Part shown: positions 1-64,000 of the stretch, in pieces | How positions within the stretch are numbered: position 1 is the stretch's first letter | Layout: the number at the start of each line of letters is the position of its first letter | NCBI GenBank assembly: GCA_900016875.1 | Contig: FCNR01000053.1 | Span: 1-64,000, forward strand | Origin: Eubacteriaceae bacterium CHKCI004 | GTDB lineage: Bacteria; Bacillota; Clostridia; Lachnospirales; Lachnospiraceae | Direction of reading: 5' to 3' | DNA: 64,000 nucleotides | Notes under the pieces: model-generated | Seen by the model: the letters and a program-made list of their open reading frames with translations, nothing else | Told to the model about the DNA's origin: nothing | The model's database searches: none | Made by a program: the position numbers and the translations under genes

Positions 1-47
1 CGCGGCTGTTAACCGCGCTGTCGTAGGTTCAAGTCCTACTCGGGGAG
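1..47 (+). tRNA. tRNA-Asn (GTT), 5' part missing
   Basis: Only the anticodon arm, T arm and 3' acceptor strand are present, because the window starts inside the gene. The anticodon stem CGCGG/CCGCG encloses loop CTGTTAA (anticodon GTT at 8-10). The T arm is GTAGG-TTCAAGT-CCTAC, followed by acceptor TCGGGGA and discriminator G. Confidence 0.93.
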
Positions 48-51
48 TTCT

Positions 52-123
52 GGCTCCTTGGTCAAGTGGTTAAGACACCGCCCTTTCACGGCGGTAACAG
101 GAGTTCAAATCTCCTAGGAGTCA
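52..123 (+). tRNA. tRNA-Glu (TTC)
   Basis: Acceptor GGCTCCT pairs with AGGAGTC, discriminator A. The anticodon stem CCGCC/GGCGG encloses CTTTCAC, giving anticodon TTC. The T arm is AGGAG-TTCAAAT-CTCCT. It lies 4 nt after tRNA-Asn in the same transcript. Confidence 0.95.
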
Positions 124-126
124 TAT

Positions 127-199
127 GCCGATGTGGCTCAATTGGCAGAGCAGCTGATTTGTAATCAGCAGGTTAACGGTTCAAGTCCGTTCATCGGCT
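127..199 (+). tRNA. tRNA-Thr (TGT)
   Basis: Acceptor GCCGATG/CATCGGC with discriminator T. The anticodon stem GCTGA/TCAGC encloses TTTGTAA, giving anticodon TGT. The T arm is AACGG-TTCAAGT-CCGTT. Confidence 0.95.
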
Positions 200-227
200 T
201 TGCCAAACATTACTTTGGATTATTTGG

Positions 228-301
228 GGACCTTTAGCTCAGCTGGTTAGAGCGGTCGGCTCATAACCGATTGGTCCGGGGTTCGAGTCCCTGAAGGTCC
301 A
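228..301 (+). tRNA. tRNA-Met (CAT)
   Basis: Acceptor GGACCTT/AAGGTCC with discriminator A. The anticodon loop is CTCATAA, giving CAT. Initiator features (three G-C pairs in the anticodon stem, mismatched first acceptor pair) are not seen, so elongator Met is preferred. A CAT anticodon could also be the lysidine-modified Ile2 isoacceptor, which sequence reading alone does not exclude. Confidence 0.88.
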
Positions 302-309
302 CTTTATCT

Positions 310-383
310 GGCCCGATGGCTCAGCTGGTTAGAGCGCCGCCCTGTCACGGCGGAGGTCGTGGGTTCGAATCCCATTCGGGTCG
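310..383 (+). tRNA. tRNA-Asp (GTC)
   Basis: Acceptor GGCCCGA/TCGGGTC, discriminator G. The anticodon stem CCGCC/GGCGG encloses CTGTCAC, giving GTC. The T arm is GTGGG-TTCGAAT-CCCAT. Confidence 0.95.
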
Positions 384-422
384 CTTATCCTTTTTTGTGA
401 AGGATGATTAATTTCATAGCAT

Positions 423-495
423 GGGATCTTAGCTCAGCTGGGAGAGCATCTGCCTTACAAGCAGAGGGTCATAGGTTCGAGCCCTATAGGTCCCA
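423..495 (+). tRNA. tRNA-Val (TAC)
   Basis: Acceptor GGGATCT/AGGTCCC, discriminator A. The anticodon stem TCTGC/GCAGA encloses CTTACAA, giving TAC. The T arm is ATAGG-TTCGAGC-CCTAT. Confidence 0.95.
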
Positions 496-498
496 TAT

Positions 499-585
499 GC
501 CGGCGTGGCGGAACTGGCAGACGCACAGGACTTAAAATCCTGCGGGACTTATACTCCCGTATCGGTTCGATTCCGATCGCCGGCA
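499..585 (+). tRNA. tRNA-Leu (TAA)
   Basis: Acceptor GCCGGCG/CGCCGGC, discriminator A. The anticodon stem CAGGA/TCCTG encloses CTTAAAA, giving TAA. At 87 nt with a long variable arm this is a class II tRNA, as expected for Leu. Confidence 0.95.
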
Positions 586-599
586 TACCAAAAGAATAC

Positions 600-673
600 G
601 TGGGCATAGCTCAGCTGGATAGAGCGTCTGGCTACGGACCAGAAGGTCGGGGGTTCGAATCCTCTTGCCCACG
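600..673 (+). tRNA. tRNA-Arg (ACG)
   Basis: Acceptor GTGGGCA/TGCCCAC, discriminator G. The anticodon stem TCTGG/CCAGA encloses CTACGGA, giving ACG (expected to be deaminated to ICG). Confidence 0.95.
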
Positions 674-705
674 CTTCTCACTTTTATAGTGAGCCAACAG
701 CATAA

Positions 706-777
706 AGCGCTATCGCCAAATGGTAAGGCACTGGATTCTGATTCCAGCATTTCCAGGTTCGAATCCTGGTAGCGCTG
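706..777 (+). tRNA. tRNA-Gln (CTG)
   Basis: Acceptor AGCGCTA/TAGCGCT, discriminator G. The anticodon stem CTGGA/TCCAG encloses TTCTGAT, giving CTG. It is the last tRNA of the cluster, directly followed by the terminator. Confidence 0.93.
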
Positions 778-780
778 TTA

Positions 781-812
781 GAAAAAGACACAGATTTGTG
801 TCTTTTTCTTTT
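781..812 (+). terminator. Terminator of the tRNA operon
   Basis: A perfect 12-bp stem (781-792 with 797-808) with loop GATT is followed by TTTT. It begins 4 nt after tRNA-Gln and closes the tRNA transcript. Confidence 0.9.
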
Positions 813-895
813 ACTCTGTTTTATAAATTATTATATAAAACAGAAAAATCAGAAGCAGACAGTCAGAATTATTCTGGCAGCACATCCTTTACCTC

Positions 896-926
896 TTGAG
901 GACAAGAAAACATATTGTGTTATAAT
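896..926 (+). promoter_or_regulatory. Candidate promoter of the 105-aa gene
   Basis: A perfect -10 box TATAAT lies at 921-926. The best -35 is TTGAGG at 896-901 with a long 19-nt spacer, so the -35 assignment is weak. Confidence 0.4.
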
Positions 927-1035
927 GACCGATATGGTATGATAAACAAAATAGTTCTTACAGGGGCTTTTAGCATGAACAGCATGTGATGGTCGGTAAT
1001 TACACAATATAAGGTAAAGGGGATAGATATCAGAT

Positions 1036-1353
1036 ATGGCAGAGGCACGTATTATTTACAATCCTGGTAAGCTGGTTATGAAGATGTTTTATCGTAAGAT
1101 GAACCAGGAATCCAGGCAGGAACTGGCAGAGAGAAAATATGACGCTGTTGGACTTTTTCAGACTACGGTGTCAGGCGTATTATATTATGCTGACCGTGTT
1201 GCAAAGGTAAGCAACGTTTATCCGGTCGAGATAAACGGAAGTTGCCCGCAGCACATTATTACACTGGCTTTCTTTGGTGAGACAGCCGCAGTGGAGACCG
1301 CCATGAAGATGGTGATACAGGAAGAAAAAGAAAGAAAGAATCGTCTCATTTAA
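1036..1353 (+). CDS. Conserved small protein of unknown function (105 aa)
   Basis: This is a soluble protein with no signal peptide or membrane segment and a charged C-terminal helix (about residues 85-103). Residues 60-95 (a hydrophobic strand, a Gly-Glu turn, then an Ala-rich helix) vaguely recall the BMC shell-protein fold, but there is no microcompartment locus nearby and I do not rely on that. The start is the ATG at 1036 with a weak purine-rich AAGGGG upstream. It stands alone between the tRNA operon and the thioesterase. Confidence 0.55.
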   Translation: MAEARIIYNPGKLVMKMFYRKMNQESRQELAERKYDAVGLFQTTVSGVLYYADRVAKVSNVYPVEINGSCPQHIITLAFFGETAAVETAMKMVIQEEKERKNRLI

Positions 1354-1486
1354 CAGTGAGCGAATCACAATAGTCATTGATAAAAGGAATGATAGGGGTT
1401 CTGTTAACATAAGTTATGTCTAATAGAACCCTTTATTTGTGAATAAAGGGAATGGAATTCAGGAAACGGAAAGAAGGATTGACGGA

Positions 1487-2197
1487 ATGTATGAAATGAA
1501 AATTCAGGTAAGATACAGTGAAACAGATCAGAGCGGCAGGGTAAAGCTTCATCAGATACTGGAGTATTTTCAGGATTGCGTTACATTTCATTCTATGGCT
1601 GTCGGACTGGGAATCCGTGGGGATAAACAGGAAGACCGGGCCTGGTATCTGATTGCATGGAACATCCGGATTCATCGGTATCCACAGATGGCTGAGAATT
1701 TAACAATAGTGACAGAGCCTTATAAAATGCGCGGCTTTTACGGTTACCGGCGTTTCAGGATTTTGGATGCACAGGGAACAGTGCTCGTGGAGGCTGATTC
1801 CAACTGGATATTCATGGATACGAAAAAAATGATTCCGGTAAAGATACCACAGGATTTGGCAGAACGGTACATTTCTGCTCCTGTGAAGGATCAGACGGTC
1901 AGAGTAAAAAGAAAGCTGTCTGCAGACGGCGTCTGGACCGAGGGAGAAAAGCTGACGGTGACGAAGATTTTTCTTGATTCTAACGGACATGTCAATAATA
2001 CGTATTATGTGCTGTGGGCGGAAGATGTCCTGCCAGAATGCTATGAGATTGGAGAGGTGAAGGTAGACTACCGGCAGTCAGCCTTTTTAAATGATATGAT
2101 TCATATCAGTTATATAGAAGAAAAAGACGGTTGGAGAGTCCGTTTTTTAAATCAGGACGATACCTTGATTGCGTTGGTGGAACTGAAAAAACGATAG
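1487..2197 (+). CDS. Acyl-ACP thioesterase, FatA type
   Basis: The 236-aa protein is expected to release free fatty acids from acyl carrier protein in the cytoplasm. The two-hotdog layout of bacterial FatA-type thioesterases is visible. The N-terminal domain starts with VRYSETDQSGRVKL and continues through the AWYLIAWNIRI strand and a DSNWIFMD segment. The second domain carries VNNTYYVLWAEDVLP, where the N/H pair of SNGHVNNTYY is the family's catalytic region. The start chosen is ATG 1487 because AGAAGG lies 9 nt before it. An in-frame GTG at 1439 would add 16 residues unlike the family. The next gene, cvfB, follows after 45 nt. Confidence 0.85.
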   Translation: MYEMKIQVRYSETDQSGRVKLHQILEYFQDCVTFHSMAVGLGIRGDKQEDRAWYLIAWNIRIHRYPQMAENLTIVTEPYKMRGFYGYRRFRILDAQGTVLVEADSNWIFMDTKKMIPVKIPQDLAERYISAPVKDQTVRVKRKLSADGVWTEGEKLTVTKIFLDSNGHVNNTYYVLWAEDVLPECYEIGEVKVDYRQSAFLNDMIHISYIEEKDGWRVRFLNQDDTLIALVELKKR

Positions 2198-2242
2198 ATG
2201 AAAAATGAAAAATTGAAAATATCAGGTAGATAGGAGAAAACA

Positions 2243-3088
2243 ATGATTGAACTGGGAGTAAAACAGACACTTTATATTGACCATACCACCAGTTTTGGTG
2301 TGTATTTATGTGAAAAAAAGAATCTTGGAAAGAAAAAGGAAGATTGTGTGCTGCTGCCGGGCAGACAAGTTCCGGAAGGCAGTCAGAAAGGTGACGGCGT
2401 GGAAGTTTTCCTGTACAGAGATTCTCAGGACAGACTTATTGCCACTACACAGATTCCCAAAATAACATTGGGAGAGCTGGCGGTACTTGAAGTGGTGGAT
2501 GTGACTAAAATCGGAGCCTTTTTGGATTGGGGGCTGGAAAAAGATCTGCTTCTGCCGTTCAGCGAGCAGACTGTGAAAGTCAGAACAGGCGAAAAATATT
2601 TGGTAGGTCTCTACATTGACAAAAGTGAACGACTTTGCGCAACTATGAAAATATATGATTTTCTTCGAACAGATTCTTCCTATCAAAAAGGAGATTCCGT
2701 TAAAGGTATCGTATTTGGAAAAAATCCGGAATACGGAGTGTTCGTAGCTGTGGACGGCAGATACAATGCGATGATTCCCAAAAATGAAGTGGTTAGAAAG
2801 CTGGAAATCGGGGAGGAAGTATCGGCAAGAGTTGTTGCATTGAGAGAAGACGGCAAGCTGAATCTCAGCATCCGAGAGAAAGGATATATCCAGATGGACA
2901 TCGATTCAGCCAAAATTATGGAAAAACTGTCAGAGAATCATGGATTTCTTCCATATCATGATAAATCTGCGCCGGAAGATATCAGAAAAGAATTCGGTAT
3001 GAGCAAAAATGAATTCAAGAGAGCCATTGGAAGACTGTACAAAGGGCATAAAATAGAAATCACAGATAAAGGAATCAAGAGCGTATGA
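2243..3088 (+). CDS. cvfB: S1-domain RNA-binding protein, CvfB family
   Basis: A 281-aa cytoplasmic protein with the repeated S1/OB-fold layout of CvfB. An S1-like unit follows the N-terminal domain (around VVDVTKIGAFLDWGLEKDLL, residues 85-105), a second covers KGDSVKGIVFGKNPEYGVFV (about 153-172), and the C-terminal 60 residues are a winged-helix segment (RKEFGMSKNEFKRAIGRLYK). Homologues in staphylococci affect virulence-factor expression and bind RNA. The start has GGAG upstream. The end overlaps the start of the CPBP gene by 4 nt, so the two are probably translationally coupled. Confidence 0.85.
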   Translation: MIELGVKQTLYIDHTTSFGVYLCEKKNLGKKKEDCVLLPGRQVPEGSQKGDGVEVFLYRDSQDRLIATTQIPKITLGELAVLEVVDVTKIGAFLDWGLEKDLLLPFSEQTVKVRTGEKYLVGLYIDKSERLCATMKIYDFLRTDSSYQKGDSVKGIVFGKNPEYGVFVAVDGRYNAMIPKNEVVRKLEIGEEVSARVVALREDGKLNLSIREKGYIQMDIDSAKIMEKLSENHGFLPYHDKSAPEDIRKEFGMSKNEFKRAIGRLYKGHKIEITDKGIKSV

Positions 3089-4155
3089 ACAGAGCGGCCT
3101 TTGATATAAATGCATTCTGGTTCTGTGCGGTTTTGCTGCATATTCTGGGCTCGATTGTATTCAGCGTGATGGGCCTGCTGCCGCTGGGGACGCTTTTTTG
3201 TCTTGCGGCCTTGTGGGGAACATATATACATCTGTCGGATAAAAAACGACAAAGTATGTTCATAGCGCTTGCAGGATGGCTCATAAGCGGCGGAGTAATC
3301 CTCACCATGCCGATTTCCTACGGGAGCAGTCTGCTCATGAATCTGCTGATGCTGCTTCTTGTTTACTACGTCTGCCGGCAACGGGAGGTAACTCTGTGGA
3401 AATACTGCGCATTTAAAAAGATTCCGGCAGTACAGGGAGGCATTATTCTGCTGCTCACTTTTGTATTTCTGGTTATTGCTTCCTATATAAATGCAGTGTC
3501 CATGTTATTTGTTGAGAATCGCACCGCTGCATCGCTCCAGGGTACAGGAGATATATTCCTGCAGAGTGTTTTGGTTTTTGCGGTGCTTCCTGCCATAACG
3601 GAAGAAATCCTGTTTCGGGGATACATTTTCAGAGGAATTGCAGATAAAAATGTCGCTGTCATCATTTCTGCCGTGATGTTTGCGCTGCTGCACATGAACT
3701 TTAATCAGATGAGTTATGCATTTATCATGGGACTTCTGTTTGCTCTTCTGGTAAGAAGTACGGATAATTTGTCTGTGCCGGTGCTGGTTCATCTGTTGTT
3801 TAATTTGTATAATGTATTTACAGCTGCATTTCCGGAAAATCCGGCGGCGGTGTTTTTTCAGACTCTCAATATTGGCGGGTATAAGCTGCTTGGAGCGTCT
3901 CTCACGGATTCATCCGGGGAATACAGTTTTCAGCTGATGGGTATTGGAAGTGTAATAGTGATTTTAGCATTATCTGCAGCGGCTGTATTGCTCTGGCTGC
4001 TGAAAAAGAGCAATGGAAATATAGCACAGAGTCAGCGCACCACACAGGAAAACAGCATGCAGAAAGAAGGAATTCCCTGGAAGCCTGACAGGACATTTTG
4101 GGGAAGCTGTGCGGCCTGTCTGGTCATTGCGGTATCTTATGAATTTCTTTTATGA
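3085..4155 (+). CDS. CPBP-family intramembrane metalloprotease
   Basis: A 356-aa polytopic membrane protein of the CAAX prenyl protease / bacteriocin-processing (Abi, CPBP) family. The signature EEILFRGYIFRG lies near residue 172, and the second His motif ALLHMNFNQ follows near 203, with VPVLVHLLFNLYN near 233. These supply the Glu and His residues expected in the membrane active site. About eight hydrophobic segments are visible, and the C-terminal 50 residues form a soluble tail before a last hydrophobic stretch. It overlaps cvfB by 4 nt. The substrate is unknown. Confidence 0.85.
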   Translation: MNRAAFDINAFWFCAVLLHILGSIVFSVMGLLPLGTLFCLAALWGTYIHLSDKKRQSMFIALAGWLISGGVILTMPISYGSSLLMNLLMLLLVYYVCRQREVTLWKYCAFKKIPAVQGGIILLLTFVFLVIASYINAVSMLFVENRTAASLQGTGDIFLQSVLVFAVLPAITEEILFRGYIFRGIADKNVAVIISAVMFALLHMNFNQMSYAFIMGLLFALLVRSTDNLSVPVLVHLLFNLYNVFTAAFPENPAAVFFQTLNIGGYKLLGASLTDSSGEYSFQLMGIGSVIVILALSAAAVLLWLLKKSNGNIAQSQRTTQENSMQKEGIPWKPDRTFWGSCAACLVIAVSYEFLL

Positions 4156-4162
4156 TAATCAG

Positions 4163-4216
4163 AAACGGGTTTTCCGTCATCCGTAGGAAAAAGGATGTCG
4201 GGAAACCCGTTTTTTG
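4163..4216. terminator. Bidirectional terminator between the CPBP gene and pyrG
   Basis: AACGGGTTTTCC and GGGAAACCCGTT can pair around 4164-4212. A T-run follows on the plus strand and an A-rich stretch lies on the other side, so it can serve both convergent genes. Confidence 0.75.
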
Positions 4217-4222
4217 TATTAT

Positions 4223-5833
4223 TTATTTCTTTTTCTGATAATCCAGCGCCGCAGAGAGAAATCCCTTAAAGAGAGGATGCGGCTTATTCGGTCTGGACTT
4301 AAACTCCGGATGTGCCTGAGTTCCAATGAACCATGGATGATCCGGAATCTCAATCATTTCTACGATACGTCCGTCAGGAGAGAAACCGGATAACAGCATA
4401 CCGTACTCCTGCAGAACTTCACGATATTTGTTATTAACTTCATAACGATGACGATGGCGTTCCTCAATAGTCTTGGAACCGTAAAGCTCCAGAGCTTTGG
4501 AATTATCCACAAGGTTACAAGGATAAGCGCCAAGACGAAGGGTACCGCCAAGATTGGTGATGCCTTCCTTGTCCGGCATAATATGAATCACCGGATTGGT
4601 GGTCATCGTGCTGAACTCATTACTGTGAGCATCTTCAAGGCCGACCACATTGCGGGCAAATTCAACGATGGTAAGCTGCATGCCAAGACACAGGCCAAGA
4701 TAAGGAACCTTCTGTTCTCTGGCGTAACGAATGGCACAGATCATTCCTTCGATACCGCGGTCACCGAATCCGCCCGGAACGATGATTCCATCCACATCAG
4801 CGAGAAATTCGTGAACATTATAATCGCTGATCAGTTCGGAATCCACCCATTTGATCTCAACCTCGGAATTGTTGGCAACAGCGCCATGCTTTAATGCTTC
4901 CACAACACTGATATAGGCATCATGCAGCGATACGTATTTACCTACCAGAGCAATCTTAACTTTATGTTTTGGATTCTTCCATGCATCCACCATAGCAATC
5001 CAGTCATTAAGATCCGGCTGTGGACAGTCCATGTTGAGACAGTCACAGACGACATTGGCGAGCTTTTCTTTTTCCATTTCGAGAGGCAGTTCATAAAGGA
5101 TATCCACATCAAGATTCTGGATGACTCTTTTTTTAGGGACATTACAGAACTGCGCGATCTTTTCTTTGATGCTGTCATCAAGAGGAAGATCGGAACGGCA
5201 GACAAGAATATCAGGCTGAATGCCCATGCCCTGCAGTTCTTTAACGCTGGCTTGTGTCGGTTTGGTCTTGAGCTCTCCGGAAGCTTTCAGATATGGAATT
5301 AATGTTACATGAATGAGGATACAGTTCTCATGGCCTACTTCATGCTGAAACTGACGCAGAGCTTCAAGGAAAGGCTGGCTCTCAATATCTCCGGCAGTAC
5401 CGCCAATCTCGATGATAGCTACTTCTGTTTCAGAAGCATCCTCATTATGATAAAAACGGCTTTTGATCTCGTTGGTAACGTGTGGGATAACCTGAACAGT
5501 GTTGCCGCCAAAATCACCGCGTCGTTCTTTGTTCAGGATACTCCAGTAAACTTTACCGGTAGTAACATTGGACTTCTTATTTAACTTTTCATCAATGAAT
5601 CGTTCATAATGTCCCAGATCAAGATCAGTTTCCGCTCCATCATCGGTAACAAAAACTTCACCGTGCTGAATCGGGTTCATAGTACCCGGATCCATGTTGA
5701 TATATGGGTCAAACTTCTGGCTGAATACTTTGTAACCTCTTGCTTTTAAAAGACGTCCAAGGGAAGCTGCCGTGATTCCTTTTCCTAAACCGGAAACAAC
5801 TCCACCTGTGACGAATACGTATTTCACTGGCAT
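4223..5833 (-). CDS. pyrG: CTP synthase
   Basis: A 536-aa enzyme that makes CTP from UTP, ATP and glutamine. The N-terminal synthetase domain begins with [20 protein letters not shown], which contains the P-loop. The C-terminal glutaminase domain carries the oxyanion GGFGDRG, the nucleophile LGLCLGMQ (Cys), and the His/Glu pair in [10 protein letters not shown]. Length is normal for the family. On its strand AGGAGG lies just before the start. It is a lone gene convergent with the CPBP gene. No hairpin of the Bacillus pyrG attenuator type is seen in the leader. Confidence 0.98.
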
Positions 5834-5877
5834 GGATTATCCTCCTGTTTTTTCACTTTTCTCACATTAATTATTCC

Positions 5878-5906
5878 ATTATACTATAGGTCCTGCTTTT
5901 TTTCCA
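5878..5906 (-). promoter_or_regulatory. Candidate pyrG promoter
   Basis: On the minus strand a perfect -10 TATAAT (5883 to 5878) is preceded at 17 nt by TGGAAA (5906 to 5901), a partial match to a -35 box. Confidence 0.5.
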
Positions 5907-6163
5907 GATAAAAATTAACAGGAGAAAGTTGAAAAATTGTGCGGAATGCATGAAAGCATAGGGTAAAAATATTTTCAATACCTAAAAGTATAAAAATATT
6001 TTCAGAGTTGTAAAGAATAATGAGTAAATTTAAAATTATAATAAGATATTTTCTGACGAATTGTTGGCTGATGCAATGGAAATCCACTGATAAAATAGTA
6101 ACCATTTATCAATTATATGCAAATTATGACGTTTGTCAATCAAAAAAGAGATTGGAGGGGATT

Positions 6164-6592
6164 ATGATGAGACTTTGTGAAATGTCCATAGATGAGTTGA
6201 TCTCCGTTGATTACAGCTGTAATTGCGGGAGACATCATCATATGGCAATCGATCACCTTGCTGTAGGAAAGGGGGCGGTTGGTAAACTGCCGGAATTTCT
6301 GGCCGACCAAAAAATGAAGGATGGAGAGCCGTTAAAAAAGACCGATAAAATTTACGTGGTTGCGGATGTACATACCTGGCAGGTGGGAGGACAGAAAGTT
6401 TATGACATTGTAAAAGAGGCAGGTTATCCGGTGGAATATTACATTTTCCCTCATGAGGAAATGCATACCAATGAGATCTTTATTGAAGAACTCAGTAAGA
6501 TTATGCCGGAAGATGTCAGGCTGCCCATAGGAGTTGGTTCCGGGACGATTAATGATCTGGTGCATCGGATGGTGAAACATGTGAACGGATAA
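6164..6592 (+). pseudogene. Truncated sn-glycerol-1-phosphate-dehydrogenase-like gene (EgsA/AraM family)
   Basis: The 142-aa product matches only the N-terminal nucleotide-binding part of the iron-alcohol-dehydrogenase-like glycerol-1-phosphate dehydrogenases. MRLCEMSIDELISVDYSC and CGRHHHMA begin it, and GVGSGTINDLVHRM near residues 124-137 is the NAD-binding loop motif. Normal members exceed about 390 residues and place the metal-binding domain after this point. Here the frame stops 14 residues later, so no functional enzyme is expected. The start is ATG 6164 after GGAGGGG. The next gene is truncated too, so this appears to be the remnant of an operon. Confidence 0.8.
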
Positions 6593-6789
6593 AGAAGATG
6601 CTGTTGAGGAAAGGAAAATATTCATGTTTGAAGTATCTTTAGAAGGACAGATATGGGAAGCTATATCAGCGGAGAAATACTTGATGTGACCGGCGCGAGG
6701 ATGAGTTGAGAAGAAAAACATGTTATATGGAAAACGATATAAGTCTGGCATAAAGATACATGAGAACGAATAGAAAACAGGAGGCATCC

Positions 6790-7017
6790 ATGATCCAAAG
6801 CATTACAATATCAGATTGTGTAGGACCATATTCCCAATGTGTCCTGAAAGGTGATATATTACAATGTATTGATCACGCAAAACGCCTGGGATATGAAGGC
6901 GTGGAGATGCATATGCGAAACGCAAAGCTTAATGATTATAACAGGATAAAAGATTATCAGTACAACATCAGCGAGGCAGCTTTAACTGTCTCGCTGTTTT
7001 GCTGCTGTAACCTTTAA
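6790..7017 (+). pseudogene. Truncated sugar-phosphate isomerase/epimerase-like gene
   Basis: After GGAGGCATCC an ATG starts a product whose first 55 residues (HAKRLGYEGVEMHMRNAKL) look like strand-helix-strand one of an AP-endonuclease-type TIM barrel, the xylose-isomerase-like family. The family needs about 270 residues and this one ends at 75. Its last 15 codons read through what looks like a transcription terminator (6970-7000), so a deletion probably fused the gene start to the operon terminator. The assignment is tentative because so little remains. Confidence 0.6.
6970..7000 (+). terminator. Terminator of the decayed operon
   Basis: AGCGAGGCAG (6970-6979) pairs with CTGTCTCGCT (6986-6995) with one G-U pair, followed by GTTTT. 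It lies inside the truncated isomerase frame. Confidence 0.6.
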
Positions 7018-7847
7018 TCCTTTTTCACAGATCTGCGGTATTCGTTTGGCGTCATCAGAGTCTTTTTCTTAAAGGCCTGTGAAAAGTAGGACTGAGAAGA
7101 GAAGCCGATGAGCTTGGATATCTCGGCGATGGAGTAATCGGTGTTTTCCAGAAGCTTTTTGCTCTCGTCAATCCTTTTTTCGTTAAGGTAACTGATAGGG
7201 GAACGAATATATTTCTTGGTGAAGGAATGTACCAGATAATATTTATTCATGCCGCTTTCTTCGGACAAAGTATCAAGGGTAATATTTTCGGCATAGTGTT
7301 TGTCAAGATAATCCTTGATATTCTGGCAGTCCTGGCTGGATTTATCCTCCAAAAAGGAGGTAAACTGTATTTCTGTGTCTCTCTGCAAAAAGATGAGAAG
7401 AAGTTCCGTGTAGTGGCTGCATACATCTTCAAAAGAAAGTGGCTGTCCCTGAACTTCCTCCACGATTTTGTTGATAAAAAAGGAGTACATTTCTGAAGGA
7501 CATTGATGAAGAACAAAAGGCTGTTCTAATATATTGTCTTTTTTTAAAAAATATAAATACTCGATACCGAGAATGGCAATGTCCGTTGGATTTTCGTTAA
7601 TTTCAATGGAAAATTTCTGCCGTTCCGGATTCATGAGAATCAGGGTGCCGGCCTGAAAAGAAATATTGTAATTTTCATAATGCAGCTGTCCGGAGCCTTT
7701 TTGCACAAAAATCAGTTTGGCATAAGGATGACCTGGAAACACATCGGATGTCGGAGTATCACAATGGTAAAGATTAATATGAGAAAGTCTTACAGGAGCC
7801 TGCATGTGTAGATTATGATGTTGAATAGTGTGTCTAAGTTGTTTCAT
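7014..7847 (-). CDS. AraC-family transcriptional regulator
   Basis: A 277-aa regulator. The N-terminal half (HCDTPTSDVFPGHPYAKLIF, then GTLILMNP) is a cupin-like effector domain. The C-terminal 95 residues hold two HTHs: NITLDTLSEESGMNKYYLVH and DYSIAEISKLIGFSSQSYFS, followed by the PNEYRRS ending typical of the family. It is divergent from the nucleotidyltransferase gene and convergent with the truncated isomerase. AraC regulators commonly sit beside the sugar operons they control, so the decayed operon at 6.2-7.0 kb is its likely lost target (inference). Confidence 0.88.
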   Translation of the reverse strand: MKQLRHTIQHHNLHMQAPVRLSHINLYHCDTPTSDVFPGHPYAKLIFVQKGSGQLHYENYNISFQAGTLILMNPERQKFSIEINENPTDIAILGIEYLYFLKKDNILEQPFVLHQCPSEMYSFFINKIVEEVQGQPLSFEDVCSHYTELLLIFLQRDTEIQFTSFLEDKSSQDCQNIKDYLDKHYAENITLDTLSEESGMNKYYLVHSFTKKYIRSPISYLNEKRIDESKKLLENTDYSIAEISKLIGFSSQSYFSQAFKKKTLMTPNEYRRSVKKD

Positions 7848-8039
7848 ATGTCTCTCCTTGCTCTAATTCCTTTGTAATTCTTTTATTATATTGCCGAATG
7901 CTGGAGTCTGCAAGAAAAGAAATATAAATATTTTAAACAATTCAATGAAGAATCTTAAGAAAAAATAAAGAAATGTAATTGCACTTTACTCTTTTTTGTG
8001 GGAAAATAAGAAAAACGACAAAAAAAGGAGAAAAATGCG

Positions 8040-8960
8040 ATGAAAGAACCAACACTTGTAGTACTTGCTGCGGGCATGGGAAGCCGGTACGGCGGACTGA
8101 AGCAGATGGATCCGGTAGATCATGAGGGACATACCCTTCTGGACTTTTCTGTGTATGATGCGAAAAGAGCCGGATTTAAAAAAGTTGTATTCATTATAAA
8201 ACATGCTATCGAAGAAGACTTTGTCCGCATGATCGGCAGCAGAATAGAACCGTTTATGAAAGTGGAGTATGTATTTCAGGAGCTTGACAAGCTGCCGGAA
8301 GGATACGCGGTACCGGAGGGGAGAGAGAAACCTTTTGGGACAGGCCATGCGCTGCTGTGCTGTAAAGATGTGGTAAAAGAGCCTTTTGTGGTGATCAATG
8401 CTGATGATTATTATGGCCCGAAAGCTTTTCAGATGATGTATGATTTTCTGACAACTCATGAGGATGGAGACAAATACAGCTATGCCATGATAGGATTCTA
8501 TATTGAAAATACGATTACCGAAAATGGATCTGTAGCCAGAGGTATCTGCCATGTGGATGAGGATAATTATCTGACGGACATTGTAGAGCGCACCAAAATT
8601 GAGAAAAGGGGTGCGTGTGCAGCTTTCACGCTGGATGACGGTAAAACCTGGGAGGATATCCCGGAACATACCCTCATTTCCATGAACTGCTGGGGATTTA
8701 CACCAGGAATTATACGTGAACTGGAGACAATGTTCCCGGTATTTCTTGACAATGAGGTAAAAGAGAATCCTCTGAAAGCAGAATTTTTCCTGCCAAATGT
8801 GGTTGGGGATCTTTTAAAAGAAGGAAAAGCATCGGTGAAGGTGCTGGAGTCTGAAGAAAAATGGTACGGTGTCACTTATCAGGAAGATAAGCGCACCGTT
8901 GTTGAAGCCATTCAGGCTAAAAAGAACGCGGGGCTGTATCCGCAGGAGCTTTGGAGATGA
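8040..8960 (+). CDS. Sugar nucleotidyltransferase-like protein
   Basis: A 306-aa cytoplasmic protein with a Rossmann-type NTP-transferase fold. The N-terminal motif LVVLAAGMGSRYGGLKQ (residues 6-22) is the nucleotide-binding loop with its trailing Lys. FGTGHALLCC and VVINADDYYG supply the base-contact and metal-binding regions seen in glucose-1-phosphate uridylyl- and thymidylyltransferases. The substrate cannot be told from sequence. AAAAGGAG lies upstream of the start. Its last 44 nt overlap, tail to tail, the end of the downstream AraC gene. Confidence 0.8.
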   Translation: MKEPTLVVLAAGMGSRYGGLKQMDPVDHEGHTLLDFSVYDAKRAGFKKVVFIIKHAIEEDFVRMIGSRIEPFMKVEYVFQELDKLPEGYAVPEGREKPFGTGHALLCCKDVVKEPFVVINADDYYGPKAFQMMYDFLTTHEDGDKYSYAMIGFYIENTITENGSVARGICHVDEDNYLTDIVERTKIEKRGACAAFTLDDGKTWEDIPEHTLISMNCWGFTPGIIRELETMFPVFLDNEVKENPLKAEFFLPNVVGDLLKEGKASVKVLESEEKWYGVTYQEDKRTVVEAIQAKKNAGLYPQELWR

Positions 8961-9894
8961 GTTCCTTTTGTTCCAAATCTATATGATGACATACCGGGTC
9001 GCTGCCAGCCGTCCGAATCGAGTTCTGATACTGGGACGGCGGCATCCCGGTAATTTTTTTGAACTGTTTGGAAAAATAATGAATAGACGTATAGCCAAGG
9101 GCGTGAGCGGTGTCCGTAAGATTCATTTTATTTTCCCGGATAAGCTGCTTGGCGGCTCGAATCCGCATCTGACAGAAATATTCCATGGCGCCCAGTCCTG
9201 TCTGTTCCCGGAAGATCCTCTGAAGATGAGAACGGCCGATTGCGAACTCTTTGCAGATCTGCTGAATGTTCACTTTCTCCGAAATGTGAGCGGCATAATA
9301 ATCGGTGATTCGGTTTAGAAGGATGGAGTCAGCCTTGGAGAGAGAGGAAGTCGCCTTTTCTTTTGCAGCGGAAGGGGAAATGTACTGCCGCATCAGACTG
9401 ATGAGAAGCATTTCCAGATACATGCCGATGAGCTGCTCACCGCCAAACGGCTGGTTGAGCTTGCGTTCCAGGCTGTAGAGAGCAGAATCATCCACCCGTA
9501 CCGAAAAGTTGCTGCGTCCTTCTTCCGACAGAGAAGACAGAAGACGAAGTTCCCGGCTGCCGCAGTGAAAAATGCGGTTGGCAATGAGCGACATATTCGG
9601 CGAATCACAGTAGAAGCCGCAGGTAAACAGGAGCGGGGTGGTCTGCTGCGCCGCCTTGAAAGAATAATATTCGTTGGGCGCCTGGATGTAAAGCTGGCCT
9701 TTCTCCAGGGAAACCGGCGAGGATTCGTGGCCGGAGCGCAGAATATCACAGGATCCTTCCTGGACATACAGGAGTTTCCAGCAGTCGTGATATTCGCTCT
9801 TATATATAAAATCACTTTTATATTCAAAAAAATGAATAGATGATACGGCGGAGATCATAAACTCCTGTTTTAAATGAATCGTTTCCTGTGGCAT
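8917..9894 (-). CDS. AraC-family transcriptional regulator
   Basis: A 325-aa regulator. The N-terminal cupin-like domain covers about residues 20-110 (WKLLYVQEGSCDIL, then KGQLYIQAPNEYYS). The C-terminal HTH pair is VNIQQICKEFAIGRSHLQRI and LTDTAHALGYTSIHYFSKQF, with PSQYQNS closing the domain, plus a tail of about 30 residues beyond it. The start is ATG at 9894, with AAAGGGG 9 nt before it. An upstream in-frame ATG at 9996 lacks this. The 3' end overlaps the nucleotidyltransferase gene, which it may or may not control. Confidence 0.85.
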   Translation of the reverse strand: MPQETIHLKQEFMISAVSSIHFFEYKSDFIYKSEYHDCWKLLYVQEGSCDILRSGHESSPVSLEKGQLYIQAPNEYYSFKAAQQTTPLLFTCGFYCDSPNMSLIANRIFHCGSRELRLLSSLSEEGRSNFSVRVDDSALYSLERKLNQPFGGEQLIGMYLEMLLISLMRQYISPSAAKEKATSSLSKADSILLNRITDYYAAHISEKVNIQQICKEFAIGRSHLQRIFREQTGLGAMEYFCQMRIRAAKQLIRENKMNLTDTAHALGYTSIHYFSKQFKKITGMPPSQYQNSIRTAGSDPVCHHIDLEQKELISKAPADTAPRSF

Positions 9895-10052
9895 GTCTGT
9901 ACCCCTTTTCAATGAATGTAAACTGTGAATCATATATCTTTTGTCTGCGGCGTCAAAGCCATATCTGCGCCGCAGCGATCCGTAATCTTTTCTCAATATC
10001 TATGATAATCATTCTATAACAATATTCGGTAAAAATCAATAAAACCATCCCT

Positions 10053-10080
10053 TTGAGATTTCAGATACTCGTGTTATAAT
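10053..10080 (+). promoter_or_regulatory. Promoter of the GTPase/FHA/kinase cluster
   Basis: A -35 TTGAGA (10053-10058) and a perfect -10 TATAAT (10075-10080) are separated by 16 nt. It lies 44 nt before the first start codon of the long plus-strand cluster. Confidence 0.7.
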
Positions 10081-10123
10081 GGATGAAAAATGCGATTTTA
10101 GATTAAGATGAGGTACACAGCAA

Positions 10124-10690
10124 ATGTTGACAATGCAGATAGGTATCGTTCTGGCTGTGATTCTGGCTGTGGCTGGCGTTGTTCAGTGGAGGGTTCAGAG
10201 CAGCAGACGCGAGAAACAAAAATATATATTGGAATATGCGGAAAAAGTAACCGACTTGGAAACCCGGAAAAAAGAAGAGCAGAAACAGCAGGAGCAGGCG
10301 GAAGAGAAGAAGCAGAAATACCGGGTATTCTATCTGGATTTCATGATTACCCACGGGTCTGCCTTCGGGGGATGCTGCGCTACCTGTGCAGACGGACGCA
10401 GAAGACGGGGAGCTGTGGCACTGGATCACATTTTGATGTATGGAAAGCATCCTTCCGGCAAGGAGTTTACTTATTATATTGAGGAACAGGGTCTGGAAAT
10501 AGGCGCTTCAGATGATCCGGATGCTCTGATCGTGCGCTCTAAAGACGCGCCTTTTGAGATTCGGGAAGAGGGCGTTGGAAGAGACCAGGGAACAAAAACA
10601 CGGTCAGCAGTTCTGAAAAAAGATATTTTATATTATATTATTTTGGAGTCCAAGCATGAGATTTCCATAAAAGCGACTAAAACATGTTAA
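10124..10690 (+). CDS. Membrane-anchored protein of unknown function
   Basis: A 188-aa protein. Residues 3-20 form one hydrophobic N-terminal segment with few basic residues before it. Residues 28-68 are a charged, Lys/Glu/Gln-rich predicted coiled coil, and the rest is a compact soluble domain containing FGGCCATCADGRRRRGA near 80-96, a possible half metal site. I recognise no family. It is the first gene after the cluster promoter and precedes the GTPase-like gene by 15 nt, so it is probably a membrane partner of that system. The membrane anchor followed by a charged linker resembles the FHA protein later in the cluster. Confidence 0.65.
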   Translation: MLTMQIGIVLAVILAVAGVVQWRVQSSRREKQKYILEYAEKVTDLETRKKEEQKQQEQAEEKKQKYRVFYLDFMITHGSAFGGCCATCADGRRRRGAVALDHILMYGKHPSGKEFTYYIEEQGLEIGASDDPDALIVRSKDAPFEIREEGVGRDQGTKTRSAVLKKDILYYIILESKHEISIKATKTC

Positions 10691-10705
10691 GGGCGGAGGA
10701 TAAAA

Positions 10706-12133
10706 ATGCAGGAAACAACAACTGTGAAAATAAAAAAATGTCCGTATTGTTTTCGGAAGATATCTAATGATGAGGTGGGATTTTTGCTGCGGCCCGACGG
10801 GGCCAGATTTTTGTCCCCGGCCTTGAATGAGGTGGTTGCGCCGAAAACAGATCTCTCCTATCTGTATTTCTGGAATGCCATGGGAGTTCCGGAAGAGCAG
10901 GTGGATGCCAATCGGGTGTATATTGACAATCAGATCATGACAGAGCTCAATCAGGAGCTGACGGCTTCCGGCCATGAGCTGGCAGTGAAGCATTTTGATC
11001 CGGACAGCTTCGGATATTCTTTTCATGTGGAGGAGGGTGCTGTAACGCTGTACTCCAATACCATGCTCTGCCCCTACTGCCATAACGAACTGCCGCAGAA
11101 TTTTTTCCGTTATGATATGCTCATGATCGGGCTGGCAGGCAGCGTGGCTTCGGGAAAGACTGTTTACCTTTCTTCTCTCATGATGAACAGCTTTGACGCT
11201 ATGCAGAGGGAGAATCTCACGGTGAGAAATGCCGGAGGCAATCCGAACGACAGCTACCGGATGGAAATGGAGAGAAACGCGGAAAGGCTTCTGCGCCGGG
11301 GAATCTGCCCGGAATCAACCAACAAAACTTTCCGCAAACCAATATTTCTTGAGATTACCTACCGGATCAGCGAACAGGTCTTTCATCTGCTGACAGCCGT
11401 CTATGACGTGGCGGGCGAGCTGATCCGCGAGAGTGCCGGCGTGGGGCGGACAGGCTTTGTTCGCCACATGGATGGATATATCTGTCTGGTGGATCCTGCA
11501 CAGATGCATCTGGAGCACTCGTTCATCACCAAGCAGATTCCCGATGAGGAGCGTGTTCTTGAGAAACTTCACCTTATGACGAAGGAGGAGCAGATTTCCA
11601 TTCAGAGGATGAGCAATCAGAATGGAAAGCAGGTCATGAGTCAGGATGATTTCCTTGTGGAACGTGCCGTCAGTGATGAGTACATTTACGAGAGAAAGGC
11701 GGAGAGTATTCTGGAGGCCATTCGAACTGGTGTGGGAGATCATGAACTTGGGAAGAAATATATGGCGCTGACCATTGCAAAGAGCGACTTGCTGGAAGAA
11801 CTGGGCGAGATTCGGGGCTTTCGCGGAAGCAGTCTGTTGTTTGAGAGAAACCGCCCGGTCTATGGTTTTATGAATATGGACCATCATTTCCTGCGCCAGG
11901 AGATTTTAAAACAGATTTTTGACCAGAAAGTATTTCGTCTGCAGAGAAATCTGGATGATTATAAAGAGAGCAGCCTGTTTGCGGTGTCCGCACTGGGCTG
12001 TGAGACTGAAGAAGTCAGAGATGAAGAAGGAGAAATGACAAAAACCGTTGGGAAAGTACGGCCGATCCGGGTGGAAGAACCAGTGCTCTGGATGGTCATG
12101 AAATATATGCAGGAAAGAGGGTGGCTTGAATGA
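10706..12133 (+). CDS. Zinc-ribbon P-loop GTPase-like protein (double-GTPase/TRAFAC-like)
   Basis: A 475-aa cytoplasmic protein. Two CPYC motifs (Cys 12/15 and 122/125) make a split zinc ribbon. Immediately after it comes a Walker A, GLAGSVASGKT (about 142-152). YDVAGE near 232 fits the DxxG G3 motif, and TIAKSD near 352 fits a G4 base-recognition motif. A zinc ribbon followed by a GTPase is the layout of the 'double-GTPase' proteins of predicted GTPase-centred bacterial conflict systems, as I recall the family. That assignment is an inference. It is overlapped by 4 nt by the next gene, and the pair is expected to work together. Confidence 0.72.
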   Translation: MQETTTVKIKKCPYCFRKISNDEVGFLLRPDGARFLSPALNEVVAPKTDLSYLYFWNAMGVPEEQVDANRVYIDNQIMTELNQELTASGHELAVKHFDPDSFGYSFHVEEGAVTLYSNTMLCPYCHNELPQNFFRYDMLMIGLAGSVASGKTVYLSSLMMNSFDAMQRENLTVRNAGGNPNDSYRMEMERNAERLLRRGICPESTNKTFRKPIFLEITYRISEQVFHLLTAVYDVAGELIRESAGVGRTGFVRHMDGYICLVDPAQMHLEHSFITKQIPDEERVLEKLHLMTKEEQISIQRMSNQNGKQVMSQDDFLVERAVSDEYIYERKAESILEAIRTGVGDHELGKKYMALTIAKSDLLEELGEIRGFRGSSLLFERNRPVYGFMNMDHHFLRQEILKQIFDQKVFRLQRNLDDYKESSLFAVSALGCETEEVRDEEGEMTKTVGKVRPIRVEEPVLWMVMKYMQERGWLE

Positions 12134-14178
12134 CATCGGAATATTTAAGACATGAGTATACATGGTCCAATCATTGTATCACAGGAAATGTACTGGGATG
12201 GGGGATGACAGCGTCTTCCTGCCCCAAAGACAGAGATATGCTCAGGGAGCTGGAAAAGACAGCTTCCGCTGCGGAGCCGGAGAGGGCAAAAGGAATCCCG
12301 GTAGAGGAACTTTCCTTTGTCCCTCTCTGTGGTTTTGTCAAGATGACGGTGATACCATGGGATTCCGGTGAGGACAACCGCAAAAATAAAAAGGTGTTTC
12401 TGTATCAGCCAAAGGAAACATCCGCCAGCCCGGGAGTATACATGGCGCCCCGGGGATTTTGGGAAGATCAGCCGCAGGATGGCTATCTTCCAGCGGTAAA
12501 AATCGAAGAGAGAACTGAAAGGCCGGAAGACATTTTTATAAAAATGCATGTATATGACAGACTGCCTGATTTTCTTCGGGCGGTCTTTTGGTGCTTGTTT
12601 GAGAAAAAGCAGGGACTGAATTTTGCTGCCCCTTCCTGGAAACAGGAGGAGTTTGCCGAAAATGCCGGCGTACTCATGTATGCTATCCACAGTATCCTTC
12701 CGGAATCGCTGAGAAAAAAGGCTGGTTATGTTTCTTATACGGAGCAGCCGGTGGGACGGGAGCCATTCTATTTTTCCAGAGAACCTCTAGGAGAAAACTG
12801 CATCAATCTGTCAGAGTTTGAAAAACAGGAGTTTCCGCCGGTGACCTCGAAACTTGAGGAGTATTTCTTCTATCATCTGTCGGAGTTCCTTGTGAAGAAG
12901 GACGACCTTTATGATAAGTTCTGGTCGGAGGCCGAGCAGTATTTAAAGACAAGTACCGGAGGCAATGAAGAAAGGAAACTTCAGTGGCTGTTTTATATGT
13001 TCTGCCAGAAACACGGGAAAGAATCTCTGGAAAAGAACGAACTTCTTCCGGGTATGCCGGAGCTGTTTTACTGGGCATCACGGGAGCCGGCGTTAAAAAC
13101 TACTACAGAAGAAGTGAGGGCACTGATACATAAGGGAAGTTTCAGTCAGGAAGAAAAGGAGGAATACATTCGTATTCTTCTGGAGGGCTTTACAAAGAGG
13201 GCTCAGGAATCAGTATGCGGAGAGATTCACTGGCTGTTGTCCTCCATGTATGCGGTAGACAGGAAGAAGTTTCTGGAGCAGCTTGCAGTGATCAAAGAGA
13301 AAAACCCATTGGTTTATGCGCTGCTGCTGTCTCAAAATACAGAGCAGGAAGATTCATGGCAGAGAGCTGTTTTCAACGAAAATACAAAGTCCTTTTCCAA
13401 AATGCAGGATTATGTCGGATTTCTTGAGAAGGCGGAGATCTCGCCGGAGCTGAAGAATCAGATCATTCTGGCGGGTATTCATCTGCTGAATCAGAATCTT
13501 TTTAAAAAAGAAAACTATGTACAGTTCGACGCTTTGATGCTGCGCCTTTCCAGAAAAGACCAGTGGGTGGAAATCCTGAAAGATTTTGTGAGAAATCAGC
13601 TGGAGCCGGAGGCGGAGAATCTGGACGACAATCAGTTAAAGACTGCCTGCTATGTGGAGCAGCTCCTTAAGAAGTACGCGCCAAAGGAAGTGTCCGGCCT
13701 GCTGGCTGAGGAACGGAAGAAACGACGGAAACTCGAATTGCCGTCGGAGGAGGCTCAGGAGGCTGCCTATGAGGTGCAGGAGGAAGACGATGAAGATCCG
13801 GAAGAAATGACGGAACCGGGAACCCTGAAAGAAGCGCTTCTGGTGGGGTATCCGCAGGGATTTCTTACAGGATGCGCCCTCTATCTGTGTAATTATGCGC
13901 TGATGATCGGCCACTGGAAGATTGCGGTGGGTATGGCAGGCATGTGGCTGCTTTTCATGCTGAATTTTTACTACCTGATGATGCACAAGGAACATAAATA
14001 TCCATTTTGGAAAAATCTTGGCATGTGTATCCTGGAAGGTTATGTGATAGAATTTATTGCATCCCTGTTTTTATCCCAGAAGATCCGGCTGTCTTATTTT
14101 ATTATTCTGGGAATTGCGGCTATTGCCGTGCAGGCGTTAAACATTTTCAGGAAAAGAATGGAAGAAGAGGAAGATTAA
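12130..14178 (+). CDS. GAP1-like GTPase-associated membrane protein
   Basis: A 682-aa protein. The N-terminal region (YTWSNHCITGNVLGWGMTAS, about residues 10-30) and the later LRKKAGYVSYTEQP near 195-208 resemble the N-terminal and middle domains of GTPase-associated protein 1, which in other genomes is encoded next to zinc-ribbon GTPases. The centre (about 250-520) is helical. An acidic linker (EEDDEDPEEMTEPG, near 553-566) leads to four hydrophobic segments at the C-terminus (575-675), so the protein is likely anchored in the membrane with its large domain in the cytoplasm. Similarity to GAP1 rests on motif reading only. It overlaps the GTPase gene by 4 nt. Confidence 0.6.
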   Translation: MTSEYLRHEYTWSNHCITGNVLGWGMTASSCPKDRDMLRELEKTASAAEPERAKGIPVEELSFVPLCGFVKMTVIPWDSGEDNRKNKKVFLYQPKETSASPGVYMAPRGFWEDQPQDGYLPAVKIEERTERPEDIFIKMHVYDRLPDFLRAVFWCLFEKKQGLNFAAPSWKQEEFAENAGVLMYAIHSILPESLRKKAGYVSYTEQPVGREPFYFSREPLGENCINLSEFEKQEFPPVTSKLEEYFFYHLSEFLVKKDDLYDKFWSEAEQYLKTSTGGNEERKLQWLFYMFCQKHGKESLEKNELLPGMPELFYWASREPALKTTTEEVRALIHKGSFSQEEKEEYIRILLEGFTKRAQESVCGEIHWLLSSMYAVDRKKFLEQLAVIKEKNPLVYALLLSQNTEQEDSWQRAVFNENTKSFSKMQDYVGFLEKAEISPELKNQIILAGIHLLNQNLFKKENYVQFDALMLRLSRKDQWVEILKDFVRNQLEPEAENLDDNQLKTACYVEQLLKKYAPKEVSGLLAEERKKRRKLELPSEEAQEAAYEVQEEDDEDPEEMTEPGTLKEALLVGYPQGFLTGCALYLCNYALMIGHWKIAVGMAGMWLLFMLNFYYLMMHKEHKYPFWKNLGMCILEGYVIEFIASLFLSQKIRLSYFIILGIAAIAVQALNIFRKRMEEEED

Positions 14179-15738
14179 ATGAGAGCACAGGATAACGCAG
14201 ATCGTTTTCTGGAAGAAATAGAAAAAAAGCTGTCCGGAGCACAGAAGAACAGAAAGCCTTTTTCGCAGTTTCTGGAAGAAAAAATGGATCAGTTCGACTA
14301 CAGTAATACTTCTCTCGCTAAAAAGGTTTTCCACAGAGTAGAGAAAAAGGGAGAGGATGTGGTTCGCTATGTCCCGGTGACCAGACAGACCATCGGGGCG
14401 TGGCTCAAAGGATCCATGCCGTCTTCCAGAGAAATATATATCACCCTGGGTATGGCATTTGATATGGGGCTTGATGAGATTAATTATGTTCTTCTGGAGA
14501 CATACATGGGCTATGGTCTTTACTGTAAAAATATTGAAGACGCCCTCTGGATCGCCCTCATCAACGGACTGTTTGACATTGACGAGATGGAAGAGGTTAA
14601 GGAGAGGATTGAAGAAATGCTGTCCGAGGAGCCGGAGGAGTCAGAGACCCGCAGTCTCCCGACTATGGATCTTTGGGTGATGCTGTCTCAGGCAGGGTCG
14701 CTGGAGCAGTTTTATAATATCGTCCGCATGTACCGGGAAGAGTTTAAGGACGGAGCCAAGCGGTTTGGCCAGTGTCTGGAAGAAGTTATAGAGGAGGAGT
14801 ACGGCTACTATGAGAAAGCGGCCTGGCTGCTCAGGGACATCGGATGCATGCATTGTGAGGCGCAGTTTTCCAAGATAAAAGCAGGAAAAGCGGTGGTGAC
14901 CAGGGAGTGGCTGCTGCGGTTCTGCATTGCTCTGCAGCCAAGCGTGGAATCCATTGAAAAGCTTCTGGCGAAGGCCCAGATGGAACCGCTGGGTATCACG
15001 CCGGCGGAGGTGATCATCGAGATGATTGCCAAATATAAGGCGGATTCCGTGGCGGACAGCCAGAAGATCTGGATGCTCATCGAGTCTGTGACGAAGGAGC
15101 TTCGGGAGAAAGGCTACGAAATCGAGGATGATCTGTGCCGGAAGTACGACTCCGTCTACGATGTGCCGTTCCAGCAGAAATGGTGGTTTTCTGCCTGTGT
15201 GGGCCATCAGCTTCTGGAGAATCAGAAAAGAAAAGATTACGGATATGAAAAGAACGGATATTGCCGTTATATCATGGTAGATCAGGTCCTGTTTGACGAT
15301 ATGAACCGCAATAAAAAGAGCACGGTTTTCCGTAAAAATGCATCTCAGTTTATAAGCGGGGAGATACCGTGGCAGGAGATCGATGACTGGCAGAAAGTGC
15401 CGGCGCTTGCTGTCGAAAAAGGCTTTCAGCCGGATACTTTTGATTTGGAGAAATTTGAGGATTATTGCTATATGCGCCGTCCGAGCCGGTTTTCCAAAGA
15501 TTTCATCATGAATGATGTATATTTTTATTCTGCTCTTCTCTATTCTATCTGGACCGGAAAATGTTTCCAGAAAGACTTTGGAGAGACAGAGGTGGAGGAA
15601 CTCCGGGAGGAATTTGCCGTGGGCGGTCTGCAGGCAGAACGGCTCCTCCATATGATGGAAGAGAATCTTATGGATGGAGCGAAATATCAGGAAGACTGCG
15701 ATATCGCTCATATGCTGTCGGCGCTGTTTGCCATGTAA
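14179..15738 (+). CDS. Tandem-HTH protein of unknown function
   Basis: A 519-aa cytoplasmic protein starting directly after the previous stop codon. An HTH-like unit lies near residues 45-95 (SLAKKVFHRV, then TRQTIGAWLKGSMPSSREIY), which reads like a Cro/CI-type helix pair. A second similar unit is near 230-260 (QFSKIKAGKAVVTREWLLRF). The remaining C-terminal 250 residues have no recognised motif. It may be the DNA-binding or adaptor component of the GTPase module. There is no signal peptide or membrane segment. Confidence 0.55.
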   Translation: MRAQDNADRFLEEIEKKLSGAQKNRKPFSQFLEEKMDQFDYSNTSLAKKVFHRVEKKGEDVVRYVPVTRQTIGAWLKGSMPSSREIYITLGMAFDMGLDEINYVLLETYMGYGLYCKNIEDALWIALINGLFDIDEMEEVKERIEEMLSEEPEESETRSLPTMDLWVMLSQAGSLEQFYNIVRMYREEFKDGAKRFGQCLEEVIEEEYGYYEKAAWLLRDIGCMHCEAQFSKIKAGKAVVTREWLLRFCIALQPSVESIEKLLAKAQMEPLGITPAEVIIEMIAKYKADSVADSQKIWMLIESVTKELREKGYEIEDDLCRKYDSVYDVPFQQKWWFSACVGHQLLENQKRKDYGYEKNGYCRYIMVDQVLFDDMNRNKKSTVFRKNASQFISGEIPWQEIDDWQKVPALAVEKGFQPDTFDLEKFEDYCYMRRPSRFSKDFIMNDVYFYSALLYSIWTGKCFQKDFGETEVEELREEFAVGGLQAERLLHMMEENLMDGAKYQEDCDIAHMLSALFAM

Positions 15739-15783
15739 TGACGATTTTGGACACATTTGCGTAAAAATGAAGAAAAAGAACGT

Positions 15784-15812
15784 TTGAATTAAAAAATGAA
15801 CTGTGATATGCT
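15784..15812 (+). promoter_or_regulatory. Candidate internal promoter before the FHA gene
   Basis: TTGAAT (15784-15789), a 17-nt spacer, then TATGCT (15807-15812). The predicted start site, near 15819, falls just after the left arm of the inverted repeat described next. Confidence 0.45.
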
Positions 15813-15847
15813 CCTGTTAACATATGTAGAACAGGAGCTGATTTTTT
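15810..15847 (+). promoter_or_regulatory. Inverted repeat holding the Shine-Dalgarno of the FHA gene
   Basis: GCTCCTGTT (15810-15818) and AACAGGAGC (15830-15838) are perfect 9-nt arms, followed by TGATTTTTT and then the ATG at 15848. The AGGAG ribosome-binding site is inside the right arm. In transcripts arriving from upstream genes this would form a terminator-like hairpin that also hides the ribosome-binding site. A transcript from the local promoter would lack the left arm. Confidence 0.6.
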
Positions 15848-16591
15848 ATGTCGATTTTATCGCAGATAGGCATCGTTGTGCTCATAGGATGCATTATTTT
15901 TATATTGATTCGTTCCAACAAGACGCTGAAGGAGGCTTCCGAGGAAGGTGAACATTTTGTGGACGAATGGGCGCTCCGCCAGCAGAAAAAGGAAGAACGG
16001 GCTCTGGAGAAAGAAGAACGCCGGCAGGAAAAAGCAGAGCGGCTCAGAGATAAAAAAGAGAGCAAAAAGAATAAAAAGGAACTGCTCTATGAGGAAGAAG
16101 AGAGCTGGGACCGTGAAGAAGAAAGAGATGAGGACGCTGACAATGATCAGGAAGACGGCTGGAACAGTGAGCCGGAACAAAGCGCTGGTGACCGGAATGC
16201 CGGCCGGGAGAAGATCATCTCCATGGACCAGTACCGGAATCCGGGTATTGTCCTTGTACAGCTTGATGAGGCGCACCGGCCGACTGCCCGTGTGCGGGTG
16301 ACGCGGCTGCCTTTTACCATCGGGCGCAGTGCAGATAATATGCTGGTGCTTGACGATCTCTGTGTGGCAAGGAAGCACTGCCGGATCGTGGAAAAGAACG
16401 GCGCATTTATTCTGGAGGATGTGGGAACGGCAAACAAGCTTTTTGCGGGCGGGGCAGTCACAGATCATGTAGTACTGTCTGATCAGACCACTTTTTATAT
16501 AGGCAATGTAGAATTCAGAGTGGAGATGGGGATGACCAGAAGCGGCAGCACGCATCTTTACCAGGGAGCAGGAGAGAGATACTATGAATAG
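15848..16591 (+). CDS. Membrane-anchored FHA-domain protein
   Basis: A 247-aa protein. Residues 5-22 form a membrane segment. Residues 30-125 are an extremely charged Lys/Glu/Asp linker. Residues about 140-235 are an FHA phosphothreonine-binding domain with FTIGRSADNMLVLDD (the conserved Gly-Arg), ARKHCRIV (the Ser/His position reads Lys-His here) and the terminal strand TFYIGNVEFRV. It is expected to sit on the inner face of the membrane and bind phosphorylated partners of the cluster's kinase. It overlaps the FtsW gene by 8 nt. FHA-RodA-PBP-phosphatase-kinase order is familiar from actinobacterial pknB loci. Confidence 0.85.
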   Translation: MSILSQIGIVVLIGCIIFILIRSNKTLKEASEEGEHFVDEWALRQQKKEERALEKEERRQEKAERLRDKKESKKNKKELLYEEEESWDREEERDEDADNDQEDGWNSEPEQSAGDRNAGREKIISMDQYRNPGIVLVQLDEAHRPTARVRVTRLPFTIGRSADNMLVLDDLCVARKHCRIVEKNGAFILEDVGTANKLFAGGAVTDHVVLSDQTTFYIGNVEFRVEMGMTRSGSTHLYQGAGERYYE

Positions 16592-18221
16592 CAGGGCAAA
16601 AGAAAAGCAGAAGGCATTTTCCACAGAACGTTTTGTGTGGGAGCTGCAGAGAGCTTTTTATTCTTTCAGAAATGGCCCGGTGCTGGCGATTCTTCTTTTT
16701 CAGATTGCGGCGTTTATCGTAGTGCACGCAAAGGGAGCCGGCACCATATACCGGGATATGATCGGGATTTTGTTTTTGATCACCATTGTCTCCTGGTTTT
16801 TTACTTCAGTGATTCACGGAAATAAAAGGATTCTGATCTGCGCGCTCATTCTTCTCACGGTGGGAACTATGCTGCAGTGTATCATGGAGCAGGAGCAGAT
16901 CATTAAGAATCCGGAGCTTCTTAATAACGGTAATCCGGCAGCGGGGCTGCAGCTGCAGTATCTGCTGGGATTTGCAGCGGGGCTGCTGGCAGCGGGATGT
17001 TATCTCAAATGGAAACAGATATCCGATATGAAAATGTGCCGGTTCCTTGTGGCGCTGTCCCTGGGCATATCCATCGTGACGCTGGTAGCCTCAAGGGCGG
17101 TGGGCAACGTGCGGAACTGGATCCATATCGGAGGTATGTCCATTCAGACCACGGAGCTGGTGAAGGTACTGTACGTCTTTATTGCAGCGGCGCTTCTCGG
17201 TACGACGGAGAAGCCGTCCAGGCAGAGAATCCGGGTATTTTACGGAATTACGGTTCTGGAAATCCTGCTGCTGGCAGTGCAGAGTGAATTTGGTACGATG
17301 CTCCTGCTGCTGGCAATTTTTCTTACCTATGTGTTTTTGTTTATTCCGGATATTAAGGTGTTCATCAAAACAGTTGCCGTCATGGCTGTGCTTGCAGCGC
17401 TGATCATTGTAACGGGAATGCAGCTCAGCAAACTGGCGGACGCCGGTTCTGTCATCGGGACTAATCCGCTGTCGAGTTTCTTCCTTTCTAACTATGATAA
17501 AATCGCCAATCGCTTCATCTACTGGCTGAATCCTGAAAAAGATGCTCTTGGACTTGGATATCAGCTTCTGAAAGCGAGAGAATCCATTTTGCTGGGAGGG
17601 TGGTTCGGCACCTCGTCGGTGACAGATCTTCCGGTCAAGACCAGCGACTTGGTTTACCCGGCGCTGATTCAGCGCTGCGGCATGATATTTGCGATTCTTG
17701 TTTTTTTCATCTTTATATTAATGTGGCTGGAAGGAGTCCGGTTGTTCATAAGAAAAGGCGACAGGTATCATCAGGCGGTGGGTGCAGGTTTTGTATTCAT
17801 GTTGTTTGATCAGGCGCTCATTATTATAGCAGGAAGCACAGGACTTTGCCCTCTGACCGGTATTACCCTTCCGTTTATTTCAAGCGGAGGAAGCTCTCTG
17901 GTGGTCACCTTTATGATGGCCGGCGTTATGATTGCCGTATCCAGCAACGTGAAATGGAAAGGACTTACAGATAATGAAGAAGAGTTTTTTAAAGAGAACG
18001 CAGTTTTTACAAAGTGCAACGCTTATCTGCGTCATCTTAATGATCATATCCCTCATCCGGACATCCGCGCTGCTGCCGGGCGTCTCCGAGGAAGCCGACA
18101 GACAGAAACAGGAAGCCAGGGAAAGCACGTATCAAAAGGAATACGTTCGGGGAAAAATTTTAGATCGAGAGGGAAACATTCTCGCAGCGTCCGAAGAGCC
18201 GGAAGGGAAAAGGACATATAG
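16584..18221 (+). CDS. FtsW/RodA/SpoVE-family peptidoglycan polymerase
   Basis: A SEDS-family membrane glycosyltransferase that polymerises lipid II together with a partner PBP. About ten membrane segments are visible. FLTYVFLFIPD and, near the end, LPFISSGGSSLVV are family hallmarks. The frame yields 545 aa, but SEDS proteins normally end soon after the last helix (here near residue 455). The final 83 residues are Arg/Ser/Lys-rich and read out of frame through the start of the PBP gene, so they are probably not native or reflect a small frameshift. It follows the FHA gene with an 8-nt overlap and precedes the matching PBP. Confidence 0.85.
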   Translation: MNSRAKEKQKAFSTERFVWELQRAFYSFRNGPVLAILLFQIAAFIVVHAKGAGTIYRDMIGILFLITIVSWFFTSVIHGNKRILICALILLTVGTMLQCIMEQEQIIKNPELLNNGNPAAGLQLQYLLGFAAGLLAAGCYLKWKQISDMKMCRFLVALSLGISIVTLVASRAVGNVRNWIHIGGMSIQTTELVKVLYVFIAAALLGTTEKPSRQRIRVFYGITVLEILLLAVQSEFGTMLLLLAIFLTYVFLFIPDIKVFIKTVAVMAVLAALIIVTGMQLSKLADAGSVIGTNPLSSFFLSNYDKIANRFIYWLNPEKDALGLGYQLLKARESILLGGWFGTSSVTDLPVKTSDLVYPALIQRCGMIFAILVFFIFILMWLEGVRLFIRKGDRYHQAVGAGFVFMLFDQALIIIAGSTGLCPLTGITLPFISSGGSSLVVTFMMAGVMIAVSSNVKWKGLTDNEEEFFKENAVFTKCNAYLRHLNDHIPHPDIRAAAGRLRGSRQTETGSQGKHVSKGIRSGKNFRSRGKHSRSVRRAGREKDI

Positions 18222-19335
18222 CGACCCGTATGCATTTTCTAACGTGGTGGGATACTGGTCCATAAAATACGGGACATACGGAATAGAAAAGACCATGAAT
18301 GATGTGCTCTTACATAGCGATTCGAAGGAAGAGGATAAGAGGGGAGCGGATGTGTCGCTGACGCTTGACGCCAATCTGCAAAAGGAAGCCTATGATCTGA
18401 TCTCTGATTTTACCGGTTCCGCAGTGGTGCTCAATGCAAAAACAGGTGAAATCCTTGCACTGGCGTCCTCTCCGTCCTTTAATGCCAACGCGCTGGAGGA
18501 GGACTGGGAAGAAATCAATAAACAGGATGGAGTTTTTTATTCCAATGCTTATCAGAATCCGGTGGCGCCGGGCTCTGTCTTTAAGCTGGTAACTTCCAAG
18601 GCGATTCTGGAAGCCGGCATCGACGACGAGGAAGTGGAGGATAACGGAAAGCTCGTGATCAACGGGCAGACCATCCGGAATTACGGCGGGACGGCCCATG
18701 GGACCCTCTCTTTTGAGGAAGGGTTTGTGAAATCATCCAACGTATATTTTATGGACCGTGCCTTAAAGCTGGGCGGCCTGGCACTGAAAGAAGCTGCGGA
18801 CAGCTTTCTGATCGGTCAGGATATCAAGCTGGATTTCGCAACGATAACTTCTTCTTTTAACTTGGGTGACTACGAGGATAATGTCATCGCGTCTACAGCG
18901 TTTGGACAGGGAGAGACTCTGATCACGCCTCTTCATATGGCGATGATCACACAGAGTGTCGCCGGCGGCGGAGAGATGCTTAAACCATATCTGATCAAAT
19001 CAGTGGTAAACGGGAGAGGAAAAACCACTCAGGAAGGAAAATCTGAGGTTTTGACAAAAACCATGGAAAAAAATATTGCAAAGCGAATCAGGGAAGTGAT
19101 GACGGAAGCCGGAGATTCCTATGGACTTAAAACGGTCGGAGACGGTTACGAGATCGCTGCCAAGACGGGAACTGCCGAGCGGGGCGATGGTTACAATAAT
19201 GCATGGCTTGTAACTTTTGCACCGGCCGATGATCCTCAGTATGTGATTGTACTGAACCGTCTGAAAACAAAAGAAATTGGAAAATCACTGGCGCTAATTG
19301 CGGAATCACTGTACGAGACTTTATTTGAAGAATAA
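17974..19335 (+). CDS. Penicillin-binding protein, monofunctional transpeptidase
   Basis: A 453-aa class B-like PBP that cross-links peptidoglycan outside the membrane. Residues 10-36 are the single N-terminal membrane anchor. KILDREGNILA (about 58-69) is the family's short N-terminal motif. The catalytic motifs follow: APGSVFKL (Ser-x-x-Lys), SSN, and KTGTAE. It is shorter than cell-division PBPs, lacks a PASTA domain, and resembles the PbpA of actinobacterial rodA-pbpA pairs. The start chosen, ATG 17974, has AAAGGA about 9 nt before it, although this lies 248 nt inside the FtsW frame. Confidence 0.9.
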   Translation: MKKSFLKRTQFLQSATLICVILMIISLIRTSALLPGVSEEADRQKQEARESTYQKEYVRGKILDREGNILAASEEPEGKRTYSDPYAFSNVVGYWSIKYGTYGIEKTMNDVLLHSDSKEEDKRGADVSLTLDANLQKEAYDLISDFTGSAVVLNAKTGEILALASSPSFNANALEEDWEEINKQDGVFYSNAYQNPVAPGSVFKLVTSKAILEAGIDDEEVEDNGKLVINGQTIRNYGGTAHGTLSFEEGFVKSSNVYFMDRALKLGGLALKEAADSFLIGQDIKLDFATITSSFNLGDYEDNVIASTAFGQGETLITPLHMAMITQSVAGGGEMLKPYLIKSVVNGRGKTTQEGKSEVLTKTMEKNIAKRIREVMTEAGDSYGLKTVGDGYEIAAKTGTAERGDGYNNAWLVTFAPADDPQYVIVLNRLKTKEIGKSLALIAESLYETLFEE

Positions 19336-19352
19336 ATGCAGCCGGAAAACTG

Positions 19353-20060
19353 TTATTTGCGCTGCTGGGCGCCGCAATGCCGCAGCATCTCCTGAAAATC
19401 ATGGAGTGACAGTTCTTCCGATGGATTCCGGCCGGTTTCCAGAAGCTGATACACAGGGGATGGCAATTGTTCTATGTGATTTTCTTCAACCAGGTCATAC
19501 AGTAAAAAAGTGAGAGCCTGAATGAGAAACTGCTGCCCTTTTAGCTGCGGTGAGATGTTATAGGAAAAGCGCAGCGGGTACGCCGGGTATGGATTCCTTA
19601 AAAAATAGTAACAATATGTGTAGTCAACCAGGGTGACCGCATAGTCCCCATGGGCTTCGGAGATAATCAGGTTGGAGGGATTTAAATCGGTGTAGAGAAC
19701 GCCGTTTTCCAGCAGATAGGAAAGAATATCTGTTGTTTTGTACAGAATCCGGCATAATTCCCCGATGGAAAAAAGGGAAACCGGAGCCGGCTGGGAACAG
19801 TCTTCCATACACAGAGTGAGTGTGCCGGATTTCTGACCGGGAACCTGATAATCTTCACGCAGCCAGTAATAAACGGGAATGGAAGGATGCCTCAGAGCAG
19901 ACAGAGTCTCATATTCATCATAAAAAGCCTGTCTAACTGAGGTATCTTTTGTTATAATAGATTTCAGAATATAGCGCTGGGTTTCATCTGCAGCCCGGTA
20001 CAGGGTGATATCCTTTTTCTTTTGAAAAAATTCAATGGATGTAAAATGTGTGGGAACCAT
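19353..20060 (-). CDS. Divergent protein kinase-like protein
   Basis: A 235-aa protein of the kinase fold on the strand opposite its neighbours. Recognisable parts are ILKSII (the lysine strand), a conserved Glu region (YDEYETLSALRHPSIP), GVLYTDLNPSNLII (the catalytic loop, with Tyr-Thr-Asp in place of His-Arg-Asp) and TLVDYTYCYYF (metal-binding Asp, normally DFG). It may be active, because the Asp and Asn are kept, but the activation segment is short. The start is ATG 20060, 4 nt beyond a perfect GGAGG. The location between the PBP and PP2C genes suggests it belongs to the cluster's phospho-signalling. Confidence 0.7.
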   Translation of the reverse strand: MVPTHFTSIEFFQKKKDITLYRAADETQRYILKSIITKDTSVRQAFYDEYETLSALRHPSIPVYYWLREDYQVPGQKSGTLTLCMEDCSQPAPVSLFSIGELCRILYKTTDILSYLLENGVLYTDLNPSNLIISEAHGDYAVTLVDYTYCYYFLRNPYPAYPLRFSYNISPQLKGQQFLIQALTFLLYDLVEENHIEQLPSPVYQLLETGRNPSEELSLHDFQEMLRHCGAQQRK

Positions 20061-20183
20061 GTAAACCTCCGTCTGTTCGTAATGAAAACAGTGTAACATA
20101 AAGGAAGTAAAATGGCAAACCGCCGGAAGAAGTATCAGAGAGACGGGACGGCAACATGCCGGACGCTCTGGGAAGGCTGGCAG

Positions 20184-20237
20184 ACAGCGAGCCTAATAGT
20201 CCGGACACGGACAGCGAGCCAAATGGTTCGGACGCGG
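20184..20237 (+). repeat. 27-bp tandem repeat, two copies
   Basis: Two adjacent 27-bp units (20184-20210, 20211-20237), both beginning ACAGCGAGCC and ending in CGG, differ at about five positions, and the unit start ACAG recurs a third time. They lie upstream of the thioesterase start. Confidence 0.7.
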
Positions 20238-20282
20238 ACAGAGCGCACATGGCAAAAATACAGGACAGAAAGGAAGAACGAA

Positions 20283-20702
20283 ATGTATACATATACCCGA
20301 AGAGCACAATATCATGAGACAGACCAGATGGGGGTGATCCATCATTCCAATTATGTGAAATGGATGGAAGAAGCCAGGATACGTTTTCTGAAGGAGATAG
20401 GGATTGATTATCGAAAACTGGAAGAGGATGGAATTATTTCCCCAATTGTCGAGATATCGGTCAGCTATAAGAAAACGGTGGATTTTGACGATGAAGTGCA
20501 GATTGGGCTTTATGTGAAGAAATATAATGGAATCCGGCTGGAGGTCGGGTATGAGATGAGAAATTGTAAAGATGGGGAAATCTGCACTACGGCTTATTCC
20601 AAAAGCTGCTTTACGAAAGATGGCAATATTGTTTCTCTGAAAAAAGAGAAGCCGGAGCTGGATGCAAAGATCCGAGAATATATGGAGGAAGAAGCCTGGT
20701 AG
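20283..20702 (+). CDS. Hotdog-fold acyl-CoA thioesterase (4HBT/YbgC type)
   Basis: A 139-aa cytoplasmic protein. RAQYHETDQMGVIHHSNYVKWMEEARI carries the family's catalytic Asp (in ETDQMG) and the HHSNY substrate loop. The rest follows the single hotdog plan ending in a charged tail. The start is ATG 20283, with AAGGAAG 6 nt before. A longer in-frame reading from 20112 would run through the tandem repeat and give a non-conserved N-terminus. Its link to the surrounding signalling cluster is not obvious. Acyl-group release from a lipid or CoA ester is the expected reaction. Confidence 0.8.
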   Translation: MYTYTRRAQYHETDQMGVIHHSNYVKWMEEARIRFLKEIGIDYRKLEEDGIISPIVEISVSYKKTVDFDDEVQIGLYVKKYNGIRLEVGYEMRNCKDGEICTTAYSKSCFTKDGNIVSLKKEKPELDAKIREYMEEEAW

Positions 20703-20789
20703 CGAAAGGGCGACGAGCCGATCATACGAGCAGCGTCAAGATGAGCTCTGTGAAAAAACAGACGGACATACGGGAAAGGAGGGCGACGG

Positions 20790-21728
20790 GTGGCTTTCTA
20801 TTTCGCAAGTGAGAAAAATAAAAGAGAAGTGAATGAAGACAGTTATTGCCAGATGGAACTTCGTATTAATCTGGAAGCGTCTGTCAGCGCCATGGTAGTG
20901 GCGGATGGCATGGGAGGACTGGCCGGCGGAAAGTTTTATTCGGAAGCGGCGCTGGAACTGTGGTACAAAGGACTTCTGGATACTATGATGGGAGAAAATT
21001 TTAGAGACTGTTCCCTGCATCAGCAGATTGATGTTCTGTCGGAGTTTTCCGAAAATATCTTTGAAAAGATCAATCGTGAGCTTTACAAGAAAGGTCTGGA
21101 TACAGGAGTGAAAGGCGGCACAACTCTGTCGGCGGCCATTCATTTCTGGGACACATGGATTATTTCCAACTGTGGGGATAGTCCGGTTTATGGTCTGAAA
21201 AACGGGGAACTCTCCCTGCTGGGCGAGATTCAGAATGTGGCCAGTCAAATGGTAAAAAAAGGAACTGCCAGGGAAGGAAGTACGCTGTTTTATCAGAATA
21301 AAAACCGCCTGACGGAGTATCTGGGAAAAAGAGGAGAGGTTCACCCGTGCTGCAATCGTCTGCCTCAGGAAGCGGCAGATCTGATCATCATGGGGTCAGA
21401 CGGAGCCTTCGGCAATCTTTCTATGAAAGAGATTGAGCGGGTTCTTAACGAGCAGAGACCATCGCAGCGGATGATCACAGAATTATTTGAGCAGGCCAGA
21501 ATGTCCGGGGAAGATGACAATCAGACGGCCATTGCATTTGTGAGGGAAGAAAAAACAGCGCCTGAGATACTTCATGAGGATCTGTTTCAGGATCTGGAGC
21601 TGGGAGACTCTTTTCAGAGCGCTGTGACGCCGTTTTGCTCTTACACACAGATTCCGGAAGAAAAAAAGGAGCTCAGCTTTAAGGATATGCTTCTCCGTCA
21701 CCGCTTTACGGGAGGAAAGGAAAAATGA
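20790..21728 (+). CDS. PP2C-family Ser/Thr protein phosphatase
   Basis: A 312-aa cytoplasmic phosphatase expected to reverse phosphorylation by the adjacent kinase. The metal-binding and structural motifs are in order: NEDSY (residue 15), VADGMGGLAGG (38-48), GDSPVYGL (131-138), IMGSDGAFG (199-207) and EDDNQT (about 240). The start codon is GTG at 20790, with AAAGGAGGG about 7 nt before it. The end overlaps the kinase gene by 4 nt, so the phosphatase and kinase are coupled. Confidence 0.92.
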   Translation: MAFYFASEKNKREVNEDSYCQMELRINLEASVSAMVVADGMGGLAGGKFYSEAALELWYKGLLDTMMGENFRDCSLHQQIDVLSEFSENIFEKINRELYKKGLDTGVKGGTTLSAAIHFWDTWIISNCGDSPVYGLKNGELSLLGEIQNVASQMVKKGTAREGSTLFYQNKNRLTEYLGKRGEVHPCCNRLPQEAADLIIMGSDGAFGNLSMKEIERVLNEQRPSQRMITELFEQARMSGEDDNQTAIAFVREEKTAPEILHEDLFQDLELGDSFQSAVTPFCSYTQIPEEKKELSFKDMLLRHRFTGGKEK

Positions 21729-22954
21729 TTTGCTACTTTGAGGAGGGAGAAACTTTTACCTGGATCCGTGACCGCGAGCGTTCCGGAGAGGAACTGGTTA
21801 TTCCTCTCAAAATGATAAAGGAAAGTCACAGAACCGGAAATAAGCAGGCGATGATCGCCAGCGATATCCGTACCGGCAAGAAATATTTTGTGAAGGTGCT
21901 GTTTTGCAGTAATCTCGAACAGATTTATGTGGAAAAAGAGAGTAAGGTACAGCTCTATTCACCCTATATCATTCGGATTTACGGTGGAATGCTGGATGAG
22001 AAAAATAAGAGATTTATCACTCTTGTGGAATATATTAATGAGAGAGATTTGTCGGATCTGGTGAGCAGTCATGGAATTGCCGGACATACGTGGAACGAAA
22101 AAATGAAAAGCTGCAACACCATTGCCCTGAAATTTCTGTATGGCATCGATCATTATATGTCCATGCACCGGCAGGACCCTATCGTTCACCGGGATCTGAA
22201 GCCGGAGAATATTCTGGCATCGCCGGACGGCAGCACCGTAAAGATCATTGATTTTGACTGGGTGCATCTCCACGCCTCCAACGTGACTGTCATGACAAGG
22301 CGGGAGCAGAAGGGAACGCCGGGTTATGCTGATCCCCGTTACTGGAACAGCTATATCTGCCGGAAAGAGATGGATATTTATTCGGCCGGACTGGTGCTTT
22401 ATTACCTGTATACCGGTCATCATCATTTCTTTGGCAACGAAGAACTGCAGAGGTATATGGTTGGCGATGATTACGCCTATCAATTAAAGGAGATGCCAGG
22501 CATTGACGAGAGGCTGGTGCATATTATCGCAAGGATGATAGCCAGAGAGGAAGAACGCTACGGTGATATCAGAGAGGTAATTGCGGATATGGAGAATTAT
22601 CTGAGATCCGCCGGGCGCATGCCGGAGCTGCCGGAACTTCTGAGGGAAAAGGACGGCGGCGACACTATCCGTTTTTCCTATAAGGTAGGAGATGTAAAAT
22701 ACAGCCCGTACATGAAAAATTACCGCTTTGTGCCTATTGAATTTGGAAGAAAACAGGAGCGCAGTCAAAATGGAAAAATGAGCGGACATATTATGTCATT
22801 CTACCGGACCGGCGATAAGATCCGCGCGGTGATTCTCCATGAGGACTGCCATAAGGTGGTCGTGAAAGCGGAAGATCATGTCAGTGAAGGAGACATTTTT
22901 TCTTACGTTGGAACAAATATTGAGGTTTTACAGATAAAGAGGAGGCATACATGA
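21725..22954 (+). CDS. Ser/Thr protein kinase
   Basis: A 409-aa protein kinase. The N-terminal lobe has FVKVLF (lysine strand, near 58), and the catalytic lobe has IVHRDLKPENIL (catalytic Asp), KIIDFDWVHL (DFG position reads DFD), and a GTPGYADPRYW substrate loop. There is no transmembrane helix, unlike PknB. The C-terminal 110 residues after about 300 are a separate domain of unknown fold, possibly substrate-binding. It is translationally coupled to both the PP2C and the VWA gene by 4-nt overlaps and is the likely source of the phosphothreonine read by the FHA protein. Confidence 0.9.
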   Translation: MICYFEEGETFTWIRDRERSGEELVIPLKMIKESHRTGNKQAMIASDIRTGKKYFVKVLFCSNLEQIYVEKESKVQLYSPYIIRIYGGMLDEKNKRFITLVEYINERDLSDLVSSHGIAGHTWNEKMKSCNTIALKFLYGIDHYMSMHRQDPIVHRDLKPENILASPDGSTVKIIDFDWVHLHASNVTVMTRREQKGTPGYADPRYWNSYICRKEMDIYSAGLVLYYLYTGHHHFFGNEELQRYMVGDDYAYQLKEMPGIDERLVHIIARMIAREEERYGDIREVIADMENYLRSAGRMPELPELLREKDGGDTIRFSYKVGDVKYSPYMKNYRFVPIEFGRKQERSQNGKMSGHIMSFYRTGDKIRAVILHEDCHKVVVKAEDHVSEGDIFSYVGTNIEVLQIKRRHT

Positions 22955-23631
22955 ACGAGAGATGGAATCCGGAGATTCCTCTGGATATACAGCAGCAGTT
23001 TACAAGAGAAAAAGAGCAGGCTTTTACCCTGTATCTTGACTTTGTGGTGGATGGGACCGCGTCCATGTATACGATATTTCCGGCGGTCTACTACGCCGCG
23101 GCACATTTTCTGGAGTGCCTGTCCAAGTATGAGGTGTACCCCATGGTGGGACTCACCGTCATCCGCAATGAGCGGCAGGGTGAGGAGACCGAGAGGGCCG
23201 TTTTTGAAAACGGAGCATATTTTACCGGAGAGATTCCGTTATTTTTAAAGAAACTGAAAAGTGTGCAGCTCTATGGCGGCGGTGAAGACGGGAGAGAATC
23301 GGTGCATACGGCCATTGGAAAGTCTCTGCAGAAGTTTCCGTTCCAGGGGAGGAACCGGGCGCTTTTTGTATTCACCGACGCCTACGGCAGCAACGATTAC
23401 GAAGAGTATGTAAATGATCCGCTGGGACAGGTGATCTTCTTCTCCACGGAGGAAATGAGCGAAGAAGACTTCCGGTTCTGTTTCATGCAGGCGGACGGAG
23501 AGCTGGACGAGGAGGCTTCCCCGATGTTTTTGGACATTGAGAAGCTGTTAAAACCCATGAGCACAGAATTTTTAGATAACATTGTAAAACCGCTCAAGGA
23601 TTTGATGAAGGGAGTATCGATTGGTGCTTGA
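22951..23631 (+). CDS. VWA-domain protein
   Basis: A 226-aa protein with a von Willebrand factor A-type fold. FTLYLDFVVDGTASMYTIFP (about 25-45) contains the MIDAS-like DxTxS, here Asp-Gly-Thr-Ala-Ser. ALFVFTDAYGSND (about 132-144) supplies the second MIDAS Asp. No signal peptide or membrane segment is visible, so it is cytoplasmic and probably a scaffold or adaptor. It overlaps the kinase gene by 4 nt and the next gene by 11 nt. Confidence 0.8.
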   Translation: MNERWNPEIPLDIQQQFTREKEQAFTLYLDFVVDGTASMYTIFPAVYYAAAHFLECLSKYEVYPMVGLTVIRNERQGEETERAVFENGAYFTGEIPLFLKKLKSVQLYGGGEDGRESVHTAIGKSLQKFPFQGRNRALFVFTDAYGSNDYEEYVNDPLGQVIFFSTEEMSEEDFRFCFMQADGELDEEASPMFLDIEKLLKPMSTEFLDNIVKPLKDLMKGVSIGA

Positions 23632-24889
23632 TGAAAGAAAAACCGTGGGAATGCTGCGGGGTTCCAAGGAGGAACTGTTTGCGCAGGGACATCCTGTCAT
23701 CCGGCAGATCAAAGAGATTCCGGGGATAGTATTTCCTGAAGATATGGAAGCGCTGCCTTCATCCGCCGTCTCCTTAAAACAGCTTTTTTCCCGAAAGCAG
23801 ATGGATGAGAACCATGTGGACTGTCTGGTTCTTTACCGGATCGCCGCCGGGGTGCTGCGCATCCTGAAAGCGCTGGCGGAAAAAGGTATCCATCCGGGGC
23901 TGATCGAGATCGGCGACTTCTTCGTGGATCTGCTGCCGGGAAGCGTGCAGGTGTATCTGACCCATCCGGAGAAGTTTCAGCTCCTTCATTACGAGCAGGA
24001 TTACGAATGGTATCCGGAGGATGAGAGGCTGTTCGGAGATCTGGAGCTCTTCGACGCCGAAGCTCAGCGAAAGGCCGACGTCCGGCTGATTTATAAGATT
24101 CTTGTGGCAAGTTCCAAAGGAAATGTAAAGATGCCGCCGAAGTTTACCGAGGCGGATTATTCGGAACTGTTCTATAAGGCGCTGCCGGATGAGTGGAAAC
24201 AGCTCTTTGCCAGGAAACCAGATTGCGAATATGAGATCATGGATCAGCTTCTTGCCCAATGCATCGAGATGGAGGAAAGCTTTGCGAAAGAAGCCAGAGA
24301 AAGACTTGATGATAAAGCCCAGAAAAAGCTGGGGGAGCAAATGTTTACAGGAAAACATGACGCCAGACCAGAGAAGGATGGCAATTCGGAAGAGAAGCGG
24401 CTGTATTCCATGATCGTTCTTCTCCGGACGGAACTGGAAGATTCCAGAATCATGAGCCAGATGCTCTATCAGCTCCAGGACGAGCTGGAGACAGAAACGG
24501 AGCTTGCCCACTGGCAATGGCGGCAGGCATTTGTCTTTGGAAACGGCAGCATCGCGGTGAAGGAGTTCTCCTCTTATCCGCCGGGATTTCGCTGTCAGTG
24601 CGAGCAGGAGATCAAGGATTATTCCGCCGCCGAGGCACTGATGATTGCCGCCAATCTCATGGAGGAAACGATGAAACAATACGATAAGAGTAATGTGTTT
24701 CGCATGTACGCCCTGGCGGACGGCCGCCTGAAAAACGACCGGGTCTTTCAGGCAGCGCTCTCCATGTTGGAAGAAAGACGGCAAAGCGGCATGGAATTTT
24801 ATCTGATTGCTGGAAAGGACAGCCGCTGTGAGGCGTGTCAGAAGCTTGGAAATCTTATGGAATGGGAAAATGGGGACAGCGCAGAGTAA
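23621..24889 (+). CDS. Cluster protein of unknown function (422 aa)
   Basis: I do not recognise a family. The start is a TTG (23621) with GAAGGGAG 7 nt before it, and a GTG 3 nt further is an alternative. The N-terminal half (about 60-190) has a kinase-lobe-like rhythm (RIAAGVLRILKALAEKGIHP, then DFFVDLLPGS) but no catalytic residues. A charged linker (215-260) leads to a C-terminal domain with a possible degenerate VWA fold (LYSMIVLLRTELEDS), ending with a CEACQKL pair of Cys. It overlaps the VWA gene by 11 nt, so it is part of the same unit. Confidence 0.5.
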   Translation: MVLDERKTVGMLRGSKEELFAQGHPVIRQIKEIPGIVFPEDMEALPSSAVSLKQLFSRKQMDENHVDCLVLYRIAAGVLRILKALAEKGIHPGLIEIGDFFVDLLPGSVQVYLTHPEKFQLLHYEQDYEWYPEDERLFGDLELFDAEAQRKADVRLIYKILVASSKGNVKMPPKFTEADYSELFYKALPDEWKQLFARKPDCEYEIMDQLLAQCIEMEESFAKEARERLDDKAQKKLGEQMFTGKHDARPEKDGNSEEKRLYSMIVLLRTELEDSRIMSQMLYQLQDELETETELAHWQWRQAFVFGNGSIAVKEFSSYPPGFRCQCEQEIKDYSAAEALMIAANLMEETMKQYDKSNVFRMYALADGRLKNDRVFQAALSMLEERRQSGMEFYLIAGKDSRCEACQKLGNLMEWENGDSAE

Positions 24890-24902
24890 CAGGAGGAAGC
24901 AG

Positions 24903-25418
24903 ATGCTGATTCAGGCAATTCGTAATTTCAGAGAAAAGACAAAGGAACGATACGAGGCTGCAGAAGAAGAAAAAATGGAGCAGTGGAAAAAGGACGTCCG
25001 TGCGCTCCATGAAAATGCGGCGTTTCTCTTTTATTATGAAGAGGTGGAGCCGGAACCAAACAGCCTCCTTAAGTTTTTGATCCGGGGCGAGATTGTAAAG
25101 GGGGAGATCCCACAGGGAAGTCCGTTACTTTTGTTTGACGGCCAGGCCAGAGAACTGGGCCGGGCGGAGGTCATGAGCGACACCGAAGAAAAGGAAGAAA
25201 AACGGCTTGGGCTCATGCACATCAAACGGAATCAGTTCGTTATCCGGATCACGGAGCTGTACGGCGAGAAAGCGGAAACCATGGAGGTCGGCAGTTATCG
25301 GAGACAGGCGGATTCCCTGTGGGAAGCTCTGTCTCTGATCACCAATGTGCCTGAGACAGAAGCGCCGGAGGAATCAGCGCTGCCTTCAGGTTCAGTCAGT
25401 TCGTCTGCTTCTTCATAA
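24903..25418 (+). CDS. Cluster protein of unknown function (171 aa)
   Basis: No family recognised. The start is ATG 24903 after AGGAGG, 13 nt beyond the previous stop. The N-terminal 45 residues are a charged coiled coil (REKTKERYEAAEEEKMEQWK). A compact beta-rich domain (FLIRGEIVKGEIPQGSPLLL, about 65-85) resembles the OB-like or GTPase-factor beta domains in its hydrophobic and Gly spacing, but this is weak. The Ser-rich tail is low complexity. It is the last plus-strand gene of the operon and meets the next gene tail to tail with a 23-nt overlap. Confidence 0.5.
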   Translation: MLIQAIRNFREKTKERYEAAEEEKMEQWKKDVRALHENAAFLFYYEEVEPEPNSLLKFLIRGEIVKGEIPQGSPLLLFDGQARELGRAEVMSDTEEKEEKRLGLMHIKRNQFVIRITELYGEKAETMEVGSYRRQADSLWEALSLITNVPETEAPEESALPSGSVSSSASS

Positions 25419-25947
25419 GGGAAGAAAGTATTTCGCCCATATCTGTATTGCTATTGCGGTTCATAGCGGAACTGAGCATCATAAATAACGACGGGTCGGA
25501 CAGGGGATTCCCGGTTCCGGCCCCTTTTTCGTCGGAATTATTATCGCCGGGATTCCGATTCCCGGAGGAGAAACTCTGGCTCAGCAGCTGCATTAGTTCC
25601 GGGTGGCTCTGCATGGTTTCCTGCCAGTTCTGGTACATCCGCGAGAAGCGGATAAAGTTTAAGATACTGTCAATCTGCTGCGCCTTTTCCCCGGACACAG
25701 AGTTGCGCAGAGACCGGAGTACGGCTTCCACATCCACAGGGGAATCCTCAAACCCGCAGGCCTGCAGACGGGATTCATCCTCAAAACCGTCCATGATTTT
25801 CCGGATTTCCAGAAGCTTCATCTGGACGGCGAGAACTTTTGCCAGAGGCGGGTGGCAGTAAGGAATGACCGTCTCCATGATGGTAAGCGTATCATCCTCA
25901 AGAAAACGGGAGAGAGGGGAATTCTGACCGGAAAAATTGGAATTCAT
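25396..25947 (-). CDS. Conserved protein of unknown function (183 aa)
   Basis: A soluble 183-aa protein. The first 110 residues are helical (HPPLAKVLAVQMKLLEIRKI, then QQIDSILNFIRFSRMYQNW). A low-complexity Asn/Gly/Ser linker with NRNPGDNNSDEKGAG leads to a Met-rich C-terminal segment. The start at 25947 has AGGAGG upstream on its strand. The linker and the short amphipathic C-terminus resemble clostridial spore-associated or membrane-tethering adaptors, but there is no firm support. It is convergent with the signalling operon. Confidence 0.5.
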   Translation of the reverse strand: MNSNFSGQNSPLSRFLEDDTLTIMETVIPYCHPPLAKVLAVQMKLLEIRKIMDGFEDESRLQACGFEDSPVDVEAVLRSLRNSVSGEKAQQIDSILNFIRFSRMYQNWQETMQSHPELMQLLSQSFSSGNRNPGDNNSDEKGAGTGNPLSDPSLFMMLSSAMNRNSNTDMGEILSSLMKKQTN

Positions 25948-26040
25948 AATATCCTCCTTGGAACATCTGTCATATAGTAATATATGCAGGAAACATTTCC
26001 TGTTATTTTTACACCATCATATGAAAAGGAAGAAGAAGTT

Positions 26041-26310
26041 ATGAATGAAAATCTGATTCTCGAAGGAAATACCATCTATGAAATCGACCCGGACTGTATG
26101 AGGATGAAAATGCAGCCGCAGCAAAGACAGGCTGCAGGAGGGGGAGTCACAGGAACTGGAGCAGAGGGCGACAGGAGGGCAGAATATGAAGAATTTGGAT
26201 GCGGAAGCTCCGGCAGCCGCAGCAGAAGCTCCTGTGCCCTTCTCGGAGCGTTGATTCTGGCGGGCTGCCAGGCAAAGCGCCGGGGACGGAATAATTTTTG
26301 CGGCAGATAA
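26041..26310 (+). CDS. Small hydrophobic-tail protein of unknown function
   Basis: An 89-aa product from ATG 26041 preceded by GAAGAAG. Residues 1-22 (LEGNTIYEIDPDCMRMKM) read as a conserved-looking head, the middle is Gly/Arg rich, and a hydrophobic segment (SCALLGALILAGC, about 66-78) is followed by a basic tail, a pattern that would fit a tail-anchored membrane peptide. It may be a lineage-specific gene. No partner is clear. Confidence 0.45.
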   Translation: MNENLILEGNTIYEIDPDCMRMKMQPQQRQAAGGGVTGTGAEGDRRAEYEEFGCGSSGSRSRSSCALLGALILAGCQAKRRGRNNFCGR

Positions 26311-26386
26311 TGGAGCATTTTTGCAGCAGATGATGATTCTGATGACAGTCGTCTGTATTGATGTTTTCATATAGAAGGTATGCTGG

Positions 26387-26417
26387 CACCGCCGTCTTTC
26401 AGGACGGCGGTGTTGTT
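26387..26417 (+). terminator. Terminator
   Basis: CACCGCCGTC (26387-26396) pairs perfectly with GACGGCGGTG (26403-26412), loop TTTCAG, followed by TTGTTG. It ends the small gene at 26041 and isolates the GC-rich cluster from the AT-rich gene that follows. Confidence 0.75.
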
Positions 26418-26574
26418 GAAAACAGGTGTTGCTTATTGAGCTTTTCATATAGTAATTTTGTGATAATTATGGTATGGTAAATGAAATAAGGCGCTTACTA
26501 CACCACTAATACAACATTTTGAGAGCGTCTTGATGTGACGAAAATTTAAAACTTAATAGACAAAAACAGCCACG

Positions 26575-26604
26575 AAATCAATCGCAAAAAAATACGATTG
26601 ATTT
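26575..26604 (+). promoter_or_regulatory. Inverted repeat over the Schlafen-gene promoter
   Basis: AAATCAATCG (26575-26584) and CGATTGATTT (26595-26604) are perfect 10-bp arms with an A-rich centre. The right arm covers the -35 box TTGATT, so it fits an operator. It could bind the gene's own C-terminal winged helix. Confidence 0.55.
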
Positions 26605-26626
26605 TTTGCGCGTTTCTGAGTATAAT
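26598..26626 (+). promoter_or_regulatory. Promoter of the Schlafen/AlbA-type gene
   Basis: TTGATT (26598-26603), a 17-nt spacer and a perfect TATAAT (26621-26626). Transcription would start near 26633, which rules out translation starts before that point. Confidence 0.75.
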
Positions 26627-26659
26627 ATAAGCAGTGAAATTGGAAAGGAAGCATTGCGT

Positions 26660-27913
26660 ATGCGTGAAACAAGAACAACAGAGTTCAAAGAAAAGATTAC
26701 AAATACATTTTTAAAAACCGTAAGCGCCTTTTCAAATTATGATGGTGGAGAAATTTTTTTTGGCATTGATGACAACGGTAATATCAAAGAACTGCCGAAT
26801 GCAGAACAAGCGTGTCTGGATATTGAAAACAAGATTAACGACAGTATTATTCCGCAGCCTGATTACACACTGGAATTGCAGAATAATGACAAAACGATAA
26901 AACTGACTGTAAAAAGCGGGCTTCAAAAGCCATATTTATATAAATCAAAAGCATATAAACGAAATGATACTGCAACAATAGAGGTTGACGCGCTGGAGTT
27001 GTCAAGGCTGATTTTAGAAGGGAAAAATATTGGATTTGAAGAATTGTCGTGTGAAGATCAGGAATTGACATTTGATACCTTATGCCGAAAATTGAAAGAA
27101 TGCATTCAGATTGAAATTTTTAATCAGGATACTTTGAAAACGTTGAATTTATATAACAGCGCCACTGGATACAATAATGCGGCTGGTATCTTGGCAGATA
27201 AAAATCATTTTCCGGGAATTGATATTGCGAAGTTCGGTGAAAATATCAGTGTGATTCATAAGAGAGCAACGTTTGACAATATATCCATTTTGGCAGTATA
27301 TGAAAAATCATTGGAGGTATTCAAAGATTATTATCAGTATGAAGAAATACAAGGTGCCGAAAGGAAAAAGGTAGAAAAAATACCGGAGGCTGCATTCAGA
27401 GAAGCAATTGCGAATGCATTGATTCATAGAGTGTGGGATGTCGAGTCACAAATAAAAGTTTCAATGTTTGATGATAGAATAGAAATTGTTTCTCCGGGTG
27501 GATTGCCATCCGGAATAACAGAAGACGAGTATTTATCTGGAAAACTTTCGGTTCTGAGAAATAGAAATCTTGCAAATGTATTTTACAGGCTGGGTTTTGT
27601 TGAAATATTCGGTACGGGGATTACACGAATAAAACAACTCTATGAAGACGGTTTGAAACAACCAGATTTTGAAGTGTCTGAAAATGCAATTAAGATTGTA
27701 CTCCCGGTTTTTGAGCAAAACCTGAATTTAACAGAAGACGAAAGAAAAATATACAAAAATTTAAGCAGGACAATGTTAAAATCAATCAGAGAAATTGCTC
27801 CTTACGCCCCGTTTGGCAAATCAAAGACAACACAATTGCTGAAAGATATGGAAAAAAAGGGTGTTGTGAAAATTGAGGGAAGGGGAAGAGGTACTAAGTA
27901 CGTGATAAAGTAA
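26660..27913 (+). CDS. Schlafen AlbA_2 / GHKL-type ATP-binding regulator-like protein
   Basis: A 417-aa protein. The N-terminal AlbA_2 (Schlafen-like) domain has TTEFKEKIT and AFSNYDGGEIFFGIDDNG (residues 5-45). The C-terminal part has the HATPase_c_4 signature AFREAIANALIHRVW (about 250-265), GGLPSGIT and RNRNLANVFYRLGFVEIFGTG, then a winged helix (KSKTTQLLKDMEKKGVVKI). Such proteins are often called ATP-binding or transcriptional regulators and are common in accessory DNA. The start is ATG 26660 after GGAAAGGAAG. It is much more AT-rich than its neighbours, suggesting transfer. Confidence 0.82.
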   Translation: MRETRTTEFKEKITNTFLKTVSAFSNYDGGEIFFGIDDNGNIKELPNAEQACLDIENKINDSIIPQPDYTLELQNNDKTIKLTVKSGLQKPYLYKSKAYKRNDTATIEVDALELSRLILEGKNIGFEELSCEDQELTFDTLCRKLKECIQIEIFNQDTLKTLNLYNSATGYNNAAGILADKNHFPGIDIAKFGENISVIHKRATFDNISILAVYEKSLEVFKDYYQYEEIQGAERKKVEKIPEAAFREAIANALIHRVWDVESQIKVSMFDDRIEIVSPGGLPSGITEDEYLSGKLSVLRNRNLANVFYRLGFVEIFGTGITRIKQLYEDGLKQPDFEVSENAIKIVLPVFEQNLNLTEDERKIYKNLSRTMLKSIREIAPYAPFGKSKTTQLLKDMEKKGVVKIEGRGRGTKYVIK

Positions 27914-28011
27914 TTGCCATACTAAAGAGTAATGATGAATACCTGTACTATGCCGACCATTCTTCATTTGCGGGGGAAATCTGATTCACATATAAGGGAG
28001 GGAGATATTTT

Positions 28012-28089
28012 ATGCAGCTGATGTCATTGCCAAAAAGAAAAGAAAGAAAAAAAGTGGAAAAAGCAATGAAAGCTGTGGGAAATTATTAA
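28012..28089 (+). CDS. Possible small basic peptide (25 aa), probably a remnant
   Basis: A very strong GGGAGGGAG lies 7 nt before ATG 28012. The peptide is Lys-rich (PKRKERKKVEKAMKAVGNY) and ends after 25 codons. The rest of 27914-28220 contains no other gene and is AT-rich. It could be the start of a lost gene or a real small protein. Confidence 0.25.
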   Translation: MQLMSLPKRKERKKVEKAMKAVGNY

Positions 28090-28220
28090 AAAAATATACA
28101 AGATATGGTGAAAAGGGAAGAATAAGTGTAAAAATAATTGCAGAATTATTACTATATAGAGGGGATGTCGCAAAATTATCAAATTAGATGATAGAGCGAC
28201 TCCCTCGCTTAATCTAAAGG

Positions 28221-28268
28221 AAAAAACGGAAGTAATCTCACCTGTACTGTGGCTTACTTCCGTTTTTT
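28221..28268 (+). terminator. Terminator-like hairpin
   Basis: A perfect 15-bp stem joins 28221-28235 (AAAAAACGGAAGTAA) and 28254-28268. The 3' arm ends in TTTTTT and the 5' arm starts with AAAAAA, so it can work in both directions. Confidence 0.75.
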
Positions 28269-28455
28269 GGCGTACGGAAACTTTGTATGTATTCCTGATT
28301 TAACAAGGAACCAAACCTTCCAAATTTAATGGCAAAACCAGTTGATAAGGCTCGCCGAATTCAGTATAATTTTTATGGTATTTTTGGTTAGTAGTCATAT
28401 CTAATTATACCATGGATTACGGACTCTTCGGGGTCCGTTTTCTGTTTTCAGGCAT

Positions 28456-28495
28456 AAAAATGGAGCCATTGCTCCATAGATGATTACTCATCTAT
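28456..28495 (-). terminator. Terminator of the high-cysteine gene
   Basis: Read on the minus strand, an ATAGATGA/TCATCTAT hairpin is followed by TGGAGC-AATG-GCTCCA and then TTTTTA. It lies just downstream of the minus-strand gene. Confidence 0.7.
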
Positions 28496-28544
28496 TTTGC
28501 AACGGCCCCTCCTAATTTATTTAGAAATTTTTCTTTTTGTTTTC

Positions 28545-28790
28545 TCATCCACAGCAGCATCCGTTGTTGCTTCCGCCGAATCCGAAGCCGAATCCGTTAC
28601 CGCATCCACAGCAGGAGAGGATGAGCAGCAGCCAGATGATATCGCAGCATCCGTTTCCGTCATTTCCGCATCCGCTTCCGTTGCCGCAGCAGCAAAGTAA
28701 TAAGAGAGGGAACAGGCAGTTTCCGAAACCAAAGCCTCCGTCGCATCCATTTCCTCTGTTCTGGCAGTTTGTAGCAGCTAAATCACTCAT
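28545..28790 (-). CDS. High-cysteine, glycine-rich small protein (chorion class HCB-like)
   Basis: An 81-aa protein built of Cys/Gly/Asn-rich stretches (CGNGSGCGNDGNGCC) around two short hydrophobic runs (CLFPLLLLCCC and CDIIWLLLILSCC). The opening MSDLAATNC and this alternating plan match the protein that annotation pipelines call 'chorion class high-cysteine HCB protein 13' in Lachnospiraceae. Function is unknown; a spore or envelope role is guesswork. GGAGG lies 7 nt before the start on the minus strand, and a good terminator follows. The opposite-strand frames through this stretch are antisense artefacts. Confidence 0.75.
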   Translation of the reverse strand: MSDLAATNCQNRGNGCDGGFGFGNCLFPLLLLCCCGNGSGCGNDGNGCCDIIWLLLILSCCGCGNGFGFGFGGSNNGCCCG

Positions 28791-29106
28791 ATTGTGTTAC
28801 CTCCAAGGTTTATTTACAGTTTATATTATGCCTGGCACAGGAAATGTTTCCAAAAAATGTGCGATCAGGGAAACGGGTATACAAATAGAAGGATATACTG
28901 AGAAAAAATTCAGATTCATTGATTATAAAAAAGAAATCCGTTTTTTCTGGCAAAAAAATGAAGAAATGGCTTGTATTTTATTCAGAGATGGCATACAATA
29001 TGAAAAGTGCCTGAAAACGTGCGCGTTTGCGGGCATTTATGAAAGATTGACAGAAAGAAAACGCAAGAACGACAGACATGTTTGAAAGAATACAGGAGGT
29101 ATCAGG

Positions 29107-30396
29107 ATGAAACCGTACAAGGAACTCAGCAGAAAAGAACTCTTAGATTTGCAGAAGGAGCTGCAGGCGGCATATCAGAGTCAGAAGGATAAAGGACTGA
29201 AGCTGGACATTTCCAGAGGTAAACCGAGCAAGGAACAGCTGGATTTATCTATGCCGCTGCTGGATGTGTTAAGCAGCAGCTCTGACATGCATGCGGAAGA
29301 CGGAACCGATGTGAGAAATTACGGTCTTGTAGATGGTATTCCGGAAGCGAAGAAGCTGATGGGAGATATGATGGGAGCAGATCCTTCTCAGGTGATTGTA
29401 TGGGGTAATTCCAGTTTAAATATTATGTATGACTGCGTGGCACGCTCCGTGCTCTTCGGCGTGATGGGCAACACACCTTGGTCAAAGCTTGACAAGGTAA
29501 AATTCTTATGTCCGGTACCGGGATATGACAGACATTTCGGCGTGACAGAGCAGTTCGGCATTGAGATGATCAATGTTCCGATCCTGGCGGACGGCCCGGA
29601 TATGGATATCGTAGAAGAATATGTGAACAATGACCCGGCAGTGAAGGGTATCTGGTGCGTACCTGTGTATGCGAACCCGACCGGAAGCGTGTACTCCGAG
29701 GAGACAGTAAAGAGAATGGCAGCCCTCAAGCCGGCGGCCAAAGATTTCCGAATCTACTGGGATAACGCTTACTGCGTACATCATTTATTTGATGAAGAGG
29801 AGAAGCAGGCTAAGGTGCTGAACATTCTGGAAGAGTGTGAGAAAGCAGGCAATCCGGATATGGTATATCAGTTCTGCTCCACATCCAAGGTAACCTTCGC
29901 GGGAGCCGGCATCGCGGCATTATCTTCCTCTCCGGCCAACATTGCGGATATCAAGTCCAAGGTACAGTGGTCCACCATCGGCCCGGACAAGATCAACCAG
30001 CTCCGCCATGTGAGATTTTTCGGAGACGCCGACGGATTAAGAGAGCACATGAAGAAACATGCGGCTATCATTCGTCCGAAGTTTGAGGAGGTTATTGAGA
30101 CTCTGGATAAAGAGCTTTCCGAGCTTGAGATTGCGCAGTGGAGCCATCCGACAGGCGGATACTTCGTATCCTTTGATGCTATGGAAGGCTGTGCCAAGAA
30201 GATCGTGGCAAAATGTAAAGAGGCTGGTCTGGTGCTCACCGGCGCCGGCGCTGCATTTCCTTACGGAAAGGACCCGAAAGACTCCAACATCCGTATTGCG
30301 CCGACCATGCCGACCATGGACGAACTCAAAGAAGCAATGCAGCTATTTATCACCTGTGTGAAGCTTGTGAGTGTGGAGAAACTTCTCGAAGCATAA
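29107..30396 (+). CDS. PLP-dependent aminotransferase (aspartate aminotransferase, MocR-type domain)
   Basis: A 429-aa cytoplasmic enzyme. KGLKLDISRGKPSKEQLDLS (about 31-50) is the substrate-binding Arg region. VPVYANPTGSVYSEETV (about 184-200) is the family's YxNPTG motif. WDNAYCVHHL carries the PLP-binding Asp, and QFCSTSKVTFAGAGI (about 259-273) holds the Schiff-base Lys. Length and order fit the class I subgroup annotated as aspartate aminotransferase. AGGAGG lies upstream of the start. The following gene is murF, but a terminator separates them. Confidence 0.88.
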   Translation: MKPYKELSRKELLDLQKELQAAYQSQKDKGLKLDISRGKPSKEQLDLSMPLLDVLSSSSDMHAEDGTDVRNYGLVDGIPEAKKLMGDMMGADPSQVIVWGNSSLNIMYDCVARSVLFGVMGNTPWSKLDKVKFLCPVPGYDRHFGVTEQFGIEMINVPILADGPDMDIVEEYVNNDPAVKGIWCVPVYANPTGSVYSEETVKRMAALKPAAKDFRIYWDNAYCVHHLFDEEEKQAKVLNILEECEKAGNPDMVYQFCSTSKVTFAGAGIAALSSSPANIADIKSKVQWSTIGPDKINQLRHVRFFGDADGLREHMKKHAAIIRPKFEEVIETLDKELSELEIAQWSHPTGGYFVSFDAMEGCAKKIVAKCKEAGLVLTGAGAAFPYGKDPKDSNIRIAPTMPTMDELKEAMQLFITCVKLVSVEKLLEA

Positions 30397-30469
30397 AAAA
30401 CTTGAAACAAAAGCGGGATTGCTGTAAGATATCATAGTCAGTGATTTACAGCAATTTCATAACAAGAGA

Positions 30470-30509
30470 GGATAAATACAGATGAGAATCATTTGTATTT
30501 ATCCTTTTT
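30470..30509 (+). terminator. Terminator after the aminotransferase gene
   Basis: GGATAAATACA (30470-30480) pairs with TGTATTTATCC (30494-30504), followed by TTTTT. Confidence 0.85.
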
Positions 30510-30570
30510 GTGCGATAAGACCGGAGGACGGTCGATGGAAACTGCCGGAGGGCAGGAAAGGAAATAGATT

Positions 30571-31974
30571 ATGGAAAATGTAACGATTAAGGATATTGTG
30601 GAAGTGACCGGCGGAGTCCTTCTGTGTGGGGATGAAAATAAGGAGATCCGCGAGTTTTCCATTGATTCCAGGGAAGGCAGCGAGGACAGCATTTTTGTCC
30701 CGATCATCGGGGAGAGAGTAGATGCGCACCGGTTTATTGAGGGGGCGCTTTCCCTAAATGGGGCGACCTTTACTTCGGAGCATCTGCCGGCAGACGAGGA
30801 GAAACCGTGGGAGCAGATCGCCGCCAAAACCGGCCGGGTGAAGCCGTGGATTTATGTGAAGGATACGGTGAAGGCCATGCAGCAGGTGGGCACGTTTTAC
30901 AGAAACCGTCTTTCTCTTCCGGTGGTTGCAGTCACCGGCAGTGTGGGAAAAACCACGACCAGGGAGATGATCGCGGCGGCGCTTTCCGCAGGAAAAAAAG
31001 TGTTCCAGACTCTGGGAAATCAGAACAGTCAGATTGGCGTTCCGCTGACTCTGTCGCATATGTCGAAAGAGGATGAGGCGGCAGTGCTGGAGATCGGCAT
31101 GAGCGAGAGGGGACAGATTGAGACGCTTACTACCATGATCCGCCCGGATATCGCCGTGGTGACGGTCATCGGCGTCAGCCATATCGCACAGCTGAAATCC
31201 CAGGAGAACATTTGCCTGGAAAAGATGGATATCGTAAAAGGCGTGCCGGAGGACGGCATGGTCTTCTTAAACGGGGATGATCCGTTTCTGGTTCCTTACC
31301 GGGGCAAACTTCGGCAGAAGACGTATTTTTACGGCATGAGTCCGGACTGCGATTACCGGGCGGAGGATATCCGGAACGGCGACGGCCATGTTTCCTTTAC
31401 CTTCTGTGCCGGAGAGCTGCGCATTCCGGTGGTGCTTGGTACCATGGGCGAGCATAATGTGAGAAATGCGCTGGTTGCTCTCGGGGTGGCGCATCAGATG
31501 GGCGTCGATCTGGAAGCAGCGGCAGAGAAACTGCGGGAGTTCCATGGACAGCGGCTGAAGTTCGTGCCTTGCGACCGGTGTACGGTCATCGACGACACTT
31601 ACAACGCCAGTCCGGATTCCATGCGGGCGTCCATCCATGTGCTTTCTTCCATGGAAAATGTAAAGGGACGCAGAATAGCTGCGCTTTCCGACATGCTGGA
31701 GCTGGGCGAGGACGAGAAAGAATATCACTATGAAGTGGGAAAATATATCGCGTCGCAGGACATCGACGAGCTGGTAGTCTTCGGTGAACTGTCTCGGGAG
31801 CTGCTGCGCGGAGCGGCAGACGGTAAACCGGGCGCGCTGCGGCTCACACAGGTGGAAGACCGGGACGCCATGACGGCCTATCTGCTTAAGACGCTGCAGC
31901 CGGAGGACGTGGTTCTTCTTAAGGCGTCCAACGGCATGAAGCTGTCCGAGGTGGCGAAGGCGATCATCGGATAG
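30571..31974 (+). CDS. murF: UDP-MurNAc-tripeptide:D-alanyl-D-alanine ligase
   Basis: A 467-aa cytoplasmic Mur ligase that adds D-Ala-D-Ala to the peptidoglycan precursor. The N-terminal domain has IDSREGSEDSIFVPI (the uridine-binding region, about 28-42). The ATP-binding P-loop VTGSVGKTTTREM lies near 122-134, LEIGMSERGQIE near 171, and the C-terminal domain begins around DDTYNASPDSM, a signature of the family. The start has GGAAAGG upstream. It follows the terminator of the aminotransferase, and the topoisomerase pair follows after 60 nt. Confidence 0.93.
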   Translation: MENVTIKDIVEVTGGVLLCGDENKEIREFSIDSREGSEDSIFVPIIGERVDAHRFIEGALSLNGATFTSEHLPADEEKPWEQIAAKTGRVKPWIYVKDTVKAMQQVGTFYRNRLSLPVVAVTGSVGKTTTREMIAAALSAGKKVFQTLGNQNSQIGVPLTLSHMSKEDEAAVLEIGMSERGQIETLTTMIRPDIAVVTVIGVSHIAQLKSQENICLEKMDIVKGVPEDGMVFLNGDDPFLVPYRGKLRQKTYFYGMSPDCDYRAEDIRNGDGHVSFTFCAGELRIPVVLGTMGEHNVRNALVALGVAHQMGVDLEAAAEKLREFHGQRLKFVPCDRCTVIDDTYNASPDSMRASIHVLSSMENVKGRRIAALSDMLELGEDEKEYHYEVGKYIASQDIDELVVFGELSRELLRGAADGKPGALRLTQVEDRDAMTAYLLKTLQPEDVVLLKASNGMKLSEVAKAIIG

Positions 31975-32034
31975 TCTTGCGGGAAGCAGATTAGAAATAA
32001 AAAAGTAAGTATAGCAGGAAGAAGAGGTTTTTTC

Positions 32035-33948
32035 ATGAATCAGAAGACATATAATGCGAACAGTATATCGGTTCTGGAAGGGCTGGAGGCCGTCCGTAAA
32101 CGTCCGGGAATGTACATAGGAAGTGTGTCTACCAAGGGACTGAATCATTTGATTTATGAGATTGTGGATAATTCCGTGGACGAGCATCTGGCGGGATATT
32201 GTCATAATATTCAGGTGATTCTGGAAGCGGACGGCACGGCGGTGATCTCCGATGACGGCCGGGGTATCCCGGTGGGCATCAACGAGCAGACCGGGCTCCC
32301 TGCGGTGGAGGTGGTCTTTACCATGCTCCATGCAGGAGGAAAGTTCGGCACCGGCGGGTATAAGATCTCCGGAGGTCTCCACGGCGTGGGCGCTTCCGTG
32401 GTCAATGCCCTATCGGTCTGGCTGGAGGTCAAGGTGCGTTCTGATGGAAAAATCTATCAGCAAATGTACGAGCAGGGCAAGCCGGTGGCTCCGCTGGAGG
32501 TTATCGGCAAGTGCAGGAAGGACGACACGGGAACGACCGTTACATTTCTTCCGGACGGGGAAATTTTTGATAAAACGTATTTTAAGGCGGAGGCCATCAA
32601 GAGCCGTCTCCATGAGACCGCCTATCTGAATCCGGGTCTTTCCATCACCTTTGAGAACCGTCGTCCGGGCGAGGAGGAGACGGTGGTTTACCATGAGGAA
32701 GATGGTCTCAAGGCTTATGTGAAGGATTTAAATCAGGGCAAGCCGCCGGTCAGCGAGGTTGTCTATTTCAAAAAGAAGGTGGACGATATCGAGGTGGAGA
32801 TCGCCTTTCAGTATGTGGACGAGTTTCAGGAAATGATTCTCGGTTTCTGTAATAATATCTGTACCATGGAGGGCGGTACCCATATCACCGGTTTTAAGAC
32901 GAAGTTTACCTCGGTGATGAATCAGTATGCCAGGGAGATCGGCGTCCTGAAGGACAAGGATCCGAATTTTACCGGAGCGGATGTGCGGAATGGTCTCACT
33001 GCGGTGCTTTCCATCAAACACAAGGACCCGCGGTTTGAGGGACAGACGAAGACAAAACTGGATAATCCTGACGCGGGCAAGGCGGTCAACGATGTGGTTG
33101 GAGAAGAACTGGTACTCTATTTTGACCGGAATCTGGAGGAATTGAAAAAGGTACTGGCCTGCGCGGAAAAGTCCGCGAAGATCCGAAAGGCGGAGGAGAA
33201 GGCCAGAACCAATCTGATCACCAAGTCCAAATTTTCCATCGATACCAACGGAAAGCTTGCCAACTGCGAGAGCCGGAAGCCGGAAGAGTGCGAGGTCTTC
33301 ATCGTGGAGGGAGATTCCGCCGGCGGCTCTGCCAAGACGGCCAGAAACCGGAGAACACAGGCGATCCTGCCAATTCGGGGTAAGATTCTCAATGTGGAAA
33401 AGGCGTCCATGGACAAGGTGCTTGCCAACGCGGAGATCAAGACGATGATCCACACCTTTGGCTGCGGATTTTCCGAAGGATACGGCAACGACTTTGACAT
33501 CAGCAAGCTTCGCTACGATAAGATCATCATCATGACCGATGCCGATGTGGACGGGGCGCACATCGCAACCCTGCTTCTGACATTTTTCTATCGGTTCATG
33601 CCGGATCTGATCCATCATGGACACGTTTATCTGGCGACGCCGCCTCTTTACAAGGCGGTGCCAAAGCGGGGAAAAGAAGAGTATCTCTATGATGATAAAG
33701 CGCTGGAGCGGTATCGCAAGACCCATAAGGGGCCGTTTACCCTGCAAAGATACAAGGGCCTTGGCGAGATGGACGCAGAGCAGCTCTGGGAAACTACTCT
33801 GAATCCGGAGACCAGGGTGCTGAAGCAGGTGGAGATTGAGGACGGACGTATGGCGTCCGCGGTGACCTCCATGCTCATGGGCAGCGAGGTGCCGCCGAGA
33901 AGGGAGTTCATTCACACCCACGCGCAGGATGCGGATTTGGATGTGTAA
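32035..33948 (+). CDS. Type IIA topoisomerase, B subunit (GyrB/ParE-like)
   Basis: A 637-aa ATPase subunit that with the next gene forms a DNA-relaxing or supercoiling complex. The ATP-binding domain has EAVRKRPGMYIGS, EIVDNSVDEH and GGLHGVGASVVNALS. The Toprim domain has FIVEGDSAGGSAK and IIIMTDADVDGAHI, and the C-terminal KGLGEMDAEQLWETTLNPE is typical. A length near 640 without the long insertion fits Gram-positive GyrB and ParE, so gyrase versus topo IV cannot be settled here. Clostridia usually carry a second pair away from oriC. A 48-nt gap separates it from the A subunit. Confidence 0.93.
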   Translation: MNQKTYNANSISVLEGLEAVRKRPGMYIGSVSTKGLNHLIYEIVDNSVDEHLAGYCHNIQVILEADGTAVISDDGRGIPVGINEQTGLPAVEVVFTMLHAGGKFGTGGYKISGGLHGVGASVVNALSVWLEVKVRSDGKIYQQMYEQGKPVAPLEVIGKCRKDDTGTTVTFLPDGEIFDKTYFKAEAIKSRLHETAYLNPGLSITFENRRPGEEETVVYHEEDGLKAYVKDLNQGKPPVSEVVYFKKKVDDIEVEIAFQYVDEFQEMILGFCNNICTMEGGTHITGFKTKFTSVMNQYAREIGVLKDKDPNFTGADVRNGLTAVLSIKHKDPRFEGQTKTKLDNPDAGKAVNDVVGEELVLYFDRNLEELKKVLACAEKSAKIRKAEEKARTNLITKSKFSIDTNGKLANCESRKPEECEVFIVEGDSAGGSAKTARNRRTQAILPIRGKILNVEKASMDKVLANAEIKTMIHTFGCGFSEGYGNDFDISKLRYDKIIIMTDADVDGAHIATLLLTFFYRFMPDLIHHGHVYLATPPLYKAVPKRGKEEYLYDDKALERYRKTHKGPFTLQRYKGLGEMDAEQLWETTLNPETRVLKQVEIEDGRMASAVTSMLMGSEVPPRREFIHTHAQDADLDV

Positions 33949-33996
33949 TACCGGATTTTTCAGATATTTTCAGATAGAAACAGAACGGAGGAACTT

Positions 33997-36252
33997 ATGT
34001 CAGAACGGATTATAAAAACAGAGTTTTCTGACGTCATGCAGAAGTCATATATCGATTATGCCATGAGCGTCATCTGTCAGAGAGCGCTGCCGGATGTGAG
34101 AGACGGTTTGAAGCCGGTGCAGAGGAGAGTGCTCTACGCCATGGAAGAGCTGGGGCTGCGGGCGGACCGGCCTCACAGAAAGTCCGCGAGAATCGTGGGC
34201 GATACCATGGGTAAGTATCATCCCCACGGAGACAGCTCCATCTATGAAGCGCTGGTGGTCATGGAGCAGGAGTTTAAGAAGGGGATGCCGCTGGTGGACG
34301 GCCACGGAAACTTTGGTTCCATCGAGGGAGACGGCGCCGCCGCCATGCGTTACACGGAGGCGAAGCTGCAGAAGTTTACCCAGGATGTGTATCTGGCGGA
34401 TCTGGATAAGGATGTGGTGGATTTTCGTCCGAATTTTGATGAGACGGAGAAGGAGCCGGAGGTACTTCCGGTGAGGATTCCGAACCTGCTCATCAACGGC
34501 GCCGAGGGTATCGCCGTTGGCATGACGACGAGTATTCCGCCTCATAATCTTTCGGAGGTCATCGATGGGGTAGTGGCCTACATGGATGATCCGGAGATTA
34601 CCACCGAAGGGCTGATGGAATACATAAAAGGGCCGGACTTCCCAACCGGAGGTCTGGTGGTAAATCAAAAAGAACTGCGATCCATTTATGAGAGCGGCAG
34701 CGGTAAAATCAAGCTCAGAGGAAAGGTGGTCTTTGAGAAGGCGAAGAAACGTTCCGGGAGAGACCGGCTGGTCATCACAGAGATTCCGTATACCATGATC
34801 GGCGCCAATATCGGAAAGTTCATCTCTGATGTGGTGGGACTGATCGAGAGCAAGAAGACCACGGATATTGTGGACGTTTCCAATGAATCTTCCAAGGAAG
34901 GCATCCGCATTGTGCTGGAATTGAAGAAGAATGCCGATGTGGAGAGACTCAAGAATCTTCTATATAAAAAGACGCGTCTGGAGGATACCTTTGGCGTCAA
35001 TATGCTGGCCATCGCCGACGGGCGGCCGGAGCTTCTGGGGCTGAAAGACATCATCCGTCTGCATACAGATTTCCACTATCAGGTGATTTCCAGAAAATAT
35101 AAGACCCTGCTGGAGAAGGAACTGGTGCAGAAGGAGATCAAAGAAGGACTGATTCAGGCCTGCGACATCATTGATCTGATCATCGAGATTCTCCGGGGCA
35201 GCAAGAGCCTCGCTGAGGCCAAGGCTTGTCTGATGACGGGAGATACCGGGAAGATCACCTTTAAGACGCAGAAGTCTAAGAAAGCCGCGTCCCGGCTGTC
35301 CTTTACGGAGCGCCAGGCCACAGCGATTCTGGAAATGCGTCTGTACAGGCTCATTGGTCTCGAGATTCTGGCGCTGCAGGAGGAGTATGCGGAGATTCTC
35401 AAGCGAATCCGGGAATATGAGGAGATTCTGAATAATCCGGAAGCCATGAAAAAGGTCATCAAAAAAGATCTGCAGAAGATTAAAAAAGAGTACGGTTTTG
35501 AGAGAAAAACCGCACTGGAAAATGCAAAGGCTCCGGTGGTCATAGAGGAAGCCGTCGAGGAGCGGGAAGTCATTTTTGTCATGGACCGCTTTGGATATGG
35601 CAAGATTCTCGAGAAAAACATTTACGAGAGAAATCAGGAGGCGGTTGAAGAAGAGTACCGCACTATTCTTCCGTGTATGAACACAGATAAGCTCTGCCTC
35701 TTTACCCATAACGGACAGATGCATCAGGTGAAGGTGCAGGATATCCCGGGCGGCAGGCTGCGGGAGAAGGGAAGTCCGATGGATAATCTTTGTAACTACG
35801 ACAGCCGGGAGGAACAGATACTTCTTATCGTTCCGGACCATGCGCTGAAGGATCATGCGCTCCTGTTTGTTGCCCGTTCATCCCTCTCAAAGATTGTGGA
35901 CGGCACAGAATTTCTTGTGCAGAAGAAGACGGTGGCCGCCACCAAGCTTGGCGAAGGCGACGAGCTGGCGGCTGTGGTGCTGCTGACGCCGGAAAATGAG
36001 GAGCAGAGCTTCGTGGTGATGCAGAGCGAGGACGGATATTTCCTGCGGTTCCCGCTGGCAGAGATCACGAAAAAGAAGAAGAATGCCCTGGGCATCCGGG
36101 GAATGAGCTTAAGAGACGGCGATCAGATCCGGCATGTGTATGTGACGACAGCCGGAGCAGGGGATTCCATTCTCTATAAAGATAAAGAACTGTATTTCCA
36201 GAAAATAAAACAGATGTCGAGAGACAGCCGCGGTGTGAAAGTGCGGCGGTAG
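33997..36252 (+). CDS. Type IIA topoisomerase, A subunit (GyrA/ParC-like)
   Basis: A 751-aa breakage-reunion subunit. [20 protein letters not shown] opens the catalytic region. The active-site Tyr lies in [14 protein letters not shown] (about residue 120), and [12 protein letters not shown] holds the metal and DNA contacts. The C-terminal third is a beta-pinwheel domain. The canonical GyrA-box (QRRGGKG) is not seen, which is more like topo IV ParC or a second gyrase-like enzyme than a canonical GyrA. GGAGG lies before the start at 33997. Confidence 0.92.
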
Positions 36253-36276
36253 ACAAAAAAATAAATAAAATAAAAA

Positions 36277-36316
36277 AAGAACTGATTCCCATAATTTCAG
36301 GAATCAGTTCTTTTTT
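36277..36316 (+). terminator. Terminator after the topoisomerase operon
   Basis: AAGAACTGATTCC (36277-36289) pairs perfectly with GGAATCAGTTCTT (36300-36312), followed by a run of T. It can also act toward the convergent LD-transpeptidase gene. Confidence 0.88.
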
Positions 36317-36360
36317 TGTGCGATAAGCCCGCAGGACGGCCGCCGTGCTTGCCGCCCCGA

Positions 36361-37821
36361 CTAATAAATAACAATCGGGAAACCGGCTTCTACATTTTTA
36401 TAGATGGTAGCCGCTGCAGAATACGGCAGATTCACGCAGCCGTGGGAGCCGTTGCTTCTGTAGATAGAACCGCCGAAGCTGTCTCTCCAGGTGGCGTCGT
36501 GCATGCCCTGATTACCGTTAAATGGCATCCAGTAAGTAACATCTGAGCTGTATCCGCTTCCGTTGGCGTTAGTTCCGGTCAGAGTAGACGGGCTCTCCTT
36601 ATAAGTAAGAGAATATACGCCGGTGTATGTGTCATAAGTTCCAGGCGTTCCGGTCACACAGGAAGTGTTGAGGATACATTCGCCGTCAACATAGAGCCAT
36701 ACTTCCTGATTGGAAATACTGATCTCCACATAAGAATCGCCAATATCATCTTTGGCAGAATTCCGGCACCGGGCGGTGTAGGAATATTCCGGTTCTCTTG
36801 TGACAGTTTTGCCGTTGGTGATGTTCTTCATTAATTTGGATTTTTCGCCGTCAAAATAAATCTTCCAGCCGTAATCTCCGCCGTAAGCGTTAATGGTCTC
36901 TCCGGAGGAGGTGGTGAAGTTTCTGGAAGCGCCCATGGTGTTATATTTGGAACCAAGCTCTTCTACATAATCGCCTACTTTGCTGTCATCAAGAGTCACT
37001 TCGAAGTCGTCGGAAATGTTGACCCAGTCTTTGATGGTGTTGTAGTCTACTGTCTCCGTGGTGTAGCTGAAATCATAAGTAATATTGCTGGAAGCGTACT
37101 TGTTGGCTGTTGCCAGAGCGTTCTGTACGGCTTCGTCGTCCTCATAATATTCCGGCAGTTTGTAAAGGTTCTCTTCTTCCAGATTGATGACCGTAACCCC
37201 GGTGGCAAGACCGGTTTTGATAGCCTCCAGAAGCTGGTTTTTCTTTATGGTATTACCAAGAACCTCCGGAACAATCTCAAACTGAGCTTCGCCGGCTTTT
37301 ATGTAGGCATCCTCAGGAGCTACTACGTTTGCCTTGTCGAAACATTCCAGAGAATCAACGACCTCTTCCAGCTTGTCCTCGTCGAAAGAAACGTCAAGAG
37401 TTACTGTGCTCTCATCTTTACCGAAGAAATGGGTGAACCAGTTCCATGGACTTTGTGATTTATAGAGATCTTCAATCTGTGTGCCTACAGAGATGACGGT
37501 ATCAATGTCCTGTGGATCGATTATTTCAGTGCGTTCCTTTTCTTCCAGCGCGATCTTGTGAGATTCCAGATCGTCGGTAAAGGTGCGTTCTGCTTCGTCC
37601 AGGGTCATTCCACCAAGGCTGATGCCGTTTACATAAGTGTCGCGGTGAAAATGGTCTTTATAATGGTAAACACCGATTCCGTAGGCAAGAACAATGACAA
37701 CGAAAACGGCTCCGATTATCCATTTGACAGGTAAGGAGGACTTTTTCTTTGCCTTTGCCGTTTTTCTGGCCTGGCTTCTCCTTCCGCCCTGCGGTTGTTT
37801 AGTTTGTTTCTCGTTTTTCAT
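36361..37821 (-). CDS. LD-transpeptidase (YkuD domain) with N-terminal peptidoglycan-binding region
   Basis: A 486-aa envelope enzyme expected to form 3-3 peptide cross-links outside the membrane. Residues 1-30 are basic, and about 32-50 (PVKWIIGAVFVVIVLAYGIG) form the membrane anchor. The central region (60-340) contains repeated VanW/PG-binding-like modules (YVNGISLGGMTLDEAERTF). The C-terminal catalytic domain ends with MHDATW and SNGSHGCVNLPYSAA, the HxxGC motif with the nucleophile Cys. The start at 37821 has AAAGGATG upstream, and an in-frame ATG at 37869 is less likely. Confidence 0.9.
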   Translation of the reverse strand: MKNEKQTKQPQGGRRSQARKTAKAKKKSSLPVKWIIGAVFVVIVLAYGIGVYHYKDHFHRDTYVNGISLGGMTLDEAERTFTDDLESHKIALEEKERTEIIDPQDIDTVISVGTQIEDLYKSQSPWNWFTHFFGKDESTVTLDVSFDEDKLEEVVDSLECFDKANVVAPEDAYIKAGEAQFEIVPEVLGNTIKKNQLLEAIKTGLATGVTVINLEEENLYKLPEYYEDDEAVQNALATANKYASSNITYDFSYTTETVDYNTIKDWVNISDDFEVTLDDSKVGDYVEELGSKYNTMGASRNFTTSSGETINAYGGDYGWKIYFDGEKSKLMKNITNGKTVTREPEYSYTARCRNSAKDDIGDSYVEISISNQEVWLYVDGECILNTSCVTGTPGTYDTYTGVYSLTYKESPSTLTGTNANGSGYSSDVTYWMPFNGNQGMHDATWRDSFGGSIYRSNGSHGCVNLPYSAAATIYKNVEAGFPIVIY

Positions 37822-37903
37822 GAGTACATCCTTTCGTATGTGAAATTTGCGTATAATATTATAGTACATCCATAGGAAAAATCATACCGGTTAAACCTTA
37901 CAA

Positions 37904-38407
37904 TTATGTTAAATCTTTGTGATAACCTTGTAAATCCGATAAAAATTTTTGAATTTCCTCCGGTGAGTTCTGGCTGAGACTGGAGTTGTGGAAACGGGTG
38001 TCCATGGTGACATCCGGACCAAACCAGCCGGGAGCTTTATAAGAATTGGCAGAATCTATATCCGGAAATTCAATTTCAGCCATGATGAGTCCTTCATAAG
38101 AACCGTGGAAAATATCCAGCTCAATAAGGTAACCATGGGATTCCGGGATTTTGTACCGGGTTTTTTCTATAATAATGCCGTCTGTTTTGGCGGAAAGATG
38201 GGTAAAACTCTCCCGGGAGAGGGGCATCTCCACTTCTTCTCTGGCAAGCAGTCCTTCAGATTTGACGGTCAGAATGTAGTCGTCGTTTTTCCGGCGGATA
38301 CGGATGACCGGGCAGGTGCAGACATAAGCCTGGGCAATAATATCATGCGGATAGGAATCCAGATGCTCTGGTAACTGCTTGATTAAATATTTGCGCTCAA
38401 TTTCCAT
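37904..38407 (-). CDS. CYTH-domain protein (adenylate cyclase/triphosphatase-like)
   Basis: A 167-aa protein with the family signature MEIERKYLI at its start, then VIRIRRKNDDYILTVKS and later EKTRYKIP and ELDIFHG, which supply the Glu/Arg/Lys residues of the triphosphate tunnel. CYTH proteins hydrolyse inorganic or nucleoside triphosphates in many bacteria. GGAGG lies before the start on the minus strand. This is the last backbone gene before the mobile element. Confidence 0.85.
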   Translation of the reverse strand: MEIERKYLIKQLPEHLDSYPHDIIAQAYVCTCPVIRIRRKNDDYILTVKSEGLLAREEVEMPLSRESFTHLSAKTDGIIIEKTRYKIPESHGYLIELDIFHGSYEGLIMAEIEFPDIDSANSYKAPGWFGPDVTMDTRFHNSSLSQNSPEEIQKFLSDLQGYHKDLT

Positions 38408-38509
38408 GTCAACCTCCTTTTATAAATGAAAAATAAACCATTTCAGTATAAAAGTATAACTGATTTTTAAGAAAAATGAAACCATGAATTTCTCGTACAT
38501 TGTATAATT

Positions 38510-38556
38510 AAATGCAACAAGAGATATTTAAAAACTCTTGTTGCATTTATTTTTTT
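38510..38556 (+). terminator. 14-bp hairpin at the element's left edge
   Basis: AAATGCAACAAGAG (38510-38523) pairs perfectly with CTCTTGTTGCATTT (38535-38548), loop of 11 nt, followed by ATTTTTTT. A TATAAT (38503-38508) lies just before it. It could be a terminator, or an attenuator in the leader of the HTH gene that follows. Confidence 0.65.
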
Positions 38557-38606
38557 ACCTGAATATCCGCTATTTAAGCGGTTATCGAGAGATTGGAGGG
38601 ATGCAG

Positions 38607-38810
38607 TTGGAGAGACGGAAATACAAAAGATTATCGTATGAAGACCGTTTAAGAGCTGAAAAAATGTACAAAACGGGCATGAGTATCGCACAGGTGGCCG
38701 AACAATTAGGCGTTACACGCTCAACGATATATCGGGACTACAAAAGGGGGGTGGACAACAGAACCCATACTTACAGCGCAGAACTCGCCCAGCAAAATCT
38801 ATTTAGGTGA
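38607..38810 (+). CDS. Small helix-turn-helix protein
   Basis: A 67-aa protein whose residues about 15-50 (SYEDRLRAEKMYKTGMSIAQ, then VAEQLGVTRSTIYRDYKRG) form an HTH like that of IS30-type transposases and resolvases. It probably controls the element's first operon. The start is uncertain: GGAGG ends 1 nt before an ATG at 38601, which is too close, whereas TTG at 38607 has a normal 7-nt gap. Either gives the same domain. The next gene starts right at its stop codon. Confidence 0.7.
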   Translation: MERRKYKRLSYEDRLRAEKMYKTGMSIAQVAEQLGVTRSTIYRDYKRGVDNRTHTYSAELAQQNLFR

Positions 38811-38815
38811 TGCTT

Positions 38816-39424
38816 ATGTATGAGCTGGAAATCAGCGATATTAAAAAAATCCTGATGGACTATGACACTATCAAAGAGCAGACGAAACAGCAGATTATCG
38901 ACCTTTATAATGATTTGTTTGATACTGATACATTAATCCGTGTCATATCGACAAAAAGCATACAGATAGATAGGATGCCAAAGCCACCCGGGAGCAGTAA
39001 AAAAGATTTATCTGACATTGTCCTTCGGCATGAAAAACAGCTAAAGAAATGGTATAGGGAAATTTCTTATGAGATTGACCTGCTCCTTGCGAAAGAAGAA
39101 ATGCTCCGGCGTGTGTGGCTGTGTTATCGGATATTGCCGGATAATGAATATCAGGTTATCACGAAGGTGTACATCAATAAGCAGATGTGCAAACAGGTAG
39201 AGCTGGAATCGGGGAAGACAAAAACAACATTTTTTCGGACGATAAACCGGGGATTAACCGATATCAAACGGATGTATGACAGTGACCTCTCCAATGATTT
39301 TCTCTTAAAACAGTTTTTATCAAAGCAGAAAAAGAAAAAGACAGCCCCTAAAAAGCAGGAAAGCTATGAACAGTTATCCTTCGGGCTGGATGACAGTGCC
39401 AATTGCGGCGATAAAACGCCGTAA
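38816..39424 (+). CDS. ICE-conserved protein of unknown function (202 aa)
   Basis: A helical, soluble protein. The C-terminal part (YRILPDNEYQVITKVYINKQ, then ESGKTKTTFFRTINRGLTDI) has the look of a sigma-factor region 4 or phage ArpU-like HTH, but the match is loose. The tail is Lys rich. The start chosen is ATG 38816, 6 nt after AGGTGA, with GTG 38807 and ATG 38810 possible. It sits between the HTH gene and parA, so an operon regulator role is plausible. Confidence 0.5.
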   Translation: MYELEISDIKKILMDYDTIKEQTKQQIIDLYNDLFDTDTLIRVISTKSIQIDRMPKPPGSSKKDLSDIVLRHEKQLKKWYREISYEIDLLLAKEEMLRRVWLCYRILPDNEYQVITKVYINKQMCKQVELESGKTKTTFFRTINRGLTDIKRMYDSDLSNDFLLKQFLSKQKKKKTAPKKQESYEQLSFGLDDSANCGDKTP

Positions 39425-39448
39425 AATATAAAACAAAGGAGATGCAAC

Positions 39449-40168
39449 ATGAAAGTATACGCAATCGGAAACCTCAAGGGTGGCGTTGGAAAAACCACCA
39501 CAACTGTGAACCTGGCATATAGCTTTGCCAGATTGGGAAAAAAGGTCTTAGTCATTGACCTTGACCCGCAGAAAAACTGTACCCCGTTTTTTACCAAAGC
39601 CAGTGAGTATGACCATACGGTCAGGGATGTGCTGGATGAACCGGACAGTATCTGTGACGCAATCTATGAGACAAGGTATCTGTTGATTGATATTATCAAA
39701 GGCTCTGCAAAGTCAATGAAAGAGGAAGCGACAGACCGGTTAAAGATTGCTCTGGATATCATAAAAGAAGATTATGATATCTGCCTGATTGATACCCGGC
39801 CAGTCTTTGACAGCCTGACGAAAAACGCCCTGTATGCGGCGGATGTCCTGCTCACACCGGTAAAATTTGATAACTTCTGCCGGGATAATCTGTCCATGGT
39901 AGAGGATGCCTACCATGAAATTATGGATGAAAATATAAAACTGGAATGGAAGGTATTTGCCAACATGACTGCCAATGCAAAGGCACAGAGAGTATCCTCA
40001 ATGGATTTGCTGGCGAAACATGATTATCCGTTTATGGATAGCTGTATCAGCCGCACAGCCGTCGTAGATAACGCATTGTCGCTCTATAAACCAGTGGCAA
40101 AGCACCGTTCCGGCAGTATGGTAGCAGAAGATTTTATAGACTTAGCAAAAGAGCTTTTGGAAGGATAA
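39449..40168 (+). CDS. parA: ParA-family partition ATPase
   Basis: A 239-aa P-loop ATPase. The deviant Walker A KGGVGKTTTTVNLA lies at residues 9-22, VIDLDPQKN near 39, and DICLIDTRP (Walker B/switch) near 108. Type Ib-like length and no N-terminal HTH. AAGGAG is 7 nt before the start. With the ParB gene 12 nt downstream, it would help retain the excised circular form of the element. Confidence 0.9.
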   Translation: MKVYAIGNLKGGVGKTTTTVNLAYSFARLGKKVLVIDLDPQKNCTPFFTKASEYDHTVRDVLDEPDSICDAIYETRYLLIDIIKGSAKSMKEEATDRLKIALDIIKEDYDICLIDTRPVFDSLTKNALYAADVLLTPVKFDNFCRDNLSMVEDAYHEIMDENIKLEWKVFANMTANAKAQRVSSMDLLAKHDYPFMDSCISRTAVVDNALSLYKPVAKHRSGSMVAEDFIDLAKELLEG

Positions 40169-40180
40169 GGGGGAAAGGTT

Positions 40181-41533
40181 ATGGCAAAACTGACAAATGT
40201 TTTTGGTAAAGATAACAAAGAGGAAATCAAGAAGAGGGACACACATCCAAAACGTATCACGAAATGGATACATTACAGCAAATTAAAGAGCAACCCGCAC
40301 CAGTATTGTGACGCTACACCGGAAGAAATAGAAGCATTGGCAGACATGATAGAAGCGGACGGGGAAGTCCTTCAGGACTTGCTTATCCGCAAAGTAGATG
40401 CTGATGAATATGAAATCATCGGCGGCCACAAACGGCGGGAAGCCTGTAAGTTCCTTGTAGAAAGGCGGAACCGCCCGGAGTTCGCTATGCTCCCGTGTAT
40501 CGTCAAAGATATAAGCGATGTACGGGCACGGTTTCAGGTATACTCCAGCAATACCCATCATGAAAAGACACCATATGAGATCATGCATGAGCTGGAAGAG
40601 ATGGAGTACCTGCTGACAAATTACCCGGAAGAATTTCCAGACCTGCAGACCGGACGTATGGTAGAACGTCTCGCAAAGCAGATGAACATGAAACGGGCGA
40701 CCGTAGGAGAATATCAGTCTATCGCCAAAAATCTGACTGATGAAGCCATGGAAGAATTTAAACAGGGGCGGCTGGATAAGTCGGCGGCAGTCACCATTTC
40801 CCGGATGCCGGAAGATGCACAGAGGGAAGTCATCGAAAAGGGATTGACCAAAGATGTGGACATTAAAAAATTCAAAGAGGAAAATCTTGAGCCTGACGCT
40901 GTGCTTATCCGTGTATCATATCATATCTTAGACATTAGTGATTATGATAATGCCAATATTGACCGTAAAGATTTAGCAAAATACCTAAAAGAAAATTTCG
41001 GACAGACATTTTATGGGACTGTACAGGGGCAGGTTGCCATCCAGTGTAATAAAAAGCACATCACGATATCCGGGAAAAAGGTCACATGGGAACGGTTTGT
41101 ACAGCTTATCAATAAACATTGCCCGAAAATGACAAGCCAGGAACCAGAACCAAAAGAGGGAGTGCCAGAGCCGATACCAACAACGGAACGCTGGGAACAA
41201 AAAAAGGAATCCTTCAAAGAAGCGTCGGAAAATACTGAAAATGCCGCAAAAGAACTAGAACGGTCAGAAGAGATACCGGCACAATCGGAAATAAAATCCG
41301 AACCATCGGAACCAACAGCAACGATTATCGAGATGCCAAAAGAGCCGGAAACGGAAAAGAAACCGGTTCCATGGCAGGTCAGCCGCAAAAAATATATGGA
41401 AACATTGACAGAAAAAGAAATGGCACAATATTTATCAAATAATTTATCCGGTGTCACCTTAAAGACACCGCAGGAATTAGAAAAATGGCTGTTAGAAAAG
41501 GTAGACGGAGAAGGGCAGGCCATCGCAATCTAA
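40181..41533 (+). CDS. parB: ParB-family partition/nuclease-fold protein
   Basis: A 450-aa protein. The N-terminal ParB/sulfiredoxin fold has NPHQYCDATPEEIEALADMI, LIRKVDADEYEIIGGHKRR (the GGHRR-like box) and YSSNTHHEKTPYE (about 30-140). A DNA-binding HTH follows (RLAKQMNMKRATVGEYQSIA). The long C-terminal half is acidic and low complexity (EPEPKEGVPEP), unlike chromosomal Spo0J. It follows parA by 12 nt. Its centromere (parS-like) site is not identified with certainty. Confidence 0.85.
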   Translation: MAKLTNVFGKDNKEEIKKRDTHPKRITKWIHYSKLKSNPHQYCDATPEEIEALADMIEADGEVLQDLLIRKVDADEYEIIGGHKRREACKFLVERRNRPEFAMLPCIVKDISDVRARFQVYSSNTHHEKTPYEIMHELEEMEYLLTNYPEEFPDLQTGRMVERLAKQMNMKRATVGEYQSIAKNLTDEAMEEFKQGRLDKSAAVTISRMPEDAQREVIEKGLTKDVDIKKFKEENLEPDAVLIRVSYHILDISDYDNANIDRKDLAKYLKENFGQTFYGTVQGQVAIQCNKKHITISGKKVTWERFVQLINKHCPKMTSQEPEPKEGVPEPIPTTERWEQKKESFKEASENTENAAKELERSEEIPAQSEIKSEPSEPTATIIEMPKEPETEKKPVPWQVSRKKYMETLTEKEMAQYLSNNLSGVTLKTPQELEKWLLEKVDGEGQAIAI

Positions 41534-41956
41534 ATACTGCAAACGGGGCTGGGAGACCAGCCCCTGCAGAAAAAATCCCGGTATATTTTGCAGGAAAAGT
41601 ATGCTCGGAAAAAAGGAGTATGATAAAAGTATATTTATGGGGATGATTACAACGCTCACCCGGCAAAAATGTCCCCTGAATTATATTTTATCCGTATATT
41701 TCCGGCCATCCAATGCCTGCGCCGGAACCCTGTCCCTATATCATGCCATTGTGTCCTCCCCTGCGGGGACACAAAAAAGCTTTTCCCCTCTTGTCTGCCT
41801 GATATATGGCTGTCTGTCCCCTGTCAAGGACGGTAGCCGCGGAAGCGGTGCCGCAGGCATCCTTTACCGGGGACAGACAGCCATATACCCCTTGGGGCAA
41901 GAGGGAGAAAAGTGGGAGAGCCAGCCAGGAACAAAAAAGGGAAGGAAGGTGGGAGT
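41534..41956. other. Non-coding region with large hairpins after parB
   Basis: No credible gene is seen in these 423 bases. They contain a GGGGCTGG/CCAGCCCC hairpin (41545-41564), a TTCCGG/CCGGAA pair (41700-41727), a GTGTCC/GGACAC hairpin (41751-41772), and the very large inverted repeat listed separately. Short plus- and minus-strand open frames here encode the same peptide because of that repeat, so they are artefacts. An origin or structured-RNA role is possible. Confidence 0.75.
41783..41916. repeat. Large inverted repeat (cruciform-like)
   Basis: 19-nt perfect arms TATATGGCTGTCTGTCCCC (41803-41821) and its complement (41869-41887) are flanked by further matching arms: TTTTCCCCTCTTG-like on the left and CAAGAGGGAGAAAA on the right. 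The 47-nt loop itself holds CCGC-GGAA-GCGG. The total structured span is about 130 nt. Possible roles are a single-strand origin, an origin of transfer or a structured RNA. Confidence 0.85.
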
Positions 41957-42202
41957 ATGATCGCAATGCTACGTAACAGCCGACAGATGGAAGATTTCAT
42001 GCAGGACTTAATGAAGGATATCTATGCTATGCAGGAGCAGGGGATAGACCCATTATACCAGACGGCATATCTGGCAAAACGTGTCTTTACAGCGCCACCG
42101 CTCCGGGAAGGGGAAGAGGCTGCGTTTACTACATCCCAGCTCCGCCGGATCTTTTTCCTGGCCGGGGAACATACCGTGGTAAAGAGAGGAGACAAGGAAT
42201 GA
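41957..42202 (+). CDS. Small ICE protein of unknown function (81 aa)
   Basis: A helical, soluble 81-aa protein (QMEDFMQDLMKDIYAMQEQG at its start). The start is ATG 41957 after GGAAGGTGGGAG. Its last 4 nt overlap the next gene, so the two are coupled. No family recognised. Its position after parAB is usual for ICE-specific short genes. Confidence 0.55.
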   Translation: MIAMLRNSRQMEDFMQDLMKDIYAMQEQGIDPLYQTAYLAKRVFTAPPLREGEEAAFTTSQLRRIFFLAGEHTVVKRGDKE

Positions 42203-42441
42203 AAATGAAAAGATTGCCAAAGAAGGCAAGAAACAAGATAAAGGTATTTGTGCTGTTCCTTTTTCTGTCAATATGTCTGAAGCAGGCGGGGACGCCAGAG
42301 CTGTCCCTGACCCTGAAAAGTTTCCTCCACGTTATCCTTATCCTTGCCTGGCTGTTTGCCGGTCTTTATCTCCTGGGATTTATCGGACAGGGGAAAAAGA
42401 CCGGGGAAAGCCGGCAGGAAGGGAAAGATGACTTGTACTGA
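42199..42441 (+). CDS. Small membrane protein of unknown function (80 aa)
   Basis: Basic N-terminus (MKMKRLPKKARNKIK), then two hydrophobic segments (about 16-28 and 44-62), then a charged tail. The stop codon TGA is inside the palindrome at 42435-42451 (the last codon TAC and the stop form GTACTGA). No family recognised. Confidence 0.55.
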   Translation: MKMKRLPKKARNKIKVFVLFLFLSICLKQAGTPELSLTLKSFLHVILILAWLFAGLYLLGFIGQGKKTGESRQEGKDDLY

Positions 42442-42451
42442 AATTCAGTAC
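42435..42451. repeat. 17-bp palindrome, copy 1
   Basis: Exact GTACTGAAATTCAGTAC. It holds the stop codon of the 80-aa gene and lies 20 nt before the start of the next gene (42472). Confidence 0.98.
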
Positions 42452-42471
42452 GCCAAAAAGGAGAAGAAAAG

Positions 42472-42732
42472 ATGCATATCATCATCAAAGGTGTAGAGAC
42501 CATTGAGGAATATAAACAGTGTTATGCCCTGATGCATGGAATGGCAGATGAGTTCCGGAAAAAACATAACGGTTATCTGGATAGCTGGATACATGGGGAG
42601 ATCCACGATGTCTGGATGGATAAAGATGGGAACCTGTACCTTTCCTATGAAGATGGGTTTTCCGGTATGTTTGCAAAGAGAAAGAAAAGAGTTGAAAAAG
42701 GGTGGAGAAGGAGCGCGTACCTGTTGTTGTGA
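42472..42732 (+). CDS. Small ICE protein of unknown function (86 aa)
   Basis: A soluble 86-aa protein with AAGGAG upstream, directly after a palindrome. The central stretch SWIHGEIHDVWMDKDGNLYL suggests a small beta-hairpin domain, and the C-terminal RKKRVEKGWRRSAY is basic. No family recognised. Confidence 0.5.
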   Translation: MHIIIKGVETIEEYKQCYALMHGMADEFRKKHNGYLDSWIHGEIHDVWMDKDGNLYLSYEDGFSGMFAKRKKRVEKGWRRSAYLLL

Positions 42733-42833
42733 TGCAAGATACAGCAAAACAATGGGTATCTTCCTGTGGAATAATGGTTCCAGCGTTCGGAGAAGCCCTT
42801 GTATGAGACAAAAGAACAGTATCTTTCAATAGC

Positions 42834-42850
42834 GTACTGAATTTCAGTAC
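42834..42850. repeat. 17-bp palindrome, copy 2
   Basis: Exact GTACTGAATTTCAGTAC, 148 nt before the next start codon (42999) and followed by the structured leader. Confidence 0.98.
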
Positions 42851-42853
42851 AAC

Positions 42854-42960
42854 GCCCGCCTGCGGACAGGATATCCTGGGCCGTGGTCTGCAAAAGCACA
42901 GGCGGGCCTGTACACAGGGAACTGTGTACAACGTATACTTTCATATCAGGCGGGACGTCC
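42854..42960 (+). promoter_or_regulatory. Structured leader before the 228-aa gene
   Basis: GCCCGCCTG (42854-42862) can pair with CAGGCGGGC (42899-42907). Directly after comes a perfect GTACACAG-GGAA-CTGTGTAC hairpin (42910-42929) and a palindrome GGGACGTCCC (42951-42960), all before the ribosome-binding site of the gene at 42999. The dense structure suggests RNA-level control. Confidence 0.6.
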
Positions 42961-42998
42961 CTTTCCAGGATGTTCCCGTCACTAAAAAGGAGAAATAC

Positions 42999-43685
42999 AT
43001 GGAAAACAAATATACCTATCATTTTGAATTAAGCCAGGAACTACCTGGAGATATTCCATTGAAGCCGGTAGAAAAACTTACGTCAGAAAAACCGTGGTAT
43101 GGACATTCATACGGTGACCGGGTGGGACGGATCTATCTGGATGGCCGCAAAGAATCTTTTTTCGTTAAAGACCAGGAGCAGGGAGGTACCAAACTTTTTG
43201 ACCAGATGCTCGCAAAAAATGTGACGTATCCACATGTACATAGTATGTACGACAGAAAAACCGGAGAGACCTATGATTGTGAAGATCATTATATCCTACG
43301 GGATGTTGCCGGCCATTCCTCCCTGCAGCCTACACTCACAGACGATGCGCTGGATACCTGCATGAATGTAGGATTTACTTATCACTATGAGATCTTATTG
43401 GTCCTTGACATGGAATGGAAACGCTATATATCCCAGACGGTCCAGACACACGGGCCATTTACCTATGGGCTTTACGATATCATAACGTCCCTTGGAGATA
43501 TCATAGAAGAGTGGGCGGAAGCAGAGGAGAACGGATTCCGGAAAGATGAGGACGGAATCCATGCCCTTTTCTACAACCTGATAGGCGAAGAGATAGAAGA
43601 AAGTTTTCCTGCTACAGAGACCCTTTTACTGTATCTTAATTCTGTCCGGATATATGGAATGGAAAGGATGATAGATGAAAAATGA
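42999..43685 (+). CDS. ICE-conserved protein of unknown function (228 aa)
   Basis: A soluble 228-aa protein. The start is ATG 42999 with AAGGAG upstream. Recognisable stretches are HFELSQELPGDIPLKPVEKL at the start, GDRVGRIYLDGRKESFFVK, and an acidic helical C-terminus. No family recognised. Its last 4 nt overlap the sortase gene, so it is translationally coupled to it. Confidence 0.55.
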   Translation: MENKYTYHFELSQELPGDIPLKPVEKLTSEKPWYGHSYGDRVGRIYLDGRKESFFVKDQEQGGTKLFDQMLAKNVTYPHVHSMYDRKTGETYDCEDHYILRDVAGHSSLQPTLTDDALDTCMNVGFTYHYEILLVLDMEWKRYISQTVQTHGPFTYGLYDIITSLGDIIEEWAEAEENGFRKDEDGIHALFYNLIGEEIEESFPATETLLLYLNSVRIYGMERMIDEK

Positions 43686-44437
43686 ACATATTAAAACGGT
43701 TTCTGTTTTATCTGATGCTCATGGGATTGTTCGCAGCAGCCATGGCGTTTGGGACGTTAGCATTGCGTGATGCATTGCCTTTCATCAAAAGTGACTGGGA
43801 AGTACATAAGCTCCGGGAAGCAGTCAAAGGGACAGCAGAAGAGAACACTCTGGATGATGGCGTGACGATGCCGGATATCAAATGGGAAAAGCTGCAGGAA
43901 GAAAACCCGGATATCGTAGCGTGGATCACAGTGCCTGGAACAAAGATTGATTATCCTGTCCTGCAATGTTCAACATGGAATGAATATTTACACAAGGATC
44001 ATGAGGGAAACTACAGTTATCCCGGCTCGATCTTTATACAGCCCGGCGCCAGTTTTTCTGACCAGCACATCGTCATCTATGGCCACAACATGGCCAGCCG
44101 GTCCATGTTCGGCAGCCTGCATGATTACGAGGACGAAGATTTTGGGAGGGAACATCCGGATGTCTACATCTATGAACCGGGACGGACGATACATGCAAAG
44201 ATCTACAGCACCTATGACTGTAAGGACGCCAGTGAGACCTATATCACGGATTTTCAGACGCCGGAAGCCTGGCAGGACTGGCTTAACATGACTATCGAAG
44301 AAAATTATTACGATGTAGGGACTGCTATCCCTTCTGCGGGGGACCGGGTCATCACCCTGTCTACCTGTTCTACAGGGCGGAGTGCAGATTCCCGGTATGT
44401 CGTACACAGCAAGATAAAAAATATCAAAATGTACTGA
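43682..44437 (+). CDS. srtB: Class B sortase
   Basis: A 251-aa membrane-anchored transpeptidase. Residues 7-30 are the N-terminal anchor (FYLMLMGLFAAAMAFGTLAL). VPGTKIDYPVLQC is followed by the catalytic His in IYGHNMASRSMFGSL (about residue 122). VITLSTCSTGRSADSRYVV (about 223-242) carries the catalytic Cys and the Arg. Class B is inferred from the length and TLSTC motif. It is expected to attach the ICE surface proteins (58.8 kb and probably 52.5 kb) to peptidoglycan. Its TAC-TGA end forms half of palindrome copy 3. Confidence 0.92.
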   Translation: MNILKRFLFYLMLMGLFAAAMAFGTLALRDALPFIKSDWEVHKLREAVKGTAEENTLDDGVTMPDIKWEKLQEENPDIVAWITVPGTKIDYPVLQCSTWNEYLHKDHEGNYSYPGSIFIQPGASFSDQHIVIYGHNMASRSMFGSLHDYEDEDFGREHPDVYIYEPGRTIHAKIYSTYDCKDASETYITDFQTPEAWQDWLNMTIEENYYDVGTAIPSAGDRVITLSTCSTGRSADSRYVVHSKIKNIKMY

Positions 44438-44447
44438 ATCCCAGTAC
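44431..44447. repeat. 17-bp palindrome, copy 3 (degenerate)
   Basis: GTACTGAATCCCAGTAC, a variant in which TT of the right arm reads CC. It contains the sortase stop codon and lies 18 nt before the ssb start. Confidence 0.85.
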
Positions 44448-44465
44448 GAAGGAGGAGGAAATGTT

Positions 44466-44912
44466 ATGAACCAATCTATATTTATCGGACGGCTCACCCA
44501 TGAGCCGGAATTGCAGATGAAGGACAAAGCAGACAGCCAGACTTATTGGTGCCGTTTCCGAATCGCGGTAAACCGGGAATTTTCCCAGAAAGAAGAGACG
44601 GATTTCTTTAATTGTGTCACTTTTGGCGGAAAAGCAAGATACTTGACGTCTTACGCCAAAAAAGGCAGCCGTGTTGCTGTCTGCGGACGGATGCAGAGCC
44701 GGCAGTACGAAAGAAAAGATGGCACAAAAGGATACGCAGTGGAACTGTTTGTCACAGACCTGCAGGTCATTGACTATGTGGAAAAGGAAAAAAATGTGGA
44801 GTTGGATGAGAGGGATTATCAGCCGCCGATAGAGCAGCCACCGTTTGAAAATCAGCCGCCATCCCCGGATTATGGGATGCTGGATGGAGCCGGCCTTTAT
44901 GGAAGAAGATGA
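44466..44912 (+). CDS. ssb: Single-stranded DNA-binding protein
   Basis: A 148-aa OB-fold protein. IFIGRLTHEPELQ, FRIAVNREF, DFFNCVTFGGKA and KKGSRVAVCGRMQSRQYE are the family's conserved runs. The acidic, Pro-rich tail (PPIEQPPFENQPP) replaces the canonical C-terminal DDxIPF tip, so partner binding may differ from chromosomal SSB. GGAGGAGG lies upstream. It supports DNA replication or transfer of the element. Confidence 0.92.
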   Translation: MNQSIFIGRLTHEPELQMKDKADSQTYWCRFRIAVNREFSQKEETDFFNCVTFGGKARYLTSYAKKGSRVAVCGRMQSRQYERKDGTKGYAVELFVTDLQVIDYVEKEKNVELDERDYQPPIEQPPFENQPPSPDYGMLDGAGLYGRR

Positions 44913-44925
44913 AGGGAGAGGAAAT

Positions 44926-45906
44926 ATGCAATTGGATTATTTTTATGGTTCTGCCAGCGAACATTTCCGGTTTTATCAGATTCCAGCCCTTTTGTTGGAA
45001 GAAGACTGTTATCGGAAACTGCGGGATACATCTAAACTCCTGTATGGCGTCCTATTATCCCAGCTCTCCTTATCAAGAAAAAATGGGTGGATGGAACCGG
45101 AGACCGGGAGAATCTATATCCATTATAATCTGAGGAATCTTGCACAGTGCCTTGGACACAGCGCAAATACCATCACCCGCGCCATGGAAGAGTTATGTGA
45201 AGCCGGCCTGCTCCGGCGTCGCAGGAGGGGCCGGGGGCTGCCGGATATCCTGTATGTGATGGATTTTACAACTGCGAAAGCCAACAAGGAAAGCGACCTA
45301 AAAAAAGAGGAGACAGGGGAAGAAGAGCCGCAGGCAGAAGGGCAGAAAATAGACAGTCGGCAGGAAACTGAGGATGTCAATGGTATAGGATCAGAGAAAC
45401 CGGCCAGTACCGGACCGGAAATGTCCCTGCAAAAAGGCGATCATACAGAAAAAACAGATAAAAATACCGAGATATCTGTCACAGAGATATACCGAGATAT
45501 CCTGGAGAAGCAGATCAGCTATTCTTATCTACTAAAAAATCATCCTCTTGATGCGGAACTTATCAATGAGATCCTGTTTGTTATGGTGGATGCTTTTACG
45601 ACACAGCGAAAATACCTGCGGGTCAATGGGGATAACCGGGAAGTCAACGAGGTCCAGAACCGACTGAAACGGATTGATGCCAGCCATATCGAATACATCC
45701 TTCGATGCATGAAAGAAAGCACGAAAAAGATCGTGAACCCGCCGCTATTTTTACTGACAGCCCTGTATAACGCCCCGGCTACCATCAATACGTACTATAA
45801 TGCCCTGGCAGCCCATGATATGTCCCGTGGTGTCTTTGCAGGTTATCCAGATAATGAATCCCCCACCGCCGGGAACAACTGGGAAGACTCAGATAAAGGG
45901 GGATAA
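44926..45906 (+). CDS. RepA_N-type replication initiator-like protein
   Basis: A 326-aa protein. Residues about 5-110 (FRFYQIPALLLEEDCYRKLR, YGVLLSQLSLSRKNG, NLAQCLGHSANTITRAMEEL) are a RepA_N winged helix. The C-terminal part (about 200-300) is a helical domain shared by initiators of conjugative elements, with a low-complexity acidic linker between. It follows ssb by 13 nt and is followed by four iteron-like palindromes, as in plasmids. This supports autonomous replication of the excised element. Confidence 0.82.
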   Translation: MQLDYFYGSASEHFRFYQIPALLLEEDCYRKLRDTSKLLYGVLLSQLSLSRKNGWMEPETGRIYIHYNLRNLAQCLGHSANTITRAMEELCEAGLLRRRRRGRGLPDILYVMDFTTAKANKESDLKKEETGEEEPQAEGQKIDSRQETEDVNGIGSEKPASTGPEMSLQKGDHTEKTDKNTEISVTEIYRDILEKQISYSYLLKNHPLDAELINEILFVMVDAFTTQRKYLRVNGDNREVNEVQNRLKRIDASHIEYILRCMKESTKKIVNPPLFLLTALYNAPATINTYYNALAAHDMSRGVFAGYPDNESPTAGNNWEDSDKGG

Positions 45907-45915
45907 AATACATAT

Positions 45916-46052
45916 TTAAGAATCGCAAAAGTTGCGATTCTTAAACAGAAAGATAAGGTGGAAAGCCTATCAAACGGCTTTTAGAATCGTTAAACTTGTG
46001 ATTCAAGAATCGTCAAAGTTGCGATTTTAGAATCGCAGGAATGACGATTCTA
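45916..46052. repeat. Iteron-like palindrome array downstream of the initiator gene
   Basis: Four related units begin AGAATCG and end CGATTCT or a variant: 45916-45944 (a perfect 13-bp inverted repeat around AAG), 45983-46005, 46006-46029 and 46028-46052. The last three are contiguous. The core GAATCG...CGATTC recurs in every unit. Iterons next to a RepA_N gene fit a replication origin. A transcription-termination role is an alternative. Confidence 0.75.
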
Positions 46053-46166
46053 AAGAAATAGATACAAAAGAAATAAATATATTTATATATATAATCTATC
46101 CATCCATCCGTGGTAATACAGGATGCAGTCGATGGATGGGTGGAAAAACAAACAGAGGAGGATGCT

Positions 46167-47024
46167 ATGGACGAAATGATCATCCGGGAACCCCTGTGTG
46201 CAGGACAGGCTGCCATAGTGGTTGATAAAATAAGCTACCATGGGCCCCTAAAAAAAGACAGGGCAATCTTATATGCAGCTGACGGGCCGGGGATTGTTAT
46301 CCTGCTCATTGGACAGGGAAAGCGATACAGGGACGGACGCAGCCAGTCTGTGGGAAAAAACCAGTATTTTGCTGTTGGCACAGGGACGGAAACAACGCTT
46401 TTGGTACAGCCGGGAACAGAGCTGCTCTTTCTGACTGTTGCGGCTCATGTCTCCGGGATCGATGAGACGGTCTATACCGTGCCGCCGGGGACAGCAAAAC
46501 AGGCGTTATCCGCCATCCGGCGGGAAATACAGAAAAAAGTGCAAGGGTATGAAATGGTGTGTCAGAAATATATCCAGATCTTTTTGATGGAATTGTCCCG
46601 GTATGGACGGACACCCGCCTGTTTTTGCCCGGAAAAGCAGAACGATGCTGTTCGGGACATCCGGGACTATATCAATGCGCATTTCCGGGAAAAGATCCTT
46701 CTCACGGAACTCATGGAACGATGTGGGCTGGAACGGGAAGAGTTAAACCGTGCATTTTGTGCGGCGTATGGTATGACACCGATCGAGTATTATCACCAGC
46801 GCCGCGTGCAGGAAGGGAAAGCCCTGCTGGAGCAGACAGATCTACCTGTCCAGGAGATCGCGGAAAATATCGGCTTCTACTCAAACTCTCATTTTGTGCC
46901 GGCTTTTAAGAAATATATGGGGACGACGCCGCTTCAGTACCGCCGGCAGTACCGGGAGAAAAAAGCCCGGAAGATGAAAGAAGAGAACCGGCAGATGGAA
47001 TTGTCCGACTACCTGACAGGGTAA
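46167..47024 (+). CDS. AraC-family transcriptional regulator of the element
   Basis: A 285-aa regulator. The N-terminal cupin-like domain has GPGIVILLIGQGKRYRDG (about 36-55). The C-terminal HTHs are ILLTELMERCGLEREELNRA and LPVQEIAENIGFYSNSHFVP, followed by TPLQYRRQYREKKARK. The start is ATG 46167 with GAGGAGG upstream. A longer in-frame GTG at 46110 is unlikely. An AraC gene inside the replication module is unusual, and the palindrome 47026 follows directly. Confidence 0.85.
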   Translation: MDEMIIREPLCAGQAAIVVDKISYHGPLKKDRAILYAADGPGIVILLIGQGKRYRDGRSQSVGKNQYFAVGTGTETTLLVQPGTELLFLTVAAHVSGIDETVYTVPPGTAKQALSAIRREIQKKVQGYEMVCQKYIQIFLMELSRYGRTPACFCPEKQNDAVRDIRDYINAHFREKILLTELMERCGLEREELNRAFCAAYGMTPIEYYHQRRVQEGKALLEQTDLPVQEIAENIGFYSNSHFVPAFKKYMGTTPLQYRRQYREKKARKMKEENRQMELSDYLTG

Positions 47025-47025
47025 T

Positions 47026-47042
47026 GTACTGAATTTCAGTAC
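47026..47042. repeat. 17-bp palindrome, copy 4
   Basis: Exact GTACTGAATTTCAGTAC. It begins 1 nt after the AraC stop codon and lies 46 nt beyond the end of the convergent minus-strand small gene. Confidence 0.98.
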
Positions 47043-47087
47043 AAAAAAGAGACGTTCCCCGGCACGGGAGCGCCCCTTTAAAAAGTA

Positions 47088-47249
47088 TCAGTCTTTTCCG
47101 GAACCTTCCAGCATGTCCTCCATGGACAACGGCGGCAATCCTTCCTCTTCCCGGATTTCATTACCGATCTGAAGGATGGATTCTTTCATGAACCTATCAA
47201 ACTCTTCGACTACCTGCTGTTTTTCTTCCGGAGATAAATCTTTATCCAT
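47088..47249 (-). CDS. Small acidic protein of unknown function (53 aa)
   Basis: A 53-aa soluble protein from ATG 47249 with GGAGG upstream on the minus strand. It is Glu/Asp rich (MDKDLSPEEKQQVVEEFDRF). Such short acidic ICE proteins are often antirestriction or toxin-antitoxin-like, but there is no firm evidence here. It is one of only three minus-strand genes in the ICE part of the window and is bracketed by palindromes 47026 and 47312. Confidence 0.5.
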   Translation of the reverse strand: MDKDLSPEEKQQVVEEFDRFMKESILQIGNEIREEEGLPPLSMEDMLEGSGKD

Positions 47250-47311
47250 ACGCAGACCTCCTGACTTTTGAGATAAGTATAGCAGACAGGGGAGAAGATA
47301 GCAAACCATTT

Positions 47312-47328
47312 GTACTGAAATTCAGTAC
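47312..47328. repeat. 17-bp palindrome, copy 5
   Basis: Exact GTACTGAAATTCAGTAC, 62 nt before the start of the minus-strand small gene and 14 nt before the start of the plus-strand gene at 47343. Confidence 0.98.
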
Positions 47329-47342
47329 GGAAAGGATGGATT

Positions 47343-47519
47343 ATGAATAGAGTAGCCATGTCTTATCAGTTAAAAATACGGGACATCCTGAATAAATTAC
47401 AGAAAGATGAAATCATAATCACAGACCCACAGGATGAATACAGGTCAACAAAAAAGCCTGCTGATACCAGAAAAGGCAGAGAAAATGTCGTCCGGCGTTC
47501 ACCCTGCCGGAAAGGATGA
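47343..47519 (+). CDS. Small basic protein of unknown function (58 aa)
   Basis: From ATG 47343, with GGAAAGGAT upstream, comes a 58-aa protein starting MNRVAMSYQLKIRDILNKLQ and ending in a Lys/Arg-rich tail. It lies 6 nt before the next start codon, directly after a palindrome. No family recognised. Confidence 0.4.
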   Translation: MNRVAMSYQLKIRDILNKLQKDEIIITDPQDEYRSTKKPADTRKGRENVVRRSPCRKG

Positions 47520-47525
47520 GTGATT

Positions 47526-47870
47526 ATGAAAACAATCTTATCAGTTATAGTAGTAATATTGATAGTAATTATTTTACTCTATTTATACCTGAAAGGGAAC
47601 AGTATGACATTCATAAGTACAAAAAAGAAAGATGGAAAATATACTTACCGTTTCAGGCTCACACTTATGAATGGGATGGTCATTGAACATCTCCTGTATT
47701 CGGATTATCCCAATTATCATGGAAATGTGATCGGATATCACCGTTTTTTCCGCACCCGGAATAAAACGCTCTATTTTACTGTAAGTGAGAAAAACTATCA
47801 GATTCCTCTTAACACGATTCTTTCTTCGGAAATGGTCAGGATAGACCGGCAGGAAGACAATGCGTACTGA
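47526..47870 (+). CDS. Small membrane-anchored protein of unknown function (114 aa)
   Basis: Residues 2-22 form a hydrophobic anchor (ILSVIVVILIVIILLYLYL). The rest is a beta-rich soluble domain (KYTYRFRLTLMNGMVIEHLL). Its last codon and stop (TAC-TGA) fall inside palindrome copy 6. The start is ATG 47526, 9 nt after AAAGGA. No family recognised. Confidence 0.5.
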   Translation: MKTILSVIVVILIVIILLYLYLKGNSMTFISTKKKDGKYTYRFRLTLMNGMVIEHLLYSDYPNYHGNVIGYHRFFRTRNKTLYFTVSEKNYQIPLNTILSSEMVRIDRQEDNAY

Positions 47871-47880
47871 AATTCAGTAC
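47864..47880. repeat. 17-bp palindrome, copy 6
   Basis: Exact GTACTGAAATTCAGTAC. It contains the stop codon of the 114-aa gene and lies 14 nt before the start of the kinase-like gene (47895). Confidence 0.98.
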
Positions 47881-47894
47881 ATAAGGAGCGTATC

Positions 47895-48392
47895 ATGCAG
47901 ACAATATATATCATGGTTGGTGTTCCCGGAGCCGGGAAGACAACCTTTGCAAAAAAATATCTGTCCCATGCCGTTTATCTAGGGACAGACAACATCCGGA
48001 AAGAACTGTATGGACGGGAACTGACCCTACGGGGGAGGAAAAGAGTGCGCCGTATCCTTTATGACCGGATGAAGGAGGCACTATCTACAGGAAATGATAT
48101 TGTCATCGACTGCACCAATATCACCCGCCGCCGGCGGAAAGCGCTGCTGGATAAACTGCCATCAGGGATCCGGGCGGCAGCAATCTATCTGGATACTCCG
48201 CTTATGACAGCCTTGAAAAATAACCGGCGGCGAAAACGCCATGTCCCGATGATCGGGATATGTATGATGTATCAAACGCTGTCGGAGCCATCAGAAACGG
48301 AAGGGTTTGCAAAAATTTATAAAATACATGGAGATATGGAAGAAAAACATATCATGAAACAACTTTACAGGTATAGAAAAGAAACGTACTGA
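47895..48392 (+). CDS. P-loop kinase-like protein (polynucleotide-kinase/zeta-like)
   Basis: A 165-aa protein with IYIMVGVPGAGKTTFAKKYL (Walker A, residues 4-23), YLGTDNIRKELYG and VIDCTNITRRRRKAL, the pattern of small P-loop nucleic-acid or nucleotide kinases and of zeta-toxin relatives. No PezA-like antitoxin gene is adjacent, so a toxin role is unsupported. Its stop codon lies within palindrome copy 7. Convergent with the Cro/CI-type regulator. Confidence 0.75.
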   Translation: MQTIYIMVGVPGAGKTTFAKKYLSHAVYLGTDNIRKELYGRELTLRGRKRVRRILYDRMKEALSTGNDIVIDCTNITRRRRKALLDKLPSGIRAAAIYLDTPLMTALKNNRRRKRHVPMIGICMMYQTLSEPSETEGFAKIYKIHGDMEEKHIMKQLYRYRKETY

Positions 48393-48402
48393 ATTTCAGT
48401 AC
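48386..48402. repeat. 17-bp palindrome, copy 7
   Basis: Exact GTACTGAATTTCAGTAC. It contains the kinase stop codon and lies 11 nt beyond the 3' end of the minus-strand regulator gene. Confidence 0.98.
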
Positions 48403-48413
48403 GCCATGAAAGG

Positions 48414-48617
48414 TTAATCGGTATCTCTTACATATTTCATGATATCAGATACCTCACAATCGAGGATGGCGCAGAGCTGGTTGATGGTATTGACGGTGAC
48501 GCTCTTTCCGTACTTCATGGCATAATAAGTAGAACGGGAAAAGCCCCGTTTTTCAAGCTCATAAGAACTGATATGCTTTTTCTTCATAGTCTCAAAGAGT
48601 GGTTCGTAACTTATCAT
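48414..48617 (-). CDS. Cro/CI-type HTH regulator (67 aa)
   Basis: A 67-aa single-domain HTH protein of the YozG-like kind. ISSYELEKRGFSRSTYYAMK and KSVTVNTINQLCAILDCEVS supply helices 2-3 and the C-terminal helix. It is divergent from the BlaI-type gene, and a degenerate copy of the element's palindrome (48652-48668) lies over its promoter, so it is the best candidate in the window for the protein that reads that palindrome (inference). Confidence 0.85.
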   Translation of the reverse strand: MISYEPLFETMKKKHISSYELEKRGFSRSTYYAMKYGKSVTVNTINQLCAILDCEVSDIMKYVRDTD

Positions 48618-48651
48618 GCCTGCACCTCATACAGTTTTATTATATGAGTAT

Positions 48652-48668
48652 GTACAGAAATTCGGTAT
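48652..48668. promoter_or_regulatory. Degenerate palindrome in the regulator's promoter
   Basis: GTACAGAAATTCGGTAT matches the element palindrome at 14 of 17 positions. On the minus strand it lies just before a perfect -10 TATAAT (48644 to 48639) of the regulator gene, so it would overlap the -35 spacer region. It is flanked by a GTATGTAC direct repeat. Confidence 0.6.
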
Positions 48669-48752
48669 GTACGAATATTGATACATAGGATATCAATAAG
48701 ATGGTAATAAGGGATATTGAAACGATACGTCTATGATATTCCTGTTTGGATA

Positions 48753-48781
48753 TTGTGCTTTAGAAAATACCAGGCTATAAT
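48753..48781 (+). promoter_or_regulatory. Promoter of the BlaI-type gene
   Basis: TTGTGC (48753-48758), 17-nt spacer, perfect TATAAT (48776-48781). It is followed by an inverted repeat TATGGATAT/ATATCCATA (48788-48813) suited to an autoregulatory operator. Confidence 0.7.
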
Positions 48782-48787
48782 GGTGTG

Positions 48788-48813
48788 TATGGATATTTAT
48801 ACATATATCCATA
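48788..48813. promoter_or_regulatory. Inverted repeat between promoter and BlaI-type gene
   Basis: TATGGATAT (48788-48796) and ATATCCATA (48805-48813) are perfect 9-bp arms around TTATACAT. It lies downstream of the -10 box. GGATATT also recurs upstream. The likely binder is the BlaI-type protein encoded next. Confidence 0.55.
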
Positions 48814-48868
48814 TAGGAACATAATGACATGGATAGAAAAGTATCATGAATGATGGAAGGAGAAGATC

Positions 48869-49345
48869 ATGGAAAGTAAGAGGAAAAAGCTTACAGACAG
48901 CGAATGGGAAGTCATGAACCTGCTGTGGGATACTGGAGAACCACTGACCTCCAGCGAGATTATAAGGTTGTCAGTAGACCGGAGATGGAAAGACAGTTAT
49001 ATCCACATCCTGATCAATGCATTGTTAAAAAAAGAGATGATCCGTGTTGCCGGGTTTAAAAAGACTACGAAAAATTATGCGCGTTCCTTTGAGCCGACAA
49101 TGACAAGGGAACAATGGAGCTTGTACCAGGTGAAGCAGGAGAGTCGAAAAGAGAGCCTGTTATTAAAAGAGCTATTGGAATCCATCATAAACGAGGGGGC
49201 GGATGAGGAAACCCTTGAGGAATTATCCGACGCCGTTGAGAAAAGGAAGGAGAGCTGCAATCCATCACTCACAGCAACCCCTGAAAAAATTCAGAGATAT
49301 CCGCATGGAAAATCTTACAGAGTGCAACAAGTTCGCTTACCTTGA
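48869..49345 (+). CDS. BlaI/MecI/CopY-family winged-helix repressor
   Basis: A 158-aa protein with LTDSEWEVMNLLWDTGEPLT and SYIHILINALLKKEMIRVAG (residues 8-70), the winged helix of BlaI/MecI. Repressors of this family act with membrane sensors (BlaR1/MecR1) in beta-lactam resistance and with copper in CopY. No BlaR1-like gene is in the window, so it more likely controls element genes. GGAAGGAG lies before the start. Its last 77 nt overlap, tail to tail, the next minus-strand gene. Confidence 0.85.
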   Translation: MESKRKKLTDSEWEVMNLLWDTGEPLTSSEIIRLSVDRRWKDSYIHILINALLKKEMIRVAGFKKTTKNYARSFEPTMTREQWSLYQVKQESRKESLLLKELLESIINEGADEETLEELSDAVEKRKESCNPSLTATPEKIQRYPHGKSYRVQQVRLP

Positions 49346-49505
49346 TGTTCATTCTGTTCGTTTCAATTTTTGCATAACTGCTCTTTGATATCTTGATCCC
49401 CATAAGCTGGAGACGGGCGACGGCCTGATCCTGTGTCAAGCCGGTACGCTGACGGAGAAGGCTGATGTTATGGCCGATATCCATATCTGGCCGGATTTTC
49501 TGCAT
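49269..49505 (-). CDS. Cro/CI-type HTH regulator (78 aa)
   Basis: A 78-aa HTH protein. DIGHNISLLRQRTGLTQDQA and KISKSSYAKIETNRMNIKVS give helices 1-4 of a Cro/CI fold, and the C-terminal FHADISEFFQG continues the dimer helix. The start is ATG 49505 with AAAGGAAAGGG upstream on the minus strand. Convergent overlap with the BlaI-type gene suggests antisense coupling. Confidence 0.85.
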   Translation of the reverse strand: MQKIRPDMDIGHNISLLRQRTGLTQDQAVARLQLMGIKISKSSYAKIETNRMNIKVSELVALCKIFHADISEFFQGLL

Positions 49506-49630
49506 GAGATGATCCCTTTCCTTTAGATAATAATATACGGAATATAGATTGATTATATGCATGGATATAAATCCTATGTTTCGTTATAAAGAATTATTTC
49601 GCCATAACGAAAGAAAGAGAGGAAAAGGAT

Positions 49631-49647
49631 GTACTGAAATTCAGTAC
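49631..49647. repeat. 17-bp palindrome, copy 8
   Basis: Exact GTACTGAAATTCAGTAC, 126 nt upstream of the minus-strand regulator start and 22 nt before the duplicated promoter block. Confidence 0.98.
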
Positions 49648-49659
49648 GCAGGGAACACA

Positions 49660-49735
49660 CAAAAAAAGTGGAACTAAGTGGGACTTGAAGGTAAAAAATG
49701 AGGATGGTACAGTATAATCAGGAATAGTATGGGAC
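49660..49735 (+). promoter_or_regulatory. Duplicated promoter block, copy A
   Basis: TGGAACTAAGTGGGACTTGA (from 49669) is followed 44 nt from its start by TATAATCAG (49713-49721). The same block recurs at 51013-51085 with identical spacing, each ending about 65 nt before a palindrome and an SD. The conserved block likely binds an activator. Confidence 0.65.
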
Positions 49736-49779
49736 GGATAGGGGGAATCGATTCCATACAGAAGAAAATCAAACAGCGC

Positions 49780-49796
49780 GTACTGAATTTCAGTAC
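49780..49796. repeat. 17-bp palindrome, copy 9
   Basis: Exact GTACTGAATTTCAGTAC, 24 nt before the start of the membrane-protein gene at 49821. Confidence 0.98.
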
Positions 49797-49820
49797 ATGG
49801 AGGGAGGGGAAAGAAAGAGC

Positions 49821-50264
49821 ATGACAATGAAAAAAGCAGGAACGATTCTTGGAGGTTTTGGGTCGGGAAGTGTGCTGGCATTTTATCTATATATTCTTTG
49901 CCAGAACTGGCTCTTGTCTTCACAGGGGAGATTACAGGAGATTATCAAAGTTGAACAAATCTCTTTGGATATGGCGTCCATTTATTTTTTCAGTATTATC
50001 CTGCCAGCAGGGATTGTGTGTTTATTTCTGGCACCAATCTTTATTGTGAGAAATAGAAAAACAGGGATAAAACTCAGCTTCTTACTCATGTTCATTGTGG
50101 CAGTTGCTGAAGGAACCATTGTTACAGCAGCCAGTGGAAAGATATCTTTGATTTATACAATAGTTGTATGGATTTTCAGCGTATACTGCTGTTTTCTCAT
50201 CCTGGAAGGAATACATGCAATCTGCTGTCAGGTGGGAAATGTACTGAAATTCAGTACAAAGTAG
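49821..50264 (+). CDS. Membrane protein of unknown function (147 aa)
   Basis: Four hydrophobic segments span the protein (near 8-27, 53-75, 83-105 and 112-135). The start at 49821 has GGAGGGG upstream. The last codons read through palindrome copy 10 (VLKFSTK), so the repeat has become coding at its 3' end. No family recognised. Confidence 0.6.
   Translation: MTMKKAGTILGGFGSGSVLAFYLYILCQNWLLSSQGRLQEIIKVEQISLDMASIYFFSIILPAGIVCLFLAPIFIVRNRKTGIKLSFLLMFIVAVAEGTIVTAASGKISLIYTIVVWIFSVYCCFLILEGIHAICCQVGNVLKFSTK
50241..50257. repeat. 17-bp palindrome, copy 10
   Basis: Exact GTACTGAAATTCAGTAC, here read in frame as the last codons of the 147-aa membrane protein, and 30 nt before the start of the gene at 50288. 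Confidence 0.98.
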
Positions 50265-50287
50265 AGTTTCCAAAGGGGAAGTATACG

Positions 50288-50839
50288 ATGGATGGAAATA
50301 AAAAAACGGTATATTGTTATGACTGTAGTAGAGATATAACAAATGATTATAAAATTGGAACTGATAAAGGAGTGATATGTGTAGACTGCCTGCATAATGA
50401 TACGGTACATAAAGGAGAGAAATATGTGAGTTTTCTTGAGTCAACGAGTAATCTCACGATTGCGGGAATAATTTTAGCTGTAATTTTAATTATTATTTCC
50501 AGAGTGCCTGCTGTAAGTCAAACAACAGAAAAAGTAAGTTGTGTTGTGGTAATGATATTAAGTGTAGGTTTCTTTTTTGGTGTGAAAACAATATTTAAGC
50601 GGATATCTAAATGGCCTGTGATTATTATATTTTCAATCTTTTTCTTTATTTTGTTTTTGAGAGTTCTTTTTCCTATAACTACATGGATAGGGTGTATTGT
50701 TATGATAAGAGATTGGATCAAGGTGAAAAAATTGGAAAAAGAATATCTTAGTGCAATAGATTTTATGGCCAGGGTTCTTTCAGATATGAGGAAGCATACA
50801 TATCAAAATTTAGAGAATAGGCTAAAAAAGTGGATTTAA
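50288..50839 (+). CDS. Zinc-ribbon membrane protein of unknown function (183 aa)
   Basis: The N-terminal 45 residues hold CYDC and, 21 residues later, CVDCLH, a zinc-ribbon-like pair (KTVYCYDCSRDITNDYKIG). Two or three hydrophobic segments follow (about 55-75, 85-105 and 112-145), then a charged C-terminus. The start is ATG 50288 with AAAGGGG upstream. No family recognised. Confidence 0.6.
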   Translation: MDGNKKTVYCYDCSRDITNDYKIGTDKGVICVDCLHNDTVHKGEKYVSFLESTSNLTIAGIILAVILIIISRVPAVSQTTEKVSCVVVMILSVGFFFGVKTIFKRISKWPVIIIFSIFFFILFLRVLFPITTWIGCIVMIRDWIKVKKLEKEYLSAIDFMARVLSDMRKHTYQNLENRLKKWI

Positions 50840-50857
50840 GTGGGATTGGAAAATCGC

Positions 50858-50874
50858 GTACTGAAATTCAGTAC
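50858..50874. repeat. 17-bp palindrome, copy 11
   Basis: Exact GTACTGAAATTCAGTAC, 18 nt after the stop codon of the zinc-ribbon gene and before the second promoter block. Confidence 0.98.
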
Positions 50875-51012
50875 AAAATACCCGGAAGAGACCCGGAAAA
50901 TATCACTCAGAACATCCATAAAATGATAATGCAAAAAAATACACCTGCAAGACACAGAAAAAACACTTTTCAGGAAAAAGAACAATAGATTACTCTATTT
51001 TGAGCCTGATGA

Positions 51013-51085
51013 CAAAAAAGGGTGGAACTAAGTGGGACTTGAAGGTCAAAATCAGAGCTGTTACAATATAATCAGAAAAAGAATG
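51013..51085 (+). promoter_or_regulatory. Duplicated promoter block, copy B
   Basis: TGGAACTAAGTGGGACTTGA (from 51023) and TATAATCAG (51067-51075), the same spacing as copy A. A partial third copy (TGGATTTAAGTGGGATTGG) lies at 50831-50849. Confidence 0.65.
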
Positions 51086-51131
51086 GCCAGAGGAAAATGG
51101 TAATCCTGCTGGGAGTAAAAATAAGTGGTAT

Positions 51132-51148
51132 GTACTGAATTTCAGTAC
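51132..51148. repeat. 17-bp palindrome, copy 12
   Basis: Exact GTACTGAATTTCAGTAC, 65 nt after the TATAAT of promoter block B. With copy 13 it makes the only closely spaced pair (16 nt apart). Confidence 0.98.
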
Positions 51149-51164
51149 AGAAAAAATATGTAGC

Positions 51165-51181
51165 GTACTGAATTTCAGTAC
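51165..51181. repeat. 17-bp palindrome, copy 13
   Basis: Exact GTACTGAATTTCAGTAC, 22 nt before the start of the Ig-like-protein gene at 51204. Confidence 0.98.
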
Positions 51182-51203
51182 GAGGGAAGAAAGGAGAATC
51201 GTT

Positions 51204-52280
51204 ATGAAGAATTGGAAATCTGCGATACTAAAATCCTGTATGCTGCTGGCGGCTGTCTTCCTGATCGGCGCGGCAGTCCCGGCTAGTGCAAAGACGGCAC
51301 CGAAGCTGTCCAGTAAAAAAATCACCTTGAAAGTCGGACAGAAAAAGAAACTGAAAGTGAAGAATGTCAAAAAGAAAAAGATTAAATGGTCTTCCAAAAA
51401 CAAGGCCATTGCAACTGTAAATAAGAAAGGCAAGGTAGTAGGTAAGAAAAAAGGCAAAACTACGATTATTGCCAAAGTCAGTAAAAAGAAGCTGAAATGT
51501 AAGGTCGTTGTGAAAAAAGCCGATACTAAGAAAAAATCAAATGGAAAAAATAAAGGTAACAATAAGATCAGTAAAGCTGTGGAAAAAGAATTGCCATCTG
51601 CTAAACAGTACCGTGTTTTGAATGGTCCGGAAACAATGGCAGTAGGAAAACCTGCTAATTTATTTGATTATGTTTACTATGCAGGTAAACGAATTAACGC
51701 ACCGTCTAATGAAGCAAAAGTAAAAGGTTACAAATGGACTAGTTCCAACAATTCAATTGTATCTATTGATAAGTATGGTGTTGCCACGCCCCAAAAAGAA
51801 GGTAAGGTTAATCTTTCCTTTAAATATTTAGATCGTTCCGGAGAATGGAGAGAATCAAATACTCTCAAGGCTGAAGTTGTCAATGTAGGTGATGTTTCCT
51901 ACACAGTGTCTTTTGGATTGAATAGGGATTTATTAAATATGGATTCTAAATATCTTGAACTCAATTTACCTAGATATAATTCTCCAGATGCATTTAACTA
52001 TATAAATGTTACAGTAACTAACAACTCTGATACGAAAATTTTTGTAAGTAAAAAGTTCGGTATACAGACTGGAGGTTGGGATGATTGGCCAACTAGAGAT
52101 AATCAGGATGTGGAAATTCCTGCAAAATCTTCTAAAACTATTTGGTATGGATTTACTGAAAAAGGTGGGGTAGAATTACAAAAAGATATTTATAGAACCT
52201 CTTTAACCTATTCCATCAATGGTAAAGATGCACTCATTTATTATTATCCTGAAACTGGTATTTATGAAGTATCAAAATAA
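51204..52280 (+). CDS. Secreted Ig-like (BIG2) protein
   Basis: A 358-aa secreted protein. Residues 1-29 are a signal peptide (SCMLLAAVFLIGAAVPASA). Residues about 35-110 form a Lys-rich BIG2 bacterial Ig-like domain (SSKKITLKVGQKKKLKVKNV, then ATVNKKGKVVGKKKGKTTII). The middle is basic and low complexity. The C-terminal 200 residues hold a second BIG2-like unit (YKWTSSNNSIVSIDKYGVA) and a further beta-rich region. No sorting signal is seen, so release or loose wall binding is expected. Its SD is right after two palindromes. Confidence 0.8.
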   Translation: MKNWKSAILKSCMLLAAVFLIGAAVPASAKTAPKLSSKKITLKVGQKKKLKVKNVKKKKIKWSSKNKAIATVNKKGKVVGKKKGKTTIIAKVSKKKLKCKVVVKKADTKKKSNGKNKGNNKISKAVEKELPSAKQYRVLNGPETMAVGKPANLFDYVYYAGKRINAPSNEAKVKGYKWTSSNNSIVSIDKYGVATPQKEGKVNLSFKYLDRSGEWRESNTLKAEVVNVGDVSYTVSFGLNRDLLNMDSKYLELNLPRYNSPDAFNYINVTVTNNSDTKIFVSKKFGIQTGGWDDWPTRDNQDVEIPAKSSKTIWYGFTEKGGVELQKDIYRTSLTYSINGKDALIYYYPETGIYEVSK

Positions 52281-52292
52281 TTAAATAATTCT

Positions 52293-52330
52293 AGAAATCC
52301 CGGGAGTAAAATCCTGGGATTTCTTTTTAG
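52293..52330 (+). terminator. Terminator of the Ig-like protein gene
   Basis: AGAAATCCCGGG (52293-52304) pairs with CCTGGGATTTCT (52313-52324) with one mismatch, followed by TTTTTA. Confidence 0.8.
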
Positions 52331-52540
52331 AAGGGGAACACCTTAAAAGAGGTAAATTTATCATTGTTACCTAAGAGGAGTTCTCCTTTTATTTTTCAGA
52401 GATGTGACAAAGAAGTCATTGTCGCTGAAATCTGATATAAATTTAAAAGAAGGGAAGTGATATTATCAAAAGGGAAAGATCGCCACCATAAATAATCCAT
52501 TAATCGAATAGAACAAAAAGTAGAAGGAGGAAGTATATTT

Positions 52541-55500
52541 ATGAGTAGATTAAAAACAAAGTTAAAACGGATGTTGTCTTTCCTTACAACATTCCTTTTA
52601 ACTATATCAAGTCTAGCCGCGACTATAACGCCAGTGAGTGTATATGCGGCAGATACACTAAAGGGAAATGTAGAAGTTACCACTTTGAAAGATGCCACAG
52701 TCAAGGGCTATGGTGCTTTCGATTTAGAATCCAATGCCTCCCAGTACAGTGTTGAGCATTCAAAAAACCTTACGAAAGCTTCCGGCAATGACTGGATCTG
52801 GCAACCGGGAGATCAGGGAGCAACCGGAGCTATTGGAGAAGAAAGATTAGGCAATGCTTATATTGCGGAACTGAAAGATGACAACTATTGGATTCAGTAC
52901 AATGGTATTGAACTTAAAGAAGGGACCACTATAATGGGGACTTACGATGTTCGTGTGGTTTTCAGTAATCCAAAAGGAGCTATCAGCGGTGCTTATGGTA
53001 AAGATATTGCCGTGTTCGACGGACAGCTTGGCGCAGTTCGTTTTCGTGGTTACAAAAGCTTAGATTGTGAAATCTTTGTATATGAACATGGTACAAAAAA
53101 TCTGGTGACTGGCGATGATGGAAAAATGCATCTGCGTTTTATCGATATTGACTGTCATCAGGCTATTGAGGTTTTAACACCTAGCCGTGTTGATTGGGCG
53201 TATAAACGAAACAAGTTGTCCTGGATGGGTCAAAATAAGTGTGATGAGATCGGCGCTGAGTATGGCAATACCGTATGGTACAATGGACCAACCGATGTGC
53301 GTGATGACTGGATTCAGGCAAAAGTAGGTTCCGCTAATTACAAGACAGCCGCCCGCCATACCTTTACATTAGGTTTCACCCCAGGCTCAAATGCGGAGAA
53401 TACCTTTAAGGTACGATATTACTCTGGAGGTGTGGATGAGATTGGAACACAGAAAAATGGTGCCTTCTTCTCCTTTGATGGAAACTTAGACCTGGATGTG
53501 GAAGACGACCCGTTCTTTTCCGGCAGTGTATCCAAACAGGTTAACGGGACGACGGATGCTGTCCTGTCCAATGCGAAGGAAAGCTTCACCTATACGTTAA
53601 ATGCTGTCATTGACGCCGGTTCCACAGGCGGAACACAGTTTACTGTGACCGATACTCTGGATAGTGTTTTACAGCCGACTGCCATTACGGCGATCACCAA
53701 AGACGGCGCGGATGTATCCGGAAACTTTGATTACAGTATCAATGGCCAGACGGTAACGGTGAGTGCGAAATCCTCGTATCTGGCGACAAACCCGGCCGGG
53801 ACATTTTCTGTCAATATAGCCACGAAAATTAAGGATGGAGCGAACCTCGCGCCATATTATGACGCGGCAAGGAATTACGCTGTCATCAATAATAAGTGTA
53901 CGCTGACGACCAACGATGGAGAGGATGCTGTGAGTACGGATTCCAATACCGTTACGGTCCGCGTCCCGCTGGCAGAGCTGACCCTGGATAAGGTGGCGGA
54001 TGCCTATGAGTATAAGGTGGGCGATACGGTTACGTATACGATTTCCGTAAAAAATGTAACGGCCAATTCCACCGCTTACGATGTGGTCATGACCGACGCC
54101 ATCCCGTCAGATCTGCAGGTGACTGGCGTGACGCCGAGTGCCGGCTCCGGCTCTGTGGATGGCCAGAACGTCCGTGTTACAGGGGTAAACCTGGGAGCCA
54201 ACCAGACACTGACCGTAAAAGTGACTTGTAAGGCACTGGAATCAGGCAACACCAAAGAACTTTACAATCAAGCCAGTTCAACATGTTGGAATATCAAGAA
54301 CCCATCCGGCCATGCTGATGATGACGCAGAAACTTATATCAACAGCGCGGTCCTGACGGTGGATAAGACGGTCGATCAGTATGAGTATGAGATTGGCGAT
54401 ACTGCCACCTTCACGGTAAAAATAGCTAACACAAGTACAGGTACGGCTAATAACGTTGTCATCGCGGATGATGTGCCAGAGGGCATGACTTTAGACTATG
54501 ATTCCGTGGAAATTTCCGGCCTGCCGGAAACCGTTGTTGTGCCGGTGGCAGGGACAAAAGACCCGACCAATGCCTTAAACCCGGAGTACCGCAATGAGAC
54601 AGAAACCCGGAATGTCACCGCTGACAAGGCAAAGAGCGGGGATAATGGCTGGAAGTATACCATCAACCACTTCCCGGCCGGAGCTACAGCGACCATCACC
54701 TATACAGCCACAGCCAATGAGAAAGGCAACGGCAAGGAAGCCCAGAACATCGTGACCGTGACCGCCGATAATGCGCTAAAGGCGCAGGATGAGGCGGAGT
54801 ATTATATCAATACGGCACAGCTTACCATCGACAAATCTTATATCAATCCGTATAAAGCGGAGAAAAACGATAACCGATGCGATAATGAATACAGAATCTA
54901 CGAGGAAGAGACAGGATTCGAGAAAGTCCAGTATCAGGTCGTCGTCACAAGCGCTGGCGCTGATGGCACCGTGGCAAAGGATGTGGTCATTGATGACCTG
55001 ACCCTGCCGGATGGCCTGGTATTAAATTATGAGGATATCGTCATCACAGAGACTGCTGCGGATGGGACAACCATTACCTTTGAGAAAGCGTCCGGTGGAA
55101 ACGGCAAGACGATACAGTATAAGATTGCCGGCACCGAAGACGAGACAAATAAATTGAATCCGGAGCTTTATGATGAAACGGAGGAACGTACCCCGGTCAT
55201 CACCATTGAGCAGTCCGGGAACGGTTTTATCGTCAAAGATACCTACCTGGAAAAAGGCGCGTCTCTGACCATCAAATATGACGCCAACGCCCTGGAGAAT
55301 GACGAAGTGGACGTTAATGGTACAGAGATCACCAATACAGCAAAGGCGACCGCGGCAAACGTGGAGAAAGAGGAAGACGGCAGCTATAAAGTGGTAAAAG
55401 ATGCTACCACTGTTTACATCAATTCCCCTCGTCTGCAGATCGTGAAGGAAGCCGATTCTGATGAGTATGAAATTGGGGAGAATGTCTCCTATACCATCGA

Positions 55501-58500
55501 CGTGATCAACACCCATAAGGGAACCATCGCCCGGAACCTTGTCTTTACCGATAAATTGGAAACCGAAGGCGTGGAATTTTTGACCGGCACGATCGCCCTG
55601 TATGATACCAACGGCTATGAGCTGCGGGAAGGTACGGACCTGGCCGGGGAAGACGATTACACAAAGACTGCCAAAGTCGATGAGTTTATTCTGCGTTCTG
55701 ATAAGCACCTTGTAGTGGATGGCAATTATGACCTCTATGACCTGGCAAATGGCAAGAACCCGGAGGAACAGGGAACCTGGAATCCGCCGTATGTGAATGT
55801 CACCAGCGAGACAAAAATGACCATCAAGTATGACATGAAGATCACGGATAAAGACCTGGCAGGCAAGGAAATCCTGAATACCGCGACCGCCGTATCCGAT
55901 GAAGCTTTAAAGGTCACAACCGATGAGACGGTCATCCCGGACGGCCCGAACCCGAAGGTAGAAAAAGAGATCGACAATGCTTCCCCGGTAGTCGGAAAAG
56001 ACGTGACGTTCACCCTGACCTTTACGAATCCAAACCAGAATACTACAGCAGAAGACATACAGATCACGGATTCCCTGGATAAGACCGGGATGATTACCAT
56101 TTATGAAGAATCTATGTCCGTGAAGCTGAATAACGAGGATGTCACCGATCAGGTACAGATCACCTACAATGAGACGATGGATGGATTTGACATTGATACC
56201 GGCATTACTCTGACCGAAGATGATACCCTCGTAGTAACCTATCGGGCAAAGGTGCTTCCGGAAGCCGGGGACGTGGAATTGATGAATACCGCCGGTGTAA
56301 GTTGCAGCAATAACCCGGAATGGAAGTATGACAGTGTACCGTTTATCCCGGAGAAAAAGGTGCCGAAACTGGCGATTGAAAAAACGTCAGATAAAGAAGT
56401 CTATCAGGTAGGGGACACTGGGCATTATACCGTTACCGTTACCCAGACAACAGAAGACATGACTGCAAAGCAGGTCGTGATCAAAGACGCCCTGCAGGTG
56501 GAAGGCGCAAAGATCCAAGTGGACACCATTAAGCTGTATTTCAATGATGTGGAGATCACGCCGGCAAAAATCACATCCGATGTGAACGGCTATACCATTG
56601 AAACTGGAAAAGACCTGACCGATAAAGACAGCCTGAAAGTCACCTATGATGTCTACTTTGAGTCTGGCCGTCTCAATGGACAGACCGTGCCGAACACAGC
56701 AAAGGCAAAGGCCGAAAATACGGAAACAGAAACCGACCGGGAAGTACCGCTCACTCCAGTGGGAGATGGCCTGGAAGCCAAAAAAGAGGCGGACCCGGCA
56801 GGCGGCACGGTGGTGAAGGCTGGTGATACCATCCAGTATACGATCACTGTTAAGAACATTTCCGATCAGGAAAAGACGAACGTCCTCATCCGTGACGCGA
56901 TCCCGGAACTGACGACCTATGTAGAGGGAAGTGGCGGGGAACTGTTCACGATCAACGAACAGCCATATGTCCGCTTTGTGATCCCATCTATTGCGGCAGG
57001 CGAAGCGCAGCAGGTTTCTTTCTCTGTGACCGTCAATGAAGAAGCGACGGAAGATGATGTCATCCGCAATACTGCACAGGTCTATGAACCGGTGGCAGAA
57101 GAAATCGGGGAAGATGGAACGATTCCGGAAGAAATCTGGAACAGCGACAAGTTTGAGGACACCAACACCATCACCCATCCGCTGGACGACTGGGTCATCA
57201 CTGACCATGAAGTCGATGTGGTATCCCCGGCATTGGCCATTGAAAAAACGTCAGATAAAGACGTCTATCAGGTAGGAGAGACCGGGCACTATACGGTCAC
57301 TGTTACCCAGACCAAAGAAGACCTTACGGCGAAACAGGTAGTAGTCAAAGATGACCTGCAGGTAGATGGCGCAGAAATGCAGCCGGATACCATCAAAGTA
57401 TATTTTAACGATACGGAGATCACGCCGGTATCCGTGACCGCAGACGCCAAAGGCTATTTAATCGATACCGGCATGGACCTTACAGACAGAGACGTTATTA
57501 AAGTCACTTACGATGTCGTATTTGTATCGGAAAGTCTGATGGGCGGCACGGTGCCAAATACGGCAAAAGCGAAGGCTGATAACGCCTATGCAGAAACGGA
57601 CCATGAAGTCCCGCTGACACCTGTAGGGGATGGCCTTGAAGCGAAAAAAGAAGCCGATCCGGTGAGCGGCACCGTCGTAGAAGCCGGAGAGACGATCCAG
57701 TATACGATCACTGTAAAAAATACCTCTGATAAAGAGAAGACGAATGTCCTTGTCCGTGACGCCATCCCGGAAAATACTACTTACGTGGAAGGAAGTGGCG
57801 GAGAACTGTTTACGATTGATGAACAGCCATATGTCCGCTTCGTGATCCCGTCCATCGCTGCCGGGGAAGAACAGAACGTTTCCTTCTCCGTGACTGTCAA
57901 TGAAGATGTGGATAAGGATGAGGTTATCAAAAACGTGGCACAGGTTTATGAACCGACAGAGGATGAAGTAGGGGTGGACGGCACAGTACCGGAAGAAATC
58001 TGGAACAGTGATAAATTCCACGATACCAACATGACCCTGCATCCACTGGATAACTGGGTCGTGACCGAACATGAAGTTGGCGTGGGAACTCCGGATGTGT
58101 CCATCGAAAAGAAAGCCGACGCCACCGTATATTCTGTGGGTGAGACCATCCAGTACACGATCCTGGTGAGCCAGAATACCGAAGGGGCCACAGCAACGAA
58201 CGCCATCGTGGAAGATAAAGACCTGACAGACGGTGTGGATATTGATTACGCATCCATTCAGGTAGACGGCGCAGCCGTACCGGAAAAAGATGAAGTGGAA
58301 ATGGACGCGGATACAATCCACATGGTACGCACAGACGGAGGATTCAAGGTGGTTTACCCAACTCTGTCCGGACAGTCGGAAATTACATTTACCGCAACCA
58401 TTACCAGTGAAGACCTGACCGGCCAGAAGATCCATAACACGGCGACTGTCATCACCGACCAGACACCGGAAAAAGAAGCGACTGTCACTGTGAAGGTTCC

Positions 58501-58702
58501 AAAGTCCACACTGGAAAAGGTAGTGGAAAAAACATTTCATCCAGACGGAGCTTCGTCTAAAGACAATGATGAAGGAACGAGTGGCCCGAAAGGGGCAAAG
58601 ACCGGCGTTACAAGCTATGCCGGATGGTTTGCGCTGGCGGCAGCCGCCTTTGGCGGGACCGGCATCTTCCTCCTCCGGAGAAGACGGAAAAAAATGAAAT
58701 AA
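52541..58702 (+). CDS. Giant repeat adhesin with cell-wall sorting-like C-terminus
   Basis: A 2053-aa surface protein. Residues 1-35 are a signal peptide ending PVSVYAA. About 40-330 form an N-terminal beta-rich adhesin domain. From about 340 on come fimbrial-type and DUF11/Sdr-like repeats, marked by LTLDKVADAYEYKVGD (480), LTVDKTVDQYEYEIGD (605), LQIVKEADSDEYEIGE (964) and LAIEKTSDKEVYQVGD (1278). Two 288-aa blocks (about 1277-1563, 1564-1850) are near-identical. The end has GAKTGV followed by a hydrophobic stretch and LRRRRKKMK, the plan of a sortase signal with a non-standard motif. It is likely anchored by the ICE class B sortase. Confidence 0.85.
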   Translation: MSRLKTKLKRMLSFLTTFLLTISSLAATITPVSVYAADTLKGNVEVTTLKDATVKGYGAFDLESNASQYSVEHSKNLTKASGNDWIWQPGDQGATGAIGEERLGNAYIAELKDDNYWIQYNGIELKEGTTIMGTYDVRVVFSNPKGAISGAYGKDIAVFDGQLGAVRFRGYKSLDCEIFVYEHGTKNLVTGDDGKMHLRFIDIDCHQAIEVLTPSRVDWAYKRNKLSWMGQNKCDEIGAEYGNTVWYNGPTDVRDDWIQAKVGSANYKTAARHTFTLGFTPGSNAENTFKVRYYSGGVDEIGTQKNGAFFSFDGNLDLDVEDDPFFSGSVSKQVNGTTDAVLSNAKESFTYTLNAVIDAGSTGGTQFTVTDTLDSVLQPTAITAITKDGADVSGNFDYSINGQTVTVSAKSSYLATNPAGTFSVNIATKIKDGANLAPYYDAARNYAVINNKCTLTTNDGEDAVSTDSNTVTVRVPLAELTLDKVADAYEYKVGDTVTYTISVKNVTANSTAYDVVMTDAIPSDLQVTGVTPSAGSGSVDGQNVRVTGVNLGANQTLTVKVTCKALESGNTKELYNQASSTCWNIKNPSGHADDDAETYINSAVLTVDKTVDQYEYEIGDTATFTVKIANTSTGTANNVVIADDVPEGMTLDYDSVEISGLPETVVVPVAGTKDPTNALNPEYRNETETRNVTADKAKSGDNGWKYTINHFPAGATATITYTATANEKGNGKEAQNIVTVTADNALKAQDEAEYYINTAQLTIDKSYINPYKAEKNDNRCDNEYRIYEEETGFEKVQYQVVVTSAGADGTVAKDVVIDDLTLPDGLVLNYEDIVITETAADGTTITFEKASGGNGKTIQYKIAGTEDETNKLNPELYDETEERTPVITIEQSGNGFIVKDTYLEKGASLTIKYDANALENDEVDVNGTEITNTAKATAANVEKEEDGSYKVVKDATTVYINSPRLQIVKEADSDEYEIGENVSYTIDVINTHKGTIARNLVFTDKLETEGVEFLTGTIALYDTNGYELREGTDLAGEDDYTKTAKVDEFILRSDKHLVVDGNYDLYDLANGKNPEEQGTWNPPYVNVTSETKMTIKYDMKITDKDLAGKEILNTATAVSDEALKVTTDETVIPDGPNPKVEKEIDNASPVVGKDVTFTLTFTNPNQNTTAEDIQITDSLDKTGMITIYEESMSVKLNNEDVTDQVQITYNETMDGFDIDTGITLTEDDTLVVTYRAKVLPEAGDVELMNTAGVSCSNNPEWKYDSVPFIPEKKVPKLAIEKTSDKEVYQVGDTGHYTVTVTQTTEDMTAKQVVIKDALQVEGAKIQVDTIKLYFNDVEITPAKITSDVNGYTIETGKDLTDKDSLKVTYDVYFESGRLNGQTVPNTAKAKAENTETETDREVPLTPVGDGLEAKKEADPAGGTVVKAGDTIQYTITVKNISDQEKTNVLIRDAIPELTTYVEGSGGELFTINEQPYVRFVIPSIAAGEAQQVSFSVTVNEEATEDDVIRNTAQVYEPVAEEIGEDGTIPEEIWNSDKFEDTNTITHPLDDWVITDHEVDVVSPALAIEKTSDKDVYQVGETGHYTVTVTQTKEDLTAKQVVVKDDLQVDGAEMQPDTIKVYFNDTEITPVSVTADAKGYLIDTGMDLTDRDVIKVTYDVVFVSESLMGGTVPNTAKAKADNAYAETDHEVPLTPVGDGLEAKKEADPVSGTVVEAGETIQYTITVKNTSDKEKTNVLVRDAIPENTTYVEGSGGELFTIDEQPYVRFVIPSIAAGEEQNVSFSVTVNEDVDKDEVIKNVAQVYEPTEDEVGVDGTVPEEIWNSDKFHDTNMTLHPLDNWVVTEHEVGVGTPDVSIEKKADATVYSVGETIQYTILVSQNTEGATATNAIVEDKDLTDGVDIDYASIQVDGAAVPEKDEVEMDADTIHMVRTDGGFKVVYPTLSGQSEITFTATITSEDLTGQKIHNTATVITDQTPEKEATVTVKVPKSTLEKVVEKTFHPDGASSKDNDEGTSGPKGAKTGVTSYAGWFALAAAAFGGTGIFLLRRRRKKMK

Positions 58703-58773
58703 ATAAGGGACAATACAGCAGGAAAGTAAGGGCCTGCTTTTTTTGTACCCAAAAACCGGAAAGGAGGCAGCCC

Positions 58774-58790
58774 GTACTGAATTTCAGTAC
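58774..58790. repeat. 17-bp palindrome, copy 14 (inside a 29-bp perfect palindrome)
   Basis: Exact GTACTGAATTTCAGTAC, extended by CAGCCC on the left and GGGCTG on the right to a perfect 29-bp palindrome (58768-58796). It lies between the AAGGAGG at 58761-58767 and the start codon at 58807. Confidence 0.98.
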
Positions 58791-58806
58791 GGGCTGATAT
58801 TGAAAT

Positions 58807-59379
58807 ATGAAGATAAGAAAAGTATTGCCCGGCGCCCTGTTCCTTTTTTTATGTCTGCTCTGCGGAGCTGGCATTGCCGGCTATTTTTTCCATCTGGAGC
58901 CACAGCCGGCTGTAAGGCAGGAAGCAGCCCGCCTGGTGGGGACCAGGGATGTCGTCATCGGCGTGGGAGAGACGTTGCCCGACTTAAAGGAAGGGCTGGG
59001 CGTCAATGACGCGGTGGAACGGGTGGAGATCGACACCGGTGCCGTTGATACCGGGACAGCCGGGGAATATCCCATCATTTACCGCTATACTGACGTACAG
59101 GGGGAGACCCATGAGATAGAGACTACCTGCACCGTGACGGCGGCAGACAGCCCGGAAACAGTACAACGCCCGGAAGAAAAAACAGGAGAAAACACCCGTG
59201 GGGAAAAGGAGACAAACAGACGGCAGGAAAAAGAAACCATGCCGGATAAAAAAGAGACGGTGCGCACTACGCCGCCGCAGACTGGCGACTGGACAGTATT
59301 TGTGGGATATGCGGTTCTGTTTTTGGTCTCGGTCTTTTTGTTCCTGCTCCTGTTCCTCCGGCGGTGTGTTTTTGGATAA
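58807..59379 (+). CDS. Small cell-wall-anchored surface protein
   Basis: A 190-aa secreted protein. Residues 4-27 are a signal peptide or anchor. About 40-110 are a beta-sandwich Ig-like domain of the Cry22/HYR kind (DAVERVEIDTGAVDTGTAGE). A charged low-complexity linker leads to PPQTGDW and a hydrophobic membrane-spanning tail, a sortase signal close to LPXTG. It has no usable SD directly before its ATG. AAGGAGG lies 40 nt upstream with a perfect hairpin between, which if folded puts the SD 10 nt from the start. Confidence 0.75.
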   Translation: MKIRKVLPGALFLFLCLLCGAGIAGYFFHLEPQPAVRQEAARLVGTRDVVIGVGETLPDLKEGLGVNDAVERVEIDTGAVDTGTAGEYPIIYRYTDVQGETHEIETTCTVTAADSPETVQRPEEKTGENTRGEKETNRRQEKETMPDKKETVRTTPPQTGDWTVFVGYAVLFLVSVFLFLLLFLRRCVFG

Positions 59380-59397
59380 AGATAGGAGGTTTGATGG

Positions 59398-60828
59398 ATG
59401 GATGAGATGAAGATGTATCAGGAAGCGCAGGCCGCCGGCGGGGGACGGCCCCAGGCAGCCACTATGCCGGATATGCTGGAGCAGATGCGGCAGATCTTTG
59501 CCGACCGGGACGCAGAGTATACCCGGATGGAACAAGCGTACCAGAAAAGGAAAGAGATCCTGGACGCGAAAGAAGCGTCCCTGCTGGAGACGTTATCTGG
59601 TCTGGAAGACCGACTTTCGGTTGTCACTGCCCGGGAGGGAAATGTCCGGGAAAAAGAAGCAGAGCTTCAGGAGAAGATGGAGAGCCTGGCAAAAGAGAAA
59701 GCTGCCTTGCAGGAAGCGCAGGCAGAGCTGGAGAAGGAAAAAACGGAACAGTGGATGAAAGTCTCTCTGCTCCGGGAAGAGGCCCGGAACGAAAAGCTCC
59801 GGAGCCAGCGCCTGGCCGGGGAGTATGAGGAGAAGTTATCAAAACTTCCGGCGGACAGCCCGTACCTTTCTGTTCTGCAGGAGACAGCCGGGCAGGCAGC
59901 CAGAAAACAGATGGAAGAAAAGATTGCTGCGATGGAGACAGCCCTCCGGCAAAAAGAACAGACGATCATAGAGATGCAGGCGGAGAACGAGGGCCGTGAG
60001 GTGCAGATCGCCGCTCTGCAGGGAACGGTGGGCAGACAGAAGGAAGAACTGGAAAAGGGCAAAGAAGAGAACCGGCAGTTAAAGGCAAAAAATGAATACC
60101 TTACGAAAACCAACCAGGAATTGGAAGAGTTGAGCCAGATCCTGCCGGAACAGCAGAAACAGGATATGGAATCCCTCCATACACTGGCAAAGGAGCTGAC
60201 AGAGGAAAAAGAGGCCCTTGAGGAGGAAAACAGACGTCTAATGGAAGAGAACCGGCGTCTACAGGAAGAAAAGGGAGAACTGTTCAAAAAATTGATGGCA
60301 GGTACACAGCCGGGAACGCAGGAAAGAGAAGGCTGGCAGGAAAAAAGGGACCGGGAAGAAAAAAACGGTGTGACGCCATCCCGAAATACAGAAGAAATCG
60401 AAGAAGATGACAGGGACGCCGATGAGGAAGGGCCTGGACAAGCGGACGTCCTGCCGGTGGAAGAACCTTTGACGGCGGAAGTTTTGCAGGAGTATCTGGA
60501 GGAAAATGGCGCGGATACCCGCCTCCTCCATTCCAGCGAGGGGGAGCTGGTCGCTGTTACTGCTGATAATTTACAGATCATGTTTTCCTTCCGGGAACCG
60601 CCCCGGTTTGATATCCGGAAAAAACAAAAGAGCGGCTGGAGCATAAAGAAATTGTTAAAACGCTATAACGAGAACAAGGCGGGGCTAACATTTACCTATG
60701 ATGAGACAGAAGAAGAGTTCATTGGTTCCGGGGAGTTTTCGCTTTCTATGTCCCCGGACGAACTTGTTTATACTGTATATCAGGCAGCCCGCATTTACTT
60801 TGGATATCAAAATAAGGAAGAGAAATGA
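59398..60828 (+). CDS. Long coiled-coil protein of unknown function (476 aa)
   Basis: A largely coiled-coil protein. After a short head, residues about 30-310 are rich in Glu, Lys, Gln and Leu heptads (TLSGLEDRLSVVTAREGNVR and LEEENRRLMEENRRLQEEKG). A charged linker leads to a C-terminal domain (LTAEVLQEYLEENGADTRLL, then DNLQIMFSFREPPRFD) of unknown fold. The start is ATG 59398 with AGGAGG 8 nt before. It overlaps the next gene by 4 nt, so it is part of the mating-channel operon, perhaps a cytoplasmic scaffold. Confidence 0.6.
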   Translation: MDEMKMYQEAQAAGGGRPQAATMPDMLEQMRQIFADRDAEYTRMEQAYQKRKEILDAKEASLLETLSGLEDRLSVVTAREGNVREKEAELQEKMESLAKEKAALQEAQAELEKEKTEQWMKVSLLREEARNEKLRSQRLAGEYEEKLSKLPADSPYLSVLQETAGQAARKQMEEKIAAMETALRQKEQTIIEMQAENEGREVQIAALQGTVGRQKEELEKGKEENRQLKAKNEYLTKTNQELEELSQILPEQQKQDMESLHTLAKELTEEKEALEEENRRLMEENRRLQEEKGELFKKLMAGTQPGTQEREGWQEKRDREEKNGVTPSRNTEEIEEDDRDADEEGPGQADVLPVEEPLTAEVLQEYLEENGADTRLLHSSEGELVAVTADNLQIMFSFREPPRFDIRKKQKSGWSIKKLLKRYNENKAGLTFTYDETEEEFIGSGEFSLSMSPDELVYTVYQAARIYFGYQNKEEK

Positions 60829-61235
60829 GCCGGGAACTTATTATCATCCTGGGTTTGTCTTTTGGATTTGCTCTGTTTTTGACCATGTTTATTTTCTGGG
60901 TACAGCAGATGCGGGATGCAGTGCCTGGATATAAACGACCCCTGCCGGCTGTCCGGTATCATCAGGAGACCGTGCAGTGCCTGCAGAGTGCTTACCGGGC
61001 AGCAGGGACGATTGAGGGAATGCTGCTGCTTGCGTCCCGGAAATGCCGCCAGAAAAAGGCACGGAAACGGTTCCGTGCGGCGGGGAGTTACCTAAAGGGC
61101 AGCCGTTACCGGGATTATGAGACGGCGCTATATCTTTTTGCGTCGGATGGTTCTCCGGATTGCAAAAAATTGTTTACATACATCATAGAACTGGAAGTCC
61201 AAAAAAAACGTGGGCTTCCTATGAAAAAGGAGTGA
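60825..61235 (+). CDS. Small ICE membrane protein of unknown function (136 aa)
   Basis: One hydrophobic N-terminal segment (ELIIILGLSFGFALFLTMFI, residues 4-23) precedes a helical, basic soluble domain (KCRQKKARKRFRAAGSYLKG). It overlaps the coiled-coil gene by 4 nt. No family recognised. Confidence 0.5.
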   Translation: MSRELIIILGLSFGFALFLTMFIFWVQQMRDAVPGYKRPLPAVRYHQETVQCLQSAYRAAGTIEGMLLLASRKCRQKKARKRFRAAGSYLKGSRYRDYETALYLFASDGSPDCKKLFTYIIELEVQKKRGLPMKKE

Positions 61236-61244
61236 AGGCCATTC

Positions 61245-61457
61245 ATGAGAAAACATAGCTTTATACAGATCATAGCAGTCATTATTGCATTTATCATCGG
61301 GATCATAGCAAATGTGGCAGCACGGACAGTGGTATTACCACATATCCTCCCGGCTGGTTTGCAGCCGATGACAGGGCTTCTGGCAGTATTGATCCAGATC
61401 GTTGTATCTGTGGTCATTGTACTACTCATTGTTTTTTTTAGCAGGAGGGACAGATAA
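61245..61457 (+). CDS. Two-segment membrane peptide of unknown function (70 aa)
   Basis: Two hydrophobic segments (about 8-28 and 46-66) separated by a short loop. It lies between two conjugation genes and its stop is directly followed by the start of the VirB2-like gene. Probably a small component of the mating apparatus. Confidence 0.5.
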   Translation: MRKHSFIQIIAVIIAFIIGIIANVAARTVVLPHILPAGLQPMTGLLAVLIQIVVSVVIVLLIVFFSRRDR

Positions 61458-61799
61458 ATGCGGAAAGAACAAATAAAGAGATACATAAAAAAAGTAGGAA
61501 GAGAAGCAGCCAGGATGGGGATCTCCCTTTGTGTGGCTGCATTTTTTATCTCTATCCATGTACAGGCGACCAATGGGAATATCATCACGACGGGTTTTAA
61601 TTCCCTGTATGATGTGGTGGCGTCTATCGTATCTAATATCGGACAGTTATTTTTATTATGGGGTGTCTTTGAGATGGCCGCCAGCATGAACACCCAGGAC
61701 GGTATGGCGCAGTCATCGGCTTTTAAACGGGTGGGCGGCGGCCTCATCGCCTGTATCGCCCCGCAGATCATCCCGCTCATTAATACTGGAGCCAACTAA
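61458..61799 (+). CDS. VirB2-like (TrbC/Maff2-type) small membrane protein
   Basis: A 113-aa protein. Basic N-terminus, then an amino-terminal hydrophobic run (GISLCVAAFFISIHVQA, residues 21-37) that may be a signal, and two hydrophobic segments (IGQLFLLWGVFEMAASM and GGGLIACIAPQIIPLI). The pattern and place just before the TrbL-like gene fit the small pilin-like subunits of Gram-positive conjugation systems. Family identity is inferred from context. Confidence 0.6.
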   Translation: MRKEQIKRYIKKVGREAARMGISLCVAAFFISIHVQATNGNIITTGFNSLYDVVASIVSNIGQLFLLWGVFEMAASMNTQDGMAQSSAFKRVGGGLIACIAPQIIPLINTGAN

Positions 61800-61816
61800 A
61801 AAGGAGGTGCGGCCTT

Positions 61817-62641
61817 ATGCCGGATTGGGTGACAAACTTTTTTGGTGGATTTTCTATTGGGCTGGCAAACACAATCTGGAAGGCAGCCATGGCACTAATC
61901 GGTGGGCTATTAGGAACGCCGCCGCAGGATTTCTCGCCGGATGCCTGGAACTTTGTCGAACGCACGCTGTATCCGTGGTCTCTATCCATTGGGGTATCCC
62001 TGCTGAACCTGTTTTTTCTCATCGCCATTTGCCGGGCAGTCAGTGACCTCCACCATAACATCACCCTGGAAATGACGATTGAAGCCTTTGTCAAGATCGT
62101 GGTTGCCAATGTCATTTTCCTGAACCTGTTCCTTCTGATGCGGCTGATCCTGTCGATTGCGGCAGCTATGGTGGGGGAAGTATTCACAACACAGAGTGCA
62201 GATCTGATCGTAGATGAGATGGATATCGGTTCGACACTGTTTTATCTGCTCTTCGGTATCTTCTTTGTACTGGTGGCGATCGTTTGCAGTTTTCTGCTCC
62301 TACTGACGGTCTATAGCCGCTATATCAAGATTTATCTGCTGATCGTACTGGCGCCATTTGCCTTGCCGACACTCATCGGTGGCAGGGAAACGGAGCGGAC
62401 ATTTTATGCCTGGCTAAAAACTTTTTTGTTAAATGCATTTGAGATCGTGGCGATCGCCCTGACCATGGCGATATCATTTAAGATCATCAATGCCGGCATC
62501 TCCGTTTTTGAAGGCTCCGGCCTGATGGGGGAAGCAGTCGATGGATTTTGGGATGCATTGAACGCCCTGTTTACGATGATCTTTATGACGGCCAGTGTGA
62601 AAGGAGTAAACAGCCTGCTGGCAAAAGCCCTGGCATTATAG
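61817..62641 (+). CDS. TrbL/VirB6-like conjugation membrane protein
   Basis: A 274-aa polytopic membrane protein with about six hydrophobic segments (LLNLFFLIAICRAV, FYLLFGIFFVLVAIVCSFLL and KIYLLIVLAPFALPTLI among others). The plan fits the TrbL/VirB6 inner-membrane core of type IV secretion. GGAGG lies 12 nt before the start. It precedes PrgI and VirB4 in the usual order. Confidence 0.8.
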   Translation: MPDWVTNFFGGFSIGLANTIWKAAMALIGGLLGTPPQDFSPDAWNFVERTLYPWSLSIGVSLLNLFFLIAICRAVSDLHHNITLEMTIEAFVKIVVANVIFLNLFLLMRLILSIAAAMVGEVFTTQSADLIVDEMDIGSTLFYLLFGIFFVLVAIVCSFLLLLTVYSRYIKIYLLIVLAPFALPTLIGGRETERTFYAWLKTFLLNAFEIVAIALTMAISFKIINAGISVFEGSGLMGEAVDGFWDALNALFTMIFMTASVKGVNSLLAKALAL

Positions 62642-62674
62642 AGTTTTGATTAGGAAAAGAAGGGAGAAGATACG

Positions 62675-63064
62675 ATGAAGATTGACATAAACGATGATTT
62701 TGATACGACGTTTCAGAATGAAATATTTGCCGGATTTACACTCAAACAGTGCGTTGCTGCAGGTATTGGGCTGGTGGCCGGGTTTGGTTCCGCGATTGCT
62801 TTGTATCATTATACGGGCCTTCCGATCGTTCAGTGTACCTATATCGTAGTGCCTGTAATGGTACCGTTTTGTGCGGCTGGCTTTTTCACATATCAGGGAA
62901 AATCTCCTGTAAAAATTTTAAAAGAGATATGGTTCGTCCATCAGACGGAGCGCCTGACCTATCAGGCGGCGGAGCAGCCGGAAAATATAGGCCGGGTATT
63001 TACCATGAAGAGGAACCTGCCCAAAAGGAAGAAAGGAAGGAGGAAAGGCCATGGCCATATTTAA
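62675..63064 (+). CDS. PrgI-family conjugation protein
   Basis: A 129-aa protein. KIDINDDFDTTFQNEIFAGF and the basic-rich middle with two hydrophobic segments (about 28-48 and 52-72) fit the PrgI family of Gram-positive type IV secretion. GGGAGA lies upstream. It overlaps the VirB4 gene by 14 nt. Confidence 0.82.
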   Translation: MKIDINDDFDTTFQNEIFAGFTLKQCVAAGIGLVAGFGSAIALYHYTGLPIVQCTYIVVPVMVPFCAAGFFTYQGKSPVKILKEIWFVHQTERLTYQAAEQPENIGRVFTMKRNLPKRKKGRRKGHGHI

Positions 63065-64000
63065 TGCGGACGTCCGGTTCAGGGACCAGAAACGGATGAG
63101 CCTGCCGGTTGTCAAAGTCCCGAAAAATGTCCGGGAAGCCTTTCACATTGACATGCTCTATGAGAATGGTATCGCCAAACTGGAAAAGGGAAAGAAGAAT
63201 TGCCTGTATGACCGATGTTATCTGTTTGAGGAGATCAATTACATCAACAAGGATGATGGGGAAAAGACCCGTTTTTTAAACCAGTTTATGGCTTGGTTGA
63301 AGGCCATGAACGTGGATTTTAAAATGACAGTCGCTAATGAGTATCAATCTGCGGCAGATTTTATCCGGAAATACCGATCCAACAAAAATAAAGAAAGCTA
63401 TCCGGAGACGGAAAAAGGGATCCGGGACTGGATCGAGGAAAAAATGGGGGAATCCAACCCCAACGTGACCACCTATCGGTATCTGACCGTCTCCTGCCGG
63501 GCGGAGACCCAGGCGGAGGCGGTCATCCTGCTAAATGCCATCGACACGGTCATCCACGACATGTTCCGGGCATGGCGGGGACAAGTCATGCGGCTGTCAG
63601 CCAAAGAACGGCTTTTCTGTCTCCATTCCCTGCTCCGCCCGGGAAAAAAGGAGGAGGAAGCCTATCTGTCTTTTGGGAAAGGACACGACTGGAAGAATGA
63701 CATCCTGCCCCGGACCATCCGTCAGAAAAGCAACTTTCTTGTTTTGGACGATACCTATGTGTCTGTCCTGTTCGGGCATAAATACCGGGGATCCATCGAC
63801 GCGGACAGTTTTATCCGGAGCTTTTCCCATATGGAGTTCCCGTCTTTTTTGACGCTGGACTATGCGCCGGTGCTTCCGGACATTATCGAGGACAAGCTGG
63901 GGTCTGCGTCCATGAACAATGAGCGTGCCATCAGCAACGAGGAAGAAAAAAAGCGAAAACGGAACCAGATCTCTACCGGTCCATCCTACCGCCTGCAGAA
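63051..64000 (+). CDS. VirB4-family conjugation ATPase, N-terminal part
   Basis: At least 316 residues run off the window end. ADVRFRDQKRMSLPVVKVPK, DMLYENGIAKLEKGKKNCLY and NYINKDDGEKTRFLNQFMAW are the conserved N-terminal region of VirB4/TraE ATPases of Tn1549-like elements. The P-loop domain lies beyond the window. The start is ATG 63051 with AGGAGGAAAGG upstream, inside the end of prgI. It powers DNA transfer at the membrane. Confidence 0.88.
   Translation, partial: MAIFNADVRFRDQKRMSLPVVKVPKNVREAFHIDMLYENGIAKLEKGKKNCLYDRCYLFEEINYINKDDGEKTRFLNQFMAWLKAMNVDFKMTVANEYQSAADFIRKYRSNKNKESYPETEKGIRDWIEEKMGESNPNVTTYRYLTVSCRAETQAEAVILLNAIDTVIHDMFRAWRGQVMRLSAKERLFCLHSLLRPGKKEEEAYLSFGKGHDWKNDILPRTIRQKSNFLVLDDTYVSVLFGHKYRGSIDADSFIRSFSHMEFPSFLTLDYAPVLPDIIEDKLGSASMNNERAISNEEEKKRKRNQISTGPSYRLQ

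Follow-up and report, generated by a model that had tools for sequence, protein, structure and literature searches.

What is a 17-bp palindrome that recurs at the gene junctions of a conjugative element there for? This question is raised by the 64,000-nucleotide stretch of Eubacteriaceae bacterium CHKCI004 DNA analysed here (contig FCNR01000053.1, below C44, positions 1 to 64,000; hereafter the window). The initial annotation offered four readings, namely a shared binding site, a ParB-type centromere array, an RNA hairpin and a mobile junction unit, which taken together are partly supported by our analysis.

Distribution of the palindrome

The window holds 13 exact copies, a two-base variant (44431) and a three-base variant (48652), where 0.11 copies are expected by chance (100 shuffles, maximum 1). 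The 14 copies reported initially were all recovered, and the one at 48652, with its three mismatches, had been overlooked. The full repeat is 19 bp long and forms a dyad, Y-GTAC(Y)G(R)AWT(Y)C(R)GTAC-R. In the 3.99-Mb genome there are 21 exact copies of the palindrome and no match to a reversed-pattern control; all 21 lie on contig C44, from 42435 to 82321, within a single element of 44.2 kb (C44:38478-82686) that extends beyond the window. Eight of them sit outside the window, and one-base variants at 68255 and 76270 bring the element to 25 sites in total. A parS would be expected to be such a repeated palindromic site restricted to its replicon, and the absence of exact copies from the rest of the genome agrees with the earlier statement that the backbone is free of them.

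The motif had seemed limited to 42.4-58.8 kb because the window ended inside the element. Its absence from 38.5-42.4 kb stands, and 58.8 to 68.1 kb, which covers part of the mating-channel genes, is also empty, but more copies follow further on. That empty stretch agrees with the earlier statement on the mating-channel genes; beyond the window, copies adjoin the relaxase and TraG genes (72321, 80060). Also outside the window is one tandem array of 77-78-bp units (C44:68099-68361), which looks like a local duplication.

Placement at gene borders

The 15 sites of the window, listed here without a strand, are all exact but for sites 3 and 8. Site 1 (42435..42451) contains the stop codon of 42199-42441, 20 nt upstream of the 42472 start; site 2 (42834..42850) is intergenic; and site 3 (44431..44447), the two-base variant, contains the sortase stop codon and lies 18 nt upstream of the SSB start. 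Site 4 (47026..47042) occupies a convergent junction 3' of an AraC-type gene, and site 5 (47312..47328) a divergent one, 14 nt upstream of the 47343 start. Site 6 (47864..47880) contains the stop codon of 47526-47870, 14 nt upstream of the 47895 start, and site 7 (48386..48402) contains that of 47895-48392 at a convergent junction; on the minus strand a T-rich tail follows site 7, downstream of the HTH_26 gene. The three-base variant, site 8 (48652..48668), is new here and lies 34 nt upstream of this minus-strand gene. Site 9 (49631..49647) is at a divergent junction, site 10 (49780..49796) is 24 nt upstream of the 49821 start, and site 11 (50241..50257) falls within the final codons of 49821-50264, 30 nt upstream of the 50288 start. 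Site 12 (50858..50874) is intergenic; site 13 (51132..51148) is 33 bp from site 14 (51165..51181), which lies 22 nt upstream of the 51204 start. Site 15 (58774..58790) precedes the 58807 start by 16 nt; the same junction holds a copy in the genomes we label G354 and G398, and a decayed copy in a second integrative element of the same genome, on contig C64 (G000_C64).

The initial observation that most copies lie 14-30 nt before a start codon was borne out for 8 of the 14 (20, 18, 14, 14, 24, 30, 22 and 16 nt), and that of a location at gene borders for the element as a whole. Using a gene list made by hand and all 25 sites of the C44 element, we found at most 8 coding bases in 22 sites, against 2.6 expected at random, while three sites are wholly coding. 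Twelve sites are followed by a start codon at a distance of 8-40 nt, where chance would give 0.8. Of the 22 non-coding sites, 10 are so placed, compared with 3.7 when non-coding positions are drawn at random (p 0.002). In five of the 25, the stop codon of the preceding gene falls within the site. A consensus promoter scan of 42.0-52.6 kb gave 26 promoters against 24.7 in shuffles, that is, no excess. The positional bias was seen again in related elements, and copies also occur within coding sequence, above all in these relatives. The sites are mostly placed where the DNA is free of coding constraint.

Partial association with ParB

The element encodes both a ParA ATPase and a ParB, as would be expected of a carrier of parS sites. 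The Walker-type partition ATPase parA (39449..40168, plus strand; PF13614 AAA_31 5e-35, CbiA 7e-17) is followed by parB (40181..41533, plus strand; PF02195 ParB_N 2e-7, above the cut-off), the proposed binder of the palindrome. Pfam calls no separate HTH in ParB, NCBIfam matches are below the cut-off, and an AlphaFold model of ParB from two sequences is poor (mean pLDDT 55, pTM 0.31). In the window element the nearest site is 0.9 kb past parB. In genomes G399 and G354 a site stands exactly 17 nt before parA, and no site precedes parA in the window element, G057 or G308.

All four relatives whose ParB is 54-62% identical (tblastn, aligned part 242-442 aa), G399, G057, G354 and G308, have the motif. 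Among 397 genomes of the family, ParB (E<=1e-25) was found in 6, the degenerate motif in 7 and both in 4, an overlap with a hypergeometric probability of 5e-7, or 2e-5 without the own genome. The relaxase, too, is associated with the motif among these family genomes (3 of 4, 1e-5), so that ParB is not its sole correlate. G308 has mainly ParA, ParB and SSB in common with the window element, with weaker matches for ArdC-like and DUF5688 genes, and its TraG is just 24% alike; in this comparison the motif therefore tracks ParAB and not the mating genes. ParB was found in the own genome only among 196 genomes of the class, in G354 and G057 only among 135 relatives of G354, and not at all in viral_contigs (single and alignment query).

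The C64 element offers a natural comparison. Its relaxase and HTH_26 protein are 71% and 88% identical to those of the window element; its ParB is of a different type, 43% like that of G398 and with no match to the window ParB, and it has just two degraded copies of the motif, both at junctions that the window element fills as well; G354 has a symmetric site version at one of the two. The three sister elements with another ParB (C64, G398 and G319) have one to four copies each, some of them decayed; G398 retains three exact copies and G319 one. In MT838556.1, whose ParB (40%) was found by sequence only, a perfect 19-mer lies nearby, inside parA (4e-5 by chance). Two elements with a distant ParB, in G303 (39%) and G150 (32%), show no motif in the 39 and 15 kb covered. 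Motif arrays for which no close ParB was found occur in G400, G141 and G165. The A. hallii genome G400 (judged by its coordinates to be the same assembly as G599) has 15 zero-mismatch 19-mers, and none of its four ParB_N proteins is close. The contig begins within RepA, which is where G399 has its parAB. The arrays of G141 and G165 are at or near contig ends, and each of these genomes has just one ParB_N protein in all.

Most elements use a single version of the site. T5/A13 was found at 24/24 sites in the window element and 4/4 in G399, and C5/G13 at 13/13 in G354, 15/16 in G308, 7/7 in G141 and 4/4 in G165; in A. hallii both versions occur (T at 7 of 14 sites, C at 5, others at 2). Five ParB proteins were compared at residues 172-173: both T-version elements have RA there, and all three C-version elements have K[ST], with residues 169-171 and 174-178 invariant. 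By analogy with other ParB proteins, residues 172-173 may lie in the recognition helix.

A probable parS-like role and its competitors

On balance, the palindrome is probably a parS-like recognition site of the element's own ParB, present in about 25 copies. According to this model, a ParB dimer would dock on each 19-bp dyad through two YGTACYGAAW half-sites and would be loaded there as a CTP-dependent clamp, and the clamped ParB, together with ParA, may keep excised or replicating copies of the element segregated. The start-proximal sites, among them the one before parA in two relatives, would probably also let ParB dampen transcription of its own operon and of genes nearby, in the manner of KorB and the IncC ParB. 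One may speculate further, though we hold this to be rather doubtful, that ParB is an element-wide silencer whose clamps at about 25 mostly border sites would damp transcription inside operons, and that the one site version would set partition, repression and the exclusion of related elements, forming a partition-based immunity group. A swap of parAB would then leave the old sites to decay, as the C64 element appears to show.

A possible but distinctly less probable explanation is that the sites are operators of another element-encoded repressor of the Cro/C1 type, silencing at many places in the way of MrpR at SPBRE in prophage SPbeta or of mycobacteriophage stoperators. The DNA dyad and the border placement would suit any dimeric repressor, and such a protein would cover G400, G141 and G165, where a close ParB was not found. 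Homologues of an XRE-type protein (74452-74880) occur in the motif-rich G354 and G400, with none found by blastp (1e-4) in G000_C64, G319, G398 and G397_C9, and by iterated search the sites of G141 lie among genes of the same HTH superfamily. This search also reaches G308, but its matches there belong to a broad HTH family, and blastp finds no homologue of 74452-74880 in that genome. No one HTH gene was found in all motif-rich elements, and the XRE-type protein is less well conserved than ParB (just 33-43%, compared with 54-62%). The HTH_26 protein (48414-48617) was rejected as the binder because its conservation is 88-89% in two elements devoid of a dense array, C64 and G398.

An RNA hairpin at gene borders could steer mRNA processing, stability or translation start, and the start-proximal and stop-containing sites would suit it; as had been stated, the RNA folds into a 7-bp stem with a 3-nt loop (-6.4 kcal/mol), though any such palindrome would. 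We compared 90 sites from 15 regions, 81 with an assigned strand and 9 without, after excluding 3 of 93 rows as degenerate or chance matches (G141_C50 42002, G354 23943 and G308 9118). Strands were assigned with a simple gene caller, and the 90 sites are non-independent, being copies within one element and in related elements. Pairing kept on the transcribed strand would mark a cis-acting hairpin; sense-strand G.U and A.C changes were unbiased, at 22:16 in the core (p 0.42) and 16:16 in the flank, and a dimeric DNA-binding protein is therefore favoured over an RNA hairpin.

The palindromy also runs through the would-be loop. A8/T10 was present in 78 of the 81 stranded sites, a count partly built into the search, whose symmetric pattern requested A8/T10 with at most one mismatch overall, and in 27/27 members from G354 and G308 when the central five bases were left free. 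Among the 81, the centre base was A in 47, T in 33 and C in 1. In G308, bases 3 and 15 do not pair in 10 of 17 rows, where they are A.A or T.T. Copies at convergent junctions (47026, 48386) and inside coding sequence, and the lack of an Rfam match in 38-60 kb, also count against an RNA hairpin, which is very improbable. The 17-mer is preceded by Y and followed by R in 179/179 readable half-sites, although these flanking bases were not part of the search, and between elements base changes are symmetric in both arms. The strand-neutral dyad, the symmetric changes and the partial co-occurrence with ParB lend support to the earlier suggestions of a shared binding site and a ParB-type centromere array.

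Still harder to credit is that gene cassettes are marked by a mobile or recombination unit, MITE-like or resembling the module borders formed by dif. Copies flank accessory genes at 47-51 kb, and some contain the stop codon of the preceding gene, but, the tandem array excepted, conservation ends one base outside the motif, with no conserved sequence past it in the 90 sites. Diverged elements have the same junction filled, with base changes that are symmetric, and old selected sites fit this better than recent insertion. Intrinsic terminators can be given hardly any credence: three isolated look-alikes in G403 have the same core extended by G..C, and at least two of them end in a T-rich tail, but this G..C flank never occurs at the element sites, and at the 14 of 25 sites scanned (42.0-52.6 kb) no GC-rich stem with a T tract was found on the plus strand, where nearly all genes lie, against four terminator-like minus-strand matches (44431, 47864, 48386 and 49631), of which 48386 could end the HTH_26 transcript because it is directly downstream of that minus-strand gene.

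Comparison with known systems

A close parallel is the IncC plasmid R55, with 14 palindromic ParB sites scattered over its backbone and copies in SGI1; most are intergenic, four are in ORFs and one is at the parA promoter, the core is fully conserved, the less conserved flanks matter for binding, and ParB binding was demonstrated by EMSA on three sites (PMC10954446). Our sites resemble these in being scattered palindromes, mostly intergenic, some in ORFs and, in two relatives, one at parA (PMC10954446). R55, a gammaproteobacterial plasmid, has a 14-bp core of different sequence in a 22-bp repeat, unlike the Lachnospiraceae element with its 19-bp dyad, odd centre, about 25 copies and tandem array (PMC10954446). 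KorB of RK2, a ParB-family protein with 12 binding sites (a number from a reference title), joins partition with the silencing of replication and transfer genes; its OB operators are 16 bp and act with KorA at promoters (PMC11790492).

Other repeats are alike in layout only in part. SPBRE of prophage SPbeta is likewise a repeated intergenic element of one mobile element and was recognised long before its binder, MrpR, was known; it is 15 bp long, sits in promoter regions and is bound by a repressor with a recombinase fold (PMC10516654). The SAS of Cluster K mycobacteriophages are short start-linked repeats in part of the genome, some with the preceding stop codon, but these 13-mers lack symmetry, mostly share a single orientation, lie 3-7 nt from the start that follows and include the ribosome-binding sequence (PMC3203893). 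We rejected a SAS with its Shine-Dalgarno core, the present motif being symmetric, strand-neutral, upstream of the ribosome-binding sequence and either 14-30 nt from a start or unrelated to one (PMC3203893). Stoperators of Cluster A mycobacteriophages are also many repressor-type sites across an element; these are asymmetric and monomer-bound, and their binder also terminates elongation (PMC9283540).

Implications

Scattered ParB-type sites are here likely a new case of a known arrangement. Comparison with relatives suggests that an arrangement described to date on large plasmids also exists on a conjugative element. Elements resident in the chromosome have no obvious need of a centromere. The two site versions and the two ParB residue differences make binding specificity and element incompatibility testable. 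If the model is true, ParB would probably have a share in controlling the element's genes, much as it does on plasmids of the IncC and IncP groups, and the dense parS-like array would mean that partition proteins are built into the life cycle of a conjugative element of gut Lachnospiraceae.

Extent and placement of the array

The array of dyad sites carried by this integrative and conjugative element (ICE) is real and element-specific. A 17-mer scan of the window confirmed the 13 exact copies of the palindrome and the two-base variant at 44431 listed in the initial annotation, and added a three-base variant at 48652 that had been overlooked; 0.11 copies are expected there by chance. Genome-wide (3.99 Mb, 86 contigs) we found 21 exact copies, every one on this contig (C44) at 42435-82321, and the reversed-pattern control gave no matches in the same 86 contigs. 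The proposed confinement to the ICE is upheld, but not its limit at 58.8 kb, as exact copies run beyond the window to C44:82321. Two further sites, one-base variants at 68255 and 76270, bring the element's total to 25.

The element, truncated by the window end at 64 kb, is flanked by a perfect 16-bp direct repeat, GAAACCATGAATTTCT, with exactly two copies on the contig (38478-38493 and C44:82671-82686). These are likely the attachment sites attL and attR, giving an element of 44,209 bp. On a casual look, no tyrosine or serine recombinase was noticed between the repeats; an IS30-like transposase gene, named by eye, lies at the right end (C44:81371-82426), with an exact motif copy within its coding sequence.

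Pfam identified ParA, ParB, a sortase, SSB, RepA_N/DUF6017, an AraC-type regulator, Cro/C1-type HTH proteins, a BlaI-type repressor, TrbL-like, PrgI, a TraG-type ATPase (VirB4 position), a CHAP-domain protein, MobC, a relaxase, ArdC-like, DUF5688, DUF3801 and TraG/VirD4, a list that leaves out a 2053-aa repetitive protein (52541-58702), whose ORF contains repeats at 56363-56662 and 57227-57526 (864-bp spacing, 74% identity). As first proposed, the sites lie at gene borders: 22 of the 25 include at most 8 coding bases (2.6 expected), and 12 of the 25 lie 8-40 nt upstream of a start codon (0.8 expected). Among the non-coding sites this holds for 10 of 22, against 3.7 expected (p 0.002). The stop codon of the upstream gene is contained in five of the 25, and sites are seen at tandem, divergent and convergent junctions alike. 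Beyond the window, a 77-78-bp tandem unit at C44:68099-68361 holds four copies and, by comparison with sopC of the F plasmid, resembles a centromere array.

Other repeats were also observed. Directly 3' of the RepA_N/DUF6017 gene are four imperfect inverted repeats built around AGAATCG..CGATTCT (45914-46054), possibly replication-origin iterons. A block like GTGGAACTAAGTGGGACTTGAA occurs three times (49661-49732, 50812-50851 and 51015-51086), each near a palindrome copy and two followed by a TATAAT-like sequence; these blocks may represent a co-regulated promoter.

Distribution in other genomes

Scanning one genome per species (84,980 species) returned 59 stretches with the exact motif. Twelve fall in five records of motif-bearing elements, from Eubacterium sp. 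An11 (two contigs), Ca. Anaerobutyricum avicola, A. hallii DSM 3353 and Eubacterium sp. SUG271; the remaining 47 have a single match each. Of 397 family genomes, 2 carry the exact motif, whereas its degenerate form, GTRCYGAAWTTCRGYAC, is present in 7. De novo palindrome counting, which is blind to the motif, ranked it first among repeated palindromes in the window contig and, among relatives, in G397_C94, G400_C107 (5), G354 (13), G308 (14) and G141_C50 (5). It placed second in G165 (4) and third in G399 (4), and was not among the palindromes listed for G141_C1, G000_C64 (the second ICE of CHKCI004), G319, G303 or G150. The TACTGA/TCAGTA version is found in the window element, G397_C94 and G399, and the TACCGR/YCGGTA version in G354, G308, G057, G141 and G165; versions are mixed in A. 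hallii.

ParB as the candidate binder

In a gene-content comparison, ParA and ParB (parA 39449-40168, parB 40181-41533, both forward strand) were the main genes common to motif-rich elements. G308, with 16 sites in the final set, has different mating genes and a TraG just 24% identical, yet its ParA is 52% and its ParB 57% identical. Over the aligned part, ParB identity to the window protein is 54% in G399, 59% in G057 and 62% in G354. The G399 and G057 sequences are incomplete, the former a 28-kb contig with 4 sites and the latter a 3.8-kb contig with 1. Conversely, sister ICEs with related mating genes and a different ParB have few copies. G319 has one, within TraG (ParB 28% like the window's). 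G398 has three exact copies and one variant (ParB 24%), adjoining genes among its most window-like (VirB4-type ATPase 95%). G000_C64 has two, both degraded; its ParB resembles the G398 protein (43%) and gave no match to the window ParB.

In 24 genomes of the genus, ParB (E<=1e-40) was detected in three (G000, G598 and G604); perfect 19-mers, the full dyad, occur in these and in G599 (A. hallii, 15), G597 (three; judged from its coordinates, the same assembly as G398) and G319 (one), and one-mismatch 19-mers alone in seven further genomes. Among the 397 family genomes, ParB is present in 6 and the motif in 7, overlapping in 4 (5e-7). The relaxase, present in 4, overlaps the motif in 3 (1e-5), so that co-occurrence in this sample, taken by itself, is not specific to ParB. 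A 5.1-kb record of faecal origin, retrieved by ParB similarity alone, has a single perfect 19-mer within parA (4e-5 expected); its other palindrome is flanked by G..C.

Placement is also shared between elements. A site lies 17 nt upstream of parA in both G399 and G354. Before the Ig-like gene, four elements have a site at an offset of 144-145 nt relative to the gene alignment; it is intact in the window element, G354 (with symmetric changes in both arms) and G398, and broken in G000_C64; before the DUF3801 gene, sites occur in the window element, G400 and G354. ParB residues 172-173 vary with the site version (five proteins); matches to solved structures are weak (7bnk, 4e-4, residues 33-116 only).

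ParB of the window type was undetected in motif-bearing G400, G141 and G165. Their motif contigs stop at or near arrays, or at RepA, and the gene may therefore sit on missing sequence. In G303 and G150, which have distant ParBs, the motif was not found. An XRE protein (C44:74452-74880) could be the binder in place of ParB, having a similar profile across elements, but this profile fails at G308.

Near parAB, an HTH_38 protein is encoded in the window (block 38607-39424), L149 and G303, and a 202-aa protein in these, G354, G057, G398 and G000_C64, in varying order; their travelling with parAB suggests a partition/control block. In the G319 ICE, TGTTCC..GGAACA occurs five times ~42 bp apart near relaxase accessory genes (L097 ~10224-10410; G319:C1 ~2160224-2160410), possibly an oriT-related array or one bound by that ICE's own protein.

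A DNA site probably read by a dimer

The RNA hairpin proposed initially predicts that one-sided changes give G.U in preference to A.C on the sense strand. It is disfavoured by the 81 sites read on the sense strand, out of 90 taken from 15 regions (3 of 93 rows dropped; near-identical G397_C94 excluded), which show no G.U bias: core changes number 22 G.U against 16 A.C (p 0.42), and the flanking pair gives 16 of each. Dyad symmetry runs through the three would-be loop bases (27/27 in G354 and G308, the centre being left free in the search), and in 10 of 17 G308 rows pair 3/15 is A.A or T.T, dropping the stem from -7.9 to ~-3.2 kcal/mol. The flanking base is Y/R in 179/179 half-sites, though outside the search pattern. 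Together, these patterns fit a dimer that would read two half-sites on DNA.

Relation to known systems

A literature search found, among the papers listed, no published description of the motif or the element, most subscription papers being outside its reach. Start-associated sequences (PMC3203893) differ in being asymmetric and in position. SPBRE/MrpR (PMC10516654) offers an earlier example of a repeated motif known before its binder, which came to light late. Judging from sequence comparison, the array most likely represents candidate parS-like sites of the element's ParB. A regulatory role besides partition is possible; KorB on RK2, acting at scattered operators, serves in partition as well as in silencing (PMC11790492). 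IncC plasmid R55 has 14 such palindromes across its backbone (PMC10954446). Most are intergenic, four lie within ORFs and one is at the promoter of parA; ParB binding was seen by EMSA with three probes, and SGI1 borrows two of the IncC palindromes. Scattered parS-like arrays are already known, and the element described here would add another case.
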